Assembly: GCF_038630985.1 (NCBI RefSeq)
Contig: NZ_CP152049.1
Span: 500,001 to 564,000 of the forward strand
Reading direction: 5' to 3'
DNA length: 64,000 bases
DNA from: Paenibacillus sp. FSL H8-0548
GTDB taxonomy: Bacteria > Bacillota > Bacilli > Paenibacillales > Paenibacillaceae
Positions 1-64,000 of this stretch are shown here, one piece after another. The notes under the pieces are model-generated. The model saw nothing but the letters and a program-made list of their open reading frames with translations. It had not been told where the DNA came from and did not search any database. How positions within the stretch are numbered: the stretch's first letter is position 1; each line of letters starts with the position of its first letter. The position numbers and the translations under genes are program-made.

Positions 1-108
1 TTTTAGATCTAATAAATAGATCTATTCACCCACGTTCCCGCCAAAGGGGAGGGGCCCATATCTCCTTATCTCAATACTTGGATAATCAATTGGCCTGACA
101 ATGAATAT

Positions 109-294
109 TAGATGGAATTTCTCCCGCTAAAATAACGTTATTCGCTTCGCAGTATGAAATAGATGGAATTTGTCCCGTTAATTCTACTGTTTCTCCTGGA
201 TTTCGGCTGATTCCTTGGAATTAGATGGAGAAATCCCATCTAGATGCCAAAACAAGCTAAAATTCCTTAAATTTAGATGGAGAAATTCCATCTA
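109..294. repeat. Family A four-arm palindromic element, copy A1
   Basis: 186 bp. The outer left arm TAGATGGAATTTCTCC at 109-124 is the reverse complement of the outer right arm at 279-294. A second left arm begins at 160 (TAGATGGAATTTGTCC) and a second right arm ends at 242, so the inner arms sit 51-52 bp inside the outer ones. A second copy (A2) lies near 3.5 kb. No reading frame is plausible inside it. Confidence 0.85.
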
Positions 295-306
295 TATCAG
301 TTGAAC

Positions 307-405
307 CAAGGTGAAACGGCTGTCGCCGTCCTTTGACGGCGCCAGCGCGTTTCATTACGAGAACTATAGAGAAAGTATGGCGAAATGATATACTGTCCTA
401 TATTT
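307..405 (-). repeat. Family B double-hairpin repeat, copy B1
   Basis: About 99 bp, inverted relative to the other B copies. On the minus strand it reads an AT-rich hairpin that starts with AAATATAGG and then a GC-rich hairpin GAAACGCGCTGGCGCC...GACAGCCGTTTC, ending in ACCTTG. It directly abuts element A1. Confidence 0.8.
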
Positions 406-428
406 TTGAAAAATGCAGTGTAAGCGAA

Positions 429-577
429 GCGAGAAGATCGTTCTGGAGAAACGAAGTGTTCGCCTTTGCAGCCATATTCTTACCTTTAAATGTCTTAGGA
501 AATCAAAGAATCTGGCTGCAACCGCGATCGTAAGAATGATCTACTCGCGAAGCGACCCTTCAGAATGATCTTCTCGC
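429..577. repeat. Nested inverted repeat downstream of the kinase gene
   Basis: GCGAGAAGATCGTTCTG at 429-445 is complementary, with one G-T mismatch, to CAGAATGATCTTCTCGC at 561-577. Inside it GCAGCCA at 468 faces TGGCTGC ending at 519, flanked by ATTCTT and AAGAAT. The structure lies just past the stop of the minus-strand kinase and may fold in its mRNA tail. There is no clean U tract, so calling it a terminator would be speculative. Confidence 0.6.
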
Positions 578-585
578 GCAGCTCC

Positions 586-1971
586 TTACAAAAAAATATA
601 AATACTTGTGCCGGCTTCGCTGCTGTCCATGCGCCAGTCGAGCTTCATCTCCTTGAGAAGATAATCGACGATGGCAAGTCCAATGCCATAGCCACTGCTG
701 GAAGAATGATCGGAAAGCCCCGTGCCATGATCACGAATTATGATGGCTGCTCGCTGCTGCTGTGTCTCCACCGTTATCCCAATGAAGCTGCCGTCTGCTG
801 CATGTCGGGTCACATTTTGAAACAAATTATCCAGTACCCGGCGGAATCCCGCTTTATCAACCTCTCGCAGCATCGGACCGCTAGGAAGCTCAATCTCGGC
901 AGCAATACCTTCCTGCTCCCAGAGCGGATACCAGGCTGCGGCGCTTTCGCGCACCAAGCGAAGTAAATCTACCTGCTCAAGTTTGAGCGGATAACGACCA
1001 CTGGTCATTAGCGTGTAGGAGAGCAGGTTTTCAATCAGACTGTCGATACTGGAAATTTTTTGTTCTAATTGCACGATAGAAGCTTGCCCGCTTGCGCTGA
1101 GGGCCTCCTTCTTCATAGAGTAAAGATGGCTGTTCATAACAGTTAACGGCGTACGCAAATCATGAGATAGGTTGGCGATGAGCCGCTTGCGAAGCGCTTC
1201 CTCTGCCCGCTCTCGCTCATTGCTGTCCCGCAGCTGCACGACCATGTCGTTGAAGGCCAGCTCCAGCTGTCCGATTTCATCTTGCTTCTTCAATATAATG
1301 GGCACTGGCAACCCGTTGTCTCCATGCAGTGTCATCGCCGTCTGCAAACCAAGCAGCCGCTTGCGGATGCTGCGGAAGAAAAGCAGGGATACCAGGAAGA
1401 AGAAGGCCAGCATCAGAAATAAGAATGCAATATAGAAAGGCGTCCCTGAGCCAATCGGCTGCTCTAGCTGGATAATAGAGCGCGGCAGCTGCATGACCAT
1501 GAAGGCTGGACCGGCATGATCAGCTCCAAGAAAGGAGACGATTGTGAAGGGATCACTGCCAGTGCTATCCTTCATAAACTGAATGGCGGCTGCGGCATTC
1601 CAATGCTCTGGCAGCTGTTCCTGCTGCGGGAGCTGCAGCCTAGATGAGCCAGCTGCATCAACCCAGAAGAAGGAGGCCTCTGGATAGCTCTCCTTCAGCT
1701 CTTGCAGCTTGCTGTCGATGAGAGCGCCATCCGTGTTGTTCAGCTGTTTGGCTTGTTCATGCCACATCGCCGTAATCTCGTTGCTGCTTCCATACTTTAA
1801 ATAGTTGGAATCATTGTGAGGTGCATTTTCTTGGATGATAATATACAGAATGGAAGCCAGCGGGAATATAATCGGGATAAATAAAAAGGCAAATAGGATG
1901 ATCAACAGGTAGCGGGACAATAAGGTTTGGCGAAATCTCAAACCTTTAGAGCGCTGCTTGAGGCTTTTCAT
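586..1971 (-). CDS. Sensor histidine kinase, two-component
   Basis: 461 residues. A transmembrane helix at about 21-46, an extracytoplasmic region of some 130 residues, a second helix at about 180-199, and a HAMP linker lead to a HisKA domain with the phospho-acceptor His270 in LSHDLRTPL. The HATPase_c domain follows, with an N-box around DNLFQNVTRHA and the G boxes DHGTGLSD and GYGIGLAIV. The ATG overlaps the stop of the response regulator gene by 4 bp (ATGA type), so the two are translationally coupled and should be partners. The sensed signal cannot be read from the sequence. Confidence 0.93.
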   Translation of the reverse strand: MKSLKQRSKGLRFRQTLLSRYLLIILFAFLFIPIIFPLASILYIIIQENAPHNDSNYLKYGSSNEITAMWHEQAKQLNNTDGALIDSKLQELKESYPEASFFWVDAAGSSRLQLPQQEQLPEHWNAAAAIQFMKDSTGSDPFTIVSFLGADHAGPAFMVMQLPRSIIQLEQPIGSGTPFYIAFLFLMLAFFFLVSLLFFRSIRKRLLGLQTAMTLHGDNGLPVPIILKKQDEIGQLELAFNDMVVQLRDSNERERAEEALRKRLIANLSHDLRTPLTVMNSHLYSMKKEALSASGQASIVQLEQKISSIDSLIENLLSYTLMTSGRYPLKLEQVDLLRLVRESAAAWYPLWEQEGIAAEIELPSGPMLREVDKAGFRRVLDNLFQNVTRHAADGSFIGITVETQQQRAAIIIRDHGTGLSDHSSSSGYGIGLAIVDYLLKEMKLDWRMDSSEAGTSIYIFL

Positions 1972-2642
1972 GCGCGTACCCGATAGCCGATGCCGCGTAC
2001 GGTCTCGATAATTTCCGGTGCTGCGGGGTTTTTCTCGATTTTCTCCCGTAGATATCGGATATGTACCATGAGCGTTTTATCTCCCTCGATGAAGGCTTCT
2101 CCCCAGACTCCCTCATAAATTTGTTCTTTCGTCAAAATTTGCCCCAAGTGGCGCAGCAGATAGCTGAAAATATGAAACTGCTTGCCCGTAAGTGGAATTT
2201 CTTCTCCCGTCTCTCGGTTTTCGATGCGGTTTTGCTGCTCATGTACAAGCAAGTGCTTAATGGCTAACGGCTCAGCATTTCGCGAACCTGTACGGCGGAG
2301 CAGCACCTCGATACGAGCAGTTAATTCATCGGGATGAAAGGGTTTCGTAAGGTAATCGTCTGCGAACTGCAAGCCTTGCAGCTTATCATCGATCGATGTA
2401 CGGGCAGAAAGCATAAGAATCGGAATATCCGGTGCAGCCTTCTTAAGCCGCTGTCCGATTGTAAAGCCGTCAAGCCCTGGCAGCATAACGTCCAAAATAA
2501 CGAGTCTGCAGCCAGCTGCAGACAGGACCGCTCCTTCGCCGCTTTTTTGCCAATGAACCTCGTATCCTTGCTCTTGCAAATGCTGACAAACAAAGCTTCC
2601 GATTTCATGATCATCTTCAATATATAACAGTGGTGCATTCAT
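1968..2642 (-). CDS. OmpR/PhoB-type response regulator
   Basis: 224 residues. The receiver domain (1-118) has the acidic pair Glu9/Asp10/Asp11, the phospho-acceptor Asp51 in VILDVMLPGLDG and the conserved Lys in LTKPF. A winged-helix DNA-binding domain at about 130-224 ends in ETVRGIGYRVRA, the usual OmpR-type C-terminus. It is the first gene of a two-gene operon with the overlapping kinase. The ATG is preceded by AAAGGA about 11 bases upstream. The target genes are not evident. Confidence 0.94.
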   Translation of the reverse strand: MNAPLLYIEDDHEIGSFVCQHLQEQGYEVHWQKSGEGAVLSAAGCRLVILDVMLPGLDGFTIGQRLKKAAPDIPILMLSARTSIDDKLQGLQFADDYLTKPFHPDELTARIEVLLRRTGSRNAEPLAIKHLLVHEQQNRIENRETGEEIPLTGKQFHIFSYLLRHLGQILTKEQIYEGVWGEAFIEGDKTLMVHIRYLREKIEKNPAAPEIIETVRGIGYRVRA

Positions 2643-2700
2643 GTTTGAATGATTCCTTTCTTCAATACAATGTATTGGCGAGGATTTCTAATATGGTTCG

Positions 2701-2730
2701 ATTATAAGCTAGAGCTATGAGGATAGCCAA
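2701..2730 (-). promoter_or_regulatory. Probable sigma-A promoter of the regulator-kinase operon
   Basis: On the minus strand TTGGCT (2725-2730) and TATAAT (2701-2706) are separated by 18 bp, about 60 bp upstream of the regulator ATG. This is a pattern match only. Confidence 0.5.
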
Positions 2731-2855
2731 GCGAGGCATAAATTCCTTCTATTCCTACATGCTTAATGAATTGACGATATGAGCTATGCGTTATAGAATG
2801 AATAACATATCTATAAACATTATGCGCGCAATAGAGAGAAAGAAGGTTGAAATGG

Positions 2856-3317
2856 ATGGGAGTATCAGTACAACAGCTGTCGCCGCTCGTGGAGTCGCTT
2901 GGTTTGAAGCAGCATATAGAGGGCGGATGGTACAAGGAGATATGGAAGGCTGGCTTTGAAATACCGCAGGAGGTGCTGGGCGCTCCCTATTCAGGACGAC
3001 GCTTTGCGGCATCCTCTATCTATTTTTTGCTGCACCCGGATGAGTTTTCCGATTGGCACACCGTTTATTCGGACGAGCTTTGGCTATGGCATTCCGGCAG
3101 TCCACTCGTTCTCACTTTAGGAGGAACGGAAGCAGCACCAGAGACAAGAAAAGAAATTATTGTCGGACCGGACGTACTTGCGGGCCATCAGCCGCAGGCG
3201 CTCGTCCCGGCTAATGAATGGCAGATGTCACGTGTGCTGGGCGATGAGCCTGTACTCGTTTCTTGTGTCGTAGCACCAGGTTTTCATTACGATGATTTTA
3301 AACTGATAAAGCGTTAA
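2856..3317 (+). CDS. Cupin-fold protein of the DUF985 family
   Basis: 153 residues from the ATG at 2856. AAGAAGG at 2840-2846 sits at a proper distance from this ATG, whereas the TTG at 2847 directly abuts it and is unlikely to be used. The sequence has the DUF985 pattern: HIEGGWYKE near the N-terminus, SSIYFLLHPDEFSDWHTVYSDELWLWHSG in the middle, and a C-terminal VAPGFHYDDFKL. The fold is a small double-stranded beta barrel; the family's biochemical role is not established. It stands alone and is followed by a terminator. Confidence 0.88.
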   Translation: MGVSVQQLSPLVESLGLKQHIEGGWYKEIWKAGFEIPQEVLGAPYSGRRFAASSIYFLLHPDEFSDWHTVYSDELWLWHSGSPLVLTLGGTEAAPETRKEIIVGPDVLAGHQPQALVPANEWQMSRVLGDEPVLVSCVVAPGFHYDDFKLIKR

Positions 3318-3333
3318 TTATACATGATGCAGA

Positions 3334-3382
3334 AAGAGCCATCCAAGGAGGGATTATCCCTCATCGGATGGCTCTTCTATAT
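3334..3382 (+). terminator. Rho-independent terminator after the DUF985 gene
   Basis: AGAGCCATCC (3335-3344) pairs with GGATGGCTCT (3366-3375), with an inner GAGGGAT/ATCCCTC stem and a T-rich tail. Confidence 0.75.
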
Positions 3383-3452
3383 TATGATGCCTGCCTAATG
3401 CCAGTAGTACGCTAAGCTGCTCTTGGGCTCAGTATAATAAATTCAATGAATC

Positions 3453-3637
3453 TAGATGGAATTTCTCCAGCTAAAATAACATTATTCGCTTGGCCCTAGG
3501 AAATAGATGGAATTTCTCCTGTTAATTTCACTGTTTCTCCTGAATTTCGGCTGATTCCTTAGAATTAGAGGGAGAAAATCCATCTAGATTCCAAAAAAGG
3601 CTAAAATTTCTTAAAATAGATGGAGAAAATCCATCTA
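3453..3637. repeat. Family A four-arm palindromic element, copy A2
   Basis: 185 bp, closely similar to A1 along its whole length. TAGATGGAATTTCTCC at 3453-3468 faces GGAGAAAATCCATCTA at 3622-3637. The inner left arm is about 50 bp inside the outer left arm and the inner right arm ends about 50 bp before the outer right arm. Substitutions relative to A1 are scattered, so the copies are not a recent duplication. Confidence 0.85.
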
Positions 3638-3773
3638 TATAAGTTGAACTAAAGTTTTAGAAAAGTGTGGTAAGGAAATCGCGACCTGCATGTCGAGTAA
3701 GAAAGAAAATAACTCGAACAGGCAGGGACGAAGTTGGGTTAGTTCGTTTAGGTAATAGCGCGATAGGACGAGG

Positions 3774-3911
3774 CTACGCTGTAGTTTGTACAACGTAATC
3801 GACGTTACTTGCCTGACTCGATACGTACACTGTAGTTTGTGCAATAGATTGCCTAGTATAGGGCGGTATTCGTTGGTTTGGAGCTCATTCTCCTGCAAAA
3901 ATACATTGTAG
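3774..3911. repeat. Family E element, short copy E2
   Basis: 138 bp. GTAGTTTGT occurs at 3781 and again at 3832 (51 bp apart), each within a CTGTAGTTTGTRCAA arm. The right end TGCAAAAATACATTGTAG (ending 3911) is the inverted outer arm. Against E1 near 42.4 kb it lacks about 50 bp, the size of one arm-to-arm interval. A 98-codon reading frame across it on the minus strand has no support. Confidence 0.65.
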
Positions 3912-4002
3912 CCATCTAAAACAGCTCTCATGTGAGGTTTCTAGTGTACAAAGTGCAGTCTAGGCTGCTTCACCTTAGAATCATAGTATATTTGGCAACA
4001 GG

Positions 4003-4037
4003 AAAGAGATCGTAGTCCAGCGGGATTACGATCTCTT
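4003..4037 (-). terminator. Terminator after the GGDEF gene
   Basis: AGAGATCGTA and TACGATCTCT (4005-4014 and 4027-4036) form a 10-bp stem. On the minus strand a short T-rich run follows it. Confidence 0.65.
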
Positions 4038-4043
4038 GGTTAG

Positions 4044-5705
4044 CTAAGAGGTAATATAGCGGTTTTTTCCTTCATGCTTCGCTTGGTACAGCGCTCGGTC
4101 AGCTACAGTAAACAGCTCATCCTGAGATAGAGGGGAATCGGGCTCCCACGTTGCTGAGCCTAGGCTGATCGTTACAAAGGGGATGTCGGTTTTTTCTGCG
4201 TGAGGGATCTCTAATTGTGCGACTGCTTCAAGAAGCCGTCTTGCAATGGTAGTGGCGCGCTCCTTGCTCGTCTGCGGCAAAATAATGCCGAATTCCTCTC
4301 CGCCGTAACGGGTAACGATATCAAGCGGTCGTTTTAGGGTATTGCGCATAGCTGCGGCGATCTGTCTTAGACATTCGTCGCCTTTTTGATGTCCGAAAGT
4401 ATCGTTATAGGCTTTGAAGTTATCGATATCGCCGATCATCAGCGTAACGGGCATATGGTGGCGATGAGCATCCTCCCACTCATTGTTCCATATTTCATCG
4501 AAGGAGCGGCGATTGGCAATGGTCGTTAGTTCATCCACATGGGAAAGCGCATGCATCATTTGATATTGCTCAAGCATTTTGAGTTCAATTTCTTTGCGTG
4601 GAGTAATATCTCTAGATACGGATACGATAGTTTGGGTACGATCGCCGTCGTGGAGGACGACGCGAGTGGTGGATTCGAACCAGCGATAGACGCCATCCTT
4701 GCGTTTTATACGGTACGTAATCGTATTCTCATCGACATGGTTATAGATCTGATTTTGGTTATCGAGCACACGCTGCTTATCATCGGGATGGTAGAAAAGA
4801 ACAGGTGATTTCCCAATGAGCTCATGATCCCGATAGCCAAGCAGCGCATAGCAAGCAGGAGAGACGTAGGTATATAGACCGTCAAAATTATGCTTGGAGA
4901 TCATATCGCTGGAGTTCTCAGCAAGCAAGCGAAAGCTCTTCTCGCTCTCAAGCAGCTTGTCGGCCGTACGCTTCCTCTCCGTAATTTGGCGAAAATGAAT
5001 AGATAATCCGAATTCGGAAGGGTAGACATTCGCTTCAAACCAATGATTCAGCTGCGGAATAAACTGCTCGTAAAGCCGCTGCTCATGATTCTCCATAGCA
5101 ATCTTATACTCACGCTGGCTGATGGTGCCCTTAAGCCAAGGGAACACCTCCCAAATATTCTGACCCAGCAGTTCAGCTTCGCTTCGCTGGAAGAGCTTTT
5201 GCGCAGCATGATTGGTATAGATAAACCGGTACTGGTTGTCGATGGAGAAGAAGGCGTCCAGTATGCTTTCAAGAATGTTGGAAATATGTTTTGTTAACTG
5301 CTTAACTTCAGATAGCGCTGTTGTTTTTTCAGATATATCCATCATCTGTGCAATAAAATATCGCGGGTTGCCGATATCATCGTATACGAGTGATACACTC
5401 AGCATCGTAGTTACCGGATCACCGGATTTCTTGAGATAGTTTTTGTGCAGTTGGAAATTGTCTATTTCGCCTTTAAGCAGACGTTCCATAAGAAGCTTGT
5501 CCTTGCCTATATCGTTCGGATGGGTAATCTGCGAGCAGGTTTTGGTGTAAAGCTCATCTTCCTCATAACCTAGCATGGCTAAAGCAGCCGGGTTAACGAC
5601 TATGATCGTACCATCTAAATCAATTAAAGACATGCCGATAGGCGCAAAATGGAAAGCGTTGCTGAAAAAATCGGCTTCACGGGTCGTTTTTGGAATCAAG
5701 GTCAA
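4044..5705 (-). CDS. PAS-PAS-PAS-GGDEF diguanylate cyclase
   Basis: About 553 residues starting at TTG 5705, which has GGAAAGG 8 bases upstream; a TTG 27 bp further up lacks a site. Three PAS domains (about 10-125, 145-255 and 255-375) precede a GGDEF domain (about 385-550). The active-site signature reads RYGGEEF, a functional GGEEF form. RPLD, five residues before it, fits the RxxD inhibitory I-site. No membrane helix is visible, so it should be a cytosolic c-di-GMP synthase controlled by ligands bound to the PAS domains. It is a single-gene unit. Confidence 0.92.
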   Translation of the reverse strand: MTLIPKTTREADFFSNAFHFAPIGMSLIDLDGTIIVVNPAALAMLGYEEDELYTKTCSQITHPNDIGKDKLLMERLLKGEIDNFQLHKNYLKKSGDPVTTMLSVSLVYDDIGNPRYFIAQMMDISEKTTALSEVKQLTKHISNILESILDAFFSIDNQYRFIYTNHAAQKLFQRSEAELLGQNIWEVFPWLKGTISQREYKIAMENHEQRLYEQFIPQLNHWFEANVYPSEFGLSIHFRQITERKRTADKLLESEKSFRLLAENSSDMISKHNFDGLYTYVSPACYALLGYRDHELIGKSPVLFYHPDDKQRVLDNQNQIYNHVDENTITYRIKRKDGVYRWFESTTRVVLHDGDRTQTIVSVSRDITPRKEIELKMLEQYQMMHALSHVDELTTIANRRSFDEIWNNEWEDAHRHHMPVTLMIGDIDNFKAYNDTFGHQKGDECLRQIAAAMRNTLKRPLDIVTRYGGEEFGIILPQTSKERATTIARRLLEAVAQLEIPHAEKTDIPFVTISLGSATWEPDSPLSQDELFTVADRALYQAKHEGKNRYITS

Positions 5706-5772
5706 TCGTCGCACCTTTCCGGCTGTCCGCAAGTCAATGACTTACGGACAGCTACTGTTGCTAGAATAGGCA

Positions 5773-6600
5773 TTATACGGTGAATGCACCAACGGATGCT
5801 TTCACCAGTGCTATAAATTTTGGTCTTGCTTGCTCAGCAACGCGGACGACCTGCTCATGCGTAAGCGGCTCCAGCTCGTCGCCAATTGCCATGTCGGTAA
5901 TACAGGTGATGCCGACTACGCGAATACCGGTATAGTTGGCGGCGATAACCTCAGGAGCAGTTGACATGCCGACGGCATCAGCGCCCCAGCGCGCCATCAT
6001 GGATAGCTCGGCAGGCGTACAATAGGCTGGACCCGAGATGCTGACATACACGCCTTGCTGCAGCTTGATGTCAAGCTCCTGCGCTTTTGCCGCTACGACT
6101 GCACGAAGCTCGCGGTTGTAAGCTTGCGACATATCGGGAAAACGTGGACCAAGCTCTGGCAGGTTCGCTCCCATAAGCGGATTGCTGCCGGTATTGTTGA
6201 TATGGTCGGTAATCAGCATGAGATCGCCTGCAGCGAACGAGCGGTTCATGCCGCCTGCAGCATTCGTAACTAGCAGTGTTTGGATACCCATCTGCTTCAT
6301 AACATAAACGGGGAATACGACCTCTTTCATCGAGTAGCCCTCATAGTAGTGGAAGCGGCCCTTCATGACGAGTACAGCTTTGCCTTCAAGCTGTCCGATG
6401 ACCAGCTCACCCGAATGGCCTTCTACAGTGGATACAGGGAAATGCGGAATATGGCCGTAAGGGATTACGATTGCGTCCTTCACCTCGTCGGCCATAACGC
6501 CTAGACCGGAGCCTAGAATAAGCCCGATTTGCGGCTGCTCTTGCAGCAGATTGCGAATGTAGGCCGCAGCTTCATTTATCTTTTCAAGCATATTATCCAT
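5773..6600 (-). CDS. Trimeric purine-nucleoside phosphorylase family, unusual base pocket
   Basis: 275 residues from the ATG at 6600, preceded by AGGAGG; frames that start further upstream run into repeat B2. Family motifs are intact for phosphate and ribose binding: GSGLG (30-34), EGHSGE, RFHYYEGY (82-89), TNAAGGMN (112-119) and VGMSTAPEV. The two residues that normally recognise 6-oxopurines are changed: the Glu of the GP-x-F-E-T segment is Cys194 (GPAYCTPAE) and the Asn of ITN is Asp236 (CITDMA). The reaction should be phosphorolysis of a purine nucleoside, but the preferred base may be a 6-aminopurine. It is divergent from deoC, whose product takes up the deoxyribose phosphate arm of the same salvage. 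Confidence 0.9.
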   Translation of the reverse strand: MDNMLEKINEAAAYIRNLLQEQPQIGLILGSGLGVMADEVKDAIVIPYGHIPHFPVSTVEGHSGELVIGQLEGKAVLVMKGRFHYYEGYSMKEVVFPVYVMKQMGIQTLLVTNAAGGMNRSFAAGDLMLITDHINNTGSNPLMGANLPELGPRFPDMSQAYNRELRAVVAAKAQELDIKLQQGVYVSISGPAYCTPAELSMMARWGADAVGMSTAPEVIAANYTGIRVVGITCITDMAIGDELEPLTHEQVVRVAEQARPKFIALVKASVGAFTV

Positions 6601-6627
6601 AGTCGTTGAACCTCCTAAGGTTTGTGA

Positions 6628-6726
6628 AAATATAGAGAAAGTATATCCTTTCTCTATATTTTCTCTATATTTCTCCGGAATGAAACGCGCCACCGCCATA
6701 AGGACGGCGACAGCCGTTTCACCTTG
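6628..6726 (+). repeat. Family B double-hairpin repeat, copy B2
   Basis: 99 bp between the phosphorylase start and deoC. Left hairpin AAATATAGAGAAAG...CTCTATATTT, right hairpin GAAACGCGCCACCGCC...GGCGACAGCCGTTTC, ending in ACCTTG. It begins 28 bp upstream of the phosphorylase ATG, so it may lie in that gene's 5' leader. Confidence 0.85.
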
Positions 6727-6834
6727 GCTCTAGTGTAAGTTCATTCCTAAACCAAAGCTGAACGCCATTGGCATCATAATCATAGCGTATCGAATACGTA
6801 AAAGTAAACCAACGGCGCTCTTGCAAACCGAACA

Positions 6835-6863
6835 TTGTTGTTTGGGACAAAGCTTCGTATAAT
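6835..6863 (+). promoter_or_regulatory. Probable sigma-A promoter of deoC
   Basis: TTGTTG (6835-6840), a 17-bp spacer and a perfect TATAAT (6858-6863), 110 bp upstream of the deoC start. Confidence 0.6.
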
Positions 6864-6972
6864 AAGCATAGTTTGTGTATCTTGTTGCCCAAAATGGTTA
6901 GGCTAGAACGAGGACTGCGGAATCGTTTTTCTTATTAAGAATAGAGTATGAAATGATATGGAGGAAGAAATG

Positions 6973-7662
6973 ATGAGCAGCGGAACTGATTATACGCCAG
7001 CGCAAATAGCAGCGATGATTGACCATACGATCCTAAAGGCTGATGCGACGAGAGAAGAGATTTTGCAGGTTTGCCGCGAGGCGAAGCAATATCAATTTGC
7101 AACGGTTTGTGTAAACGCAGGCTGGGTAGCGGCAGCGGCGGCGGAGCTTAACGGCTCAGGGGTAGGCATTACAACGGTAGTTGGCTTCCCTCTTGGAGCA
7201 ACAACAACAGCCTCAAAGGCGGCTGAGGCTAAGTTTGCCATTGAAGACGGCGCGACAGAGGTGGATATGGTTCTGAACATTGGGTTGTTGAAATCGGGTG
7301 ATCTTGCTGGCGTTCAGCGTGACGTTGAGGGCGTGGCAGAGGCAGTGAAAGGCCGCGCGGTGCTGAAGGTTATTCTGGAAACCGGACTTCTAACCGATGA
7401 GGAGAAAGTAACCGCATGTGAAATCTGCAAAAAAGCAGGAGCTGATTTCGTGAAGACGTCCACAGGCTTCGGAAAGGGCGGAGCTACGGCTGAGGATATT
7501 GCGTTGATGCGCCGTACGGTAGGTCCAAGTCTCGGCGTTAAGGCATCGGGCGGAGTTCGTGACCGAGAGACTGCGCTGCAAATGTTCTCGGCGGGTGCTA
7601 CTCGTATTGGCGCTAGCTCAGGCATCGCTATCGTTACAGGCGGAAAGGGCGAAGGCTACTAA
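6973..7662 (+). CDS. deoC: Deoxyribose-phosphate aldolase
   Basis: 229 residues. Of three close ATG codons the one at 6973 has the best spacing (8 bases) from GGAGG at 6960-6964; the ATG at 6958 overlaps that site. It cleaves 2-deoxyribose-5-phosphate to glyceraldehyde-3-phosphate and acetaldehyde. The TIM-barrel active site is complete: Asp98 in DMVLNIG, the Schiff-base Lys161 in VKTSTGFG, and Lys190 in VKASGGVR. The length is standard for the short bacterial form. It lies opposite the nucleoside phosphorylase, fitting a nucleoside-catabolism pair. Confidence 0.96.
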
Positions 7663-7687
7663 GTGGGCAGCTTGCAATAAGCAAAAT

Positions 7688-7732
7688 AAAGGAGGAAAGC
7701 GTCCAGCGGCGCTTTCCTCCTTTATTTGTTTT
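7688..7732. terminator. Bidirectional terminator between deoC and the epimerase
   Basis: A 14-bp perfect stem AAAGGAGGAAAGCG / CGCTTTCCTCCTTT (7688-7701 and 7710-7723) with T-rich sequence on one side and A-rich on the other. It serves the two converging genes. Confidence 0.85.
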
Positions 7733-7744
7733 AGCGGTAGTCTA

Positions 7745-8617
7745 TTAACGCTCGCAGCTAATCGTCATATTAGCCCGCAGCTCTTCGCCGGCATTCAGCA
7801 TGACGAGCTCCTCTTGACGCCCCAGCTCTTCAGTCATCGCCATCCAAGGCTCGACGCATACGAATGGACGATCCTTCACCGACCACAGCACCATATATTT
7901 AAAAATGTCATCGTATGTGAGACGGACAAGGGCGCCCTGGCGTACAGGGAACGAAATTTCACTTTTCTTCACATCAAGCAAGCAGACGGATTCGACAAGC
8001 CCTTCCAGATCAATCACGCCATTGAAGGGCTTCTCCATATTATCGTTATAGTCGAGGTAACGTGTTGCTTCGATTTCGTAGGCGATTTTTTTGTCGGAAT
8101 CAATTGCAAAATAAGGGTGGAACCCTGCGTAGAAAGGCATGGCAGCAGCTTCACTTAAATTGCGGTATTGCTGACGAGTATGTAATTGTCCGTCTTGCAG
8201 TACGTAAGTGAATATAAGCTCGAAGGCAAAAGGATAGACGCGTAGTGTATCCTCATTGCTCTGAAGCCGAATGGTAATCGAAGCTTCACCTTCACTAGAG
8301 GTAGCAACTACCTCCCATACAGCCGTACGAGCGACACCATGATTCGCCATATTATAGCGATGGCCATTCCATTCGTAAGACTGGTTCTCCAGCTGGCCGC
8401 AGATTGGGAACAGAATGGGGTTGCCGCCGCGAATATTAGCTGTTGGGCTCTCAAAGGTTTCTTTGTCCAAATAAAAAAGCTCCAGCCCATGCAGTTGACA
8501 GCCGATAACGATACCGCCTCGCTCTGGACATACAAGCACACGAGAGTTGGTGTTTGCATCGCTTAATTCATATAAAGTATAAGTATCCTCGTAGCTTCTT
8601 ACTTCATAATTGCTCAC
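7745..8617 (-). CDS. Aldose 1-epimerase family protein
   Basis: 290 residues from the GTG at 8617, which follows GGAGGG with good spacing; a longer frame lacks a site. The sequence has the galactose mutarotase-like beta-sandwich pattern: FPICGQLENQSYEWNGHRYNMANHGVAR with a candidate catalytic His, AGFHPYF, and a C-terminal CVEPW holding the likely catalytic Glu. The family interconverts alpha and beta anomers of sugars or sugar phosphates in the cytosol. Exact substrate is not readable. It lies downstream of the foldase gene in the same direction. Confidence 0.85.
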   Translation of the reverse strand: MSNYEVRSYEDTYTLYELSDANTNSRVLVCPERGGIVIGCQLHGLELFYLDKETFESPTANIRGGNPILFPICGQLENQSYEWNGHRYNMANHGVARTAVWEVVATSSEGEASITIRLQSNEDTLRVYPFAFELIFTYVLQDGQLHTRQQYRNLSEAAAMPFYAGFHPYFAIDSDKKIAYEIEATRYLDYNDNMEKPFNGVIDLEGLVESVCLLDVKKSEISFPVRQGALVRLTYDDIFKYMVLWSVKDRPFVCVEPWMAMTEELGRQEELVMLNAGEELRANMTISCER

Positions 8618-8726
8618 ATAATTCCCTCCAAATCTTAAATGCCATTCATTTTTCAAACGAAAGGGACAGCTTCTCATAGGGCTGCTAGAGCTCCTACAAG
8701 GCACTGCCCCGTTAGCGAAAAAATTA

Positions 8727-9785
8727 TTATTCTGCTGGTGCTTCAGGTGCTTCTGTAGCTTCAGGAGTCAAGTTGTTCGTGATTTTCGCTTTAGCGCGAA
8801 TCTCACTCATCCAAGCCTCAGACAGCTCATTCGCTTCTGTAGCCACTAGCTGCTTCTTAATTTCATCCTTCTTCTCTTCAAAAGTCGGATTGACTGCAGC
8901 TTTTTCAGCTGTTTTCTTAATAATATGGTAGCCGTAATCGGATTGAACAGCGCCGCTGATTTCATCGATTTTAAGTGCAAAGGCTGCCTCTTCAAATGCA
9001 GGGACCATATCGCCTTTACCGAAGAAGCCTAGGTCGCCGCCATTATCCTTCGAGCCTGTATCCGTCGATTTTTCTGTGGCAATTGTTGCAAAGTCGCCGC
9101 CTTGTTTAAGCTCAGCCAGAATGGCATCTGCCTCTTCTTTAGTAGCTACCAAAATATGCGAAGCTTGAATTTGCTCAGGTGTACTCATTGCAGCCGCGTT
9201 AGCGTCGTAATATGCTTGAACCTCTTCGTCCGTAACATCTGTTTTTGGTTCCAAAATTTTACGGATGGTTAAGTTAATTTTAGTATCCTTCTTCAAGCTG
9301 TCAACCGTCATATTATAATTGGCTAGAGCGGAATTGAATGCCTCTTCCGATCCGAAGCTTTCAATAATGAGATCGATTTCTGAGTTAACCTCTTCGTCCG
9401 CAACGGCAATGCTCGCCGCTTCCGCTTCTTGGAGGATAAGCTCTTGCGTGATCAGATTCTCAAGCGTTGCTGCACCGCCAGCATCGACCAATGCATCATA
9501 TAGCTTATCTTTGCTTATTTTGACACCGTTGACAGATGCCACGGTTTCATTGCTAGCTCCAAATGGCGGTTTGATTAATACAATGATTAGCAAAACGACT
9601 AAAATAGTGGAAATAGCAATCCATGCTTTGCCACCCCCGCCTCCCTTAGGCGATTGCTCAAGACGGTCATCGCCCGATGCTGTCGGCTGGAAGCCTTCGT
9701 TTGAAGCCTCGTTCGACTCCGCTTGAAGCTCCTTTTCGATACTTGCATCCTGCTCTGAACGCTTGTCCTGTTGATTGTTATCCAT
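8727..9785 (-). CDS. Membrane-anchored PrsA-like peptidyl-prolyl isomerase
   Basis: 352 residues from the ATG at 9785 (AGGGAG upstream). An N-terminal acidic, Gln/Glu-rich cytosolic stretch of about 50 residues ends in GGGGGK. One transmembrane helix (WIAISTILVVLLIIVLI) follows, then a SurA_N/PrsA-like chaperone region. The PpiC parvulin domain has QASHILV, FATIATEKSTD, GGDLGFFGKGDMVPAFEEAAF and YGYHIIK. The C-terminus is Ala/Pro/Glu-rich. It should help proteins fold outside the membrane. Unlike classic PrsA it has no lipobox but is held by an uncleaved N-terminal anchor. Confidence 0.92.
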   Translation of the reverse strand: MDNNQQDKRSEQDASIEKELQAESNEASNEGFQPTASGDDRLEQSPKGGGGGKAWIAISTILVVLLIIVLIKPPFGASNETVASVNGVKISKDKLYDALVDAGGAATLENLITQELILQEAEAASIAVADEEVNSEIDLIIESFGSEEAFNSALANYNMTVDSLKKDTKINLTIRKILEPKTDVTDEEVQAYYDANAAAMSTPEQIQASHILVATKEEADAILAELKQGGDFATIATEKSTDTGSKDNGGDLGFFGKGDMVPAFEEAAFALKIDEISGAVQSDYGYHIIKKTAEKAAVNPTFEEKKDEIKKQLVATEANELSEAWMSEIRAKAKITNNLTPEATEAPEAPAE

Positions 9786-10116
9786 TCCATGAACTCCCTT
9801 CAAATTACCTATCTTTCAATACTATAACAAAACATGCTCAAAAAAACCTTAATCTAAACTTAAAATATTACATCCTGCGTCGGTTTTCAGATTTCGTCTC
9901 TTTTCTGCTGAAGTAAAGCTTATAAACCACAATAACTTCATTGTTTATACGAAACGCTAGGGATGATATAGTAATACTAAACAAAATTCCAACATTATCC
10001 TACATATTTCTTATTCTTTTAATTATACCGCCTACGAAACTAAGCAGAGGGTTTCGTCCTACGCTGACGGTATGGTTCTCAAACACAACTATAAGCCCAT
10101 TGTAGGAGGAAGCAGC
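9786..10116. other. Intergenic region, no gene seen
   Basis: 331 bp, AT-rich, between the divergent foldase and HD-GYP genes. The only structure found is ACGAAAC...GTTTCGT near 10034-10060. I compared this leader with the c-di-GMP riboswitch consensus because the downstream gene is a c-di-GMP phosphodiesterase family member, and it does not match. Confidence 0.5.
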
Positions 10117-11562
10117 TTGCGCAAAAATCTAGGTGTATTTACTCTTTTATTCCTATCCATGTTGTTACCGCTTGCAGCTTATTACCTGCTTCAAGGCACT
10201 GCACTCGATAAGAGTATCTATGCACCGCAGGAGCACTTTTATATTGTTAGTCTCGTTTCTGTGCTCTCTCTAGCTCTTGCTATTGGTGTTGGCTTTGTTG
10301 CCATTAAGCTTCGTAATATTAAAATTAGTTTTTTATCCTTATCTTATGTATCGCTGACAACCATGTTTGCACTTCACGGCTTGTCGACCTCGGGGTTTCT
10401 CATGAATCATACCGGAATTTCGAGCAGTGCAGCCCAGCTCAGCGTTATGTTGGCTGCCTTTTGGCTATGGCTATCTTCTTTATCAGGCGATCAACCGCTT
10501 ATCAAACGGTTCGCAGCACGGCAGCGACTGCTGCTTCCCGTCTGGACGGTGCTGATGCTTGCATTTTGCATATTGCTTTGGTTTAATCCGAATTTAACGC
10601 ATTATTTTCATTTAAAAGAGCTCTCTATAAAATGGATGGTCAGCGTGATCGTATTTCTATTGAACAGCTGGACGGTCTATCGATATATGAAAATTTATTT
10701 GTCTTCGCGCTTTCCATTGCAGCTAGCTGTCGTCTACAGCTCAGGCTGGATGATCGTCGCTCAGATCATTATGGTAAGCGGAAGCACCTGGCATGTGAGC
10801 TGGTGGCTGTACCACTTCCTGCTGCTTGCCTCCGTCATTGTTATGGTTTTGGGCATCGTGTCTCAATATGTCAACTCCAAATCGATTACGGCTTCCATGA
10901 AGCTGATGTTTCGGTCCAATCCTCAGGATTGGATTAATACCTATACGTCTAATAGCGTCCGAGAGCTGGTCATGACAACAGAAGCGCGTGATTCCTATAC
11001 CGCTGGTCATAATTACAGGGTTGCCTTATATGCGCTGAAGCTTGGCGAGGAAATGTCCCTCGGCTCAGACCATTTGCGAGCGATCGCACAGGGGGGGCTT
11101 GTTCATGATATTGGCAAGCTTCGTATTCCAGATACGATACTGAATAAGCCTGGCAAGCTTACTCAAGAGGAGCGAGGCATTATTGAACTGCATCCGGTAT
11201 CGGGCTATGATCTTTGCAAACGGCTGGGCTTTATGCCGGAGGAGCTGTCGGTGATACGCTCGCATCATGAGAAATGGGATGGCAGCGGATACCCCGATAG
11301 GCTGAAAGGCGATCAAATACCGCTGCTTGCGCGCGTGACCGCTGTTGCCGATGTGTATGATGCCTTAACCTCCTCGCGTTCTTATCGGAAGGCGATGTCG
11401 CATGAAGCGGCAATGGGCATTATAGTCGAAGAAAGTGGTCGACATTTCGATCCGTATTGTATAAGGGCATGGGTACGGCTCGTTCGAGAACAGCCAGGCT
11501 TCTTCGAGGAGACGGTACGCAGCAGTCCTCACTGGAAGCTTGAGAAGAGGCAGTCCAAATAG
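10117..11562 (+). CDS. Integral membrane HD-GYP domain protein
   Basis: 481 residues, starting at TTG 10117, which has AGGAGG 7 bases upstream. About eight hydrophobic helices fill the first 250 residues and form a membrane sensor with no named family that I recognise. The HD-GYP domain follows with HDIGK at His330/Asp331, then IRSHHEKWDGSGYP and LARVTAVADVYDALTSSRSYR. The metal ligands and the GYP triad are present, so c-di-GMP hydrolysis is plausible. The hybrid kinase gene starts 18 bp downstream, so the two are probably co-transcribed and share a signal. Confidence 0.92.
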   Translation: MRKNLGVFTLLFLSMLLPLAAYYLLQGTALDKSIYAPQEHFYIVSLVSVLSLALAIGVGFVAIKLRNIKISFLSLSYVSLTTMFALHGLSTSGFLMNHTGISSSAAQLSVMLAAFWLWLSSLSGDQPLIKRFAARQRLLLPVWTVLMLAFCILLWFNPNLTHYFHLKELSIKWMVSVIVFLLNSWTVYRYMKIYLSSRFPLQLAVVYSSGWMIVAQIIMVSGSTWHVSWWLYHFLLLASVIVMVLGIVSQYVNSKSITASMKLMFRSNPQDWINTYTSNSVRELVMTTEARDSYTAGHNYRVALYALKLGEEMSLGSDHLRAIAQGGLVHDIGKLRIPDTILNKPGKLTQEERGIIELHPVSGYDLCKRLGFMPEELSVIRSHHEKWDGSGYPDRLKGDQIPLLARVTAVADVYDALTSSRSYRKAMSHEAAMGIIVEESGRHFDPYCIRAWVRLVREQPGFFEETVRSSPHWKLEKRQSK

Positions 11563-11580
11563 CGGAGGGGGGAAAACTTT

Positions 11581-14500
11581 TTGAAAAAAATGTCATTGCG
11601 TACAAAAGGCTTAGTACTCATCGTTCTTTTTTCATTGGTTCCTCTATTGCTTGCCGGGGTGGGCAACTTTTCTGTCATGAAGGATGCGATGATTCAATCT
11701 GAAATTGAGAAAACAAACAGCCAGCAGTATAACCGTGCAACCAATCTTGCTTCATGGATGGCGATTCGCAAGGCAGAGGTTTTTGTGATCAGCCGTACAG
11801 AGGTTGTGCGATTTGGTACAGATGCGGAGCGTCTGCGGTATTTTGGACGTGAGCTCGTACGAGGCGGTTTTATTTATCATGCAATCGGATATATAGATGA
11901 GAAGGGGCTCGGGCTGCGTACCGATGGGGCGCGTGTCAATATGAGATTGGAGCCGTTCTTTCAAGAGGCGATTAATGGGAATGTAGTGATTACGGACCCG
12001 TATACGCCCTCATTCTCCGATACTAGGCAATCGCTTATTATCGTACCTGTTTACGGAGAATCGAATGAATTAAAAGGTTTAGTGTATGCTTCTATTGCAT
12101 TCTCGGCGCTGAAGCCGTTTATAGCATTTGGAACGGAGCAATCAACGGCTCTAATGTTTAATGATCAGGGTAATCTTATTTATTACTCTAAGGCTGAGCA
12201 GCTGCCGGGCGCAGGCTTAATGGATGAGGAATGGGGCTTGTCTCCGATTGCTGACAAGCTGCTGGAATCAGAGCAAGGTGCAGCGAGCATAACTATCGAA
12301 GGCAAGCGTTATTCTGTTTTTCAAATGAAGATTAAAGAAACGCCATGGCGTTTTGCATTGCAAGTGCCAATGTCAGAGCTGCAGAATGAAGTTAAGCCGA
12401 TTTTTTGGCGTATTTTCACGTCGATTGCTTTCTCTGAATTAATTATTGTCATCTTTTTCTATCTTTACTTTGAAAGGATCGTTAAACGTCTGGAAGGCAT
12501 ACTTGGCGTAACCGAGCAAGCCGCTGCCGGCCGGTTCATGGCAGAGCATCTTGAAGTCGAGCCGCATGATGAGATTGGCCAGCTGGGCCATTCGGTCAAT
12601 GGAATGATGGAGCATTTGCAGGAAATGTTCGATCGGCTTGAGGCAATTATCAATCAAAATCAATATGCTTTTATCGTTCTGGATGATCAATATAAAGTTA
12701 CTTATATGAATAAAACAGCAGAGGGGATGCTGGGCTACAAATCCGAAGAGCTGGCTGGTATTGCCACCCCGCTCATGTTCATTGATCTGGATGAGATTCA
12801 CTTGGAAGCAGAGAAGCTTTCGACCCAGCTAGGTAGAGAAGTTAAGCCCGGGCTTGAAGTATTCAAAGAGCTTAGAGCCTTAAACTTTTCCTATGAGCGT
12901 GAATGGACGTTTATTCATAAGGATGGGACTCGTATTCCTACACTGCACAGCACGACAGGGCTGCGCGATCGAAATGGGCGCTTCTCTGGTGTGGTTGGCA
13001 TGGCTCTTGATATCTCTGATCGCAAGCAAATAGAGAAAACGCGTAATCGCCTGCTCGATATTGTGGAGTCAGGTAAGGATCTGATCGCTTCAGTAAGTGC
13101 GGAGGGCAAGGTTGTTTATATCAATCGTGCAGGCAGAGAGATGCTGAATTTGCCGGATGAAATAGAAAACGAGCTTTTCGTTAAGGAATATTTCAGTCAA
13201 AGAATGTTTTCTAAGCTTAAGAAGGGAGCGGAGCTGGCGCAGCAATTTGGTTTCTGGGAGAGTGGTGCCCAGCTGCTGAAAAGCAATGGGGAAGTGGTCT
13301 ATGTGTCTCTGGTGGTCGTCGCGCATCAGTATGAAGATACTGGAGAGCTTTATTTCTCCTGCATCGCACGTGATATATCAGAGCAGAAACGTATTCAAGA
13401 GGAGCTTGTACGTGCGAAGCAAGAAGCCGAGGAAGCTAATCAGGCGAAGAGCAGCTTCCTAGCGCTTATGAGTCATGAGATCAGAACTCCGCTAAACGGA
13501 ATTATTGGCTTGACGCAATTAATGCGCAAAACAGGGCTCTCTGCATCACAGAAGGACTATATGGATAAGATGACCACATCCTCGGAGACGCTGCTTCGTC
13601 TAATCAATGATATTTTGGATTTCTCTAAAATAGAAGCAGGCAAGATTGAAATTGAGCACTTGCCGTTCCAGCCCGACGAGCTGTTGCACCGAATAAGCGA
13701 TCAATTAAGTATATTTATGGGTGGAAAGGAGCAGTTTGAATTTATTATTGCAACTCCTGAGAACCTGCCGCAGACGATCATCGGGGATGCTTTGCGGCTG
13801 GAGCAAATTCTTCTCAATTTATGTATGAATGCGATTAAGTTTACAAATAGAGGGCGAGTCAAGCTGGAGCTGGATTTTGTAGAGGAGACCGCTAGTCAAA
13901 TTAGTCTGCGCTTTACAATTCTGGATACGGGTATTGGCATGACGGTGGAACAGGTAGATAAGCTCTTTAAACCATTTACACAGGCGGATGGATCGACGAC
14001 GCGCAAATTTGGTGGAACCGGCCTTGGCCTTGTCATCTCCAAGTCTTTGGTTGAGCTGCTTGGAGGCAAGCTTGCGGTATCCAGCGTTTCGTTAGTGGGC
14101 AGTCAGTTTTTCTTTACGCTGCCGTTCAGCGTTATTCACAAATATCCTAAGCAGGCCTGGAGAGTTCGGGAGGATCTGAGGGAGCAGCCGGTGTGGATCG
14201 TTGAGGACGACGATGAGATGCGCGGGCATTGGAGCGACACGATAGAAACATACGGCTTAACAGCGATCCCATTCCATTCTTGGAGAATGGCCCGGGATCG
14301 TCTCCGCCGAATAGGGGAAGGCGCATTGCCGAAGCTAATTATACTGGATATGGAAATGCCGGATATGTACGGAGCGGAGACCTGGCTCGAATTCCATCGC
14401 GATGCGGAAGCGGTCGGTGTTAAGACGATTGCGATGACGACCTCCTATGGCCGAGATGAAATGATGCAGCTCTCAACAGAGCAAAGGCCGGTCACGCTGT

Positions 14501-15450
14501 TAATTAAGCCTATTATGCGTACGGGCATGCTTCGCGCAATTGAAAGTGTTTTGGAGCAGAAGGACCCCTATTCGTATGAAGCGGAGAATTTAGAGCCTGC
14601 TGCTGCAATTACGAAGAATGAATCCGCTACGCGTATTTTGTTAGCTGAGGACAATAAGATCAATCAGCTAGTCGCGATCGAGCTGCTGAAGGAGCAGGGC
14701 TACGAGGTCGGATTAGCTGAGAATGGCGAGGAAGCGCTCCAGAAAATTTCAGAGGAGCATTGGGATTTGATTTTAATGGATATTCATATGCCAGTTATGG
14801 ATGGCCCGGAAGCCGTTCGGTTAATTCGCAGTCAATCAAAGTACGATAATATTCCTATTATTGCAGTGACTGCAAATGTGCTTCGCAATGACCATGAGCG
14901 TTATTTGCGGCAGGGGATGAATGATGTAGTGACCAAGCCCGTTTCCTCGGAGCGGCTTCATGCCGTTATTGCTTATTGGTTGAAGCAAAGCTCTTCATTT
15001 CAAGTGAACTCAGCCGTGCGGCATGATAGTTCGGAAGAGGGAATCAGAACCGAAGCTGCGGAGCCAGCACCCAAGACCCTCATGCCATCCATTGCAGGCA
15101 TGGACGTGGAGAGCGCCATTTCTAGAGTCAATGGGAAGCTGCCGATCCTGCAGCATATGATGGAGCAATTTGTGCTTGATTATGATTCCTTCGCAGATCA
15201 GCTAAGGATGATGGTTAAGCAAGCTGAGCTAACTATTATTAAACGTATGGCTCATACCTTAAAGGGTGCGGCCGGTTATTTATCTGCTTATGAGCTGTTA
15301 GAGGCGGTATGCGAGATGGAACGAGTGATTAAGCAGCCTGACGTTAATATGGAGGAGCTGCAAGAGGCAATTACGCAGGTAGAAGCATCCTTGACACTGC
15401 TTTTGGATGGATTGCGTCAGGCTAAAACTGTATTTGATCAAAATTCCTAA
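11581..15450 (+). CDS. Hybrid sensor histidine kinase with two receivers and HPt
   Basis: 1289 residues from TTG 11581 (GGAGGGGGG upstream). Order: transmembrane helix at about 10-33; extracellular Cache-type sensor to about 275; second helix at about 277-298; HAMP; two PAS domains (about 355-480 and 485-610); HisKA with His632 in MSHEIRTPLNG; HATPase_c; a first receiver from about 871 with Asp near 923; a second receiver from about 1018 with Asp near 1065 in LILMDIHMPVMDG; and a C-terminal HPt domain with His1225 in AHTLKGAAGYL. The complete relay lets phosphate go on to a separate regulator, most simply the product of the next gene. The first receiver is more divergent and may be regulatory. 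Confidence 0.94.
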   Translation: MKKMSLRTKGLVLIVLFSLVPLLLAGVGNFSVMKDAMIQSEIEKTNSQQYNRATNLASWMAIRKAEVFVISRTEVVRFGTDAERLRYFGRELVRGGFIYHAIGYIDEKGLGLRTDGARVNMRLEPFFQEAINGNVVITDPYTPSFSDTRQSLIIVPVYGESNELKGLVYASIAFSALKPFIAFGTEQSTALMFNDQGNLIYYSKAEQLPGAGLMDEEWGLSPIADKLLESEQGAASITIEGKRYSVFQMKIKETPWRFALQVPMSELQNEVKPIFWRIFTSIAFSELIIVIFFYLYFERIVKRLEGILGVTEQAAAGRFMAEHLEVEPHDEIGQLGHSVNGMMEHLQEMFDRLEAIINQNQYAFIVLDDQYKVTYMNKTAEGMLGYKSEELAGIATPLMFIDLDEIHLEAEKLSTQLGREVKPGLEVFKELRALNFSYEREWTFIHKDGTRIPTLHSTTGLRDRNGRFSGVVGMALDISDRKQIEKTRNRLLDIVESGKDLIASVSAEGKVVYINRAGREMLNLPDEIENELFVKEYFSQRMFSKLKKGAELAQQFGFWESGAQLLKSNGEVVYVSLVVVAHQYEDTGELYFSCIARDISEQKRIQEELVRAKQEAEEANQAKSSFLALMSHEIRTPLNGIIGLTQLMRKTGLSASQKDYMDKMTTSSETLLRLINDILDFSKIEAGKIEIEHLPFQPDELLHRISDQLSIFMGGKEQFEFIIATPENLPQTIIGDALRLEQILLNLCMNAIKFTNRGRVKLELDFVEETASQISLRFTILDTGIGMTVEQVDKLFKPFTQADGSTTRKFGGTGLGLVISKSLVELLGGKLAVSSVSLVGSQFFFTLPFSVIHKYPKQAWRVREDLREQPVWIVEDDDEMRGHWSDTIETYGLTAIPFHSWRMARDRLRRIGEGALPKLIILDMEMPDMYGAETWLEFHRDAEAVGVKTIAMTTSYGRDEMMQLSTEQRPVTLLIKPIMRTGMLRAIESVLEQKDPYSYEAENLEPAAAITKNESATRILLAEDNKINQLVAIELLKEQGYEVGLAENGEEALQKISEEHWDLILMDIHMPVMDGPEAVRLIRSQSKYDNIPIIAVTANVLRNDHERYLRQGMNDVVTKPVSSERLHAVIAYWLKQSSSFQVNSAVRHDSSEEGIRTEAAEPAPKTLMPSIAGMDVESAISRVNGKLPILQHMMEQFVLDYDSFADQLRMMVKQAELTIIKRMAHTLKGAAGYLSAYELLEAVCEMERVIKQPDVNMEELQEAITQVEASLTLLLDGLRQAKTVFDQNS

Positions 15451-15468
15451 CAATTTTCTAACAAATTG

Positions 15469-15497
15469 TTGTCCCTTTAATGTTGGTAATGTATAGT
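15469..15497 (+). promoter_or_regulatory. Probable promoter of the regulator gene with CTAACA direct repeat
   Basis: TTGTCC (15469-15474), a 17-bp spacer and TATAGT (15492-15497). Just upstream, CTAACA occurs twice, 11 bp apart centre to centre, within 15446-15464, the geometry of an OmpR-type tandem site. Confidence 0.5.
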
Positions 15498-15552
15498 AGA
15501 GATACAATGAATATTCGACAGAAATCTTCAATCCTCAAAAAGGGTGACGACA

Positions 15553-16281
15553 ATGTATAAAGTTTTAGTTATTGAAGATGACGTCATGATGAGTGATATG
15601 CTGTCAATGTATTTAACAGAAGAAGGCTATTCTGTCATGCAAGCCTATAGAGCAGATGAAGGGCTGCGGCTCGCGCTCGAATTTGCTCCGAATTTGGTGC
15701 TGCTTGATTTGATTTTGCCTGATCTGGATGGCATGGAGGTTTGTGCTCTCCTTCGAAAGCGCTCTAACGTACCTATTATGATACTATCTATGAAAAGTGA
15801 AGTATCTGAACGGGTCCAAGCGTTGAAGGCTGGAGCAGATGATTATATGTGCAAGCCCTTCAGTATGCATGAAATGACAGCTCGAGTAGAAGCGTTGATT
15901 CGTCGGTCCAATACGATGCAGACAGACTCGGTCCAGCAAATTGCGGCTGCAGTTGAAGGTCTTGAAGACAGTGATCCTATCCAGCTTGATTTCGAGAGAC
16001 GATTGCTGCTAGTGCGAGGGGTACTAGTAGAAACTACTTTTTCGGAGTATGAGCTAATGAAGCTATTCCTAGCTTATCCCGGTAAAGTGTTTAGTAGAGA
16101 AGAGCTTATTAATACGATTCGAGGCTTTGATTCTTTCGTGACTGACCGTGCTATCGATGTGCATATCGTCAATCTACGAAAGAAAATCGAGCAAAACCCT
16201 AAGGAACCAAAGCTAATTCGTACGGTTTGGGGTTTTGGCTATAAGTATACGGCTGAGCATTCAAGTGTTAGGCATAGCTAG
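15553..16281 (+). CDS. OmpR/PhoB-type response regulator
   Basis: 242 residues from ATG 15553; AAAGGG lies about 9 bases upstream, and a GTG three codons earlier is nearer to that site. Receiver domain with IEDDVMM, the phospho-acceptor Asp in LVLLDLILPDLDG, and CKPFSMHE; a winged helix follows with TVWGFGYKYTAEH at its end. It lies 102 bp after the hybrid kinase with its own likely promoter, so the kinase's HPt domain is a plausible phosphodonor. Tandem CTAACA boxes upstream suggest autoregulation. Confidence 0.93.
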   Translation: MYKVLVIEDDVMMSDMLSMYLTEEGYSVMQAYRADEGLRLALEFAPNLVLLDLILPDLDGMEVCALLRKRSNVPIMILSMKSEVSERVQALKAGADDYMCKPFSMHEMTARVEALIRRSNTMQTDSVQQIAAAVEGLEDSDPIQLDFERRLLLVRGVLVETTFSEYELMKLFLAYPGKVFSREELINTIRGFDSFVTDRAIDVHIVNLRKKIEQNPKEPKLIRTVWGFGYKYTAEHSSVRHS

Positions 16282-16305
16282 CTTTCTTGTCCTGTTGTAT
16301 GCCTT

Positions 16306-16343
16306 GGAACCAGTTCGCGGAAGCGGAATGGTTCTTTTTTTTA
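16306..16343 (+). terminator. Terminator after the response regulator
   Basis: GAACCAGTTC pairs with GGAATGGTTC and is followed by eight or more Ts. Confidence 0.75.
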
Positions 16344-16483
16344 TGCAAAAAACAAAAAACGGTGTGGGATTAATGTTAGGCTGTTAGAATTTCTAACAGT
16401 CTTCTAAACGTAGTTCCCTAAGTTTTCTAATGATTGTATGACAAAATTGGGATATATAAGGAAAGGGACGGTGTTTCAACCAT

Positions 16484-17788
16484 ATGGATGCTCTGACAGG
16501 TTTGCCAGACCGCCAGAAAGCCTTTGCTCAGCTTGAATTAACGGTGAATATTGCACGTGCGGCAGGAAAGCGGATGGTTGTAGCTCTTGTTGACTTAGAT
16601 CGGTTTTACCTGGTGAACGAGACTAGGGGAACGGATTTTGGCAATGAGGTGCTTTGTATCATTAGCAAGCGATTATCGGCAGCAAGATGGGCCTCTACGA
16701 CGATTAGCAGAGTGGGGGGCAATCGTTTTTTAATTGCCGCGCCTTTAGAGGCGGATGAGTGTACAGACATGCAGACTGTGGAAGCGATCAAAAATGCTGT
16801 TGAGCGTCCCATTGAAGCTGGTGGAACCGAGCTCTACTTAACCTCCAGTATCGGAGCGACATTGTTTCCTCAGGATGGCCGGACAAGCGAGCAGTTAATA
16901 TACCGGGCAGAAACAGCTTTATATCAATCCAAGGAGCAGGGCGGAAATCGCGCTCGGTTTTATAATACGGAGGATACAATAAGGCTTAATCGGCGCATTG
17001 CAATCGAGGAGGCGCTGAGACCTGCATTGTACCTACGGCAGTTTCGTCTAAGCTATCAGCCCATCTATCGTCTGGCCGATGGCAAGCTAAGAGGCTTTGA
17101 AACGTTAATCCGATGGGATCATCCCGAGCTTGGCCAAATCTCACCCTCGGAGTTTTTACTGTTAGCCGAGCAGAACGGACTAATCTTGCCAATAGGAGAA
17201 TGGGTGATTAGAGAAGCATGCAAAATGCTGGCAGGCCTAGGCAAGCACGGCTTAGACAGCGTAATTATGTCGATTAATATATCCCCCCAGCAGCTGCTCG
17301 ATCCTACATTTTCGCAAATTCTACAAAATATGTTGAGCGAGTACAATATTTCTCCTTCCTCCTTAGAGCTTGAAATCACGGAAAAAACAATGCTCTATTC
17401 ATCAGATGTTGCTATGGTTAATCTAAGCTGGCTGAGAGCGGCAGGCGTACGTATTGCACTTGATCATTTCGGAGTTGGTTATTCTTCTCTTGCAAACCTT
17501 AAGCAATTGCCTATTCAATGCCTGAAGATCGACCGATCGTTTATTAAGAAGATTGAACTGCAAGGAGCAGAGCAAATTATTGTAGAAGGCATGATCAAGC
17601 TAGCCCAGAAGCTTGGGCTGGAGGTTATTGCAGAGGGAGTCGAATATGCGGAGCAATATGAGCTGCTGTGCGAATGGGGCTGTAATTATGTGCAGGGATT
17701 TCTCCTGGGCAAGCCGCAGGAGCCTGATGTGCTTGATCTCTCGTTGATTCGTCGTTCAGAGCCTACTGCGGCAAGGTATGAAAAATAA
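16484..17788 (+). CDS. Degenerate GGDEF plus EAL domain protein
   Basis: 434 residues. The GGDEF domain (1-160) has its signature changed to VGGNRF at about 78-83, so cyclase activity is unlikely. The EAL domain (about 175-425) has FETLIRW, NISPQQ, LEITE, LKIDRSFI and EGVEYAEQ. The metal-binding DDFG loop reads LDHFGVGYSSL (Asp327-His328), losing one of two conserved Asp residues. It may be a weak phosphodiesterase or a c-di-GMP receptor. There is no membrane helix. The ribosome site is weak (AAGGAAAGGG, 16 bases upstream). CTAACAG/CTAAACG repeats upstream resemble those before the preceding regulator. Confidence 0.9.
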   Translation: MDALTGLPDRQKAFAQLELTVNIARAAGKRMVVALVDLDRFYLVNETRGTDFGNEVLCIISKRLSAARWASTTISRVGGNRFLIAAPLEADECTDMQTVEAIKNAVERPIEAGGTELYLTSSIGATLFPQDGRTSEQLIYRAETALYQSKEQGGNRARFYNTEDTIRLNRRIAIEEALRPALYLRQFRLSYQPIYRLADGKLRGFETLIRWDHPELGQISPSEFLLLAEQNGLILPIGEWVIREACKMLAGLGKHGLDSVIMSINISPQQLLDPTFSQILQNMLSEYNISPSSLELEITEKTMLYSSDVAMVNLSWLRAAGVRIALDHFGVGYSSLANLKQLPIQCLKIDRSFIKKIELQGAEQIIVEGMIKLAQKLGLEVIAEGVEYAEQYELLCEWGCNYVQGFLLGKPQEPDVLDLSLIRRSEPTAARYEK

Positions 17789-17836
17789 AAGACCTGACGG
17801 AGCACATGAGAGGTGCCACCGTCAGGTCTTTTTTTT
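17788..17836 (+). terminator. Strong terminator after the GGDEF/EAL gene
   Basis: AAGACCTGACGG pairs with CCGTCAGGTCTT around a 17-base loop, followed by a run of Ts; the A-rich left side could also serve the minus strand. Confidence 0.88.
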
Positions 17837-17853
17837 ATAGTTATCTAGATTGT

Positions 17854-18072
17854 TTAGCATACTTCAAGGTACAGCTTGGTGCCGTCGTTATATTGAAAAA
17901 TAGCGACATCACGCACCATTTCAACAGATTTAATTCTTCTCCATTTTTTGCGGAAATCAAAATCCAGTTCCAACTCGTACAATTTATGATTAAGCAATTC
18001 TAAGGATGCTGATTGTTCGTTAGGGTAGTACACAGGCACTGAGCGACTTTTGAAGGTAACGATTTTCATCAT
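17854..18072 (-). CDS. Small conserved-looking hypothetical protein
   Basis: 72 residues with a good site (GGAGGTG 9 bases before ATGATG). The composition is mixed and soluble (VYYPNEQSASLELLNHKLYE...FQYNDGTKLYLEVC). I do not recognise the family. It sits behind a shared terminator and has its own 5' region. Confidence 0.65.
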   Translation of the reverse strand: MMKIVTFKSRSVPVYYPNEQSASLELLNHKLYELELDFDFRKKWRRIKSVEMVRDVAIFQYNDGTKLYLEVC

Positions 18073-18200
18073 TTCCTATTACACCTCCGATCGATTTCCT
18101 CCATTCTATCGTAAACCTTTTAGCTCCTTATGAAACAGTCATGAGAATTATGTTTATTTTACTTACAATTGTCTAACATTTCGACATTTTTCGCAAGTGC

Positions 18201-18854
18201 CTAAATGAATGGGCTGTTGGATTGGACCGAATAAACGATCGCAATGCTTGTGAGATGAAGCGGATAAAAGCTGCGCCATATCACCCTTGGAATCTTTACT
18301 TTGTCTGCGCTGCGCATGAAATCAGGCAAATATACGATAAGAAAAGTAGCAAATAAGCTGAAGGCTTGAATGAACCAGCCCTTTACAAAGAAACTTACCA
18401 CATTTAAGAAGAAGTGAAACAACGTATACTGCTGTACCTGAGCATAGCGATAAATAAGGACGAGTATAATGACATAAGCGCCATAGCTGAATGGAACCGT
18501 CTCCAAAAATCCAGCAAAGGCAGCGGCGAGCAGCACTTGCAGGAGAGGCTTGCCGCTCCATTTATCAAGAAGGCGCAGAAGCAGCAGGCAGGCGAGTAGA
18601 GAGCCTACCGTATTGACTTCCAGCCTGTGGAAGGCGATTTGATAAGGCAGCTGTGAGAGTAGGGCAATCACAGTCATTCTTCCAAGATATCGATTCATAT
18701 TACTCGTGCGGGAATAGCCAAGCACGATGCAGTAAGCATAGAATGGCAAAGCCAAACGCCCGATTATTCTCCAAGTCATATTTTCTGGAAACCAAACAAG
18801 TCCGATATGATCGATTAGCATAGTGAGCATGGCTAAAAATTGAATCAAAATCAC
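18201..18854 (-). CDS. TraX-family integral membrane protein
   Basis: 217 residues starting at GTG 18854. The N-terminus (FLAMLTMLIDHIGLVWFPENMTWRIIGRLALPFYAYCIVLGY) is the typical opening of the TraX family, first named for F-pilin acetylation but widespread in chromosomes of Bacillota. Six to seven hydrophobic helices are visible, including LSQLPYQIAFH. It is probably a membrane acyltransferase-like protein; no conjugation genes lie near, so a role in conjugation is not implied. Confidence 0.85.
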   Translation of the reverse strand: MILIQFLAMLTMLIDHIGLVWFPENMTWRIIGRLALPFYAYCIVLGYSRTSNMNRYLGRMTVIALLSQLPYQIAFHRLEVNTVGSLLACLLLLRLLDKWSGKPLLQVLLAAAFAGFLETVPFSYGAYVIILVLIYRYAQVQQYTLFHFFLNVVSFFVKGWFIQAFSLFATFLIVYLPDFMRSADKVKIPRVIWRSFYPLHLTSIAIVYSVQSNSPFI

Positions 18855-18911
18855 CTACATTCTCTCGATGTTTATATGGTGTAGTATAAGTGATTTTAGG
18901 GATAAGGAACA

Positions 18912-18953
18912 GGAAGACCTCCAAGCCGCTTTGCGCGTGTTAGGAGGTCTTCG
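18912..18953 (-). terminator. Hairpin after the Mn catalase gene
   Basis: GAAGACCTCC (18913-18922) and GGAGGTCTTC (18943-18952) make a perfect 10-bp stem; the tail is only modestly T-rich. Confidence 0.55.
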
Positions 18954-18967
18954 TCAATGTCTATGTG

Positions 18968-19876
18968 CTAAAGGCCAGCGTTCTTCTGAAGCCGACGGGC
19001 AATTTGCATAAAATCCTCTTGGGAGATGCCAGGCGCAAATTCCTCCGGCAGCTCGCTTAAATCGGGCATTGGCGCTCCATGCGGAGCCCCCTGAATGACC
19101 TCGAGCGGAGCGCCAGTGAGCGGGTTCTGACCGTTCCAAATGAGAACAATATCCTTGAAGTCGTTCTGACTGAAGGTATAGAGCTTATTGCCAAGCCCCA
19201 TCGCTTCATATTTCCGTGCGGCCTCAAAGCTATTGTTGCTGAGATTAGGAATAGGGATCAGCTTCTTGACATCAACACCTGTCGCAATCTCCAGCGCTTT
19301 CGCGTAGGCGAGCACATGAACGCCGCCCCGAACGAGTAAATATCCGATCATTGCACGCGCAGTAGGGTGGTCCGTCATTTCATAAACACGCATCTTATGC
19401 GTTCGTGCTCCACATTCCAAGAAAAAGTTATGAAGCAGGTCGAGCACTAGGTTGCCGCTGCTGAATACATTGTCACCCGTCCACGCGCGCCCCATAGAAT
19501 CGCCAGGCAGAGAGGTTTGAGCGGTTTGGATAAAGAAATAACTATTTCGTTTATTGACTCCTTCCCTTAGCGGAGTGGAGTCTGGATCGCCAGCGCTTGT
19601 GGTTCCGGTAAGCACCATATTAATAGCTGTCGAAACAAGCTCTACGTGGCCAAACTCCTCAGCAGTTATACTCGATACGAGATCGTAGAAGGGCTTCAGC
19701 TTTTTCTTTTCACGAAAATTAAAAGATTGGTACATGTAGTTGTTCAAGGTCGACATTTCGCCAAACTTTCCTCCAAGCAACTCTTGCACCGCTGCCGCTG
19801 CATTGGCATCCGCATAAGGGGAAGGCGGGAGCTCTACCTGAAGGCGGTTTATTCGTTCAATCACGAGCTTGCTCAC
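18968..19876 (-). CDS. Manganese (non-haem) catalase
   Basis: 302 residues. The di-manganese ligands fall where expected: Glu40 (KFGEMST), Glu74 and His77 (AEEFGHVE), Glu154 (FFLECGAR) and His187 (RGGVHVLAYA), aligned to Glu35, Glu66, His69, Glu148 and His181 of the Thermus enzyme. It dismutates hydrogen peroxide to water and oxygen. CotJC of Bacillus spore coats belongs to this family, so a spore-surface role is possible but not shown. The next gene upstream, 116 bp away in the same direction, encodes the repeat protein. Confidence 0.94.
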   Translation of the reverse strand: MSKLVIERINRLQVELPPSPYADANAAAAVQELLGGKFGEMSTLNNYMYQSFNFREKKKLKPFYDLVSSITAEEFGHVELVSTAINMVLTGTTSAGDPDSTPLREGVNKRNSYFFIQTAQTSLPGDSMGRAWTGDNVFSSGNLVLDLLHNFFLECGARTHKMRVYEMTDHPTARAMIGYLLVRGGVHVLAYAKALEIATGVDVKKLIPIPNLSNNSFEAARKYEAMGLGNKLYTFSQNDFKDIVLIWNGQNPLTGAPLEVIQGAPHGAPMPDLSELPEEFAPGISQEDFMQIARRLQKNAGL

Positions 19877-19992
19877 CTCTTCTCATCAACAATTCAATTT
19901 CTTCATATGTATGACAGCTCTCGCAGTCATAGACCGTTGATGTCAAAAAGGGCCAAGCTCTGTCGAATGAACTTAAGCGAAGGGATTAGAGC

Positions 19993-20616
19993 CTAGAGCA
20001 ATGAAATGACCAGCAGCTCATAAAGGATGAGCGGGAGTACGGTGTTATACGAATTCATGAAGGCGCGAGGATCGCGCAGCGTACATTCCAGATATAAGAC
20101 ACAGTGATCGATGTGCATAATTCTTCCTTCATAGACATGACCATCGACCATTTGGACACAAACATACTTATGAATATGTCCACCGCACATATTCATTACG
20201 CGGTCACGGACCTCCATGACCATAGCGGTATGCTGCGGCTCGGCCTGATAGAGAAGCGGAGCCGCTTTTGGCATGCCCATCGGCCCTGCATTCGCCATGC
20301 CCACCGGGCCAGCATTCGGCATGCCCATCGGGCCAGCATTCGCCATGCCCATTGGACCTACGTTGGGCGTGCCCATCGGTCCAGCGTTGGCCATGCCCAT
20401 TGGACCTACGTTCGGCGTGCCCATCGGTCCAGCATTCGCCATGCTCATTGGACCTACGTTCGGCGTGCCCATCGGCCCAGCATTCGCCATGCCCGTCGGT
20501 CCGGCGTTCGACATGCTGCCCAGATTGCTCGTATTCGGCATATTGCTCATCCCGGCTGCATTCGGCGCATTGCCCATGTTTCCGATGTTACCCGTGTTCA
20601 TCATATTTTCAGCCAA
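19993..20616 (-). CDS. Met/Gly/Pro/Asn tandem-repeat protein, spore-surface candidate
   Basis: 207 residues from TTG 20616, which has GGAGGT 7 bases upstream; the ATG at 20631 overlaps that site. Residues 1-30 are Asn/Met/Gly-rich. About five 16-residue tandem units follow (consensus MANAGPMGTPNVGPMG), a 48-bp minisatellite at DNA level. A non-repetitive C-terminal domain of about 85 residues (VRDRVMNMCGGHIHKYVCVQMVDGHVYEG... in pieces) has Cys and His residues and a hydrophobic end. I do not know the family. Neighbouring Mn catalase and Cys-rich genes suggest a coat or surface role; this is inference. Confidence 0.75.
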   Translation of the reverse strand: MAENMMNTGNIGNMGNAPNAAGMSNMPNTSNLGSMSNAGPTGMANAGPMGTPNVGPMSMANAGPMGTPNVGPMGMANAGPMGTPNVGPMGMANAGPMGMPNAGPVGMANAGPMGMPKAAPLLYQAEPQHTAMVMEVRDRVMNMCGGHIHKYVCVQMVDGHVYEGRIMHIDHCVLYLECTLRDPRAFMNSYNTVLPLILYELLVISLL

Positions 20617-20783
20617 GTCAAAGACCTCCATTCATATGGTATCTCATATAGGTATGCAGGAGAGATGCGGCTCATACAAAAAAAGAAAAGGACAACAATT
20701 ATCGTTGAACTTATGCACTCGTCCATGCGTAACTCTTAAATTTGCATAGAATATAGTAAGTTCGAGAGAGAGGGGGAATAGAA

Positions 20784-21194
20784 ATGTCCGCAAAAAAAAC
20801 GTTTAAGGTCAGCAATGTTAAATCTACTAGCCGTGCTCGTATAACTTCTAATTGCAGCTGCAAAGAACATCATAAAAGCTGTGGCTGCGGCCGCAGAGTA
20901 GATCCTGCTGTCGAAGCTATGCAAGTGGCAGGAAAAGATTTAAGTGATACTTTCAAGCAATTAAAAGATGAGCACACAGCAGCTAAATTAGTTAAAGCGA
21001 TTCGTTGTCGTGATGCTAAAGCCGTACAAGATCTGCTTGATTGCAAATGCCGTGTCGTGTGCTTCTTCTGCACGCATGACAAAGATTGTGTCAGAATTTG
21101 CTGCGCTTTCGGTAGATCTAGTGATGTTACAGTTTCGTTTGACATTTGTGTAAAAAGAGCACAGGATCAATGTCACCGCAAATCTTGGTTCTAA
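20784..21194 (+). CDS. Cysteine-rich small protein
   Basis: 136 residues with 13 Cys, clustered as CSCKEHHKSCGCG near the N-terminus and as CKCRVVCFFCTHDKDCVRICC in the C-terminal half (shown in part). RBS AGAGAGGGGG lies upstream of the ATG. The basic N-terminus, central charged helix and Cys-rich ends recall insoluble coat proteins such as the CotY/CotZ group, but I cannot align it firmly. It is divergent from the repeat-protein gene and ends at a strong terminator. Confidence 0.7.
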   Translation: MSAKKTFKVSNVKSTSRARITSNCSCKEHHKSCGCGRRVDPAVEAMQVAGKDLSDTFKQLKDEHTAAKLVKAIRCRDAKAVQDLLDCKCRVVCFFCTHDKDCVRICCAFGRSSDVTVSFDICVKRAQDQCHRKSWF

Positions 21195-21206
21195 TCGTAA
21201 TAAGAA

Positions 21207-21240
21207 GAGCTGTCCCAGCTAACTCTGGGGCAGTTTTTTT
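21207..21240 (+). terminator. Terminator after the Cys-rich gene
   Basis: CTGTCCCAG pairs with CTGGGGCAG (one G-U pair) around CTAACT, followed by seven Ts. Confidence 0.85.
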
Positions 21241-21318
21241 GTTGTATAGGAAACTATGGATTCTCCGAACCTGTTAATAACGATGCTGCTCCAGCAGCCG
21301 GAGAGGGGATAACGAAAG

Positions 21319-21503
21319 CTAACGGAAACCAGAGACGCTAAAGTGCCATTTTTGGTTAGCATCACATTTTAACGGAAGTGGGAGACGCTATTACGCAGAA
21401 ATGAACCGAAATCCGGCATGTAGACTACAAATAGAGGCTCCTGTTTCCGTTAGAATCTTGAAATGAACAATAAAGGCGATTTAGCGTCTCTGGTTTCCGT
21501 TAG
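21319..21503. repeat. Family C four-arm palindromic element, copy C1
   Basis: 185 bp. A perfect 24-bp terminal inverted repeat (21319-21342 and 21480-21503, starting CTAACGGAAACCAGAGACGC). The inner left arm begins AACGGAAGTGGGAGACGC at 21371, 50 bp inside; the inner right arm (GTTTCCGTTAG) ends at 21453, 50 bp inside the other end. Confidence 0.9.
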
Positions 21504-21589
21504 AGGTCCGAGCTGACGCGTCTGCGATGTGCAATCACCTGTAAGGGTGATTTTGTTCTTTGGGAAACTATGGATTTTCCGAACCTGTT

Positions 21590-21636
21590 GATAACGAAAG
21601 CTAACGGAAACCAGAGACGCGAAAGTTCCATTTTTG
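21590..21636. repeat. Family C half element, C2
   Basis: Only the left outer arm with its flank is present (CTAACGGAAACCAGAGACGC at 21601), preceded by the same GATTNTCCGAACCTGTT sequence as C1 and C4. The other three arms are absent. Confidence 0.75.
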
Positions 21637-21717
21637 CATAGAACAAAGGCGGCGGCAGCACGAGCTCTGCTGTTACAGTCAATCATAAGAATGAGCAGGA
21701 GTAGTAGTAGTAGTAGG

Positions 21718-21915
21718 CTATCCTGCACATTTGCAGGGTAGCCTACTCTTTTTAATGGTTTAGGAGAGCTATCCTGTACGTAAGCAGGATAGCTGCCCAC
21801 AATGGAGATCAGATGGCTGGAAATGAGCTGAAATGACGAGCTATAATGCGTGAATACAGGATAGGTTAGCTAGAGCGTCCCAATAGTGTGAAGTTACTGC
21901 AAAAGTGCAGGATAG
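21718..21915 (-). repeat. Divergent inverted family D element, D5, with adjoining hairpin
   Basis: On the minus strand CTATCCTGCACTTTTGCAGTAACTTC begins at 21915 (given in part as the D arm), a second CTATCCTG arm begins at about 21864, 51 bp on, and the closing hairpin CTATCCTGCTTACG...CAGGATAG ends at 21769. A further hairpin CTATCCTGC...GCAGGGTAG lies at 21718-21741. The span from 21915 to 21769 is about 147 bp, shorter than D1-D4. Confidence 0.65.
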
Positions 21916-22085
21916 CTTCCGCGCTGGGAGTAGGGGAAGGGAGGATTTGAGAAGCGGCATCGAGCGTAGGGAAAGTTGAGGAAAAAGACGATGTGCGTGT
22001 GTGAGTTTTGTGAAGTATATGGGGGGATATACAAACATGCCTAGAACAAAGGCAGTGCCAGCAGTCGGAGTGCGGATAATGAAAG

Positions 22086-22270
22086 CTAACGGAAACCAGA
22101 GACGCTAAAGTGCCATTTTTGGTTAGCGTCACATTTTAACGGAACAGGGAGACGCTATTTCGCAGAAATGAAGCGAGATCCGGCATATAGGGGACAAATA
22201 GAGGCCTGTGTTTCCGTTAGAATTTTGGAATGAAAAATAAAGGCGATTTAGCGTCTGTGGTTTCCGTTAG
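22086..22270. repeat. Family C four-arm palindromic element, copy C3
   Basis: 185 bp, the same length as C1. Left arm 22086-22109 and right arm 22247-22270 are complementary with one mismatch (CTGTGG for CTCTGG). Most of the interior matches C1. Confidence 0.9.
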
Positions 22271-22374
22271 AAGTGTGAGCTGGAATAAAGGGCAGAATCA
22301 CAGCAGAGGGATGGGGCACATAGTATAGAGGAGTGAGAGTCCGAAAAAAATGAACAAGCAAAGAGGGGATATGG

Positions 22375-23148
22375 ATGCCGAGAATACCTAATTTTCCTCA
22401 GGAGCTGTTGGATGAGCATCGTGTATGGCATCATACGAATCATTTGACGCCTGGGACAGTGCCGCCGCCTGGTTACGGGGAACGCTTCTTGAAGTTTCAT
22501 CGGGATTACATCAATCGCGTGTACAATTGGCATGATTCTATGGGCTATGATCGAAGCTGGATTGCAGGCTGGCCCGAGATTCCAGAAGCGATAAGGCGTT
22601 CTCCCTGCTATAATGCAGCGGCTGAGCAGCGTGTGCAATTTAATCCGCGCTCGTTCACGTCGGCAGATCAGCTGGGCAGCTTTATTGAGACAAATCTCCA
22701 TGGCTGCTTTCATGAAATGGGGGCGCGGATTTATAATCAGCCAGAGCTCAACGATTTTGATCTTGCGCCGCGGCATACTGAATTTTATAATATTCATGGG
22801 CTGATAGACCAATGGTATACGAATTGGGAACGTGCGTGGGGGGCTCGCGTACAAACCAGCAAAAACGCTGCCGGCATCAAGTACAGCCGTGCAGCGCCCG
22901 CAGTACGCTCGTATAATAAGAAAAGTCGCGCGGCACGAATTGCTGCGCCCGTACCAAGCGCTGTACGCTCGTCAACTGCTCGCTCTGAGCGCCGAGTTCA
23001 ACCCCAACTGCCGACAGCTCTGCTAAAGAGCCCTCAAATAGTGCAATCAGCTCATCCAGATCAGCCTCGTAAACGCCAGCCACTTCTTCAGGCTGCAGCT
23101 TTAGTTCGGTCAAAGGGAGCTCGCACACGAGGCCAAAAACGTCGCTAA
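22375..23148 (+). CDS. Small tyrosinase-like copper protein with a run-on tail
   Basis: 257 residues as read. The first 160 resemble the tyrosinase/haemocyanin binuclear copper core in reduced form: FLKFHRDYI (His42, like the third CuA ligand), NLHGCFHEMG (His109 and His113, the CuB pair) and HTEFYNIHGLIDQWYTNW (His141, like the DPxFxxHHxxID motif). Candidates for the remaining CuA ligands are His19, His20 and His23. The last 90 residues are Arg/Ala/Ser/Lys-rich and are encoded antisense to the Nudix gene, so they look like run-on translation and not a domain. It could oxidise phenols; activity is unproven. AAGAGGGG precedes the ATG. Confidence 0.7.
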   Translation: MPRIPNFPQELLDEHRVWHHTNHLTPGTVPPPGYGERFLKFHRDYINRVYNWHDSMGYDRSWIAGWPEIPEAIRRSPCYNAAAEQRVQFNPRSFTSADQLGSFIETNLHGCFHEMGARIYNQPELNDFDLAPRHTEFYNIHGLIDQWYTNWERAWGARVQTSKNAAGIKYSRAAPAVRSYNKKSRAARIAAPVPSAVRSSTARSERRVQPQLPTALLKSPQIVQSAHPDQPRKRQPLLQAAALVRSKGARTRGQKRR

Positions 23149-23509
23149 CCTCGCGGTCGATGAAGGGGATGCCGTTCACAAGCCCGCTTGCATCCTCGCG
23201 AGTTTGGCAGAGAGGAATGAGCTGCTCGAAGGCAGCACTCACGCCCAGCTCCTCCTCGAGCTCGCGAATCGCCTCGCGGATAGTCTCCCCTGCGGCCAAA
23301 TGACCTGCGGCCGTTATATCGTAGCAGCCAGGATTCGTATCCTTACCCGCTTGACGCAGCTGGAACCGCACGTATCTGCGGTTCTCCACGCGCCGCGTCA
23401 GCCAGCAATGGAAGGTGCGATGCCAATAGCCGCGTGCATGCGTCTCTGCGCGAGTAGCAGTGCCAAGCGGCTGCAGCTGCTCGTCATAAATGTCGAACAG
23501 CTCATCAGC
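22877..23509 (-). CDS. Nudix hydrolase
   Basis: 210 residues from GTG 23509, inside the end of mscL (5-bp overlap), which implies translational coupling; longer starts would overlap mscL further. The Nudix box is complete: [22 protein letters not shown] (positions G-x5-E-x7-REUxEExGU; given in part). Features such as [17 protein letters not shown] and [26 protein letters not shown] are those of the isopentenyl-diphosphate isomerase-like Nudix group. It hydrolyses a nucleoside diphosphate derivative; the substrate is unknown. Its 3' end overlaps the convergent tyrosinase-like frame by 272 bp. Confidence 0.9.
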
Positions 23510-23975
23510 CACGTGCAGTTGCCTCAAGCTGGGATGTGCAGTGCTTGCAGCGTGTAGCCTTGATTGGTACATTGGACAAGCAGTAAGGGCATTCCTTTTC
23601 CGTTGCTTCTACAGGCGCGACTTCCTTTTTCTCATTGCGGCGAAGGATGTTGATTACCTTAACGAGCATAAAGATACAAAATGCGACGATGAGGAAATCG
23701 ATCATGACATTAATAAATTGGCCGTAAGCGATAGAAGGTACAACTGCATCAGGGTTCGCAACTTTGAACACTGCTTCGCCTTCCTTTGTATACAAAGGAA
23801 TGGTCAGATCTTTAAAATCAATCCCGCCGATTAGCCGTCCGATCGGAGGCATAATCATATCATTGACGAGCGAAGTGACGATTTTTCCGAACGCTCCGCC
23901 AATAATGACACCGACTGCGAGGTCGATGACATTGCCTTTCATTGCAAACTCTTTGAATTCCTTAACAATTTTCAT
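23505..23975 (-). CDS. mscL: Large-conductance mechanosensitive channel with CxxC/CxxC tail
   Basis: 156 residues. The MscL core is standard: [27 protein letters not shown] (first helix, gate), MIMPPIG, a periplasmic loop, and [23 protein letters not shown] (second helix). It opens under membrane tension in hypo-osmotic shock. In place of the usual short amphipathic bundle the C-terminus carries Cys129-x2-Cys132-x10-Cys143-x2-Cys146, a zinc-ribbon-like module. RBS GGAGGAGAACC precedes the ATG. It is coupled to the Nudix gene. Confidence 0.94.
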
Positions 23976-24184
23976 AGGTTCTCCTCCTAAGACTTCTTTT
24001 GAAGCTCAAACATGCTCCATAAGTATTTCCTTTTCCTATCATAATAGCCGAATTTGGAGTTAATAGAAATCCCTCTCATGTTATTGCAATTATTTGTAAT
24101 ATTTTGTGCGAAATGAAAGGACTTTAGTGTGGATTGTCGAATTTTACTATTAAGAAGTGAATATATGGATACTTAAGGAGTCTT

Positions 24185-25960
24185 ATGGCCTACTCTATAA
24201 TTATTGGAAACCCCTATTATCTCATTTTATCGATTATAATTATGTGCTTTGCTTCCTATACCATGCTGAATATGATTGAGCAGCTGCAGTCCCGCAACCA
24301 ACTTGCTGTCTTCAACTGGATTATTGGTGGAGCCTCTGTATTTGGACTAGGTCTGTGGACGATGCATGTGGTCTCGCTGCTCGCATCCGATTATAGATTG
24401 GTTATGAATTGGTCCATGCTATTTGTTCTGCTCTTATCTACAATTATGGTTTACGTTTCATTACGTGTACTGAAACAGAAGAGGGCTGTGCGAGGACGCT
24501 ATCTATTTAGTGCACTATTAATGGCGCTTGGTACTAGCATTTTGCAGTATATGTCTATGCTGTCAGAATCAACGGCCGGTATAAAAATGAATTGGCTGCT
24601 TTACATGCTTTCTTTTGGAGTGAGCTTCCTCGGCGCTTATTTGGCTTTTTACTGGCTGGCGGCGAAGACCTCCAAGTATAAGCTTAAAGGGTGCTTGTCG
24701 CTGGGTTTGTCTAACATGGCGCTGCATCAGATCGGTCTGCATGCACTAAAAGTAGAGTATAGAGATATTTTGTCAACGGATTTACTAAACGAATATTTGC
24801 TCCTGCTTGCGTTTTTGCTGGGGCTGTCTACTTTAATTATTTTGAGCTTTAGTCTAACTACATGGCTCACTGCGAGCAAATACAGCCAAATGAATGAGCG
24901 TTACAGGCTGCTTGTTGAAAACTCGATGGATACGATTGCGTTAATTAACGGCGACAGTTGGGAGTTCATGAATCGGGCTGGATTGAATATGTTTGAGGTG
25001 GAGTCGGAGAAGGGTATTATAGGTACAAGCATTTATCAGCTATTGGATGAGAAATATCATTTTGAAATGGAAGCGTGTCTCTCGGCGGAACAAAGCAGTG
25101 AGGAAGCATCTATGAAGCCGATCGAGCTGCAATGGAAGTCGCAGCAGGGTACTCTGCTCCATACGGAGATGGTTAGAGCAAGCTCCTTTTTCTCTGGAAA
25201 ACAAATTGTACAGGTCATCATTCGCGACATCTCCGAGCGCAAGAAAAATGAAGAGCTGCTTATCAACTCCGAGAAGCTGTATGTAGCGGGTCAATTGGCT
25301 GCAGGCATAGCGCATGAAATCCGAAACCCGCTCACCTCGTTAAAGGGTTTCTTACAGCTCATTACTACGGGCAGGGGAAATAGCAGTCATTTCTATGACA
25401 TTATGAAATCGGAGCTTGAGCGAATTGAAACGATCGTTAGTGAATTGCTGATGCTCTCGAAACCGCAGAGCTATGAGCTTGTTCATCATGATTCCGGTCG
25501 AATCATGGAAGACACGGTCAACCTGCTGCAGACGCAGGCGATATTGCATGGCGTTACTATTGAATTCGAGCTGGAAGCTCGTCCACTCTGGGTACTTGGC
25601 GTTGAAAGCCAGCTGAAGCAGGTGTTTATTAACTTACTCAAAAATGCGATTGAATCTATGCATAGCGGTGGCGTGGTTTCTATTAGCATGTCTTTGGAAG
25701 AAGAGCAAGGCGTGATCATCCGAATTAAGGATGAAGGCTCCGGTATTGGCAAGGAGCAGCTGGCTAAGATCGGCCAGCCCTTCTACACGACGAAAGATAA
25801 AGGAACGGGACTCGGCTTAATGGTTACTTACAAAATTATCGACAATCATCATGGTCAGATAACGGCAGAGAGCGTTGTCGGAGTAGGGACCACCTTTATC
25901 ATCAAGCTGCCCTACAAGGAGCATACTAGTATGAACAAGAAAAGCAAGGCCGAAGCATAA
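24185..25960 (+). CDS. MHYT-like membrane PAS histidine kinase
   Basis: 591 residues. Seven hydrophobic helices fill about 1-225. Three loops resemble the MHYT sensor repeat but are altered: GLGLWTMHVVSLLA, ALGTSILQYMSMLS and LSNMALHQIGLHALK. A PAS domain (about 235-355) leads to HisKA with the acceptor His in AAGIAHEIRNPLTSLKGFLQL and HATPase_c with NLLKNAIESM, DEGSGIG and GTGLGLMVT. This kinase subtype matches Bacillus sporulation kinases (KinA-E type), so input to Spo0F is a reasonable guess. There is no regulator gene beside it, which also fits. Confidence 0.88.
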   Translation: MAYSIIIGNPYYLILSIIIMCFASYTMLNMIEQLQSRNQLAVFNWIIGGASVFGLGLWTMHVVSLLASDYRLVMNWSMLFVLLLSTIMVYVSLRVLKQKRAVRGRYLFSALLMALGTSILQYMSMLSESTAGIKMNWLLYMLSFGVSFLGAYLAFYWLAAKTSKYKLKGCLSLGLSNMALHQIGLHALKVEYRDILSTDLLNEYLLLLAFLLGLSTLIILSFSLTTWLTASKYSQMNERYRLLVENSMDTIALINGDSWEFMNRAGLNMFEVESEKGIIGTSIYQLLDEKYHFEMEACLSAEQSSEEASMKPIELQWKSQQGTLLHTEMVRASSFFSGKQIVQVIIRDISERKKNEELLINSEKLYVAGQLAAGIAHEIRNPLTSLKGFLQLITTGRGNSSHFYDIMKSELERIETIVSELLMLSKPQSYELVHHDSGRIMEDTVNLLQTQAILHGVTIEFELEARPLWVLGVESQLKQVFINLLKNAIESMHSGGVVSISMSLEEEQGVIIRIKDEGSGIGKEQLAKIGQPFYTTKDKGTGLGLMVTYKIIDNHHGQITAESVVGVGTTFIIKLPYKEHTSMNKKSKAEA

Positions 25961-26020
25961 GAAGGGACTTCCAAGTGCAAGTATGCAAATTCTATAGCAG
26001 CTTTTATTAGGATAGGCGAT

Positions 26021-26062
26021 GAGCCCAAGAATGCTTCCGTGTGAGGTATTCTTGGCTTTTTT
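26021..26062 (+). terminator. Terminator after the MHYT-like kinase
   Basis: GCCCAAGAATGC pairs with GTATTCTTGGC, followed by TTTTTT. Confidence 0.8.
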
Positions 26063-26091
26063 AAATGTAGGAAAGTATAAGTTTCACCTTG
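26063..26091 (+). repeat. Internally deleted family B remnant
   Basis: AAATGTAGGAAAGTATAAGT joins directly to TTTCACCTTG: the left end of family B fused to its right end with about 70 bp missing. Confidence 0.6.
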
Positions 26092-26182
26092 TAAGCTGTG
26101 ATGCATTAGGCATGGCCCCTAGCTTAGATGTTAGGCATGGGGAGGATTTTTTTTGTATAATAGCTGGAGGAGGGGATTGAAT

Positions 26183-27310
26183 TTGGCAGAACCGCTGAAG
26201 GCCATGTATGATGGCGATTTTTTGGAACAATTTGCGAGTCTGGTGAAGAAGGCTTGGAGTCCCTTTAATGAAGCTGTTTTTGTAGAGCGCGTCAGGGACG
26301 ATAGCTGGGAGCAGCTGGAGCTTAAAGCGCGTGCTCGTAAAATAACAGAGGCACTGGGCGCCGAATTGCCGCAGTCCTATGAAGAAGCATTGGCTGTTCT
26401 ATATCAAATAGATGAACAATGTAGAGGTCTTCCTTTCATTTTTTTTCCCGACTTTGTTGAAGTTTTCGGGATGGCGCCGCAGCATTGGGAGCTGTCGCTA
26501 GCTGCGCTGGAGAGATTCACAGAGCGTTCGACTGCTGAATTCGCGATTAGATCATTTATATTAAAGGATCCGGAGCGTATGGCTGCACATATGCTGGGCT
26601 GGACAAGCCATCCGAATGAGCATGTCAGGCGTCTCGCGAGTGAAGGTATCAGGCCTCGTCTGCCTTGGGCACAAGCGCTGCCGCTCTATAAGCGGGATCC
26701 TTCGCCGATTATTCCGATTTTGGAGAAGCTGAAAGGGGATTCTTCCCTTTATGTTCGCAAGAGCGTTGCCAATAATCTAAATGATATTGCGAAGGATCAT
26801 CCCGATTTGGTGATCGAGCTAGCGAATGCTTGGCGAGGACAGGATGTACATACGGACTGGATTATTCGGCATGGCTGCCGAACCTTGATCAAGCAGGCCC
26901 ACCCGCAGATTATGAGTCTGTTCGGCTATTCTGAGCATGAGGCGGCTGATGAGGGAGTTACAACACTTGTCAGTGCTGCTGAGCTGCAGGTTGTCCCAAG
27001 CTCGGTATCGATTGGGGGAGAGGTGTCATTGCAGTACCGGGTACAGCTGCGCGAGGGCGAACAAGCCAAGCTTCGTATCGAATATGGCATTGCATTCGTA
27101 AAGTCTGGAGGGAAAACGTCGCTTAAACGATTTTTGCTATCGGATCGCGAATATGCCGGCGGAGCAGTGGCTTCGGCTGTTCGCGTTCATCGTTTTGCTA
27201 ATTTGACGACGCGCAAGCATTATGCCGGACTTCATCGCGTGACGTTGTGGGTAAATGGAAGAGAAGTTGCAGCAGCCGATTTACTTGTGACGGAGGCTGA
27301 TCCGCAATGA
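26183..27310 (+). CDS. AlkC-like DNA alkylation repair HEAT-repeat protein
   Basis: About 375 residues from TTG 26183; GGAGGAGGGG (26165-26174) is best spaced to it, and other TTG or ATG codons upstream are too near. Helical HEAT-like repeats with FLEQFASLVKKAWSPFNEAVFVERV, AHMLGWTSHPNEHVRRLASEGIRPRLPWA, VRKSVANNLNDIAKDHPDLVIELANAW and IIRHGCRTLIKQAHPQ (in part) fit the AlkC/AlkD DNA glycosylase superfamily. These enzymes remove N3-alkyl bases without base flipping. A C-terminal beta-rich segment of about 100 residues follows the repeats, as in AlkC. The next gene overlaps by 4 bp. Confidence 0.85.
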   Translation: MAEPLKAMYDGDFLEQFASLVKKAWSPFNEAVFVERVRDDSWEQLELKARARKITEALGAELPQSYEEALAVLYQIDEQCRGLPFIFFPDFVEVFGMAPQHWELSLAALERFTERSTAEFAIRSFILKDPERMAAHMLGWTSHPNEHVRRLASEGIRPRLPWAQALPLYKRDPSPIIPILEKLKGDSSLYVRKSVANNLNDIAKDHPDLVIELANAWRGQDVHTDWIIRHGCRTLIKQAHPQIMSLFGYSEHEAADEGVTTLVSAAELQVVPSSVSIGGEVSLQYRVQLREGEQAKLRIEYGIAFVKSGGKTSLKRFLLSDREYAGGAVASAVRVHRFANLTTRKHYAGLHRVTLWVNGREVAAADLLVTEADPQ

Positions 27311-28386
27311 CTATTGGCGCCCGCGTTTTGAAGACGGGAATGGCTCTTGCCTTGGCAATTTATTTAAGTGATTGGTTTGGCTTTGCCTCACCGCTAATTG
27401 CAGCTGTGGCAGCTATATTCACGATACAGCCGTCTATTTATCGATCCTGGCAGCGTGTAGCGGATCAGGTACAGACGAATTTATTAGGCGCTGCGATCGC
27501 CATCATTGCCGTAAGATTGTTTGGCCATACACCGATAGCAGTCGGACTCGTCTGTGTTCTTGTCATTCTAATTAGCATTCGTCTAAAAATGGAAAGCACC
27601 ATCAGCTTGACGCTCGTAACGGTAGTCGCGATTATGGAGGCGAACGGTCAAGGCTGGAGTGTAGCAGTTGAACGGCTGTTGATGGTGCTTACAGGCATTG
27701 GCTCTTCTTTCGCTGTGAATGTGCTCATCTTTCCACCGCGTCCAAGACGTCAGTTTACAGAGCAAGTACATCAGGCTTATGCGCAATTGTCCTTGCTGCT
27801 GCGAACAGCCGTATCCAATGAAATGAAGGAGCAAATCTTCCGTCAAGAGAAGGAAAACCTCCATGTTACGCTGCGCAGGCTGGAGGACCGCTATGTCGTT
27901 TTCGAGGAGGAGCGGAAGGTGCTTGCTCGTGCGAAGACGAGTCATACGCGGCAGCTGCTTGTTTCCAAGCAAATGATCAAGACGCTGCAAAAAGGGGCAG
28001 ATCTTCTCGATGTGGTCGAGGAGCATTATTTTGCTTCCCCTAGTGCGGGCGAATGGGCGCTGCGCTTTGACGGACAAATTGAGGATTTATCCAAGTATCA
28101 TGAGCAAATTCTGCTGAAGGCACAGGACAAAATGAAGCCTAATGCGCTAATCGAGCCAGAGGAGGAGCGTGAGGCGCGTTTTGTAAAAGAATTATCCGCC
28201 TATATTATGGATGATCCAGATGAGCATAAACGACTCGTCTTTGTCGCATCGGGGCTGTTCGAATACGCGTACCATCTGCGCCGCCTGGAAAAGCTGATCG
28301 ATCAAGTGAATCAGCGAGAGGAAAGCGCGAAGCACAGCGGAGAAGCTCCTTTAGCGAAGGAAAGAGAAGCCGCTAATAAGGGATAA
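27307..28386 (+). CDS. Aromatic acid exporter family (FUSC/ArAE-like) membrane protein
   Basis: 359 residues. The N-terminal half has about five to six hydrophobic helices (GARVLKTGMALALAIYLSDWFGF, LIAAVAAIFTIQPSIYRSW, LLGAAIAIIAVRLFG) typical of the ArAE_1 group, and the C-terminal half is a charged, helical cytosolic domain. Members are predicted to export aromatic or other organic acids. The ATG overlaps the stop of the AlkC-like gene, so the two are co-translated; a functional link is not obvious. Confidence 0.85.
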   Translation: MTIGARVLKTGMALALAIYLSDWFGFASPLIAAVAAIFTIQPSIYRSWQRVADQVQTNLLGAAIAIIAVRLFGHTPIAVGLVCVLVILISIRLKMESTISLTLVTVVAIMEANGQGWSVAVERLLMVLTGIGSSFAVNVLIFPPRPRRQFTEQVHQAYAQLSLLLRTAVSNEMKEQIFRQEKENLHVTLRRLEDRYVVFEEERKVLARAKTSHTRQLLVSKQMIKTLQKGADLLDVVEEHYFASPSAGEWALRFDGQIEDLSKYHEQILLKAQDKMKPNALIEPEEEREARFVKELSAYIMDDPDEHKRLVFVASGLFEYAYHLRRLEKLIDQVNQREESAKHSGEAPLAKEREAANKG

Positions 28387-28410
28387 TCGCCCGCAGCATG
28401 AACGAGAAAT

Positions 28411-28466
28411 AAAAAACAGCAGGTAGAGCCACGCGTATAAGCGAGTGCTCCACCTGCTGTTTTTGT
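28411..28466 (+). terminator. Strong terminator after the exporter gene
   Basis: AAAAACAGCAGGT pairs perfectly with ACCTGCTGTTTTT; the intervening bases include GAGCCAC..GTGCTC. Confidence 0.88.
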
Positions 28467-28468
28467 TG

Positions 28469-28566
28469 AAATATAGGAAAGTATATCATTTTGCGATTCT
28501 TTCTCTATATTTCTCCGGAATGAAACGCGCCACCGCCATAAGGACGGCGACAGCCGTTTCACCTTG
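28469..28566 (+). repeat. Family B double-hairpin repeat, copy B3
   Basis: 98 bp. AAATATAGGAAAGTATATC...TCTATATTT and GAAACGCGCCACCGCC...GACAGCCGTTTC, ending ACCTTG. Its second hairpin is identical to that of B2. Confidence 0.85.
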
Positions 28567-28583
28567 TACATTCTAGCAGTGTT

Positions 28584-28883
28584 CTATTGATCGTCGTCGG
28601 TTTTATTGCTGCCCTCGTGACGGCGAGGATGCTGCATATGTGCTTCTGGATCATTGTCATCATCATGTGGGACCAGTCGTGGATCGGTATGCCCCTTATG
28701 GTGATTGTTGAAGAAGAGTTCAACTAGCTGCCATTCCGTTGCTCCAAGTATAGGATCAGCTGGGAATGTGTCGCCACGCTCAAGCTGCTCATCACGACCC
28801 CATTCATTTCGGTACGTACCCTTTACCTCAACCGGCTCCCCAGACATGGGATTCATCTCATTATGATTATTTGTATCGCTCAT
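28584..28883 (-). CDS. Conserved hypothetical acidic protein
   Basis: 99 residues, hydrophilic, rich in His, Asp and Asn. A core GTYRNEWGRDEQLERGDTFP-ADPILGATEW followed by a His/Asp-rich tail (NNHHKGHTDPRLVPHDDDND) resembles small Bacillaceae proteins of unknown role. RBS AAGGTTGGGTG lies upstream. It stands alone between family B3 and the VTT gene. Confidence 0.7.
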   Translation of the reverse strand: MSDTNNHNEMNPMSGEPVEVKGTYRNEWGRDEQLERGDTFPADPILGATEWQLVELFFNNHHKGHTDPRLVPHDDDNDPEAHMQHPRRHEGSNKTDDDQ

Positions 28884-29026
28884 ATGGTGTCACCCAACCT
28901 TCCTATTCTCATAATTTGTGCTGCGACACTGCTTTGTGATCGGCATATTCATCTTCACAAGAATATCCTCAACAGTGTGCCACAAAAGGAAGAAATGTAT
29001 GAGCCAAGGTACTATTTTCATAAGGC

Positions 29027-29635
29027 TCAACCATTCAGCTGATAACGGGATTCGAGTCGTTTGCCCCCAAACCACAAGACTAGAACAGCAGTAATCGAGA
29101 CAAAAATACGCCAAGGCTCATCCACCAGATTGCCAATATCGAAGCTGATCAAGGAGATACAGAAGATCATAACGGCCTTTCCGAGCAGCGTAGCAAGCAG
29201 AAACGTGTGAAAAGGGATTTTGCTCAGACCTGAGACGACGGTAATAATGACCGACGGTGTGAATGGAAAGCAAGAGAGCAAAAACAACGGCGTAAATCCT
29301 CTTTTTTCCACCCAATTAAAAAACCGCTGCGATTTTGGAAAACGTTTCTCCATCCGTCCCTTTACATTTCGCCCCAGCTTGCGGCTAATCCAAAATACAC
29401 AGACAGCGCCGGTAGTTACGCCGATCCAGGAGAATAAGAAACCAAAGCCCAGACCGTAAATATTGGCATTAGCCGCAATGATAAGGATTAAAGGGAGGAA
29501 GGGGAGAAACGATTCAATCATCGGCAGCAAAATGCCGGGAAAAGGCCCCCACTGGGAATAGCTTTCCAGTGTCCATTGTATGGAATCGAGATCCAAGTGC
29601 TTTATGTATTCCAGCCAGTTGCGCCAATCGTCCAT
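29027..29635 (-). CDS. TVP38/TMEM64 (VTT domain) membrane protein
   Basis: 202 residues. The VTT pattern is clear: GILLPMIESFLPFLPLILIIAANANIYG, the glycine-rich GFLFSWIGVTTGAVCVFWISRKLGR, then LLSCFPFTPSVIITVVSGLSKIP. Members belong to the DedA superfamily and are linked to lipid scrambling or membrane homeostasis. It is the last gene of a three-gene unit with an MFS transporter and a lipid glycosyltransferase-like gene, which fits membrane lipid work. Confidence 0.88.
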   Translation of the reverse strand: MDDWRNWLEYIKHLDLDSIQWTLESYSQWGPFPGILLPMIESFLPFLPLILIIAANANIYGLGFGFLFSWIGVTTGAVCVFWISRKLGRNVKGRMEKRFPKSQRFFNWVEKRGFTPLFLLSCFPFTPSVIITVVSGLSKIPFHTFLLATLLGKAVMIFCISLISFDIGNLVDEPWRIFVSITAVLVLWFGGKRLESRYQLNG

Positions 29636-29639
29636 AGTG

Positions 29640-30845
29640 TTAACCCCGTTCTAATTTGTTTGTAGCTTTATCATTTACAGTGAACAGCCGGATCGGGAGG
29701 AAAAAATAAAATACGCCAATGAGCCCAAAAAGAATTGCACTCATCCAGAAGACAGCTGCCTCTCCTCTCCAAGCAGCAATCAAACCGCCTATACCGGGTC
29801 CGATCATGACGCCAATACCTTCAAAGGTCGATAAAACACCCCAGCCAAGTCCTTCTTGCTTCGGTGGAACATAGGCGGCCAGCAATGCATTCCATGCAGG
29901 AAGGATAGCGGAATATGATAATCCAAGACCTGCTGATATAAGTAAACAATACCAGAACGTTAGACCCGAGGCCAGCAGGTACAACCCTAGCGAGAAGAGC
30001 ATGAATCCCGCCGTTAAAAACCACTTTTTCCCGCCCAGCTTATCGGAGAGCGTTCCCATGGGAACAAGACCAGCAACTGCGCAAACCCCTCCTGCCGTAA
30101 GGAGTATGGAGTATTGTGTGCCAGAGAGCCCGAGCTCTTGATCTGCGAAGACAGGCAAAATCGGAATGAGCATGCTCGCACCTGTCGTCTGCAAAATCAT
30201 TCCTGGCAGAAGCAGCTTGATATGGCTGAGTCTTTCCTTAAGGATGATGAACTGCTGTCGCATGGGTATGCTGCTTGGCGTATTTGCCTTTTCTTTGCTC
30301 ATAAAGAGCGTCAGCAGACATGCAGCTGCGGACATGCTGACAAGCAGTTTGTAGGTAAACGATACGTTATAATCGAGTAAAATATTACAAACAATTGGAC
30401 CGCTCCCGAGACCGACCATCCAGATCGTGTACAGCAGTCCCATTTGGGTAGCGCGCTTCTCCTTCGTAACCTTCGTCAAGCAGACAATCCAAATGGGTGA
30501 CATGCCGATGCCATATAACGCAGCAGATCCAATTAACATCCAGGGCAGCTCCGCAAATTGCAGCAAATAAACGCCGGCAAGCGAAATTATCAGACCGGCC
30601 TGTACGACGATTCTAATCGAGAAGCGATCTAATAAATAGCCAATCGCCATTTTCAGAAGAGTATCGGTTATATAGTGAGCTGAAATAGCAGCTCCGATCA
30701 CATCGGGAGCAAGTCCCAATGATTTGGCGCCATATATAGGCAGTAAGCTGACAAGAACAGCTCCTCTTACAAACTCGACAACGAACAAAATAACGGAGAT
30801 AAGACGCATCTCCGCCCCAAACCAACCGTTCTGATTTGTATGCAC
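29640..30845 (-). CDS. MFS transporter
   Basis: About 401 residues with twelve hydrophobic helices. GTG 30845 is 7 bases after GAAGGG and is preferred over TTG 30851. The loop between helices 2 and 3 (GYLLDRFSIRIVV) and the later GTLSDKLGGKKW show the MFS A motif. A role as efflux pump or lipid flippase is possible given its neighbours; the substrate cannot be read. It ends 4 bp before the VTT gene starts and begins 18 bp after the glycosyltransferase stop. Confidence 0.9.
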   Translation of the reverse strand: MHTNQNGWFGAEMRLISVILFVVEFVRGAVLVSLLPIYGAKSLGLAPDVIGAAISAHYITDTLLKMAIGYLLDRFSIRIVVQAGLIISLAGVYLLQFAELPWMLIGSAALYGIGMSPIWIVCLTKVTKEKRATQMGLLYTIWMVGLGSGPIVCNILLDYNVSFTYKLLVSMSAAACLLTLFMSKEKANTPSSIPMRQQFIILKERLSHIKLLLPGMILQTTGASMLIPILPVFADQELGLSGTQYSILLTAGGVCAVAGLVPMGTLSDKLGGKKWFLTAGFMLFSLGLYLLASGLTFWYCLLISAGLGLSYSAILPAWNALLAAYVPPKQEGLGWGVLSTFEGIGVMIGPGIGGLIAAWRGEAAVFWMSAILFGLIGVFYFFLPIRLFTVNDKATNKLERG

Positions 30846-30862
30846 GGACAAGCCCTTCTCTC

Positions 30863-32026
30863 CTATAGAGTCGCTGTATTCTCCATTATACGCAAATTGG
30901 ATAACATATCAAAAACAATGGCTTCCGCTGCTGCGTGCTTAACTTGAAGCTGCTTCGTGGACAGCTTGCTTACGGTAAGAAGGAGTGGGTCGCGCATGAG
31001 TTTCAAAATGCTGGCTGTGAGCTCCCTAGCCTCATAGGATATAACAGCTGCTCCCTTGGATGCGAGATAAAGCGCATTTTGTTTTTCTTGTCCAGGAACC
31101 GGTTTATAGATAAAGATAGGCAATCCGGCAGCAATTCCTTCGGAGAGCGTAACGCCGCCAGGCTTGGTTACGAGACAATCAGAAATGGCCATTAGCTCAT
31201 GAATAGACTCTAGGTAGCCATACACTTGCAAGCGTGAGGCGCCTTCGCGGTTTTGAAATTGCTGCTCTATGGCGTCCTTCATAAGAAGATTGCGTCCGCA
31301 TACGAGTGCGATCTGGATGTTATCGTCCAGAAGAAGCTGGCTGCATATTTGGAATAGATTGGGGACAACACCCTGCGCGCCTGCCATAATAAGAACGACC
31401 GGGGAGTCGGGGCTCAGCTTATAGCGGTCATATAGCAGCGAGCTAGCTTTTGTTGCGTAAAAACCGCGCTTAAGCGGGATTCCGCTCACTTGAATGGCAA
31501 TTTCGGGAATGCCTAGCAGCACCAGCTCTTGCTTCAAATCCTCGGTTGCCACATAATAGCGGTCGATGCTGGGATGAACCCAGCGGCGATGCAAATCAAA
31601 ATCGGTGATGACAGCGTAGGAGGGGGGCTGAGGGCTATTGCGCCGTTTAGTCTCCGCAAGCCCAAAGCCCGGAAAGGTATGTAGAACGATATCCGGCTGC
31701 TCTATTTCGAGAATTCGCCTGATCTTATCGCTTCCAAAGGAATGAAGCAGGCTGCCGAAAAAGGAATCATGATTCATCAGTTTAGTGAAATCATACATCC
31801 AGCCGTATAGTGAAGGCATAGAAGAGTAGCTTTTTAAGTAGAATCGTCTGGTCAGCTCGTTCAGCCAAGGGTGAGATTCTGCCATTAGATCTATCATTAC
31901 AGTATGATAATTGCCTGTCTCCTCCCATGCGCCCTTAATTGCGCGAGCTACTTGCAGATGGCCTTCTCCGTAAGACGCGTACAAAATGAGCAGCTTCGGC
32001 TGTGAATCGTTAACAACAGAAATCAT
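30863..32026 (-). CDS. UgtP/MGDG synthase-like glycosyltransferase
   Basis: 387 residues from ATG 32026 (AGGAGGTG 5 bases upstream); a longer frame has no site. The N-terminal acceptor domain begins PKLLILYASYGEGHLQVARAI, with the GxGH motif of MGDG synthases. The C-terminal GT28-type domain has VLIMAGAQGVVPN, VYGYLESIHELMAISDCLVTKPGG-TLSEGIAAGLP and PGQEKQNALYL. It probably transfers a sugar from UDP-sugar to diacylglycerol at the inner leaflet, or to a related lipid. It is first in the operon with MFS and VTT genes. Confidence 0.88.
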   Translation of the reverse strand: MISVVNDSQPKLLILYASYGEGHLQVARAIKGAWEETGNYHTVMIDLMAESHPWLNELTRRFYLKSYSSMPSLYGWMYDFTKLMNHDSFFGSLLHSFGSDKIRRILEIEQPDIVLHTFPGFGLAETKRRNSPQPPSYAVITDFDLHRRWVHPSIDRYYVATEDLKQELVLLGIPEIAIQVSGIPLKRGFYATKASSLLYDRYKLSPDSPVVLIMAGAQGVVPNLFQICSQLLLDDNIQIALVCGRNLLMKDAIEQQFQNREGASRLQVYGYLESIHELMAISDCLVTKPGGVTLSEGIAAGLPIFIYKPVPGQEKQNALYLASKGAAVISYEARELTASILKLMRDPLLLTVSKLSTKQLQVKHAAAEAIVFDMLSNLRIMENTATL

Positions 32027-32160
32027 AAGCACACCTCCTGCCGTTAGTGTAGCCACCAATTGTCATGCGATGATGAACGCAGTTTGGTTAAATTGTGTAA
32101 TTTTTGTATAATGGTTACGTAATCCATCCTATTTCAAAAATTGAAGGAGCGATGATTAGA

Positions 32161-33138
32161 ATGCAATACACGAAGCTGGGAAGATCGGGACTGCGAGTAA
32201 GCCGTTTATGCCTTGGTACGATGAATTTTGGAGTAGATACCGATGAAAAGGAATCATTTCGTATACTAGATGCTGCGCGAGACGCAGGAATTAACTTTAT
32301 TGATACCGCGAATATTTATGGCTGGGGAGAGAATGCTGGCCGTACAGAAGAAATTATCGGAAATTGGTTCGAGCAGGGCGGGGGACGCCGCGAGAGTACA
32401 GTGCTGGCTACCAAAGTAAACGGGGACATGCATGATGCTCATGATGGCCCTAATAGAGAAGCAGGCCTTTCAGCTTACAAAATTCGCAGACATCTGGAAG
32501 GCTCGCTGAAGCGCCTTAAAACCGATCATATAGAGCTTTACCAAATGCATCATATCGATCGCAGCGTGAATTGGCAGGAGCTTTTTGGAGCATTTGAAAT
32601 CGCTGCACACCAAGGCAAGATCGGCTACATAGGAGCAAGTAACTTCGCAGGCTGGGATATTGCCGTAGCACAGGGGGAGGCGAAGGCGAGAGGCGCGCTT
32701 GGCCTGGTGTCTGAGCAGCATAAATATAATCTTTTATGCCGTTTGCCAGAGCTAGAGGTACTGCCAGCTTCGCAAGCGCTGGGACTCGGAGTTATTCCGT
32801 GGAGCCCGCTTGATGGCGGCTTGCTGGCGGGCAATCATCGCCGCAAGGATGGAGGTCGCCGCAGCGGTGATTCGAAACGATTCGAGCAGCATAAAGACAA
32901 GCTTGAAGCTTATGCAGCATTTTGTGACGAGCTTGGCGAGCCGGAGGATCTTGTATCACTTGCATGGCTGCTTGCTAATCCAGCTGTGACCGCTCCGATT
33001 ATTGGCGTGCGTACGCTGGACCAGTTCAAGCGCTCGCTTCGCGCAGTGGAAATTACGCTAGATGAATCGGCTCTTAAGCGTATAGATGAGATTTTCCCAG
33101 GCCCTGGCGGAGATGCGCCGCGCGCATACGCCTGGTAA
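32161..33138 (+). CDS. Aldo/keto reductase
   Basis: 325 residues from ATG 32161; ATG 32152 lies too near AAGGAG. TIM-barrel NADPH oxidoreductase with MQYTKLGRSGLRVSRLCLGTMNFG, the catalytic Asp and Tyr in FIDTANIYGWGENAG, Lys in VLATKV, and His in LYQMHHIDR. The C-terminal cofactor loop IIGVRTLDQFKRSL is typical. Close to the YghZ/Gpr-like subgroup in general pattern. Monocistronic, ending in a bidirectional terminator. Confidence 0.92.
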   Translation: MQYTKLGRSGLRVSRLCLGTMNFGVDTDEKESFRILDAARDAGINFIDTANIYGWGENAGRTEEIIGNWFEQGGGRRESTVLATKVNGDMHDAHDGPNREAGLSAYKIRRHLEGSLKRLKTDHIELYQMHHIDRSVNWQELFGAFEIAAHQGKIGYIGASNFAGWDIAVAQGEAKARGALGLVSEQHKYNLLCRLPELEVLPASQALGLGVIPWSPLDGGLLAGNHRRKDGGRRSGDSKRFEQHKDKLEAYAAFCDELGEPEDLVSLAWLLANPAVTAPIIGVRTLDQFKRSLRAVEITLDESALKRIDEIFPGPGGDAPRAYAW

Positions 33139-33174
33139 TGCCAAGAGACGGTCTCAATAGGTATTAGTTGCATG

Positions 33175-33232
33175 AAAAAAAGGGACTGTCACTCAAGTAG
33201 TTTTAGCTACTTTCCTGACAGTCCCTTTCGAT
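33175..33232. terminator. Bidirectional terminator between the reductase and ilvA
   Basis: AAAGGGACTGTCA (33179-33191) pairs with TGACAGTCCCTTT (33216-33228), with an inner AGTAG/CTACT stem. A-rich and T-rich flanks serve both converging genes. Confidence 0.88.
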
Positions 33233-33244
33233 TTAAAGGCTAGC

Positions 33245-34513
33245 TCAAATCAACAGATTAAATAGGACAGGGTCTTTGTTGAGTTCTACAAATTGAAAGC
33301 CCTTCTTGGACATTCGATCGACAAGCGGCTCGTAATCCTCTTTGTGCTTGAGCTCAATGCCAACGAGTGCAGGACCGTTGTCCTTATTCGATTTCTTCGT
33401 GTATTCGAAGCGGGTAATATCATCGCTCGGGCCCAGCACCTGATCAAGAAATTCTCGAAGCGCTCCGGCGCGTTGGGGAAAGCTGACCATAAAATAATGC
33501 TTATAGCCCTCATAGATGAGGGAGCGTTCTTTAATTTCTTGCATGCGATCGACATCGTTATTGCCGCCGCTCACGATGCAAATAACGGTTTTTCCTTTAA
33601 TTTGATCGCGATAGGCTTCCAGCGCAGCAATTGGCAAGGCGCCAGCCGGCTCGGCTACGATCGCATTTTCATTGTACAAATCAAGCAGCGTTGTACATAC
33701 CTTTCCTTCGGGTACAGAAATAACATCGTCGAGCTGATCTCTGCAAAGCTCGAACGTCAAATCTCCGATCCGTTTGACGGCTGCGCCGTCAACAAATTTA
33801 TCGATTTGATCAAGCGGCGTAACTTTACCGGCATCAAGAGATGCTCTAAGCGACTGAGCGCCCTCTGGTTCAACACCAATGACTTTCGTTGTTGGAGAGA
33901 CGATTTTTACGTAAGAGGATACCCCTGCTGCAAGTCCGCCGCCGCCAACAGTCAAAAATATAAAGTCAGGCACAGCATCGGCCGACTCCATCAGTTCTTG
34001 CCCGATGGTTCCGTTGCCTGCGATGATTTTTGGATCATCAAACGGGTGAATGAATGCCATGCCGCTGCGGTCGCACTCCGCAACCGCTTCAGAATAAGCG
34101 TCATCGAAAGTGTCTCCTGTCAGGATGACCTCTACGTAAGAACCGCCGAAGAAGCTGACTTGCGAAACCTTTTGACGTGGAGTCGTACTTGGCATATAGA
34201 TTTTTCCTGGAATGCCGAGTGTTTGACAGGAATACGCTACTCCTTGCGCATGATTGCCTGCACTTGCGCAGACTACGCCTTTGGCAAGTACTTCAGGAGC
34301 AAGAGAACGCATAAGGTGATAGGCGCCGCGTATTTTGAAGGAGCGAACGATTTGAAGATCCTCTCTCTTCAGCAGCACATTGCAATTGTATCTCTCGGAT
34401 AACACACGGTTATGCTGGAGAGGTGTACGTGTAATAACATCCTTTAAGTGCATTTGCGCTTGGACGATTTCTTCAAGCCCTATGCGGTGTAACGGTATAT
34501 TGTTCGTATTCAC
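33245..34513 (-). CDS. ilvA: Threonine ammonia-lyase, biosynthetic
   Basis: 422 residues from GTG 34513 (GAGAGGATG upstream), the length of the Bacillus enzyme. PLP fold type II: the Schiff-base Lys in REDLQIVRSFKIRGAYHLM, CASAGNHAQGVAYSC, the Gly-rich phosphate loop TVGGGGLAAG, and IVSGGNND. A C-terminal ACT-like regulatory region of about 80 residues (YFMVSFPQRAGALREFLDQVLGPSDDITRFEYTKKSN, in part) should bind isoleucine or valine. It makes 2-oxobutanoate for isoleucine synthesis. It lies apart from other ilv genes here. Confidence 0.95.
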   Translation of the reverse strand: MNTNNIPLHRIGLEEIVQAQMHLKDVITRTPLQHNRVLSERYNCNVLLKREDLQIVRSFKIRGAYHLMRSLAPEVLAKGVVCASAGNHAQGVAYSCQTLGIPGKIYMPSTTPRQKVSQVSFFGGSYVEVILTGDTFDDAYSEAVAECDRSGMAFIHPFDDPKIIAGNGTIGQELMESADAVPDFIFLTVGGGGLAAGVSSYVKIVSPTTKVIGVEPEGAQSLRASLDAGKVTPLDQIDKFVDGAAVKRIGDLTFELCRDQLDDVISVPEGKVCTTLLDLYNENAIVAEPAGALPIAALEAYRDQIKGKTVICIVSGGNNDVDRMQEIKERSLIYEGYKHYFMVSFPQRAGALREFLDQVLGPSDDITRFEYTKKSNKDNGPALVGIELKHKEDYEPLVDRMSKKGFQFVELNKDPVLFNLLI

Positions 34514-34642
34514 GGTTGTACATCCTCTCAGCCGTTAATCTTGGTCGGCAGCATAATTATTTGCTTATTATAGCACTATCAATATAAATTGGCGCAATAG
34601 AAAATAGTTTTAATCAATAAAGGCAAAGGAGGAAGCGGACGG

Positions 34643-35230
34643 ATGAGGATTATAAAACGATTACTGACAGTCATCATTGTGATTGCTCTATTGCTTGGCG
34701 GAGCAAGCTGGTGGCTGATATCCTATATCAAGCCAGAGGAGCAGCTCGATATGAGCTACACACCCATTGATGTGAAGGAGAAGGCGCTGGACATGGTCAA
34801 AAAATTAAAGCCAGAGCTCGTCCTTACGGAAGCGGATATTAACCATTTAATCAAAATGAATATGAAAAAAGAGTATGCAAGCAGTGAGAACGGAGTCTCC
34901 TTCCTGGAGCTGACGAAGGATCTCCGATTGGACGGCGCTCATTTCGATCTAGAGGAGGATAGGCTGATCGCCCGTATGAATGTTACCTATATGGATCGAA
35001 TTCCTGCTGAGCTGGACGCTGTATACTCGCTGGAGTGGCAAGCGCCAAACATTGTGCTAAGACCGCAGTCGCTATCGCTAAAGAACATTTCTTTGCCTAC
35101 TGGCGTTTTGGAGACAATCATTATACCGCTGGATTTGCCAAGTCAGGATATTGTGACCGTGCAGGCTGTTCGGTTCGAGCAGGACTTACTTAAAATTGAT
35201 TTCAAGCTCCAGCTGAAAATTCAGCTTTAA
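34643..35230 (+). CDS. Membrane-anchored hypothetical protein
   Basis: 195 residues with AAAGGAGG before the ATG. One N-terminal helix (LLTVIIVIALLLGGASWWLISYI) then an extracytoplasmic region of alternating beta and helical character with LVLTEADINHLIKM. This resembles the YpmS-type (DUF2140) layout, but the match is by general pattern only. No lipobox is present. Single gene with a terminator. Confidence 0.65.
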   Translation: MRIIKRLLTVIIVIALLLGGASWWLISYIKPEEQLDMSYTPIDVKEKALDMVKKLKPELVLTEADINHLIKMNMKKEYASSENGVSFLELTKDLRLDGAHFDLEEDRLIARMNVTYMDRIPAELDAVYSLEWQAPNIVLRPQSLSLKNISLPTGVLETIIIPLDLPSQDIVTVQAVRFEQDLLKIDFKLQLKIQL

Positions 35231-35243
35231 TTAATAATAAAGA

Positions 35244-35289
35244 GAAAAAACGACAGACAAAGGATAATCCTTCGTCTGTCGTTTTTTTT
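35244..35289. terminator. Bidirectional terminator
   Basis: AAAAACGACAGAC pairs with GTCTGTCGTTTTT, with AAAGGAT/ATCCTT extending the stem. Serves the hypothetical protein and the collagen-like gene. Confidence 0.88.
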
Positions 35290-35290
35290 A

Positions 35291-36106
35291 TTAGGAAATA
35301 GACAGGCCAGCACTTGCATAGCCGGCTATTGTGTTGATAAGCGAGGCACCAGATGCAGTCGCAGAGAACACGAGCAGAAGGCGAGTTCCAGTAGTAACGG
35401 GAATGGATAAGCCTGAAGTAATACCGCTACTGATGTCCCCAATGCTAATAATGCCGGTGAGTCCAGGTGCTAATGTTACAGTTGCACCTGGTACTTCTGT
35501 AAATGAGTTATCCGGTGTTGTAGAACTGAATAGCTGAGCTGAAATCGTTAACGTTGAACCTACGAGTGAAAGTCCCGCAGTTGTACTGAAGTAACCAGCA
35601 ATCGAAGTAATTGTACCATCGCGCGGCACGGAGAAAGCCAAGTTAAAGAGCGTACCAGCAGCACCTGTAAGATCTATAACTCCACCAAGAATGCTGACAC
35701 CTGTAGCTGAGGATCCAAAGCCTACCATACTTGAGGTACCTATCAATCCACCTGCTATAGTAGTCAATACGACAGGCAGGCCTGAAGCGAATGGAATAAT
35801 CGCACCTGCGCCGGTAGCACCCGTAGCGCCGGTCGCGCCAGTCGCACCAGCAGGTCCGACAGCGCCGGTCGCGCCAGTCGCGCCTACGCCTGGTCCTGTC
35901 GGTCCGACAGGACCAAGGGCTCCAGCGGGCCCTTGAGGCCCCCGAGGACCTTGAGGACCTCTACGTCCAGTTCCGTAATTCGGAACATTAACTATAACTT
36001 TCTTTTTTACTACAACGAGTTTATCTCCATGATTCTTTCTTTTTGGACTACATCCTGATGTTGGTTTTCTAACACAACGTTTCTTGTGGTTATCTGAATA
36101 ACTCAG
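35291..36106 (-). CDS. Collagen-like BclB-type exosporium protein
   Basis: About 271 residues if the CTG at 36106 is the start. The N-terminus is basic with Cys ([18 protein letters not shown]), followed by about 25 Gly-x-y triplets ([19 protein letters not shown]... then [13 protein letters not shown], in part). A C-terminal beta-rich domain of about 160 residues ([55 protein letters not shown] in pieces) matches the BclB family. It would form trimeric filaments on the spore surface. AAGGAGGTG is 6 bases before this CTG but overlaps the only other in-frame start, GTG 36115. Confidence 0.87.
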
Positions 36107-36294
36107 TGCAAGCACCTCCTTGGTATTTGCCTTATTCTACGTCTGTACTCTATCTATTGATTGGGTAATAGCTTATAGGGTCATAGGCTTTTATGCATAT
36201 TTGCGGAAATGTACCTTTATAGGGGAGAGATTGGCCTTGGGAATAAATAGAGTTGCTTCAGCTTCTTGGTATGAAGAATGGATGAAGAAATACA

Positions 36295-36323
36295 TTGACA
36301 TCTACGTTGAGAATAGTTATCAT
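36295..36323 (+). promoter_or_regulatory. Sigma-A promoter of the iron-responsive operon
   Basis: A perfect TTGACA (36295-36300), a 17-bp spacer, and TATCAT (36318-36323). The expected start of transcription falls at about 36330, within or next to the Fur box. Confidence 0.75.
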
Positions 36324-36334
36324 AATTACGAAAG

Positions 36335-36349
36335 TGATAATCATTATCA
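36335..36349 (+). promoter_or_regulatory. Fur box (7-1-7 inverted repeat)
   Basis: TGATAATCATTATCA is a perfect 7-1-7 palindrome and equals the Bacillus Fur core consensus. It sits 11 bp after the -10 element, so iron-loaded Fur would block initiation or clearance. It controls the small protein, the YkuO-like gene, flavodoxin and the gene after it. Confidence 0.88.
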
Positions 36350-36392
36350 ATTAAAATAATTGCATATTCATATATAACGGGAGGCAAAGCAA

Positions 36393-36578
36393 ATGGGTTT
36401 GCTTTATGAAATGGTTATAAAGAAACGCAAATCAGCTCTGCTGCTGCAGCAGATTAGTTGGAAGCAGTGCTTTGGAAGCCATACAAGCCAAAGCCATGCT
36501 GCTGAGCTGAAAAGATCGGAGCACGTGAGCAGTGCGAAAGCACAGCAGAACGTGCAAACTAACGCAATTTTTTCCTGA
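36393..36578 (+). CDS. Small basic protein, first gene of the Fur operon
   Basis: 61 residues with a good site (GGGAGG 7 bases before ATG). Sequence starts MGLLYEMVIKKRKSALLLQQ and is Ser/Gln/Lys-rich with two His and one Cys. Bacillus makes small Fur-repressed basic proteins (FbpA-C) that help spare iron; the size, charge and control fit that idea but I see no clear alignment. The next gene starts 14 bases past its stop. Confidence 0.6.
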   Translation: MGLLYEMVIKKRKSALLLQQISWKQCFGSHTSQSHAAELKRSEHVSSAKAQQNVQTNAIFS

Positions 36579-36591
36579 AGGGGTGAGAGGT

Positions 36592-37392
36592 ATGCAGACT
36601 GAAACGAGTAAGCCTTGGAATTGGCTGCTCTTTCCGTTCTCATCGGTAAAGGCAGGACCTGATGGCTTGTTCGCAGCTTCAGTCGGCCACGGTATTTATC
36701 ATATCGATGCGGAAGGCAGCTGGGAGAAGCTTGAACAAGGAATTGAGGATCAAACGAATGTAAATCGACTGCAGCTGCAGCATGATTTGCTGCATGCCTG
36801 CACAAGCAGTGGCTTGTACGAATGGAACGGTGATGCGTGGGAAAATGACGGCCTGTCGATACCATGCTACCAATATCGCAAAATCGGTGGAAGCAGCTAT
36901 GCAGCAACAAATTATGGACTATGGTCTAAGGCAAGCTCTAGATGGGAGCAAATTGCCTGCAACGATAAGCGAGTGTATGATTTTATCAATTTGCCACAGT
37001 ATTTGATCCTTTCGCATGAGAGCGGCATATCACTCTATGATCGCTTTATGGATGATTGGGCGCATTTCGAGCTGGAAACCAGTGTCACGAGCTTAGCAGT
37101 GTTTCGAGGTCATTTAATCGGAACGAGTGAGCATGGAGAACTGCTGATTGGTGACAAAAAAGGAAGGTTTGACCGTATTAGCTTCGGAAAGCCGTTTATT
37201 TTTTCTGTGCTTGCCAAGGGCAAAGAGGTCTATGTGTGTACAGACCGCGGATTATTCCAGCTTGCTTATATTTGCAATCAGATTACGCTGCTTTCAGTTA
37301 AACTGGGCTGCCCAGTGACAGACATTGACATGCAAGACGGTAATTTATATATGGCTACACTTTATCAGGGAATTCAAACCGTAAGCGTTTAA
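36592..37392 (+). CDS. YkuO-like hypothetical protein in the flavodoxin operon
   Basis: 266 residues from ATG 36592 (AAGGGG 8 bases upstream). Repeating segments of 35-45 residues such as GPDGLFAASVGHGIYHIDAEGSWEKLEQGI, HACTSSGLYEWNGDAWE, AATNYGLWSKASSRWEQI and CTDRGLFQL suggest a beta-propeller. There is no signal peptide. In Bacillus subtilis the Fur-regulated ykuNOP operon puts a protein of unknown role (YkuO) between two flavodoxins; position here invites the same name, but I have not aligned them. It probably acts in the cytosol under iron limitation. Confidence 0.65.
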   Translation: MQTETSKPWNWLLFPFSSVKAGPDGLFAASVGHGIYHIDAEGSWEKLEQGIEDQTNVNRLQLQHDLLHACTSSGLYEWNGDAWENDGLSIPCYQYRKIGGSSYAATNYGLWSKASSRWEQIACNDKRVYDFINLPQYLILSHESGISLYDRFMDDWAHFELETSVTSLAVFRGHLIGTSEHGELLIGDKKGRFDRISFGKPFIFSVLAKGKEVYVCTDRGLFQLAYICNQITLLSVKLGCPVTDIDMQDGNLYMATLYQGIQTVSV

Positions 37393-37424
37393 TACATTAA
37401 AAGCAGGAATCGGAGGAATTATGA

Positions 37425-37877
37425 ATGCCAAAGGTGCTGGTAGTTTATGCAAGCATGACCGGAAATACCGAGGAAATGGCTGAGGCGATTGTTGAGGGTG
37501 TGAAGGAAGCTGGAGCAGAGGTGGTTTCTAAGGAGTCTTTCGACGCATCCGCGGCTGAGCTTATGGATTATGATGGTATCATTATCGGTGCGTACACTTG
37601 GGGAGACGGCGAGCTGCCGGATGAATTTCTCGACTTTTACGAAGAAATGAGTTCACTAGATCTCAGCGGTAAAAAAGCGGCTGTATTCGGTTCAGGTGAT
37701 ACTTCTTACCCGATCTACTGCGCTTCTGTCAATATTATTGAAGAGAAACTGAAGGAGCTTGGCGCGGAGATTGCCTGTGAATGCATCAAGTTCGAATACA
37801 ATCCTACTGAAGCAGAGAAGGAGCAAGGCAGAAGCTTAGGGCGTCAAATTGCCGGGCTTGTAGCAGTGAATAGTTAA
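37425..37877 (+). CDS. Flavodoxin
   Basis: 150 residues. The phosphate loop SMTGNTEEMA binds FMN; the two loops that stack on the ring are AYTWGDGELPDEF and GSGDTSYPIYCAS. Short-chain type of standard length. It is a low-potential one-electron carrier that replaces ferredoxin when iron is scarce. RBS GGAGG, 33 bp after the YkuO-like gene, within the Fur-controlled operon. Confidence 0.95.
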   Translation: MPKVLVVYASMTGNTEEMAEAIVEGVKEAGAEVVSKESFDASAAELMDYDGIIIGAYTWGDGELPDEFLDFYEEMSSLDLSGKKAAVFGSGDTSYPIYCASVNIIEEKLKELGAEIACECIKFEYNPTEAEKEQGRSLGRQIAGLVAVNS

Positions 37878-37902
37878 TTCAGCGAGAGAGGCGGGCAGTG
37901 TA

Positions 37903-38616
37903 ATGGAGCAATTACCAGCAATATTAAAAATTGAAGACTATAGGCTTGAAGAGCTCCTTCGCTGTCCTGAACGATTCGCAAATATGAAATCAGGAAGCAA
38001 GCGGGAAGGCGACGTGAATTGGCGTCAAATGGTCCAGTTCGCAGCGAGTCATTGCGTAAATGACTTTTATAGGTTTTCTGAAACTGCTCGCACACCAGAA
38101 GCTATTGAGGCTTCTGTTGAACACTGGTGGACAAATCGAAATTATAAATTCCATTCGCATGAGCATTATTTGCAAATGAAGCAGCAGATCAAGGTACAGC
38201 TGAAGGCTTTTCTGCTCGATGGTGCATGTCCCGACATGCCGATTGTTTTCTACGAGCAGCTGTCTACTTATGTGGAGGATCTTGATTTGGAATTATCGCA
38301 AATCTTTCATTTGATTTCAAGGGACCAGGGCGGAGCTGCTGATGATTATATTGTGCAGAAGCTAGCGGTTGATGTGGATAAGGAATCACTTGACTTGTTG
38401 TTTCATATGACGTCTGTATTTTGTATGAGCGCGTTTGAGAAGCTGCCGACTCGGATTGAGGTGCTTTCTCTGCTCTGTGGAAAACGAATCGTGTTTGAGC
38501 CTGATGAGGCAACGCTTGAGAGTTCCTATGATTATATGTTTTTGATCAAAAGCCTGCTTCCTGAGGTGGATGTATTCAAGGTTAATCCGGGCTGGCCCGC
38601 ACAGTTAGTCATGTGA
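37903..38616 (+). CDS. Hypothetical protein, possible degenerate PD-(D/E)XK fold
   Basis: 237 residues, 25 bp after flavodoxin, with AGAGGCGGG upstream. I see no firm family. YRLEELLRCPERFANMK (residues 13-29) resembles the entry helix of AddB/Cas4-type nucleases, and YIVQKLAVDVDKESLDLLFHMTSVF...LPTRIEVLSLLCGKRIVFEP (in part) resembles the segment that follows their active site. The catalytic D...(D/E)xK is missing, with IVQKL where VDYKT is usual. If this is right it is an inactive relative. Its place in an iron operon is unexplained. Confidence 0.6.
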   Translation: MEQLPAILKIEDYRLEELLRCPERFANMKSGSKREGDVNWRQMVQFAASHCVNDFYRFSETARTPEAIEASVEHWWTNRNYKFHSHEHYLQMKQQIKVQLKAFLLDGACPDMPIVFYEQLSTYVEDLDLELSQIFHLISRDQGGAADDYIVQKLAVDVDKESLDLLFHMTSVFCMSAFEKLPTRIEVLSLLCGKRIVFEPDEATLESSYDYMFLIKSLLPEVDVFKVNPGWPAQLVM

Positions 38617-38646
38617 AACTGTCCATAAAATAATAGATAGCAAATA

Positions 38647-38692
38647 AGTCCCTAATCAATCTCCATTTATGGAGTGATGGGGGCTTTGTTTT
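38647..38692 (+). terminator. Terminator of the Fur operon
   Basis: AAGTCCC...GGGGGCTT outer stem with CTCCATTTATGGAG inner hairpin, then TTGTTTTG. Confidence 0.7.
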
Positions 38693-38774
38693 GTTGTAGA
38701 CAAATGAAATGGTTTTCAAGTAACATGGTCAGTAGTCATTTTTGCATATTTGCACATGAAATAGATTAATAGCT

Positions 38775-38873
38775 AAGTTTTGCATCGCAAAACTAAGCCT
38801 ATGCTTACGAAGTAAGTTTTGCTTCGCAAAACTAAGTCTACGCTTACGAAGTAAGTTTTGCTTCGCAAAACTT
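38775..38873 (+). repeat. Family F tandem hairpins upstream of the AraC gene
   Basis: Three hairpins AAGTTTTGCNTCGCAAAACT start at 38775, 38814 and 38853, a period of exactly 39 bp, linked by AAGYCTAYGCTTACGAAGT. The last ends 2 bp before AGAAGGAGAG, the ribosome site of the AraC gene. Confidence 0.85.
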
Positions 38874-38892
38874 TAGAAGGAGAGAGATCAGG

Positions 38893-39744
38893 TTGTCAGA
38901 AGAGCTTTTACTAACATTTCGTTCACCGCCATTGCCTTTCTTCATAGAGTCAAATCGTTTAACTTATCGCCCAGGGGAGGAGCATCCAAATCGAACGAAT
39001 CTGGGCGTCTTTGATCTGTTATTTGTAAACCAAGGTGCGCTACATGTGGCAGAGGACAACCATGAATGGACGCTTGGACCGGGTGATGTACTCATCCTTA
39101 GACCTGATCGATGGCATTATTCTACTCGCCCGTGTGAGGAGGATACGGTGTTTGACTGGATTCATTTTCAGACGGTAGGCGCATGGGAGGAAACGGTGGG
39201 CAACCAAAGCGGCTCGCTGAGAGGGGATTACTACACCTATGCAATTCGCCTGCCCAAAAAAATGAAGCTTACGTATCCAGATGAAGCCAAACTTATTTTC
39301 TCACAGCTGCATGAAGCAGCCAAAAGCTCATCGCATGGTGCTTTCTGGGAACGTCAGCAGCGGTTTCTACATTTGCTTCAAATGCTCGATGAAGGCTGGC
39401 GCTCAGATGCGGCTAAGGCGGCAGTATCGGTCGCAGAGCGGGCTGCTGCTTATTTGAAGCTGAATTATCGCAGTCCAATTAGCAACACGATGCTAAGCGA
39501 TGTGCTTGGACTGCACACCAATTACATTACGCGCTGTATGACGGAGGTATTCGATTGCACGCCGCAGCAATATTTGCTGTATTATAGGCTCGATCAAGCC
39601 AAGCTGCTTCTGATCAAGACAGATTGGACCATTGCTCGGGTCGCAGAGGAAACTGGATTCCGTCAAACGCCGCATTTTTCAAGATTATTTGCATCACATA
39701 CGGGCATGCCCCCGCTTAAATTCAGGAAACGCTTCACGATGTAA
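38893..39744 (+). CDS. AraC-family transcriptional regulator
   Basis: 283 residues from TTG 38893 (AAGGAG, 8 bases upstream). An N-terminal cupin-like sensor (about 20-120: GALHVAEDNHEWTLGPGDVLILRPDRWHYS) precedes two helix-turn-helix motifs at about 180-280 (SNTMLSDVLGLHTNYITRCMTEVFDCTPQQYLLYYRLDQAK and ARVAEETGFRQTPHFSRLFASHTGMPPLKFR, in part). Likely binds a sugar or similar metabolite. The target is unclear. The SRAP gene follows after 114 bp. Confidence 0.92.
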   Translation: MSEELLLTFRSPPLPFFIESNRLTYRPGEEHPNRTNLGVFDLLFVNQGALHVAEDNHEWTLGPGDVLILRPDRWHYSTRPCEEDTVFDWIHFQTVGAWEETVGNQSGSLRGDYYTYAIRLPKKMKLTYPDEAKLIFSQLHEAAKSSSHGAFWERQQRFLHLLQMLDEGWRSDAAKAAVSVAERAAAYLKLNYRSPISNTMLSDVLGLHTNYITRCMTEVFDCTPQQYLLYYRLDQAKLLLIKTDWTIARVAEETGFRQTPHFSRLFASHTGMPPLKFRKRFTM

Positions 39745-39858
39745 TAGATGCTCGGATGGTTAACGGTCTGCTATTTTACATACTTTAATCAGCTGTTCTG
39801 CATAATTTATGTGTCCTTAACAAAAACTGGATTCAACAACGTGAAAAGGGTGATCGCG

Positions 39859-40530
39859 ATGATTGAACGGTTTTCGTTAACGGCAGATATTGGTGATATT
39901 GTGGAGATGTTTCAGGTAAGAAAGGTTATTTACGGGCATACGAACCGTTTTAACGTAGCGCCAACACAGACGGTTTCGATTGTCATGAATGATCGCTTTG
40001 ATCAAAGGACGCTGCAGGAGTCGAGATGGGGGCTATTCCCTTTCTGGGCGAAGGATGCCATTAATGCAGATCATACGACGCTGTCGGAGAAGCCTTTTTT
40101 GGAGAGAATGCTGCGTAGACAAAGATGCGTGCTGCCATGCAGCGGTTTTTTTGGACAAAAGCAGTTCGGGAAAGAGCGTGACCCAAGAGCCATGCACATC
40201 GTTGTGCCAAGCCAGCAGTTGATGGGCATTGCAGGCATTTATGACTGCTGGAAAAATGTAAGCGGCAGGGAGGTACGCGCCTTCACGATGATTACGGCTG
40301 CTTCGACGGGGGCTATGTCGGTTTGGCAGCCTCGAGTTCCGGTTATTTTGGATGAGGAAGGCATGGAGGATTGGCTGAATCCACGTATTACGGAGTTTAG
40401 CGGATTGCGCAAGCATCTGGAGGCTATGGACACTTACCTCATGCGCGCTTACCCTGTAACTAACGCGGTGCATGACGACTTGTACGAATCACCGGATTGC
40501 ATTCGTGAGATACGTCCGGATTTTGCATAA
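39859..40530 (+). CDS. SRAP (YedK/HMCES)-family protein without catalytic residues
   Basis: 223 residues from ATG 39859, which has AAAGGG at the right distance and gives the expected family N-terminus. SRAP proteins use Cys2 to cross-link to abasic sites, helped by Asn75, Glu105 and His160 (E. coli YedK numbers). Here the start is MIERFSL, so position 2 is Ile. The Glu of DGWFEWK is Gly99 (SGFFGQK) and the His of IHDRRP is Gln157 (WQPRVP); only Asn69 is kept. Core segments RFNVAPTQ, SRWGLFPFWAKD and FTMITAAS remain, so the fold is likely intact. It may bind DNA without covalent chemistry. Confidence 0.88.
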   Translation: MIERFSLTADIGDIVEMFQVRKVIYGHTNRFNVAPTQTVSIVMNDRFDQRTLQESRWGLFPFWAKDAINADHTTLSEKPFLERMLRRQRCVLPCSGFFGQKQFGKERDPRAMHIVVPSQQLMGIAGIYDCWKNVSGREVRAFTMITAASTGAMSVWQPRVPVILDEEGMEDWLNPRITEFSGLRKHLEAMDTYLMRAYPVTNAVHDDLYESPDCIREIRPDFA

Positions 40531-40543
40531 TAAGATGAAGATT

Positions 40544-40605
40544 AGACGTACATGGCTTGCTCAGTTTCTTAGGAGGCTGGGGCAAGCCATGTACGTCTTT
40601 TTTGT
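40544..40605 (+). terminator. Terminator after the SRAP gene
   Basis: AGACGTACATGGCTTGC pairs perfectly with GCAAGCCATGTACGTCT (17 bp), then TTTTTTG. Confidence 0.92.
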
Positions 40606-40649
40606 TATATGGGAAATTATGGATTCTCCGAATTTGTTGATAACGAAAG

Positions 40650-40834
40650 CTAACGGAAGCCAGAGACGCTAAAGTTCCATTTTTGGTTAGCGCCACATTT
40701 TAACGGAAGTGGGAGACGCTATTCCGTTAAAATGTGGCGAGATCGGGCAGGTAGGGTACAAATAGAGGCCCGTGGTTCCGTTACAATTTTGAAACGAAAA
40801 ATAAAGGCGATTTAGCGTCTGTGGTTTCCGTTAG
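40650..40834. repeat. Family C four-arm palindromic element, copy C4
   Basis: 185 bp, the same length as C1 and C3. Outer arms 40650-40673 and 40811-40834. The middle has changed: CCACATTTTAACGG on the left meets CCGTTAAAATGTGG at about 40724, a new perfect inner hairpin. Confidence 0.9.
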
Positions 40835-40898
40835 AAGTGTGAGCTGATGCGTCTGCGATTTCTAATCACCCGTAAGGGTAAATTTGTTCTGTTTTTGA

Positions 40899-40995
40899 AA
40901 ATATGGAGAGTATATCATGTCACCATTCTTCTCTATTTTTCTCGGAATGAACCGGCTGGCGCCGCCAAAGGACGGCGCCAGCCGGTTCATCTTAG
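40899..40995 (+). repeat. Family B double-hairpin repeat, copy B4
   Basis: 97 bp. The right hairpin has GAACCGGCTGGCGCCG and CGGCGCCAGCCGGTTC, a perfect 16-bp stem, where other copies have GAAACG...CGTTTC. Both strands of the stem changed together. Confidence 0.85.
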
Positions 40996-41096
40996 CTCAT
41001 TGGAATACCCTCTATTATGCGCTATTGCTATAGCGGGGAATTAGGGACGTATAAGGTGAACATGAAGTAAGGTGAGCTTGAAGTGAAAAAAGTTAA

Positions 41097-42089
41097 TTAA
41101 GCGCGTGCGCGCTGCAGCTCTGTCGTCAGCAGCGGCACCACCTCAAATAGATCACCAATGATGCCGTAGTCAGCAACTCCAAAAATAGGTGCATCCGGGT
41201 CCTTATTAATGGCGACAATGACCCGAGATTGACTCATGCCGGCGAGATGCTGAATGGCGCCGCTGATGCCGCAGGCAATATAGAGCTGCGGCGTAACGAC
41301 CTTGCCGGTTTGCCCGATCTGCAGCGCGTAGTCGCAGTAGCCGGCGTCGCAAGCGCCGCGAGATGCGCCGACTGCGCCGCCGAGCGCGGCAGCCATTGCC
41401 TGCAGCGGCTCGAAGCCCGCAGCACTGCGCACGCCGCGGCCGCCGGATACGACGACGTCGGCTTCGGCGAGATCAAGCTGCCCGCCGGCGCGGCGCACAA
41501 GGCTGCGCACGGCGGTGTAGAGCTGTGGCACCGTGAACGGCAGAGCCTTCACGGTGCCTGTGATGTCGGCGGCATCCTTCGGCTCTGCCGCCGGCAGGTT
41601 GTTCGGGCGCACCGTGATGACCCACGGGCAGCCCGGCAAGAAGCTGCGCCGCTCGAACGCCTTGCCGGCGTAGAGCGGGCGGATGAACAAGGCGTCATTG
41701 CCATCGTCAGATGCTTCGATGGCAATGACGTCGGCGACGTGGCCGGCGCCATGGGCTGCGGCCACGCGGGGCGCGAGCTCGCGCCCCATAGCGGTGTGGC
41801 CGAGCAGCAGCGCGTCCGGCTGCACCGCAGCCATGGCTGCGCTAAGGGCGGCGATGTACGCCTCGGGCGCGAAAGCGCGGAGGGAAGGATCGTCGGCGAT
41901 ATGCACGACGTCCGCCCCCCGCGTTATTAGCGCGGCGGCTTCTTCCGCCGCGCCGCCGGAGCAGGCAAGGACGGCATGCACAGCGCCGTCCTTGCCTGCA
42001 AGCAGCCTTGCTGCGCCGAGTGCCTCCAGCGCTACTCGGCGGAGAGCGCCACTGCGGCTTTCTGCAAATACGAGAATGGTTTTGGACAT
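41097..42089 (-). CDS. etfA: Electron transfer flavoprotein alpha subunit
   Basis: 330 residues from ATG 42089 (AGAGGAGC 8 bases upstream). The N-terminal domain (MSKTILVFAESRSGALRRVALEALG) pairs with EtfB; the FAD domain has SGGRGVRSA, QIGQTGKVVTPQLYIACGISGAIQHLAGM and INKDPDAPIFGVADYGIIGD (in part). The dimer takes electrons from acyl-CoA dehydrogenase. The middle of the gene (about 41.3-42.0 kb) is much richer in G+C than its surroundings. etfB lies upstream in the same direction but 640 bp away, with element E1 between. Confidence 0.95.
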   Translation of the reverse strand: MSKTILVFAESRSGALRRVALEALGAARLLAGKDGAVHAVLACSGGAAEEAAALITRGADVVHIADDPSLRAFAPEAYIAALSAAMAAVQPDALLLGHTAMGRELAPRVAAAHGAGHVADVIAIEASDDGNDALFIRPLYAGKAFERRSFLPGCPWVITVRPNNLPAAEPKDAADITGTVKALPFTVPQLYTAVRSLVRRAGGQLDLAEADVVVSGGRGVRSAAGFEPLQAMAAALGGAVGASRGACDAGYCDYALQIGQTGKVVTPQLYIACGISGAIQHLAGMSQSRVIVAINKDPDAPIFGVADYGIIGDLFEVVPLLTTELQRARA

Positions 42090-42385
42090 GAAATGCAGCT
42101 CCTCTCCTATAGCTTTGATATGAAACGAAGCATACGCACGAACCAACAAATGACTATTGTTTCTATGAATAGCGGCTCGCAAGCTAGAGCTTTGGCTGCA
42201 CTTCATTCGGCAAAACCAGCCCCTAAGCTTCATCGTGACCAACATGAGTCCGACGCTTTACGAGCAAGCATTACTCTAGCAACAACCTACCTTAACACAT
42301 CGACCTATCTCCCAACTCGCAGCTGAATAAACCAATTAGTCTCTACTCCGGTGCTTGAGCCGATGTTTGGAGCATCAGAGCGGAG

Positions 42386-42573
42386 CTACAATGTAGTTTG
42401 TGCAACGTAAACCTGACATAGGAGCCACGTTTGAGAGCTACGCTGCAGAAATGCACTAGAATCAGCGTGAAAAGCCCCTTAGCGCCTCGAAAACGCTAAA
42501 AGTATTGTAAAAAGTGCAGCGTAGGGCGATCAGCGTGAGCCAAAGCGGCTATTCCATTGCAGAAAGTGCAATG
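42386..42573. repeat. Family E four-arm element, copy E1
   Basis: 188 bp between etfB and etfA. Left outer arm CTACAATGTAGTTTGTGCA (42386), inner left arm CTACGCTGCAGAAATGCA (42438, 52 bp on), inner right arm AAAAAGTGCAGCGTAG ending 42524, outer right arm CATTGCAGAAAGTGCAATG ending 42573. The spacing follows the same plan as families A and C. Confidence 0.75.
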
Positions 42574-42728
42574 CGCAGAAGCATTGTTGCTGCTCCAGCT
42601 CCTCTCCGCAGCTCCTCCATCGGTTGGCTTTAACGGCTTAGCAGAGCGATGAGCGCCGCGATCTCCCCATGGCCCCTCCATCGGCGTAGCTTCGACTCTA
42701 AGCGGAGCGCCTCCCCTCCCACTAAACC

Positions 42729-43577
42729 CTACAGAAGCTTAGCCTCGTCTCTAAGCAGGGCGACAAGCGCAGCAGCTTGCTCCGCCGGCGCACCGGGAAG
42801 GCGCTTGCCCGCTGCACGTGGCGGTGGAGGAAGCAGCTGCTTGCGCTCGGTGCGAGGCGAGAGGCTGCCTGGCGAAAGCGCGCGGCTGCTGATCAGCTCC
42901 TCCAGCGTTATGGTGCGCAGCGGCTTGCGCTTAGCCTTCATAATGCCTGGCAGCGACGGATAACGCGGCTCGTTTAACCCTTGCTGAGCCGTAATCAGCG
43001 CAGGCAGCGGGACCGTAACCGTTTCCGTATCTCCTTCGATATCACGCTCGACGAGGGCATAGCGTTCAGCGCTGAGAGGCGAAGCCGTGCTCAGCACTCC
43101 GACCGTGGATAGAGCGCCTAGCTCAGCCGCGCTTATGAGATTGACCTTAACGGCGGCGGAGGCATGCGGCAATTGAAGCCGCTCCGCTACTTGAAGCGCC
43201 ACGCTTCCAGCGCCGCTGTCTACAGCAAACAAGCCGGCGAGCAGAAGATCGGGCGCGAGCGGCTTGATTACGGCAGCTATTGCCGCAGCAACGGAGCTGT
43301 TGTCATCAGGCAATGCGGTGTTGTCCAGCCGAATCGCCTCATCTGCACCGATAGCGAGAGCGGTGCGGAGCGCATCCTGTGCTCGCTCTGGCCCGCAGGT
43401 GAGCGCGATGACCGTTCCGCCAAGCAGCTCCCGCTGACGGAGCGCTTCCTCGAGAGCAAATTCGTCGTAAGGGTTGATGACAAATTTGGCATCTCTTTCA
43501 TCGATGCCGGCAGCTGTTACTGTTATTTTTTCTTCGGTATCGAACGTTTGCTTGAGAAGCACCACTATTTTCAGCAT
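42729..43577 (-). CDS. etfB: Electron transfer flavoprotein beta subunit
   Basis: 282 residues with GGGAG upstream of the ATG. Opening MLKIVVLLKQTFDTEEKITVTAAG, INPYDEFALEEALRQRE, and the AMP-binding region DNSSVAAAIAAVIKP..LLLAG match EtfB, as does EPRYPSLPGIMKAKRKPL. The C-terminus is longer than usual: a Ser/Pro/Arg-rich linker (LSPGSLSPRTERKQLLPPPPRA) and an Ala-rich helix. It works with EtfA to pass electrons from FadE to FadF. Confidence 0.94.
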   Translation of the reverse strand: MLKIVVLLKQTFDTEEKITVTAAGIDERDAKFVINPYDEFALEEALRQRELLGGTVIALTCGPERAQDALRTALAIGADEAIRLDNTALPDDNSSVAAAIAAVIKPLAPDLLLAGLFAVDSGAGSVALQVAERLQLPHASAAVKVNLISAAELGALSTVGVLSTASPLSAERYALVERDIEGDTETVTVPLPALITAQQGLNEPRYPSLPGIMKAKRKPLRTITLEELISSRALSPGSLSPRTERKQLLPPPPRAAGKRLPGAPAEQAAALVALLRDEAKLL

Positions 43578-43840
43578 AGAAGCTCCCTCACTTATTCCGA
43601 TATTTTGTTGGCACTGTCCATCAGTGCTACAATATGTCCCTTTACAAGCGAATAGACCCCCTGCAATGATCCTCTGCGCGGCATGTTCAAGATCAAAAGC
43701 TCATATACATGGAGCATTACAGCTGCTTTTGCCACCTAGGAAGGTGTCATCCAGTTACACGCAGCGCAAAAATGCTTGTCCAACTACTTCACGCATGGCT
43801 GCTTGGTTCCATGAACCAGCGTATAAGGGGGGCGAGGCAT

Positions 43841-46072
43841 ATGCCATTGTTTTTGACATTCAAACTGGTCGATGATTGGTTGTATTGGGGAAAATGGGCG
43901 TTGTTTGCGGCAGTAGTGCTCCTTGCGGCGGGGATGTTTGCTCTTGTTGTGCAGCGGCGAATTTTGTACATGAGGCTGGGGGCACCTGCTGTTTTTAGGC
44001 GGTATCAGCGTAAGCAGCAAGGCAAGGACAGCTTCAGCGGACAAGTGCTCGGTCATCGCAGACTGCTGAATGATGTCAGAAGCGGGCTGATGCATTTGGT
44101 TTATTTTTACGGCTTTATTGTGCTTCAGTTTGGCGCGGTGGATCTGATTTGGAAGGGCTTGAACGAAGGAGCCCCGCTGCTCGCTTATGGCTGGTTTTCA
44201 TTGATGCAGGAGATAACCGTTACCCTTGTGCTTGGAGCCGTGCTTTATGGTGCATTTCGCCGCTATGGGGAGAGGCTGCCGAGGCTGAAACGCGGGTGGA
44301 AGCCTTCGCTTGTGATGTGGTTCATCGGTACCTTGATGCTCACGATTCTGTTTGCTTTAGCGTTTGAGCGTTTAGCGGCAGCAGCTTCCAGCACGCATAT
44401 CGTAGAGACGCGCTTCGCTCCAGTAAGCGCCCAGCTTGCCTATTTGCTTGAGGGAGCGGGGATCGAGCCGCATAGCATGACAGCGGGGCTGGGGCTTGAA
44501 GTGTTTTGGTGGCTGCATTTGCTTGTGCTGCTAAGCTTCCTTGTCTACGTGCCGCAGTCGAAGCATTTTCATTTGTTGACGGCTCCGGTCAATCTTTGGT
44601 TCCGGCGCAGCACGCCGCCCGGACGTCTAGTGCCGCTAAGCTTGGAGGATGAGGAAGCGGAGTCCTTTGGCGCTGGGAAGGTGGAGGATTTTACGCAAAA
44701 GCAGCTGCTCGATTTGTACGCTTGCGTCGAATGCGGGCGCTGCACGAATGTATGCCCAGCCTCGAATACCGGCAAGCTGCTGTCCCCGATGCACCTCATC
44801 GTAAAGCTGCGGGATCATTTGACCGAGAAAGGAGCTGCGATTACGTCCAAGTCGCCTTGGATTCCCGCTAATCTGTGGCAATCTAAGGAGAATGGCCCAT
44901 CCGCTCATGTTATGGGAGCTGTGCTTCCCGCTTGGGAGTCGGAGGCAGAGGGAGGAACGAGCATTGCGCCAACGATGGCTGCGCAGGCAGGAGCTTGGAG
45001 TGTTCGAGAGGGTTTGAAGCCAGAGGAGGTGCAGTTGATCGGCGAGGTTATCACGGAGGAGGAGCTTTGGGCGTGCACAAGCTGCCGCAACTGCGAGGAG
45101 CAATGCCCGGTTGGCAATGAGCATGTGGACAAAATTATCGATATGCGCCGTTATTTGGTGCTGATGGAAGGCAGGCTGCCGTCCGATGGGCAGCGCGCGC
45201 TTCAGAACATTGAGCGCCAAAGCAATCCATGGGGACTGCCGCGCGCGGAACGGGCAGCCTGGATTACGGAATGTGAGAGCCGCACAGGTATAAGAGTTCC
45301 GACGATGCAGGAGCTGAAGCAGCAGGGCAAAAAAGCGGATGTCCTGCTATGGGCAGGCTCGATGGGAGCCTATGATATGCGGAGCCGCCGCGTCTTGTAT
45401 GATGTGGTGCGGCTGCTCAGTCACGCGGGCATCAGCTTCGGGGCATTGGGCTTGGAGGAGAAGAGCTCCGGCGATACGGCAAGGCGGATCGGCAATGAGC
45501 TGCTCTTCCAGGAGCTGTGCCGTGAGAATATTGAGACGATGAGCAAATATGGCATTCAACATGTGGTCACCGCTTGCCCTCATACCTATAACACGTTCAA
45601 AAATGAATATCCAGATTTTGGGCTCAGCCCAGACATCCTTGTGGAGCATCATACGGAGCTGCTTGAGCGCTTGCTCGCTGAAGGCTTACTGGAGCCGCGG
45701 CATACGATTGATGAAATCGTAACGGTACATGATTCCTGCTATCTTGGCCGCTATAACGATACGTACGAGGCGCCGCGCAATTTGCTTCGCGCGATTCCGG
45801 GCGTAATGATTGAGGAGATGGAGCGCTCGCGCGAAAATGGCATGTGCTGCGGCGCGGGCGGCGGAATGATGTGGATGGAGGAGCATTCAGGCACTCGGGT
45901 CAACCATGCTAGAGTCGCTCAAGCGCTTGAGGTTAAGCCTTCAGTCATTAGCTCAGCATGCCCTTACTGCCTGACGATGATGGAGGATGGCCTGAAGGCC
46001 TTGTCTGCTGATGAGAAAGTGATCGCGCGGGATGTGGCGGAGCTGCTGGCGGAAAGCGTATTTGGAGAGTAA
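43841..46072 (+). CDS. fadF: Membrane Fe-S oxidoreductase for beta-oxidation (FadF-like)
   Basis: 743 residues from ATG 43841 (GGGGGGCGAGG upstream); the longer frame overlaps the divergent promoter region. About five N-terminal helices (nitrate reductase gamma-like) are followed by two 4Fe-4S motifs, CVECGRCTNVCP and CTSCRNCEEQCP, and CCG domains (HDSCYLGRYND, MCCGAGGGMMW, SACPYCLTMM). It is thought to take electrons from EtfAB into the quinone pool. It heads the fad cluster and is divergent from etfB. Confidence 0.93.
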   Translation: MPLFLTFKLVDDWLYWGKWALFAAVVLLAAGMFALVVQRRILYMRLGAPAVFRRYQRKQQGKDSFSGQVLGHRRLLNDVRSGLMHLVYFYGFIVLQFGAVDLIWKGLNEGAPLLAYGWFSLMQEITVTLVLGAVLYGAFRRYGERLPRLKRGWKPSLVMWFIGTLMLTILFALAFERLAAAASSTHIVETRFAPVSAQLAYLLEGAGIEPHSMTAGLGLEVFWWLHLLVLLSFLVYVPQSKHFHLLTAPVNLWFRRSTPPGRLVPLSLEDEEAESFGAGKVEDFTQKQLLDLYACVECGRCTNVCPASNTGKLLSPMHLIVKLRDHLTEKGAAITSKSPWIPANLWQSKENGPSAHVMGAVLPAWESEAEGGTSIAPTMAAQAGAWSVREGLKPEEVQLIGEVITEEELWACTSCRNCEEQCPVGNEHVDKIIDMRRYLVLMEGRLPSDGQRALQNIERQSNPWGLPRAERAAWITECESRTGIRVPTMQELKQQGKKADVLLWAGSMGAYDMRSRRVLYDVVRLLSHAGISFGALGLEEKSSGDTARRIGNELLFQELCRENIETMSKYGIQHVVTACPHTYNTFKNEYPDFGLSPDILVEHHTELLERLLAEGLLEPRHTIDEIVTVHDSCYLGRYNDTYEAPRNLLRAIPGVMIEEMERSRENGMCCGAGGGMMWMEEHSGTRVNHARVAQALEVKPSVISSACPYCLTMMEDGLKALSADEKVIARDVAELLAESVFGE

Positions 46073-46122
46073 GTGAAGCGTGACATAAAAAAAGTATTAT
46101 TTTAACGGGAAAAGGGGGAGCC

Positions 46123-48564
46123 ATGGTGCTGCAAGCATCTCAAAAAAACGCAAGCTCCATTCGCAGGGCTGCCGTTATCGGCTCTGGTGTAATGGGGGCG
46201 GGCATCGCCGCCCATCTCGCGAATGCGGGTATACGCGTGCTGCTGCTGGATGTTGTTCCGAAGGCGCTGACCGTAGAGGAGGAGCGGAAGGGTCTCACTC
46301 TTGCGGATGGAAAGGTTCGCAATCGACTGGCAAGTGCAGCTATTGCGAGAATGGGCAAGGCGCAGCCTGCACAGCTTTATGATGCTGCATGGACGTCCAG
46401 AATTACGCCAGGAAATTTGACGGATCATTTGGCATCGCTTGGCGAGGTGGATTGGATTGTTGAAGCTGTTGTTGAACGGCTCGATATTAAGCGCGAGGTA
46501 CTTGCCGTTATTGAAGCTGTCCGGAGGCCCGGCGCTATCGTATCGACGAACACGTCGGGACTGTCGGCAGCGGCGATGGTGGAAGAGAGAAGCGAGGAAT
46601 TCAAGCGGCATTTTGGCGTGACGCATTTTTTCAACCCGCCGCGATATATGAAGCTTGTTGAGATCGTCCCTACTGCGGATACAGCTCCCGAGGTAGTTCA
46701 ATTGCTCAAGGAAGTGTGCGAGAAGCGGCTCGGCAAGGGCGTTGTGCTCGCACGGGATACACCGAACTTTATTGCCAACCGGATCGGCACTTACGGCATG
46801 CTCGTCACGCTTGCGGACACTCTGGCTTATGGATTGACGGTGGAGGAAGCGGACGCGCTGACCGGCCCTGCAATGGGGAGGCCAAAGACAGCAACGCTTC
46901 GGATGCTCGATTTGGTTGGACTCGATACGCTGCTGCATGTGGTGGACAATGTGCGTGAGAGAAGTGTTGATCCGGTAGAGCAAGCAAGCTTTGCCAGACC
47001 GATGATTTTGGAGCAGCTTGTCGCACTGGGAAGATTGGGCGAAAAGTCAGGAGCCGGCTTCTATAGGAAGGTAAAGGGAAAAGGCGGCAGCGAGATTGAA
47101 TCGCTCAGGCTGGATACGCTGGAGTACGGGCCGAAGCGGCCTGTGAACTCGCCGATCATCGATGCTTCCAAAAGAGCAAAGGGTGCAGCAACAAAAGTGA
47201 AAGCGCTGCTTCGTACGGATTCACAGCATCGTTACGCTAAATTTGCATGGTCAACGATCAAAAAAACGCTGCTCTATTCAGCCGCCCAAATCGGAGTCAT
47301 TGCCGATTCTATTTCAGATATCGACCGCGCGATGCGCTGGGGCTTTAACTGGGAGCTTGGCCCGTTCGAGCTGTGGGATGCGATTGGGCTGCGAAAATCG
47401 GTGCAGCAAATGCAGAAGGAGGGAGATGCGATACCGGCTTGGGTGACCGCTTGGCTCGAAGCGGGGCATGAAAGCTTCTATAAGTCCGAGGGCAGTGAAC
47501 GCGTCTACGCAGCAAGCGGCGCTTACAAGCTCGAGGAGGCGGAAGCGGATTCGATATCCTTAGCAGCATTAAAAGCTTCTGGCAAAAAGGTGCTTTCTAA
47601 CGAGGGTGCCACCTTGATCGACATTGGCGATGATGTGGTGCTGCTGGAGTTTCATTCAGCCAACAACGCGATCGGTGGAGATATTTTGTCCGCAATTCAG
47701 CAAAGCGCGAAGGAGGTGTCGCAAAATTGGCGCGGGCTAGTGCTAGCGAATGAAGGGCGTAATTTTTGCGTCGGTGCAAACCTAATGCTGCTGCTAATGG
47801 AGGCGCAAAGCGGCGAATGGGATGAGGTAGAGGAAATTATTCGTTTCTTCCAAAGCAGCATGCTTGAGCTGAAGCGGTTGGATCGGCCAGTGGTTGCCGC
47901 ACCGCATCGCATGACGCTGGGCGGCGGGGTGGAGGCCTGCTTGCCTGCTGACCAAATTATTTATTCCCCAGAGACGTATTTTGGACTTGTGGAAACAGGT
48001 GTGGGCCTTATTCCTGCTGGCGGGGGCTGTAAGGAAGCGGCTGCGATGGCGGCTGAACGGGCCTTTATCGGAAATGGCGGCAAGCCGGGCGGAGACCTGC
48101 AGCCGCATTTGAATGCGCTGTTCGAGACGATTGCGCTCGCGAAGGCATCCACAAGCGGCTATGACGTTAGACGATTAGGTCTGATGCGGCCGCAGGATCG
48201 CGTCATTATTAGGCAGGAGTCGCGGATTGCGGAAGCGAAGCGGGCGGTGCTTGCGCTGGACCGGGCCGGCTATTCACCGCCGGCAGAGGAGCGCATCCGC
48301 GTTGCCGGGAGAGAAGGCAGCGCGGTGCTGAAGGTAGCGGTGCAAGCGATGCGGCTAAGCGGTCATATTAGTGAGCATGACGCGCTCATCGCCGGCAAGC
48401 TCTCGCGGGTGCTCGCTGGCGGAGATATTCAGCCGGGCGCGGAGGTAAGTGAGCAATATTTGCTCGATTTGGAATGCGAAGCATTCCTCAGTTTATGCGG
48501 CGAGCGAAAGACGCAGGAGCGGATGAGCCATATGCTCGCCACCGGCAAGCCGCTGCGCAATTAG
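46123..48564 (+). CDS. fadN: 3-hydroxyacyl-CoA dehydrogenase / enoyl-CoA hydratase
   Basis: 813 residues, with GGGGGAG before the ATG. The N-terminal NAD-binding fold has GSGVMGAGIAAHLANAG, and the dehydrogenase motif HFFNPPRYMKLVEIV follows. The C-terminal crotonase domain has NFCVGANLMLLL and PHRMTLGGGVEACLPADQIIYS..FGLVETGVGLIPAGGG. The order (dehydrogenase first) is that of Bacillus FadN. It hydrates trans-2-enoyl-CoA and oxidises the product. Starts 50 bp after fadF. Confidence 0.95.
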   Translation: MVLQASQKNASSIRRAAVIGSGVMGAGIAAHLANAGIRVLLLDVVPKALTVEEERKGLTLADGKVRNRLASAAIARMGKAQPAQLYDAAWTSRITPGNLTDHLASLGEVDWIVEAVVERLDIKREVLAVIEAVRRPGAIVSTNTSGLSAAAMVEERSEEFKRHFGVTHFFNPPRYMKLVEIVPTADTAPEVVQLLKEVCEKRLGKGVVLARDTPNFIANRIGTYGMLVTLADTLAYGLTVEEADALTGPAMGRPKTATLRMLDLVGLDTLLHVVDNVRERSVDPVEQASFARPMILEQLVALGRLGEKSGAGFYRKVKGKGGSEIESLRLDTLEYGPKRPVNSPIIDASKRAKGAATKVKALLRTDSQHRYAKFAWSTIKKTLLYSAAQIGVIADSISDIDRAMRWGFNWELGPFELWDAIGLRKSVQQMQKEGDAIPAWVTAWLEAGHESFYKSEGSERVYAASGAYKLEEAEADSISLAALKASGKKVLSNEGATLIDIGDDVVLLEFHSANNAIGGDILSAIQQSAKEVSQNWRGLVLANEGRNFCVGANLMLLLMEAQSGEWDEVEEIIRFFQSSMLELKRLDRPVVAAPHRMTLGGGVEACLPADQIIYSPETYFGLVETGVGLIPAGGGCKEAAAMAAERAFIGNGGKPGGDLQPHLNALFETIALAKASTSGYDVRRLGLMRPQDRVIIRQESRIAEAKRAVLALDRAGYSPPAEERIRVAGREGSAVLKVAVQAMRLSGHISEHDALIAGKLSRVLAGGDIQPGAEVSEQYLLDLECEAFLSLCGERKTQERMSHMLATGKPLRN

Positions 48565-48586
48565 CACGTATAAGGAGGGGCGTAAA

Positions 48587-49801
48587 ATGTCAGCAGCATC
48601 ACCGTTTAAAGACCACGACCGCGATGCCGTTATCGTTGCTGCGGTGAGGACGGCGGTCGGTAAAGCAGCGAAAGGAAGCTTAGCGCAGACGCGGGCGGAG
48701 GATCTTGGCAGAGCCGTGCTGCGAGGTGCGCTTGCGAGAGTGCCGAGCTTATCGCCTGAGCTCATTGAGGATGTGATTATCGGCTGTGCGATGCCTGAGG
48801 GTGAGCAGGGTCTCAACATGGCCCGTACGATTTCGCTCTATTCGGGACTGCCGGTGACGACGCCAGCCGTTACGATTAACCGCTTTTGCGCTTCTGGCTT
48901 GCAAGCCATTGCGTATGCAGCGGAGCGTATTCGGCTTGGGGATGCCGATATTATTGCGGCAGGCGGCGTTGAAAGCATGAGTCACGTACCGATGACCGGC
49001 TTCAGGCTGTCGCCGCATCCTGCCATTGTGGATACGCTGCCTGAGGTTTATATGGGAATGGGACATACGGCGGAGGAGGTCGCTCGGCGCTACGGCGTAA
49101 CGCGCGAGGCGCAGGATGCCTTCGCAGTGTCGAGCCACCGCAAGGCGGCTGCCGCCATAGAAGCGGGCCGCTTCCAAGTGGAAATCGTGCCGATAACGGC
49201 CAGTCAGTCGGGTGTAAATGATGCTGGTCGCCCTTGGTCAAATGTGTTGTTATTTGATACCGATGAAGGCGTCCGTCCGGAAACCTCAGTTCAGGGACTG
49301 GCTGCGCTCAAGCCGTCCTTCGCGCGCGAGGGGACGGTGACGGCTGGAAATACCTCTCAAATGAGCGATGGAGCAGCGGCAGTTATTGTCATGAGTCGAG
49401 CGCGTGCCGCAGAGCTGGGCTTGCGTCCGCTCGCCGTATTCCGCAGCTACAGCGTGGCGGGCGTGGCGCCGGAGGTCATGGGCATTGGACCGATTGAGGC
49501 GGTGCCGAGGGTGCTGCGCAAAGCAGGAATTACGCTGGAGCAGGTTGATCTTTTTGAGCTGAATGAAGCGTTCGCTGCTCAGTGTGTACCGATTATTAAT
49601 GAGCTTGGCATCGATCCTGAGCGGGTCAATGTGAACGGCGGCGCGATCGCGCTTGGCCATCCGCTTGGTTGTACGGGCACGAAGCTGACCGTGTCGCTTA
49701 TTCATGAGCTGGGGCGTAGAGGAGGCGGGATCGGAGTAGTTACGATGTGTGTTGGCGGAGGGATGGGCGCAGCGGGCGTTATTGAGGTGTATGGGAACTA
49801 A
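48587..49801 (+). CDS. fadA: Acetyl-CoA C-acyltransferase (3-ketoacyl-CoA thiolase)
   Basis: 404 residues, AAGGAGG before the ATG, 22 bp after fadN. Nucleophile Cys in [42 protein letters not shown] with the catalytic His, and the second Cys in [17 protein letters not shown]. It releases acetyl-CoA in the last step of the cycle. Confidence 0.96.
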
Positions 49802-49887
49802 CCTTGCGCAGAGCTGCATGGCATGAATGAATTAGGTAGAAACAATTAATGATCTCAATAATTAATGACTGAAGGGAGACCTGCGGC

Positions 49888-51678
49888 ATGACGGAAACGA
49901 TACGGTTTGGCGGTAGATTTGTCGTAGAGGACAGTGTACCGGAATCGGTCGTGACACCTGAGGATTTTACGGAAGAGCAGCGGATGATGGCAGAAGCAGC
50001 ACAGCAGTTTTTGGAAGCCGAAATTATACCGCGCGATGCGGAGCTAGAAGCGCTCAACTATGATTTGACCGTGGAGCTTATGCGCAAGGCAGGCGAGCTT
50101 GGCCTCCTTGGAGCAGATGTGCCTGAGGCATACGGCGGCCTAGGACTTGATAAGGTAAGCACGACGCTGCTGGCGGAAACGCTGTCGCGCGCTTCGTCGT
50201 TCGCTCTTTCGGTAGGCGCTCATACTGGCATTGGTACGCTGCCTATCGTGTTCTTTGGCACCCCCGCGCAAAAGAAAGCCTACCTTCCAGCGCTGGCGAC
50301 GGGAGAACGAATTGCAGCGTACTGCCTGACAGAACCAGCTTCTGGCTCGGATGCCTTAGGGGCCAAAACAACAGCAAGACTGTCACAAGATGGCAAGCAT
50401 TATGTGCTGAATGGATCAAAGCTGTATATTACGAACGCTGGTTTTGCCGATCTATTTATCGTTTATGCGAAGGTGGACGGTGAATATTTTACTGCTTTTA
50501 TCGTTGAGAAAGGGATGGCTGGGTTCAGTATTGGGCCGGAGGAGCATAAGATGGGCATCAAGGGTTCTTCCACACGCCCTTTGTTTTTCGAGGATGTTTC
50601 GGTACCGATCGAAAATGTGCTGGGGGAGGTTGGCAAAGGGCACCATATCGCCTTTAACATTTTGAACATTGGACGCTTCAAGCTTGGAGCAGCCTGTCTC
50701 GGCTCCTCGAAGGAAACGATTGAGCTGTCATCCGCCTATGCCAATACACGCAAGCAGTTCGGGCGGGCGATTTCCTCCTATCCGCTCATTGGAGCGAAGC
50801 TCGCAGACATGAATATTCGCACTTATGTGCTGGAGAGCATGGTGTATCGGACGGCTGGCTGGATCGATGCGATGCTGCGGACAGCGGAGGTCGAGGGAGC
50901 AGCGGCGGATGATGGGATGAAGATGGCAAAAGCGATTGGGGAGTATGCGATAGAGTGCTCAATCGTCAAGGTATTTGCATCGGAAGCACTTGATTTTGTA
51001 GCGGATGAGGGGGTGCAGATTCACGGCGGCTACGGCTATATTCGGGACTACAAAGTCGAGAGGATATATCGGGATTCGCGTATTAACCGGATTTTTGAAG
51101 GAACGAATGAGATCAATCGGATGCTTATTCCAGGCACGCTGATGAAAAAAGCTTTGAAGGGCGAGCTGCCGCTGCTGCGCAAGGTTCGTTCTTTGCAAGC
51201 CGAGCTGCTCCAGCCGATGCCGCTTCCCCCTTTCCAGAAGCAGCTCAGCAAGGAAGCGTACCGCGTTGCACAGGCCAAAAAAATCTTCTTAGCCATCGGC
51301 GGGCTTGCCGTCCAGAAGCTCGGGCTGCGGCTGGAGCAGGAGCAGGAGGTGCTTTGCTCGCTGGCTGATCTCATGATCGAAATATTTGCAATGGAGAGCG
51401 TGCTGCTGCGCACGCAGAAGATCTGGAAGGCGAGCGGTGGCGAGGCCTCGGAGAAGACGGAGAATGTCATCGCAATGACAACGGTATTTGTGCAGGAAGC
51501 AATGGAGAGAGTCGAGTCGCTGGCTAAGCTTGCACTTACTGCACTGGAGCAGGGAGATGGACTGCAAATGCAGCTTTCTATTCTAAAAAAGCTGATGCGC
51601 GCACCGCTTTCAGATACGGTTGCTTTGAAGCGAAGTATTGCCGCTCGTGTTATTCGAAGTGAGCATTATGTCGTGTGA
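49888..51678 (+). CDS. fadE: Acyl-CoA dehydrogenase
   Basis: 596 residues, about 200 longer than a plain acyl-CoA dehydrogenase, as in Bacillus FadE. ACAD core with AYCLTEPASGSDA, YITNAGFADLFIV, GIKGSSTRPL and VQIHGGYGYIRDYKVERIYRDSRINRIFEGTNEINRM (in part). The C-terminal helical extension (from about 400) may replace the dimer contacts seen in larger family members. FAD oxidises acyl-CoA and EtfAB re-oxidises the flavin. RBS GAAGGGAG. Confidence 0.95.
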   Translation: MTETIRFGGRFVVEDSVPESVVTPEDFTEEQRMMAEAAQQFLEAEIIPRDAELEALNYDLTVELMRKAGELGLLGADVPEAYGGLGLDKVSTTLLAETLSRASSFALSVGAHTGIGTLPIVFFGTPAQKKAYLPALATGERIAAYCLTEPASGSDALGAKTTARLSQDGKHYVLNGSKLYITNAGFADLFIVYAKVDGEYFTAFIVEKGMAGFSIGPEEHKMGIKGSSTRPLFFEDVSVPIENVLGEVGKGHHIAFNILNIGRFKLGAACLGSSKETIELSSAYANTRKQFGRAISSYPLIGAKLADMNIRTYVLESMVYRTAGWIDAMLRTAEVEGAAADDGMKMAKAIGEYAIECSIVKVFASEALDFVADEGVQIHGGYGYIRDYKVERIYRDSRINRIFEGTNEINRMLIPGTLMKKALKGELPLLRKVRSLQAELLQPMPLPPFQKQLSKEAYRVAQAKKIFLAIGGLAVQKLGLRLEQEQEVLCSLADLMIEIFAMESVLLRTQKIWKASGGEASEKTENVIAMTTVFVQEAMERVESLAKLALTALEQGDGLQMQLSILKKLMRAPLSDTVALKRSIAARVIRSEHYVV

Positions 51679-51693
51679 AGGGGGAGAGCATGA

Positions 51694-53484
51694 ATGGAAC
51701 CGCTCGGTCCGCAAGACCCGATTGCGCCCAAACAGTCGTCTGCCGAAGCCGAAGAGCTCGCACGTCCATGGCTTCGTCATTACCCGGAGGAGATTTCTCC
51801 TTCGCAGAGCTATCCCGATCAGAGTATCGTCGAATTTTTAGTCCATGCAGTGCAGAGCTATCCTAACCATACGGCCGTTCATTTTCTTGGCAAAACGCTA
51901 ACCTACCGCAAGTTGTATGACGATGCGCTGCGGCTTGCCTCTAGTTTATGGAATCTTGGCATTGCCAAAGGGGATCGTGTGGCGATTATGCTGCCGAACT
52001 GCCCGCAGGCGGTTGTCACTTATTATGGCGTGCTCCTTGCAGGGGGCATTGTTGTACAGACAAATCCACTATATGTGGAGCGTGAGCTGGAGCATCAACT
52101 TAAGGATAGTGGAGCTGTAGCCATCATTACGGTCGATTTGCTGTATGCCCGTCTATCTCGAGTCCGCGGTGAGCAGCCCGAGGAAGGTCCGCTCCCGAAG
52201 CTGCGTCATGCGATTATCACATCCGTAAAAGATGGATTGCCGTTTCCAAAAAACCTGCTCTATCCGCTTAAGCAGCGCAAGGAAGGGTTTCGAGCCGACA
52301 TCCCTTATGGCAGCCATGGCGTAATCGGCTATAAAAAGCTGCTGGCAACGAAGCATCCATCCGCGCAGCTGCCAGCGCATGCCAAAGGAGAAGAGCTGGC
52401 TGCGCTGCAATATACGGGAGGTACGACCGGAACACCTAAGGGCGTCATGCTGACGCATCGGAACCTTGTGGCCAATACGATGCAAATCTCTGCTTGGTGC
52501 TATAAGGCGGAGGATGGGAAGGAGCGCTTCCTCGCTGCGCTGCCTTTGTTTCATGTGTTTGGATTAACGGTATTAATGAATATGTCGGTTCTGAAATCAG
52601 GAACGTTAATTCTTCTTCCCCGCTTCGAAGTGGAGACGGTGCTCAAAACAATCAGTCAGCAGAAGCCGACGATTTTTCCAGGGGCACCGACGATGTACGT
52701 TGCGCTCATTCATCATAAGGCTGCTGCGAAAACAGACCTATCTTCAATTAATGTATGTATAAGCGGCTCCGCTGCGCTGCCGCTTGAGGTGCAGGAGAGG
52801 TTCGAAGCGTTGACTGGCGGCAGACTCATTGAAGGCTACGGCTTGTCAGAGGCTTCACCTGTCACACATGCGAATCCCATATGGGGGAAGCGCAAAATCG
52901 GAACGATCGGCGTCCCAATTCAAGATACGGAAGCTGCTGTTATTGATTCGGAAACCGGGGAGAGGCTCGGGATAGGCGAGCTGGGCGAGCTTATCGTTCG
53001 CGGGCCTCAGGTCATGAAGGGATATTGGAATAAGCCAGTGGAGACCGAGCAGGTGCTTCGTGATGGATGGTTGTATACAGGCGATCTTGCGATGATGGAT
53101 GAAGAGGGTTATTTTACAATTATGGATCGGATTAAGGATGTTATTATTGCAGGTGGCTTTAATATCTATCCGCGTGAGGTAGAAGAGGTGCTATTCGAGC
53201 ATCCAGCAGTACGCGAAGCAGCGGTTGTGGGTGTAAAGGATGAATACCGCGGCGAGACGGTAAAGGCTTTTATCGTATTCAGGGAGGGCTGGCAGGTATC
53301 GAGCAATCAACTGGACAACTGGTGCCGAGAACGGCTTGCTGCTTATAAAGTACCACGTCACTATGCTTTTAGGGAAACGCTTCCAAAAACGATGGTCGGC
53401 AAGGTGCTTCGTCGAAAACTGCAGGAGGAAGAGGCAGAAGCGGCGGAGAAGCGGGGGGCAGAGAGCCAGGGAGAAGGAGAGTGA
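51694..53484 (+). CDS. lcfA: Long-chain fatty-acid CoA ligase
   Basis: 596 residues, 15 bp after fadE with GGGGGAG. ANL superfamily: P-loop YTGGTTGTPKGVMLTHRN, GYGLSEASPV, YTGDLAMMDEEGYFTIMDRIKDVII and the adenylation Lys in KTMVGKVLRR. It activates fatty acids with ATP and CoA before oxidation. The last 20 residues are Glu/Ala-rich. The gene could be lcfA or lcfB; neighbours favour a fad role. Confidence 0.93.
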   Translation: MEPLGPQDPIAPKQSSAEAEELARPWLRHYPEEISPSQSYPDQSIVEFLVHAVQSYPNHTAVHFLGKTLTYRKLYDDALRLASSLWNLGIAKGDRVAIMLPNCPQAVVTYYGVLLAGGIVVQTNPLYVERELEHQLKDSGAVAIITVDLLYARLSRVRGEQPEEGPLPKLRHAIITSVKDGLPFPKNLLYPLKQRKEGFRADIPYGSHGVIGYKKLLATKHPSAQLPAHAKGEELAALQYTGGTTGTPKGVMLTHRNLVANTMQISAWCYKAEDGKERFLAALPLFHVFGLTVLMNMSVLKSGTLILLPRFEVETVLKTISQQKPTIFPGAPTMYVALIHHKAAAKTDLSSINVCISGSAALPLEVQERFEALTGGRLIEGYGLSEASPVTHANPIWGKRKIGTIGVPIQDTEAAVIDSETGERLGIGELGELIVRGPQVMKGYWNKPVETEQVLRDGWLYTGDLAMMDEEGYFTIMDRIKDVIIAGGFNIYPREVEEVLFEHPAVREAAVVGVKDEYRGETVKAFIVFREGWQVSSNQLDNWCRERLAAYKVPRHYAFRETLPKTMVGKVLRRKLQEEEAEAAEKRGAESQGEGE

Positions 53485-53486
53485 CC

Positions 53487-53924
53487 GTGAGCGGCAAGGA
53501 AGAGGAGTGGTTTGTTCAACAGGCAGATCAGGCGGGGCACTTGATTAGACTTGCCGAGCGCGCACAAGCTACCTTCTGGGGCGTGCTCGGCTGTGAGGTG
53601 GTGCAGGCAAATGCGAGTAAAGCGACGATTTGTTTGGATGCCTCGGATCGGCATTTGAATCTGCTGGGCATCGTGCACGGGGGTGTGCTTATGTCGCTGC
53701 TCGATAATGCGATGGGGCTCGTCGTTATGCTCGCGGCACCGGAAGAGCGTACCGTAACAGCGAATTTGAACACGCAGTTTCTCTCCAGCAGCAAGGGAGG
53801 TGTGCTGCTATGCGAGGCGGAGCTTGTACATCGAACAGCGCGGACCCTTACGCTGCAAGCACAAATTAAAGACGACTCTGGCAAGCTTCTAGGTTTAGGC
53901 AGCGGAGCATATCGTATTATTTAA
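53487..53924 (+). CDS. PaaI-type hotdog thioesterase
   Basis: 145 residues from GTG 53487, 7 bases after GAAGGAG; a GTG at 53481 would overlap the ligase stop. The hotdog signature IVHGGVLMSLLDNAMG carries the HGG motif, followed by TANLNTQFLSSSKGG. It hydrolyses acyl-CoA and may relieve CoA trapping during beta-oxidation. Last gene of the cluster; its stop codon lies within the first bases of repeat B5. Confidence 0.9.
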   Translation: MSGKEEEWFVQQADQAGHLIRLAERAQATFWGVLGCEVVQANASKATICLDASDRHLNLLGIVHGGVLMSLLDNAMGLVVMLAAPEERTVTANLNTQFLSSSKGGVLLCEAELVHRTARTLTLQAQIKDDSGKLLGLGSGAYRII

Positions 53925-54023
53925 AATATAGGAAAGTATAAGTTTCACACTTATACTCTGCCTATATTTCTGGAATGAAACGCACTGGCGCCGCCAAAGG
54001 ACAGCGATAGCCGTTTCACCTTG
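53923..54023 (+). repeat. Family B double-hairpin repeat, copy B5
   Basis: 101 bp. Left hairpin AAATATAGGAAAGTATAAGT faces ACTTATAC...CCTATATTT, a longer and different loop end than in other copies but still paired. Right hairpin GAAACGCACTGGCGCC...GCGATAGCCGTTTC. Confidence 0.85.
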
Positions 54024-54165
54024 AGCGAAAGCAGCGCTCATTTGCTTGCATGTTATAGATTGGATATAATAATGGATAATAAATGGAAAGTTTGATGCTT
54101 TGGAGATTTATTAATATTTGACGGTTTTATGCCGATAAATGTAATAAGAGAAGGGAGGCGAGGAC

Positions 54166-54393
54166 ATGGTGCAAGTGCCGGGATGGGTAACGACATTAGT
54201 TTTAGGGTTTGGTATCGTAGTTGCGGTTATTGGCGTGATTGCCTATTTAAGAATGTTTCGTAAAGACAGGCTATCTTCACACTCTCATCAAGCAGCCGAT
54301 GTCTCGCCTCCAAACGTGATTACTCCAGTAAAGCCAACGGATAGCGGACATATAAAAGAAGCAAAACCCGAACAAGCTATGCCGCGAGATTAA
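54166..54393 (+). CDS. Single-pass small membrane protein
   Basis: 75 residues with GGGAGGCGAGG before the ATG. One helix (TTLVLGFGIVVAVIGVIAYLRMF) with a short outer end, then a hydrophilic cytosolic tail rich in Pro, Lys and Ser. No family recognised. Confidence 0.7.
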   Translation: MVQVPGWVTTLVLGFGIVVAVIGVIAYLRMFRKDRLSSHSHQAADVSPPNVITPVKPTDSGHIKEAKPEQAMPRD

Positions 54394-54574
54394 TAATTGT
54401 TCACTTTCTTATTCCATATCGAAATGTTATAATAGTAAGAAAAATGCGAACATTGTGACTCATTGGCCATGGAGTTACCTGCACCGAATGGGGGTTCTTG
54501 CGGTGTAATTACCGCATGCGGTCTCGTATAATACTGTTTAGGACGACCATCCAACGTAAAGGGAGGGAGATTTC

Positions 54575-54763
54575 ATGGCGAAGCATAGCCAGAATGAAGT
54601 CAAGGAAAGCCTGAAAGAACTCACGAGAATTTTTCAACCCAAGGACCCGCGTAAGTTTGTTAAAGAGTATATTCGCAAGTATCGGATTACCGGTGGCTAC
54701 GAGGATGAATTGACGACTTTGGTAGAAAATGAATTAGGCAGGATTAACTCTTCGGTCAGTTAA
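54575..54763 (+). CDS. Small basic hypothetical protein
   Basis: 62 residues with a strong site (AAAGGGAGGGAG). Predicted helical, charged (KESLKELTRIFQPKDPRKFVKEYIRKYRI). Not recognised. A TATAAT at 54527-54532 upstream lacks a good -35 partner. Confidence 0.65.
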   Translation: MAKHSQNEVKESLKELTRIFQPKDPRKFVKEYIRKYRITGGYEDELTTLVENELGRINSSVS

Positions 54764-54942
54764 ACTCATCATGTGAAATATGGCTTTGTAAACTGTCTTC
54801 GGCAGGATGCAAAGTCTTTTTGTTTTTTAGTAACAAATGTTGCCGAGGCTATTGCTCTCCACTAAAACATTACTAAGCAGCATCGCTTCACGCCGTATCA
54901 CCCAACTAACTCCTCCCAACTCCCCTAACCTCCGCATGCAGG

Positions 54943-55131
54943 CTATCCTGCACATTTGCAGTAACTTCGCACTTTTCAGCCTCTCCGAGCTGCCTATCCT
55001 GCACATATGCATTAGAATAGGCAGGTTTCAGCTAAATTAGCTCCAATGGGGGGTGTCTATAGTGCGCGCGTATAATATAGACACATGGGAGCTAGAAAAA
55101 CCAGCTTCTATCCTGCGAGAGTGCAGGATAG
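54943..55131. repeat. Family D element, copy D1
   Basis: 189 bp from CTATCCTGCACATTTGCAG (54943) to the closing hairpin CTATCCTGCGAGAGTGCAGG ending 55131. A second CTATCCTGCACATATGCA arm begins at 54994, 51 bp on. Confidence 0.82.
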
Positions 55132-55327
55132 CGCCATAGTTGAGTTAGTTGGAGATAACGGCGGAAGGTTAGTCTAGGATAGTCGTAAATTCACTCCGAG
55201 CACGAGCCTCGCTTCCTCCGCACGCAGGCTATCCTGCACATTTGCAGTAACTTCGCGCTTTTCAGCCTCTCCGAGCTGCCTATCCTGCACATATGCATTA
55301 GAATAGGCAGGTTTCAGCTAAATTAGC
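54994..55327. repeat. 334-bp perfect direct repeat, first copy
   Basis: Read base by base, 54994-55327 equals 55650-55983, 656 bp further on. It holds the latter part of D1, the spacer and the first half of D2. Confidence 0.85.
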
Positions 55328-55416
55328 TCCAATGGAGGCGTCTATAGTGCTGGCGTACAACATAGATACATGGGAGCTCGAAAAACCAGCTTCTATCCTG
55401 CGAGAGTGCAGGATAG
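55229..55416. repeat. Family D element, copy D2
   Basis: 188 bp. Arms CTATCCTGCACATTTGCAG at 55229 and CTATCCTGCACATATGCA at 55280 (51 bp on); closing hairpin ends 55416. Confidence 0.82.
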
Positions 55417-55598
55417 CAACGGAGTGTTGATAGTTGGAGGCTGGAGGTATGTTGGTTGTATGATGGATGGATGTTGGATGTAGATATGTAAATGGGTTGT
55501 GAGTTAACATAGCGCGCGAACCGATGTATTATCGACGCTGTGCAGCACTACCACACTCAAGATCACGCAATCTCTACCCATAACTTCCACACGGCAAC

Positions 55599-55787
55599 CT
55601 ATCTTGCACATCTGCAGTAACTTTGCGCATTTGAGTAACCTAGAGGTGGCTATCCTGCACATATGCATTAGAATAGGCAGGTTTCAGCTAAATTAGCTCC
55701 AATGGGGGGTGTCTATAGTGCGCGCGTATAATATAGACACATGGGAGCTAGAAAAACCAGCTTCTATCCTGCGAGAGTGCAGGATAG
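55599..55787. repeat. Family D element, copy D3
   Basis: 189 bp. The first arm is diverged (CTATCTTGCACATCTGCAG at 55599), the rest is identical to D1 from 55650 on. Confidence 0.82.
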
Positions 55788-55983
55788 CGCCATAGTTGAG
55801 TTAGTTGGAGATAACGGCGGAAGGTTAGTCTAGGATAGTCGTAAATTCACTCCGAGCACGAGCCTCGCTTCCTCCGCACGCAGGCTATCCTGCACATTTG
55901 CAGTAACTTCGCGCTTTTCAGCCTCTCCGAGCTGCCTATCCTGCACATATGCATTAGAATAGGCAGGTTTCAGCTAAATTAGC
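55650..55983. repeat. 334-bp perfect direct repeat, second copy
   Basis: Identical to 54994-55327. Flanks on both sides are related but diverged, so conversion or recent duplication of part of an older tandem pair is likely. Confidence 0.85.
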
Positions 55984-56072
55984 CCCAATAGGGGCGTCTA
56001 TAATGCGGGCGTACAACATAGTCACCCGAGAGGGCATTAAATCAGCCGCTATCCTGCATGAGTGCAGGATAG
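55885..56072. repeat. Family D element, copy D4
   Basis: 188 bp. First half equals D2; second half diverged (AGGGGCGTCTATAATGCGGG), closing hairpin CTATCCTGCATGAGTGCAGG ends 56072. After D2 and D4 come related tails (about 55417-55555 and 56073-56235) with ATGTTGNATGTA-like runs and GTTAACATAGCGCGCGAACC. Confidence 0.8.
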
Positions 56073-56343
56073 CAACGGAGTGTTGTTAGTTGGAGGCTGG
56101 AGGTATGTTGCATGTAGAGTGTATGCAGGTCAGAGGTATGTTGAATGTATATAGGATGTACGTTGGATGTATATATGTAAATGGGTTGTAAGTTAACATA
56201 GCGCGCGAACCGATGCATTGTCGTTGCTGTGCAGCTCCACCTCGAATATGAATTAGTTTATAAATTCGCCATATTGAATCGGTATTTGTCTCCTTTTTCT
56301 CGAATAGGTTATACATAGACAAATCCACTCGTTGTCGTAGGAA

Positions 56344-56424
56344 CAGTGCGCTTACGAAGTGGATTTTGCTATCGCAAAACCTAGGTCGATGCTTACGAAG
56401 CGGATTTTGCTTACGCAAAACTTT
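56344..56424 (+). repeat. Family F tandem hairpins upstream of map
   Basis: Two hairpins (ATTTTGCTATCGCAAAACC and ATTTTGCTTACGCAAAACT) joined by TAGGTCGATGCTTACGAAGCGG. The last hairpin ends next to AAGGAGG, the ribosome site of the aminopeptidase gene. Confidence 0.8.
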
Positions 56425-56440
56425 AAGGAGGTTCGAACAA

Positions 56441-57193
56441 ATGGCAGTGGAGTTGAAAACAAAGGAACATATTCGTGGAATTCGCAAGGCTGGGCGTATC
56501 GTCGCTGCCTGTCACAAGGCTCTCTCCAAACGCATAGCGCCGGGTGTTACGACACAGGAAATCGATCGGTTCGTTGAACGCTTTATGCTTGATCGCGGGG
56601 CAATCCCAGCTCAGAAAGGCTATAAGGGCTATCCATTTGCAACTTGTGCCTCTGTGAATGAGGTCGTCTGTCACGGATTTCCTGATTCCGAGCCGCTTGA
56701 AGCGGGCGATATCGTAACGATCGATATGGTGGCTGATGTAGATGGGTGGAAAGCAGACTCTGCATGGACATACGCGATTGGCAGGACGAATAATGCTGTG
56801 GAAAAGCTGCTGCTAACAGCAGAACAAGCTCTTGTTGATGGCATTAAGCAGGCGGTACTCGGCAATCGGTTAGGCGACATAGGATATGCGGTGCAGACGC
56901 GAGCAGAGAGGGCTGGTTTTGAGGTTGTTACTGCTTTTGCCGGACACGGAAACGGCAAAAGCGTGCATGAGTTTCCTGAGGTTCTGCACAGCGGAATACG
57001 CGGTCAAGGGATGAAGCTGGAGGAAGGTATGGTTATTACAATCGAACCGATTCTTACGGCTGGGAAAGCGGATGTATACATTACAACAGACGGATGGACG
57101 GCACGTACAAGGGACGGAGCATGGGCAGCACAATTCGAGCATACGGTGGCCATTACGAAGGCAGGACCTATTATTTTAACGCGCTGGGAATAA
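56441..57193 (+). CDS. map: Type I methionine aminopeptidase
   Basis: 250 residues from ATG 56441 (AAGGAGG, 10 bases upstream). Removes the start Met from new proteins. Metal ligands: Asp in TIDMVADVDGWKADSAWTY (two Asp), His in FAGHGNGKSVHE, Glu in ITIEPIL and the late Glu in QFEHTVAIT. It stands apart from the secY-adk-map ribosomal cluster, so this is probably a second, paralogous map. There is a family F hairpin set just upstream. Confidence 0.93.
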   Translation: MAVELKTKEHIRGIRKAGRIVAACHKALSKRIAPGVTTQEIDRFVERFMLDRGAIPAQKGYKGYPFATCASVNEVVCHGFPDSEPLEAGDIVTIDMVADVDGWKADSAWTYAIGRTNNAVEKLLLTAEQALVDGIKQAVLGNRLGDIGYAVQTRAERAGFEVVTAFAGHGNGKSVHEFPEVLHSGIRGQGMKLEEGMVITIEPILTAGKADVYITTDGWTARTRDGAWAAQFEHTVAITKAGPIILTRWE

Positions 57194-57217
57194 GATTGGT
57201 GTAAGTACTTTAACCAT

Positions 57218-57270
57218 GACAAAAAAAGCCGAGCGTTTGCAGTATAGTTTTGCTGCTGTTCGGCTTTTCT
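57218..57270. terminator. Bidirectional terminator between map and the hypothetical gene
   Basis: AAAAAAGCCGA...TCGGCTTTTCT with an inner GCAG/CTGC pair. Confidence 0.75.
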
Positions 57271-57280
57271 AATAAAGCTC

Positions 57281-57676
57281 TTAAAGCAGGGCTTCCAGCG
57301 GGATTTGGCAAAGAACATAATGTCTTGTCCACATACGAGTCGTTGGGATAACTGCTTTTCCTTCTTTTTCAAAAATAAAGCCAGCGCCCATTTGCTCCTT
57401 AAACTCCCAGCCTTTATCCGTCATTAATTTTTTGAGACTATCGTTCACTGCTGCCCCTTGTTCCCTCTGCATGATGTACCACGCGTTGCCCCCTTCTTCG
57501 GTTATTTTCACCATAGCTTCGGATGATTGATTAATCATAGCGATCACTTCACGTTTGCTAACAGAATCGATTGGCAGATCGGGATAGTAGCTTTTGCTCG
57601 ATACAAATATGCCAATTAGGATTGCTGCGATTAGGATTGTTATGCTGGAGCATACTATAATCAAGCTTTTTTTCAA
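57281..57676 (-). CDS. Membrane-anchored hypothetical protein
   Basis: 131 residues from TTG 57676 (AAGGAGG 8 bases upstream). One N-terminal helix (LIIVCSSITILIAAILIGIFVSS) and an outer domain of about 100 residues. Not recognised. It follows the epimerase gene by 13 bp, probably one transcript. Confidence 0.65.
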   Translation of the reverse strand: MKKSLIIVCSSITILIAAILIGIFVSSKSYYPDLPIDSVSKREVIAMINQSSEAMVKITEEGGNAWYIMQREQGAAVNDSLKKLMTDKGWEFKEQMGAGFIFEKEGKAVIPTTRMWTRHYVLCQIPLEALL

Positions 57677-57689
57677 CGATCCGACCTCC

Positions 57690-58724
57690 TTAAAGTAACT
57701 CGCTCTGCAAACCTAATTCGCGTAAAAGTAAATCCTCTTTCGCATAATTAAAGGCTTCACTTGGTTGATGAGCAAGCTCCCACTTTATCGTTGATATTAA
57801 TCCGTCCCTAAAGGAAATAGGTGCGATATAGCCGAGCTCCTCGCGAATGAGGCTGGAATCAATAGCAAGCTGTTGTTCCATGTTGAAGGGGACAGTCATA
57901 TCTTCCGGCAGACGTCCAGCAGGGGCGAGCATGATTTGTCCGTTCCAATTAAGAATGCTCTTGATTTCTAGAACGAAATCAAGCATGGAGGGAGACTGCG
58001 GTTCACCCACATTATAAATACGGCCAGCAGACCGCTCCTTGGTAATCGCCAATGCGATGGCGTGGGCTGCATTTTCAACATAGCTATGAGTCCAATGCCA
58101 GTTCGAAAAAGCTTCATCCATCAAAATATACGGCCGATGATCGTTCATATGCCCTAATTTGAGATATTTAAATAATCTATGCTGCTCGTCATTTGGGCCG
58201 TAAATCGCTGGTAGACGCAAAATCGTACCTTTAATGTAGGGATTGTTCATTACAATATTCTCAACGAGTATTTTGTCATACTTGTTGCACCAATCGTCAG
58301 GATCTTTCGAGCTGTCTTGATAGGGGAAACGATTTACACGCAAAGCTGAAGCTTCAGTAATAGGGGTAGGCTCTAACGAGCCGGCGTCGGCTTTTCTTAC
58401 TATCCCGTAAGCGCGATACACATCTTGGCTGCTGATCGTAAGCAATCGGTCAGTGATCCCTTTAAACGTGTTGATTACGACTTGAGTATCTGCTTCAGTT
58501 GAAGCAATCATATCTACAACCATATCTGGTGCCAGCTTCTTGAAATCATCCTTAAACCGCTCCAGCTGCATTTTCTCGCCATAGATATGTCTCACATTTG
58601 CAGGAAAATCACAATTTGTCTTGCCGCGATGGAATAAGGTTATTTCATGGCTGCCCATCCTATTAAGCTGCCTAATTACGTTTGGACCAATAAATGCAGT
58701 TCCTCCGATAATTAAAATGTTCAA
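57690..58724 (-). CDS. NAD-dependent epimerase/dehydratase (extended SDR)
   Basis: 344 residues from TTG 58724. Rossmann motif IIGGTAFIG, catalytic Tyr-x3-Lys in WCNKYDKILVE, and the substrate region LRLPAIYGPNDEQHR. It acts on a nucleotide sugar or a similar compound; the substrate cannot be read. The plant CSP41/RNA-binding group has the same opening (ILIIGGTxFIG). Confidence 0.88.
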   Translation of the reverse strand: MNILIIGGTAFIGPNVIRQLNRMGSHEITLFHRGKTNCDFPANVRHIYGEKMQLERFKDDFKKLAPDMVVDMIASTEADTQVVINTFKGITDRLLTISSQDVYRAYGIVRKADAGSLEPTPITEASALRVNRFPYQDSSKDPDDWCNKYDKILVENIVMNNPYIKGTILRLPAIYGPNDEQHRLFKYLKLGHMNDHRPYILMDEAFSNWHWTHSYVENAAHAIALAITKERSAGRIYNVGEPQSPSMLDFVLEIKSILNWNGQIMLAPAGRLPEDMTVPFNMEQQLAIDSSLIREELGYIAPISFRDGLISTIKWELAHQPSEAFNYAKEDLLLRELGLQSELL

Positions 58725-58797
58725 TTGCGGTTCACCAGCCTCTCCAACTCCATTCAGCTCTCCTTTACATAATTATACAGGAGAGCCCCCTGCGTCT

Positions 58798-61035
58798 CTA
58801 CCCCAGCTTCATTTTGCGATAATCGGAAGGTGTGACGCCAAAGCTTTTTTTGAACATACGGTGGAAGTAAGAGCTGCTCGTATATCCGCTTTTTACGGCG
58901 ATATCGACGACTGAGCATTCGGTGCTCTCCAAATAGTGTTTGGCCATCTCCAGACGCACCTGATTAATGACATCAACAATGGTCGTCATCGTCTGCTGCT
59001 TGTAGATTCTGCTTAAATAAATGGAAGACATGTCTAATTCATCAGCAATCCAGTTCAGGCTGAGATTCGGGTTTGCGTATTCTTGATGAATGAAATCGTT
59101 AATTTTGCGAATTAAATCGCCCTGCTTCGTCGAGCGCTTGGCGGACAGCTTCATCTGAATGTCATCGAACAATGCGAAAAATACGGCATTCAGCTCTTCA
59201 ATGGTTTCGAAATAATCTGGCGTCGGGATATGGATGCTTAGGCTTGCCTCGACGTCCAGGCTGTTATTTTTGTGAATCGTAAATAATATGTTGTTCACTG
59301 TCATCGTGAGATGCGAGATGGCGAGCTGCACGACATGGATCGGATATTCGGCAGTCTCCTGGACGATTTCTGCGAATAGCTTCTTCGCTTCCTCGGTCTT
59401 GGAGGTCATTAATGCATCGGTTAGCTTGCGCTCCTTATCGACAGGGAAGATGTACTCCTTGGATTTGAAGGACATAATGTCCTGAGCATCAATTAAGGAG
59501 CCAAGTCCATAGAATAAGCGATGCTGCGACGCTTCCTTCACCAGCTTGTAAAGGCCTGATAGCTGGTCTGGGCGAATAGCTTCAGGGCTGTAGGTAACGG
59601 AAAGGCCGATTTTCAAATATTCGAGAGAGGCTTGTTGGATTTGTGCAAGCATCGCCCGCAAAAGCTCAGCATCGGACTCTTCATTGGTATCAAGTCGATT
59701 AAGCAGCATAATGACATAGTCAGCGTCCATATCAACCGTTTCCACGTGATAATGCTTTAAGCCAATTTCCCAGCCGATATTCATAACGGCAAATTTATAC
59801 ACATGAAGATCATCGCCGCGGGTTTCCTTCAGGGCGGCTAGCTGATCTATTTTGAGCATAATCACGCGGTATCTCTTATGAAAATCAAAGGTTATTCCAC
59901 TTTGCTGCAGCTTTTGCAGCTGGGCACTCGTTTGCAGCGATTGTGAGCCTTGAATAAGGCTGCGCAGCAAATTTTGCCTAATGGTATAGGAGCTGTTGCG
60001 TTTTTCCGTCTCGAGTATGTTCATTTTGTTCATAATCTGATGGATAGGGCGGTACAGCATACGAGACACAAGCCATGAGATAAGCAAGCCGATGGCTAGA
60101 ATAACGGCCGCAATTAGAATCGTATTGTTAAGGATGGAATAGATGGCCTTCGTCACTTGCTTGTATGGTGTAATGCGTACGTATTGCCATTCGAGCGAAT
60201 CCGGCGCGGTATAGGAGATGAGAGACTCTTTCCCCTCAAAATCTGCAACTAAATACCCGGACTCTTTGTTTTTGATTACATTATTAAGCAAGGAGTTATC
60301 CTTGTCGCTTAGTTTTTTTGGCATGAGTGAATCTCCGGAGAGCAGACGATTCTGATTGTCTAGAATATAAGAAACGCCCCTGGTTTCACTTTTTGCAGCA
60401 GCGATATCCTTGTTGATCCAATCGGAAGAAATATTAATGATAACGGCAGAATTAATTTTTTGTGATTTGCCTATAGCATCATAGCCTAAATAGGTATACG
60501 CCTTAGTTAGCTGTTCTCCAGCTAAGCTGACGGTTGTATAGGTTCTCGGAATCGGAGTGAATGGACGGTATTGCTGGAAGTTGTCCAATATATCCAAAAT
60601 TTCCTTATCCGCTAGATCTGCTCTGCTGAACGTGCCAGCTTCGCCCTGGCGGCTGGCCGTGTAGAACTGATTGTTTGCTGAATTGTAAACATATATAGAT
60701 TCGATGAATGGCATCGAGTTCAGATAGTTGTTCAATTCATTCATTGCAGCCATCACATCGTAAATATTTGGCTCGGTATAGAACATAAGTCTAGAGACGC
60801 TAAACGTTCGGTAGATTTGAAAGGATAAAGATTGTGCGCTCTCGGTCATGCTGATGACCTCTTTGCTCGTTTGGGTTAAATTGCTGAGATCGTATTGATA
60901 AGCCTTCTTCAAATCAATTTGCATGTAATTGAAGAAATAGAACAAGGACGAAACCAAAAGAGTGAGCACGATACTCAAGGTGATCGTGAACAGCAGCTTA
61001 CTGTATAATTTTCCGTTGATTTTCACTGCTGGCAT
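58798..61035 (-). CDS. Membrane-bound AraC-type regulator with Cache sensor
   Basis: 745 residues from ATG 61035 (GGGGGA upstream). Helix at about 14-36, extracytoplasmic Cache-like domain to about 300, second helix (TILIAAVILAIGLLISWLVSRMLY), a cytosolic linker, then two helix-turn-helix motifs at the C-terminus (LSLNWIADELDMSSIYLSRIYKQ and VVDIAVKSGYTSSSYFHRMFKKSFGVTPSDYRK, in part). Such one-component regulators sit beside sugar ABC transporters in Paenibacillus. It is divergent from the galactosidase and probably controls it and the transporter. Confidence 0.92.
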   Translation of the reverse strand: MPAVKINGKLYSKLLFTITLSIVLTLLVSSLFYFFNYMQIDLKKAYQYDLSNLTQTSKEVISMTESAQSLSFQIYRTFSVSRLMFYTEPNIYDVMAAMNELNNYLNSMPFIESIYVYNSANNQFYTASRQGEAGTFSRADLADKEILDILDNFQQYRPFTPIPRTYTTVSLAGEQLTKAYTYLGYDAIGKSQKINSAVIINISSDWINKDIAAAKSETRGVSYILDNQNRLLSGDSLMPKKLSDKDNSLLNNVIKNKESGYLVADFEGKESLISYTAPDSLEWQYVRITPYKQVTKAIYSILNNTILIAAVILAIGLLISWLVSRMLYRPIHQIMNKMNILETEKRNSSYTIRQNLLRSLIQGSQSLQTSAQLQKLQQSGITFDFHKRYRVIMLKIDQLAALKETRGDDLHVYKFAVMNIGWEIGLKHYHVETVDMDADYVIMLLNRLDTNEESDAELLRAMLAQIQQASLEYLKIGLSVTYSPEAIRPDQLSGLYKLVKEASQHRLFYGLGSLIDAQDIMSFKSKEYIFPVDKERKLTDALMTSKTEEAKKLFAEIVQETAEYPIHVVQLAISHLTMTVNNILFTIHKNNSLDVEASLSIHIPTPDYFETIEELNAVFFALFDDIQMKLSAKRSTKQGDLIRKINDFIHQEYANPNLSLNWIADELDMSSIYLSRIYKQQTMTTIVDVINQVRLEMAKHYLESTECSVVDIAVKSGYTSSSYFHRMFKKSFGVTPSDYRKMKLG

Positions 61036-61389
61036 GACTAATCCCCCTCTATTTATATGAATAAAGTTAATAGAATGCTGTTCACCATACAGACGATACG
61101 CATTCTCCATCCAATAATAAGGCCTCTCGAGTTGCCCCTTTGTTTTCGTCTAATAAGTTGGAATATTTCACTCGATGAGCTTGGAATACAAATCTCATTA
61201 TAATCTTCACTCCTTCACAGGTGCAATGAATCAATCATATGAAGGTGAATGAACCTGATTTTTCGGAGTGAACAATTCATACTGTAGTGAATTTATTGGA
61301 GAAACGCCTCAAGTCAGATGACAAATCGCGCAGTAATCCGTTAGAATGTCACGGAATTCCATGATAATGACAGAAGGGATGAAGCGGCA
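61036..61389. other. Divergent regulatory region
   Basis: 354 bp between the AraC regulator and galactosidase genes. TATAAT occurs at 61199-61204 without a good -35 partner. No catabolite-responsive element was found by eye. No gene is seen. Confidence 0.4.
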
Positions 61390-63405
61390 ATGATAAATTC
61401 GAAGCTAAAACAGATTTGGTATGGAGGAGACTATAATCCGGATCAATGGCCGGAGGAGATATGGCATGAGGATATGCGCTTGTTTAAAGAAGCAGGAATT
61501 AATGTCGTAACGCTTCCTGTGTTCAGCTGGGCGAAGCTTCAGCCCGCGGAGGATGCGTACCAGCTAGAATGGCTGGACAAGCTGTTGAATCTCATCGCTG
61601 ACAACGGTATTTATGCTTGCCTTGCGACATCGACTGCGGCGCAGCCCGCGTGGATGTCACGTAAATATGAGGACGTGCTGCCGGTGGATGTTGACGGAAG
61701 GAAGCGGACACATGGCGCACGCACTAATTTTTGCCCCAATAGCAAGACGTATCGGCGTTTATCGAGTCAACTGGCTCGCACACTGGCCGATCGCTATAAG
61801 GACCATCCTGCTCTGCTCATTTGGCATATTAATAATGAGTACGGCACGCATTGCTACTGCTCTAATTGTGCGGCGGAGTTTCGGGAATGGCTGAAGGTGA
61901 AATATGAGACGATTGACAGGCTGAACGCCGAATGGAATATGAGCTTTTGGGGCCACACCGTCTACGAATGGGAAGAGATTGTGCCGCCATCCAATCTTAA
62001 TGGGGACAATCGCAACTTCCAACCGATGGCTCTCGATTACAAAAGGTTCATGTCTGACTCGATTTTAGGCTGCTATCAGGGGGAATACGCACAGCTGAGA
62101 GAGGTTACACCGGATATCCCGATTACAACGAATATTTGGGGCTTGTTTAACGGTCTCGATCTCAAAAAATGGGGAGATGCGATGGATGTTGTATCCTGGG
62201 ACAGCTATCCCCAAATGAATGAGCCGATGAGCAATGTGGCGATGCGCCATGATTATATGCGCGGCTTAAAGGAAGGCAAGCCATTCATGCTGATGGAGCA
62301 GACGCCAAGCCAGCAGAACTGGCAGCCCTACAACAGCTTGAAGCGTCCTGGCGTGATGCGGCTCTGGAGCTATCAAGCGGTAGCGCATGGGGCAGATACG
62401 GTTATGTTCTTTCAGCTTCGCCGTTCATTCGGAGCCTGCGAGAAATACCATGGAGCTGTGATTGAGCATGTTGGGCATGAGGATACGCGGGTATTTAAAG
62501 AGTGTGCGACGCTCGGGCGCGAGCTTGGTGAGCTTGGCGATCGGCTGCTGGATTCTGAGGTTCATGCTGAGGTTGCCTTATTGTTTGATATTGATACATG
62601 GAACGCGGTAGAGATCACGAGCGGACCAAGCGTTGACTTGAACTATTTGGATCAAGCACAGCGGTACTATAAAGCCTTTTATAATCAAAATGTTGCCGTA
62701 GACGTTCTAAGTCCATTGAGTGACTTCTCTAAATACAAAATACTCGTTGCTCCCGTGCTGTATATGCTGAAGCCAGGGGTTGCCGAGCGTATTGAGCAAT
62801 TTGTGCGCGAGGGAGGCACCTTCATAACGACCTTCTTCAGCGGCATTGTGAACGAGAATGATCTTGTAACACTAGGCGGCTATCCTGGCAAGCTTCGCAA
62901 TCTTCTTGGACTATGGGTAGAAGAAATCGACAGCCTGCTGCCTGAGATGCGCAACAGCATTAATATTGGCGAGGCGTATGGCTATGTAGCCGGATCGTAT
63001 GAATGCGGCCTGCTGTGTGACCTGCTTCATTTGGAGGGGGCAAGGGCAATTGGGACTTATGGCTCTGATTTTTATGCGGGCATGCCTGCGCTGACGGTGA
63101 ATGCTTATGGCGAAGGTGAAGCTTATTATGTGGCAACGGCTCCTGAGCCGAAGCTGCTGGCTGATTTAACGCGTACACTGTGCGAGAAGCATCAAATCGC
63201 AGCCCCGTTCAAGGCGGGAGAGGGTGTGGAGCTGGCGCAGCGAAGGAAGGGAGACCAGCTGTACACCTTCGTATTGAATCATAATCGTGCTCCAGCAGCG
63301 ATTGAGCTTGAAGAAACGGTCTATGTTGATTTATTAACGAGGTGTACAGTTAGTGGGACGAAAGAAATAGAGCCATATGGCGTTATGATTTTGCAAAAAG
63401 TATAG
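61390..63405 (+). CDS. GH42 beta-galactosidase
   Basis: 671 residues. Opening IWYGGDYNPDQWPEEIWHEDMRLFKEAGIN is typical of GH42. Acid/base Glu in WHINNEYG (about 150) and nucleophile Glu in MLMEQTPSQQNW; Cys of the trimer metal site in CYCSNC. The middle trimerisation domain and C-terminal domain are complete. It hydrolyses galactosides in the cytosol. The ABC permease gene follows. Confidence 0.95.
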   Translation: MINSKLKQIWYGGDYNPDQWPEEIWHEDMRLFKEAGINVVTLPVFSWAKLQPAEDAYQLEWLDKLLNLIADNGIYACLATSTAAQPAWMSRKYEDVLPVDVDGRKRTHGARTNFCPNSKTYRRLSSQLARTLADRYKDHPALLIWHINNEYGTHCYCSNCAAEFREWLKVKYETIDRLNAEWNMSFWGHTVYEWEEIVPPSNLNGDNRNFQPMALDYKRFMSDSILGCYQGEYAQLREVTPDIPITTNIWGLFNGLDLKKWGDAMDVVSWDSYPQMNEPMSNVAMRHDYMRGLKEGKPFMLMEQTPSQQNWQPYNSLKRPGVMRLWSYQAVAHGADTVMFFQLRRSFGACEKYHGAVIEHVGHEDTRVFKECATLGRELGELGDRLLDSEVHAEVALLFDIDTWNAVEITSGPSVDLNYLDQAQRYYKAFYNQNVAVDVLSPLSDFSKYKILVAPVLYMLKPGVAERIEQFVREGGTFITTFFSGIVNENDLVTLGGYPGKLRNLLGLWVEEIDSLLPEMRNSINIGEAYGYVAGSYECGLLCDLLHLEGARAIGTYGSDFYAGMPALTVNAYGEGEAYYVATAPEPKLLADLTRTLCEKHQIAAPFKAGEGVELAQRRKGDQLYTFVLNHNRAPAAIELEETVYVDLLTRCTVSGTKEIEPYGVMILQKV

Positions 63406-63420
63406 AAAATGGTGCGAAAA

Positions 63421-63479
63421 TCACGAGCTCACTAGTCTCGAATACCTATTCGAGCAGCTGAGTTCGTGTTTTTTTTAAA
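63421..63479 (+). terminator. Terminator after the galactosidase gene
   Basis: CACGAGCTCA pairs with TGAGTTCGTG (G-T allowed), with an inner CTCGAAT/ATTCGAG hairpin and eight Ts. Confidence 0.85.
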
Positions 63480-63575
63480 TATAGGAAAGTAGATCATTTG
63501 GCCATACTTTCTCTATATTTCTGGGAATGAAACGCGCTGGCGCCGCCAAAGGACGGCGACAGCCGTTTCACCTTG
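63477..63575 (+). repeat. Family B double-hairpin repeat, copy B6
   Basis: 99 bp. AAATATAGGAAAGTAGATC...TCTATATTT then GAAACGCGCTGGCGCC...GACAGCCGTTTC, ending ACCTTG. It starts inside the T run of the terminator. Confidence 0.85.
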
Positions 63576-63862
63576 TTGCCCAAAAACAGCAGAATCGCTT
63601 GTTTTTGCATAAAAGTTTAAATCGTTCACTCGCTATTTCGCTATTTCGTTCACTAAACTTAATATCTTGCTCTATCCTGCGCTTGCCGGCTCGATGTACG
63701 GTGTTAACAGAGCAAACGACACACTGAAGCAAACGACTGACACCGCTGCTAAGGCGGGAAGAAACGTTTTCTAAGTGCAGTATAAGCCGCGCAGCAGTCA
63801 AATGCATGCGTTCTTATATTAGAAAAATAGAAAAGAACACTGTGAGAGGAGACATCATCTGC

Positions 63863-64000
63863 ATGTTGAAAAAAAATGGAGTGCTTAAGGAACTGGTAAC
63901 CAATCGCATACTCTTCATTATGTTGTTGCCAGCGCTTATCTTCTTCCTAATTAACTCGTATGTACCTATGGTAGGGATCTACTATGCCTTCACCCGATTC
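63863..64000 (+). CDS. Sugar ABC transporter permease, LplB type (partial)
   Basis: 46 residues seen; the gene runs off the window. It starts at ATG 63863 with GAGAGGAG upstream. The protein opens MLKKNGVLKELVTNRILFIM and goes on with LLPALIFFLINSYVPMVGIYYAF, the first helix and loop of LplB/YtcP-type permeases of the carbohydrate ABC family. It should work with the galactosidase, taking up an oligosaccharide. Confidence 0.8.
   Translation, partial: MLKKNGVLKELVTNRILFIMLLPALIFFLINSYVPMVGIYYAFTRF

Follow-up and report, generated by a model that had tools for sequence, protein, structure and literature searches.

The intergenic palindromes of 185 to 189 bp in the window, a 64,000-nucleotide stretch of Paenibacillus sp. 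FSL H8-0548 (NZ_CP152049.1, positions 500,001 to 564,000), share a four-arm plan whose spacing is kept across genera of the Paenibacillales, and we consider that they are probably DNA elements of four like recognition sites for a putative dimeric DNA-binding protein. An earlier note on this DNA had proposed binding sites for a tetramer, a folded RNA or the substrate of a transposase acting in trans. Of these, binding sites occupied by a multimeric protein agree best with the data; the spacing constraint on which the note had built its interpretation also stood, while the folded RNA was not supported.

Sequences of families A, C, D and E were read and folded at the positions listed below together with the larger and partial units around them, and all four families are indeed four-arm units of 185 to 189 bp in which the second arm lies 50 to 52 bp inside the first.

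109..294, + strand: family A unit 1, 186 bp, arms at 109-129, 160-180, 222-242 and 274-294
3453..3637, + strand: family A unit 2, 185 bp, offset 51, top four-arm score (110/126) of a 464-kb scan
21245..21558, + strand: larger C unit around core 1, made of a left module, the core and a right module; the left module starts TATAGGAAAC, directly 3' of a terminator T-run, and the right module ends with a terminator-like hairpin (GGGTGATTTTGTTC)
21319..21503, + strand: family C core 1, 185 bp, offsets 50/50
21601..21644, + strand: truncated copy of family C, covering only model positions 1-44
21716..21917, no strand assigned: D-like four-arm unit, offset 51, total length 202
22086..22270, + strand: family C core 2, 185 bp, whose outer left module differs
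40606..40889, + strand: larger C unit around core 3, with a short left module
40650..40834, + strand: family C core 3, 185 bp
42386..42573, + strand: family E unit, 188 bp, nearly single-copy, left arm again 52 bp inside, inner right arm ending 49 bp before the right end
54943..55131, + strand: family D unit 1, 189 bp, offset 51
55229..55416, + strand: family D unit 2, 188 bp
55599..55787, + strand: family D unit 3, 189 bp
55885..56072, + strand: family D unit 4, 188 bp

The mirror-image inner right arm that the earlier note had described for A, C and E is present in these families, but it is not restricted to them, as both the alignment and the four-arm scan find one in D. Likewise, the palindrome is real but is not the whole element: flanks are conserved too in C, A and D, and the repeated unit is therefore longer than the palindrome. 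Family E is a four-arm unit, but its palindrome is weak and it is nearly single-copy, with an E-like unit in another species (locus L260). The lack of common sequence between families holds for whole units but not for their arms, most of which are palindromes of about 21 bp with TA at both ends, the E right arm being an exception. An arm is an imperfect palindrome, in which two half-sites flank a 7-bp middle, and the commonest arm class reads TAACGGA, 7 bp, G[AC]CG[TC]TATT. Among open reading frames of at least 90 aa, only one, a mechanical call at 21450-21800 on the minus strand, overlaps a unit over a substantial stretch.

Arm spacing was then examined with scans that left it free. A first detector, which allowed any arm offset between 35 and 70, returned 12 palindromes in the window, some of them overlapping, compared to 1 in one dinucleotide shuffle, and placed the A, C and D units mostly at offsets 50 to 52. 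A second scan compared all four arms, with the offset (40-62) and the total length (160-210) free, in 464 kb of the source genome consisting of the window and 20 evenly spaced 20-kb samples. Fifteen places were found, and none in two shuffles, at offsets 50 (4 places), 51 (10) and 48 (1), the last inside a 24-bp tandem repeat near 20270; the family E unit was absent from the 15. With 14 of the 15 places at 50-51, the spacing does not show the free variation that the earlier note had named as speaking against it. In the genome as a whole, the family C arm had 80 forward and 79 reverse matches (0 and 0 for a reversed control pattern), family D had 76 matches, some partial, family A had 18 at 17 places, several partial, and family E had a single full copy besides 8 partial matches, all weak. 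Length was exactly 185 in 38 of the 40 extracted C copies and 184 in two, 188 in 19 of 22 D copies and 189 in three, and 183 to 186 across 9 A copies. In copy sets that required at least 150 aligned bases, so that large deletions are omitted, the C core carried 499 substitutions and 2 indels, compared to 417 and 12 in the modules that flank it (Fisher p 0.005); the corresponding counts were 484 and 3 in D and 266 and 1 in F, a relative of C. Family A had 7 indels against 117 substitutions, and its length is thus not rigid.

Family C also sits within a unit of about 320 bp placed after terminators. Apart from three of 40 copies without a recognizable left module, this larger unit followed a terminator in 29 of 37 copies, compared to 8/200 and 10/111 in controls. 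With the replichore border at 3.8 Mb, as determined from GC skew, 81 of 82 C copies were oriented along replication, the 82 being what was left of 86 rows after removal of three double listings and of 6092279+ (3 mismatches, against the bias). The same ori-to-ter orientation was seen in B (16/17) and Rep1 (7/8), counted with one match kept per 40 bp; for RVT_1, 9 of 10 rows were used, one being below the cut-off. One such orientation for all families was rejected, given D at 50/74 (74 of 76 rows, two short ones omitted) and A at 10/17 (17 of 18 rows, a reverse self-match omitted).

A sequence-only profile of families C and F had matches in 240 of the 392 genomes of the order, from 38 of 49 genera, including the source genome (G000) and G030, which match by construction; the other 152 genomes had no match at the cut-off used. 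In a sample of the phylum, it matched 6 of 398 genomes, all in the source genome's family. Searching with the arm pattern while leaving the left offset and the inner gap free gave 80 named loci, all from Paenibacillaceae. The left offset was 50 in 85 of the 93 units recovered in this way, i.e., 73/81 outside Saccharibacillus and 12/12 within it, and the inner span was 83 in 74/81 of the former and 92-93, about one helical turn longer, in 11/12 of the latter. A motif-blind four-arm scan of the 80 loci of other genomes, themselves chosen for carrying the arm pattern, returned 88 matches, of which 79 had offset 50 and 82 lay at 50-51 (0 matches in one shuffle); among them were arms resembling those of A (L237, L232) and of E (L260), which are outside the search pattern. 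Weaker matches in other genomes ranged from about 176 to 195 bp. The choice of loci by profile or arm motif is biased toward intact arms and the modelled length. When left and right half-modules were counted separately, 292 of 293 had a partner at 176-199 bp, the exception lying at a locus edge. Phage and plasmid carriers gave no match to family C, the arm pattern was absent from viral contigs, and an exact search of genome contigs with a C arm gave no match. Taken across genera and arm classes, the free-offset scans support the reading of conserved spacing as a constraint well past this window; A, D and E are tied to C and F by their plan more than by their sequence.

The arms of one element were alike in direct as well as in inverted comparison. 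Identity of the 7-bp middle within compared to between elements was 0.565/0.456 for L1-L2, 0.590/0.450 for R2-R1 and 0.527/0.438 for L1-R1. At five syntenic pairs, the inner half-site, which is not part of the search pattern, had changed at 23 of 180 positions compared to 146 of 455 in the spacer (p 3e-7), while the arm middle (39/140) was no different from the spacer. These pairs are few: five of six were counted, with L250/L277 forming one side of a triangle, out of 20 candidates of which 14 were unused as overlapping or repeated loci of one genome or for HSPs of 68-76% with unclear synteny; the unused pairs include L173/L174, which was left out of the count, and L169/L172, with lengths of 185 and 186. 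The element was on both sides of the syntenic pairs, in loci chosen for carrying one.

A structure of folded RNA or single-stranded DNA, with the arms paired as long stems or as four hairpins, would agree with the strong folding of single copies (-55 to -84 kcal/mol) and with the perfect hairpins formed by some R1 arms of A and D. Complementarity was in excess for arm pairs, most of all for the outer mirror pair L1:R1 (z 5.1, compared to 2.8-3.9 for the others), an excess that pairing would also produce and that counts to this extent against the four-site reading. Counts of G-T and A-C pairs in the mirror register were 323 and 190 in C, 159 and 120 in D and 35 and 24 in A, an excess of G-T that was reversed in F (39 and 128). 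However, double compensatory changes showed no excess over shuffles (C 1/1.7, D 5/4.3, F 2/1.1, A 3/1.3), so the stem covariation on which the earlier note had suggested judging the units is no greater than chance, and single changes to G-T or A-C gave an inconsistent strand preference (C 19/10, D 37/29, F 8/10, A 4/6). Neither the hairpins of single arms (z -0.9 to 0.4) nor the spacers (z -0.1, in 45 non-redundant of 59 units) covaried, and arms agree as direct repeats as well. Rfam had 0 matches in the window and 3 in 18 loci (two purine riboswitches and one pan), none of them on a unit. Since compensatory changes are not in excess, the arms resemble direct repeats, spacers and hairpins do not covary and no Rfam family matches the units examined, the RNA option raised earlier is disfavored, and a paired structure seems improbable to us.

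The main rival is a MITE without target duplication. The units would be non-autonomous elements with two transposase sites per end, like inverted repeats that contain direct repeats, the four sites being paired by a transposase supplied in trans, and the exact length would be the imprint of the synaptic complex. Like MITEs, the units have terminal inverted repeats and lack coding capacity, and their tens of copies per genome and near-identical local tandem arrays resemble mobile DNA, which weighs against the four-site reading. Their placement between genes is also expected of such elements; of the 56 units classified out of 65, 22 had a convergent gene neighborhood, 32 a tandem and 2 a divergent one. 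Divergent genes thus flank only 2 of 56, and regulation of the promoter type was rejected. On the other hand, the target duplications that the earlier note had proposed to look for were found at no tested offset in 115 flank pairs, with maxima not above those of 20 permutations. No longer, gene-bearing version was present around the 293 half-modules in the fetched loci, and no partner lay at kilobase distance. DNA beyond the arms is conserved in C, A and D, and a mariner-like element with TA as its target duplication was rejected on the conservation past the TA and because duplications of 4, 5, 6, 8 or 9 bp were absent from the 115 flank pairs. The constraint on half-sites at syntenic places likewise runs contrary to a MITE. 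Mobilization of the HUH/IS200 type was rejected as well, Y1_Tnp having 0 matches in the source genome when 5 of 14 control genomes were positive. The transposase substrate of the earlier note keeps a place, short of duplications, a longer version and a Y1 enzyme within these respective samples, and we regard the MITE-like reading as rather unlikely. With still less probability, the arms could be core sites of a site-specific recombinase with a variable 7-bp crossover, in an invertible or integrating cassette. The half-sites do surround an unconstrained 7-bp middle, and in the orthologous pair L277/L282 the segment between the inner arms is inverted with the outer parts unmoved. However, this inversion is the one clear case when 163 pairs that agree in their outer parts are compared; four more were flagged, of which three stem from symmetry within L216 and the fourth is weak. 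Inner inversion was therefore rejected as a mechanism, and the fetched loci hold no deletion derivatives between direct arms. Template switching easily yields short inverted repeats and could have left functionless quasi-palindromes as a by-product, an origin that we find hardly credible when shuffles give 0 matches and different genera and arm classes agree in how the arms are spaced.

In the four-site reading, each element presents four arms at fixed distances, 50 bp from first to second, about 83 bp end-to-end for the inner pair and 50 bp again, and a putative dimeric DNA-binding protein occupying all four would form one looped or wrapped complex. Helical phasing rather than base pairing would be kept, because the four occupied sites would build a single complex. 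The arm classes (C/F, A and D/E) lie on the same scaffold as if read by related proteins of different specificity, and copies spread as dispersed or tandem repeats and, once in place, are apparently kept by selection, which would imply a function for the host. More tentatively, and with the balance of our judgment against it, these elements might amount to a chromosome-wide system of the Paenibacillus lineage, with tens of elements per genome, each one an intergenic complex of fixed geometry, in interchangeable specificity classes and with copies under selection. If so, this would be a lineage-specific element that organizes the nucleoid or acts as an insulator, served by a DNA-binding protein family of its own. 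An intergenic element of base-pair-exact architecture, present in 240 of the 392 genomes sampled from the order, suggests a DNA-binding protein not yet described, and would imply either a new chromosome-organizing system or an unusual transposition machine.

Judged on titles and abstracts among the matches listed, the literature describes no such element. In Tc1/mariner transposons with IR/DR ends, such as Sleeping Beauty, each end carries two like transposase sites, inverted at the other end. The paired like sites are shared with our units, which differ in having no transposase gene inside, in a four-site unit of only 185 bp and in the conservation of DNA past the TA in C, A and D. Compared to REPs and BIMEs, the units are likewise short, palindromic, extragenic and repeated in many copies; REP units are 20-40 bp and, in E. 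coli, are described as gyrase targets in the relevant passages of PMC3733652. Here, however, four sites lie in a 185-bp unit at fixed spacing, and the partner of REPs is a RAYT (Y1), whereas Y1_Tnp has no match in the source genome. Group IIC introns insert directly after intrinsic terminators with a strand bias, according to the part of PMC8919778 that treats insertion, and both traits recur in the larger C unit, the sole part compared. Nonetheless, that unit has a 5' start other than the GTGCG of group II introns, and Rfam finds no group II intron RNA in the window while real introns do match. As outlined in the passages concerned of PMC3733652 and, for the size of bcr1, PMC2267715, bacterial MITEs (bcr1, RUP, NEMIS and ERIC) resemble the units in size, terminal inverted repeats and non-coding nature; here, in contrast, no target duplication was found, the inner arms repeat the outer ones and the geometry is fixed over many genera.

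The four like arms of each unit (L1, L2, R2, and R1, ~21 bp each, from outer left to outer right) had been claimed to keep a conserved spacing, and this claim was borne out by a motif-blind scan in which four 21-bp windows were compared as L1, L2, inverted R2, and inverted R1. The arm offset (distance from L1 to L2) was left free between 40 and 62 and the total length between 160 and 210, yet across 464 kb of the Paenibacillus sp. FSL H8-0548 genome (the window plus 20 evenly spaced samples) the offset, rather than varying freely, was 50 or 51 in 14 of the 15 places above threshold; two dinucleotide shuffles gave none. The sole place at offset 48 sits inside a 24-bp tandem repeat, and family E (offset 52) fell below the threshold. 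The inner span (inner arm pair, end to end) varied more than the offset, being 83 in A and C, 86 to 87 in D, and 100 in a D-like unit at window position 21716. A 24-bp tandem repeat at window positions 20234 to 20540 overlaps long open reading frames (ORFs).

For other genomes, an arm pattern with the right offset fixed at 50 and the left offset and inner gap as free measures matched at least 119 stretches in the named genomes. The 80 loci among the matches listed all come from Paenibacillus, Saccharibacillus, Cohnella, Fontibacillus, or Paenibacillaceae bins (NCBI family Paenibacillaceae). Their left offset was 50 in 85 of 93 units, and the inner span was 83 in 74 of the 81 units outside Saccharibacillus. 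In 11 of 12 Saccharibacillus units (L224, L248, L273, and others) the inner span was 92 to 93 with the same left offset; this lengthening by 9 to 10 bp is consistent with helical phasing, in one lineage. Scanned in the motif-blind way, these loci yielded 88 matches, 79 of them at offset 50, and one shuffle yielded none. The scan also recovered A-like units with other arms (L237 and L232; offset 51, length 185), an E-like unit (L260; offset 52, length 192), and three offset-54 matches in L263 that look like a different repeat.

The distribution of the elements extends beyond these loci. In a search of relatives that covered 40 genomes including that of FSL H8-0548, six matched family C: besides FSL H8-0548, G030, from another family of the same order, had 27 matches, and four further genomes had 1, 1, 1, and 3. 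In the units of G030 (family F) the arms are spaced by 50 bp and the flanks are mostly unlike. Compared in register, the consensus sequences of C and F are 48% identical (z = 5.7), the remaining family pairs being weak. A sequence-only profile, which models no base pairs, was derived from 13 C and 13 F sequences plus one from G018 (27 in total). At E ≤ 1e-4, with scoring limited to the top six candidates of each genome, 240 of 392 genomes in the order and 38 of 49 genera had a match; FSL H8-0548 and G030 match by construction. In a phylum sample the profile matched 6 of 398 genomes, all from the family of FSL H8-0548, and in one complete genome (G395) it had at least 150 matches, both strands together.

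All units named in the earlier note were found in the window with the reported lengths. In the whole genome, a single 7.35-Mb contig of which the window forms positions 500001 to 564000, family A had 18 matches at 17 places, D had 76 matches, and E had one full copy and 8 weak matches. The C arm pattern matched 80 times on the forward and 79 times on the reverse strand, and its reversed control never; a separate C search scored the best 40 of 90 candidates, and the search behind the D count the best 40 of 81, so that the arm-pattern count and the set of 82 C copies described below are more complete for C. The commonest arm class reads TAACGGA, seven free bases, G[AC]CG[TC]TATT; in families A and D, and in E for most of them, the arms are also TA-bounded palindromes, with different letters. 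A further four-arm unit at ~741355 (L077:1355) has unrelated arms (GATCTA...), offset 51, length 191, and inner span 89. Window positions 21235 to 22340 form a mosaic intergenic block (one full and one truncated C copy, a 202-bp unit resembling D, and another C whose left module differs) in which the core is constant and the outer modules differ. The units are intergenic, 2 of 65 overlapping an ORF call. The neighborhoods of 56 classified units were convergent in 22, tandem in 32, and divergent in 2 cases; for intergenic regions of at least 250 bp in the same loci, the corresponding numbers were 28, 47, and 11.

Length proved rigid in most families. The C core had 499 substitutions and 2 indels versus 417 and 12 in its own flanking modules (Fisher p = 0.005); the values were 484 and 3 for D and 266 and 1 for F, with A less rigid (117 and 7). 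Private substitutions tended to spare the arms: they fell inside them, although the arms make up 47 to 48% of the length, in 71 of 226 pooled cases (single-family p = 0.0002 for C, 0.056 for D, 0.049 for F, and 0.054 for A), a test biased by C and F copies having been found partly via their arms. Syntenic copies offer a cleaner test, read at the inner half-site (half-sites flank the 7-bp arm middle), which is absent from the search pattern. In five syntenic pairs, 23 of 180 inner half-site positions differed versus 146 of 455 in the spacers between arms (p = 3e-7), and 10 of 144 versus 101 of 364 without the profile-chosen pair L180/L203 (p = 5e-8); the arm middle did not differ from the spacers (39 of 140, p = 0.40). 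A length of 185 bp was kept in all six syntenic pairs shown, with L169/L172 (185 versus 186 bp) left out, L173/L174 uncounted, and twelve further candidate pairs omitted because their synteny was unclear or because they repeat or overlap within one genome. Of 293 half-modules in the fetched loci, 292 had a partner, the remaining one lying at a locus edge. In one orthologous pair (L277:1176 and L282:4395), the inner segment is inverted and the outer parts keep the same orientation.

Such constraint could reflect a folded RNA or sites for a multimeric protein, both raised in the earlier note. The former was not supported: double Watson-Crick changes within families numbered 1 in C, 5 in D, 2 in F, and 3 in A, against shuffle means of 1.7, 4.3, 1.1, and 1.3, so that paired changes are uncompensated. 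In a set of 45 diverse units sharing 55% identity on average, all inverted arm pairs were more complementary than expected, namely L1:R1 (z = 5.1), L1:R2 (3.9), L2:R1 (3.2), and L2:R2 (2.8); the larger excess for L1:R1 is the single observation that would also be expected from pairing. However, the middles of L1/L2 and R2/R1, which are unable to pair, agree at least as well, and neither single-arm hairpins (z = -0.9 to 0.4) nor spacers (z = -0.1) showed an excess; the arms therefore vary together as like sites. In mirror register, families C, D, and A have more G-T than A-C pairs, which is not the case in F, and there is thus no consistent RNA-strand signal. Because spacing is fixed, spacers drift freely, half-sites are conserved, and compensatory pairing is absent, the sequences point to a DNA-protein complex, in keeping with the multimeric-protein option. 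Each arm would be bound by one putative dimer, and four such dimers may unite in one looped or wrapped complex.

In FSL H8-0548 the C core is embedded in a ~320-bp unit (window copies 21245 to 21558 and 40606 to 40889), whose left module starts directly after a terminator T-run and whose right module closes with a terminator-like hairpin. A hairpin plus T-run precedes 29 of 37 C copies having a recognizable left module, compared with 8 of 200 for random 60-mers and 10 of 111 for shuffles, and several copies lacking it adjoin a family B repeat ending in a hairpin. Based on GC skew (sign change between 3.64 and 3.98 Mb), 81 of 82 C copies are oriented along replication, including 5 of 38 whose flanking ORF calls are both opposite. 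Family B and the C unit have almost identical starts (ATAGGAAAsTAT). Some C units have a B copy next to them in head-to-tail arrangement, and 16 of the 17 B matches across the 464 kb are oriented along replication. The window copies of B are as follows.

Family B, ~105-bp two-hairpin repeat
6621-6726, B copy
28461-28566, B copy
40899-40994, B copy
53921-54023, B copy
63469-63575, B copy
307-405, minus strand, B copy

A further palindromic repeat family, Rep1 (window 410 to 600), in which A copies are apparently embedded, is oriented along replication in 7 of 8 matches in the genome sample.

One study reports that group IIC introns insert after terminators with a strand bias (PMC8919778). Nine RVT_1 matches exceeded the cut-off in FSL H8-0548, eight along replication, and several of its introns begin directly after terminators. 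One might guess that the C unit is mobilized by such a reverse transcriptase; against this, the larger unit had no intron RNA match and its 5′ start is unlike that of introns, and it may be a terminator-targeting element in its own right. D or A units lie close behind three group II introns (L136, at 432903 to 436526, L138, and L143).

Units behind group II introns
434 kb, D array
950 kb, D unit
4046 kb, A unit

The arrays, the large number of copies, and the expansion by family favor mobility, and constraint in place favors a host benefit; no target duplication was found in 115 flank pairs. MITEs and REP/BIME elements each have one or more defining features that were tested and that these elements do not show. 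This is a real element across much of an order whose plan fits no class tested, and we call the broad kind to which it belongs dispersed intergenic palindromic repeats.
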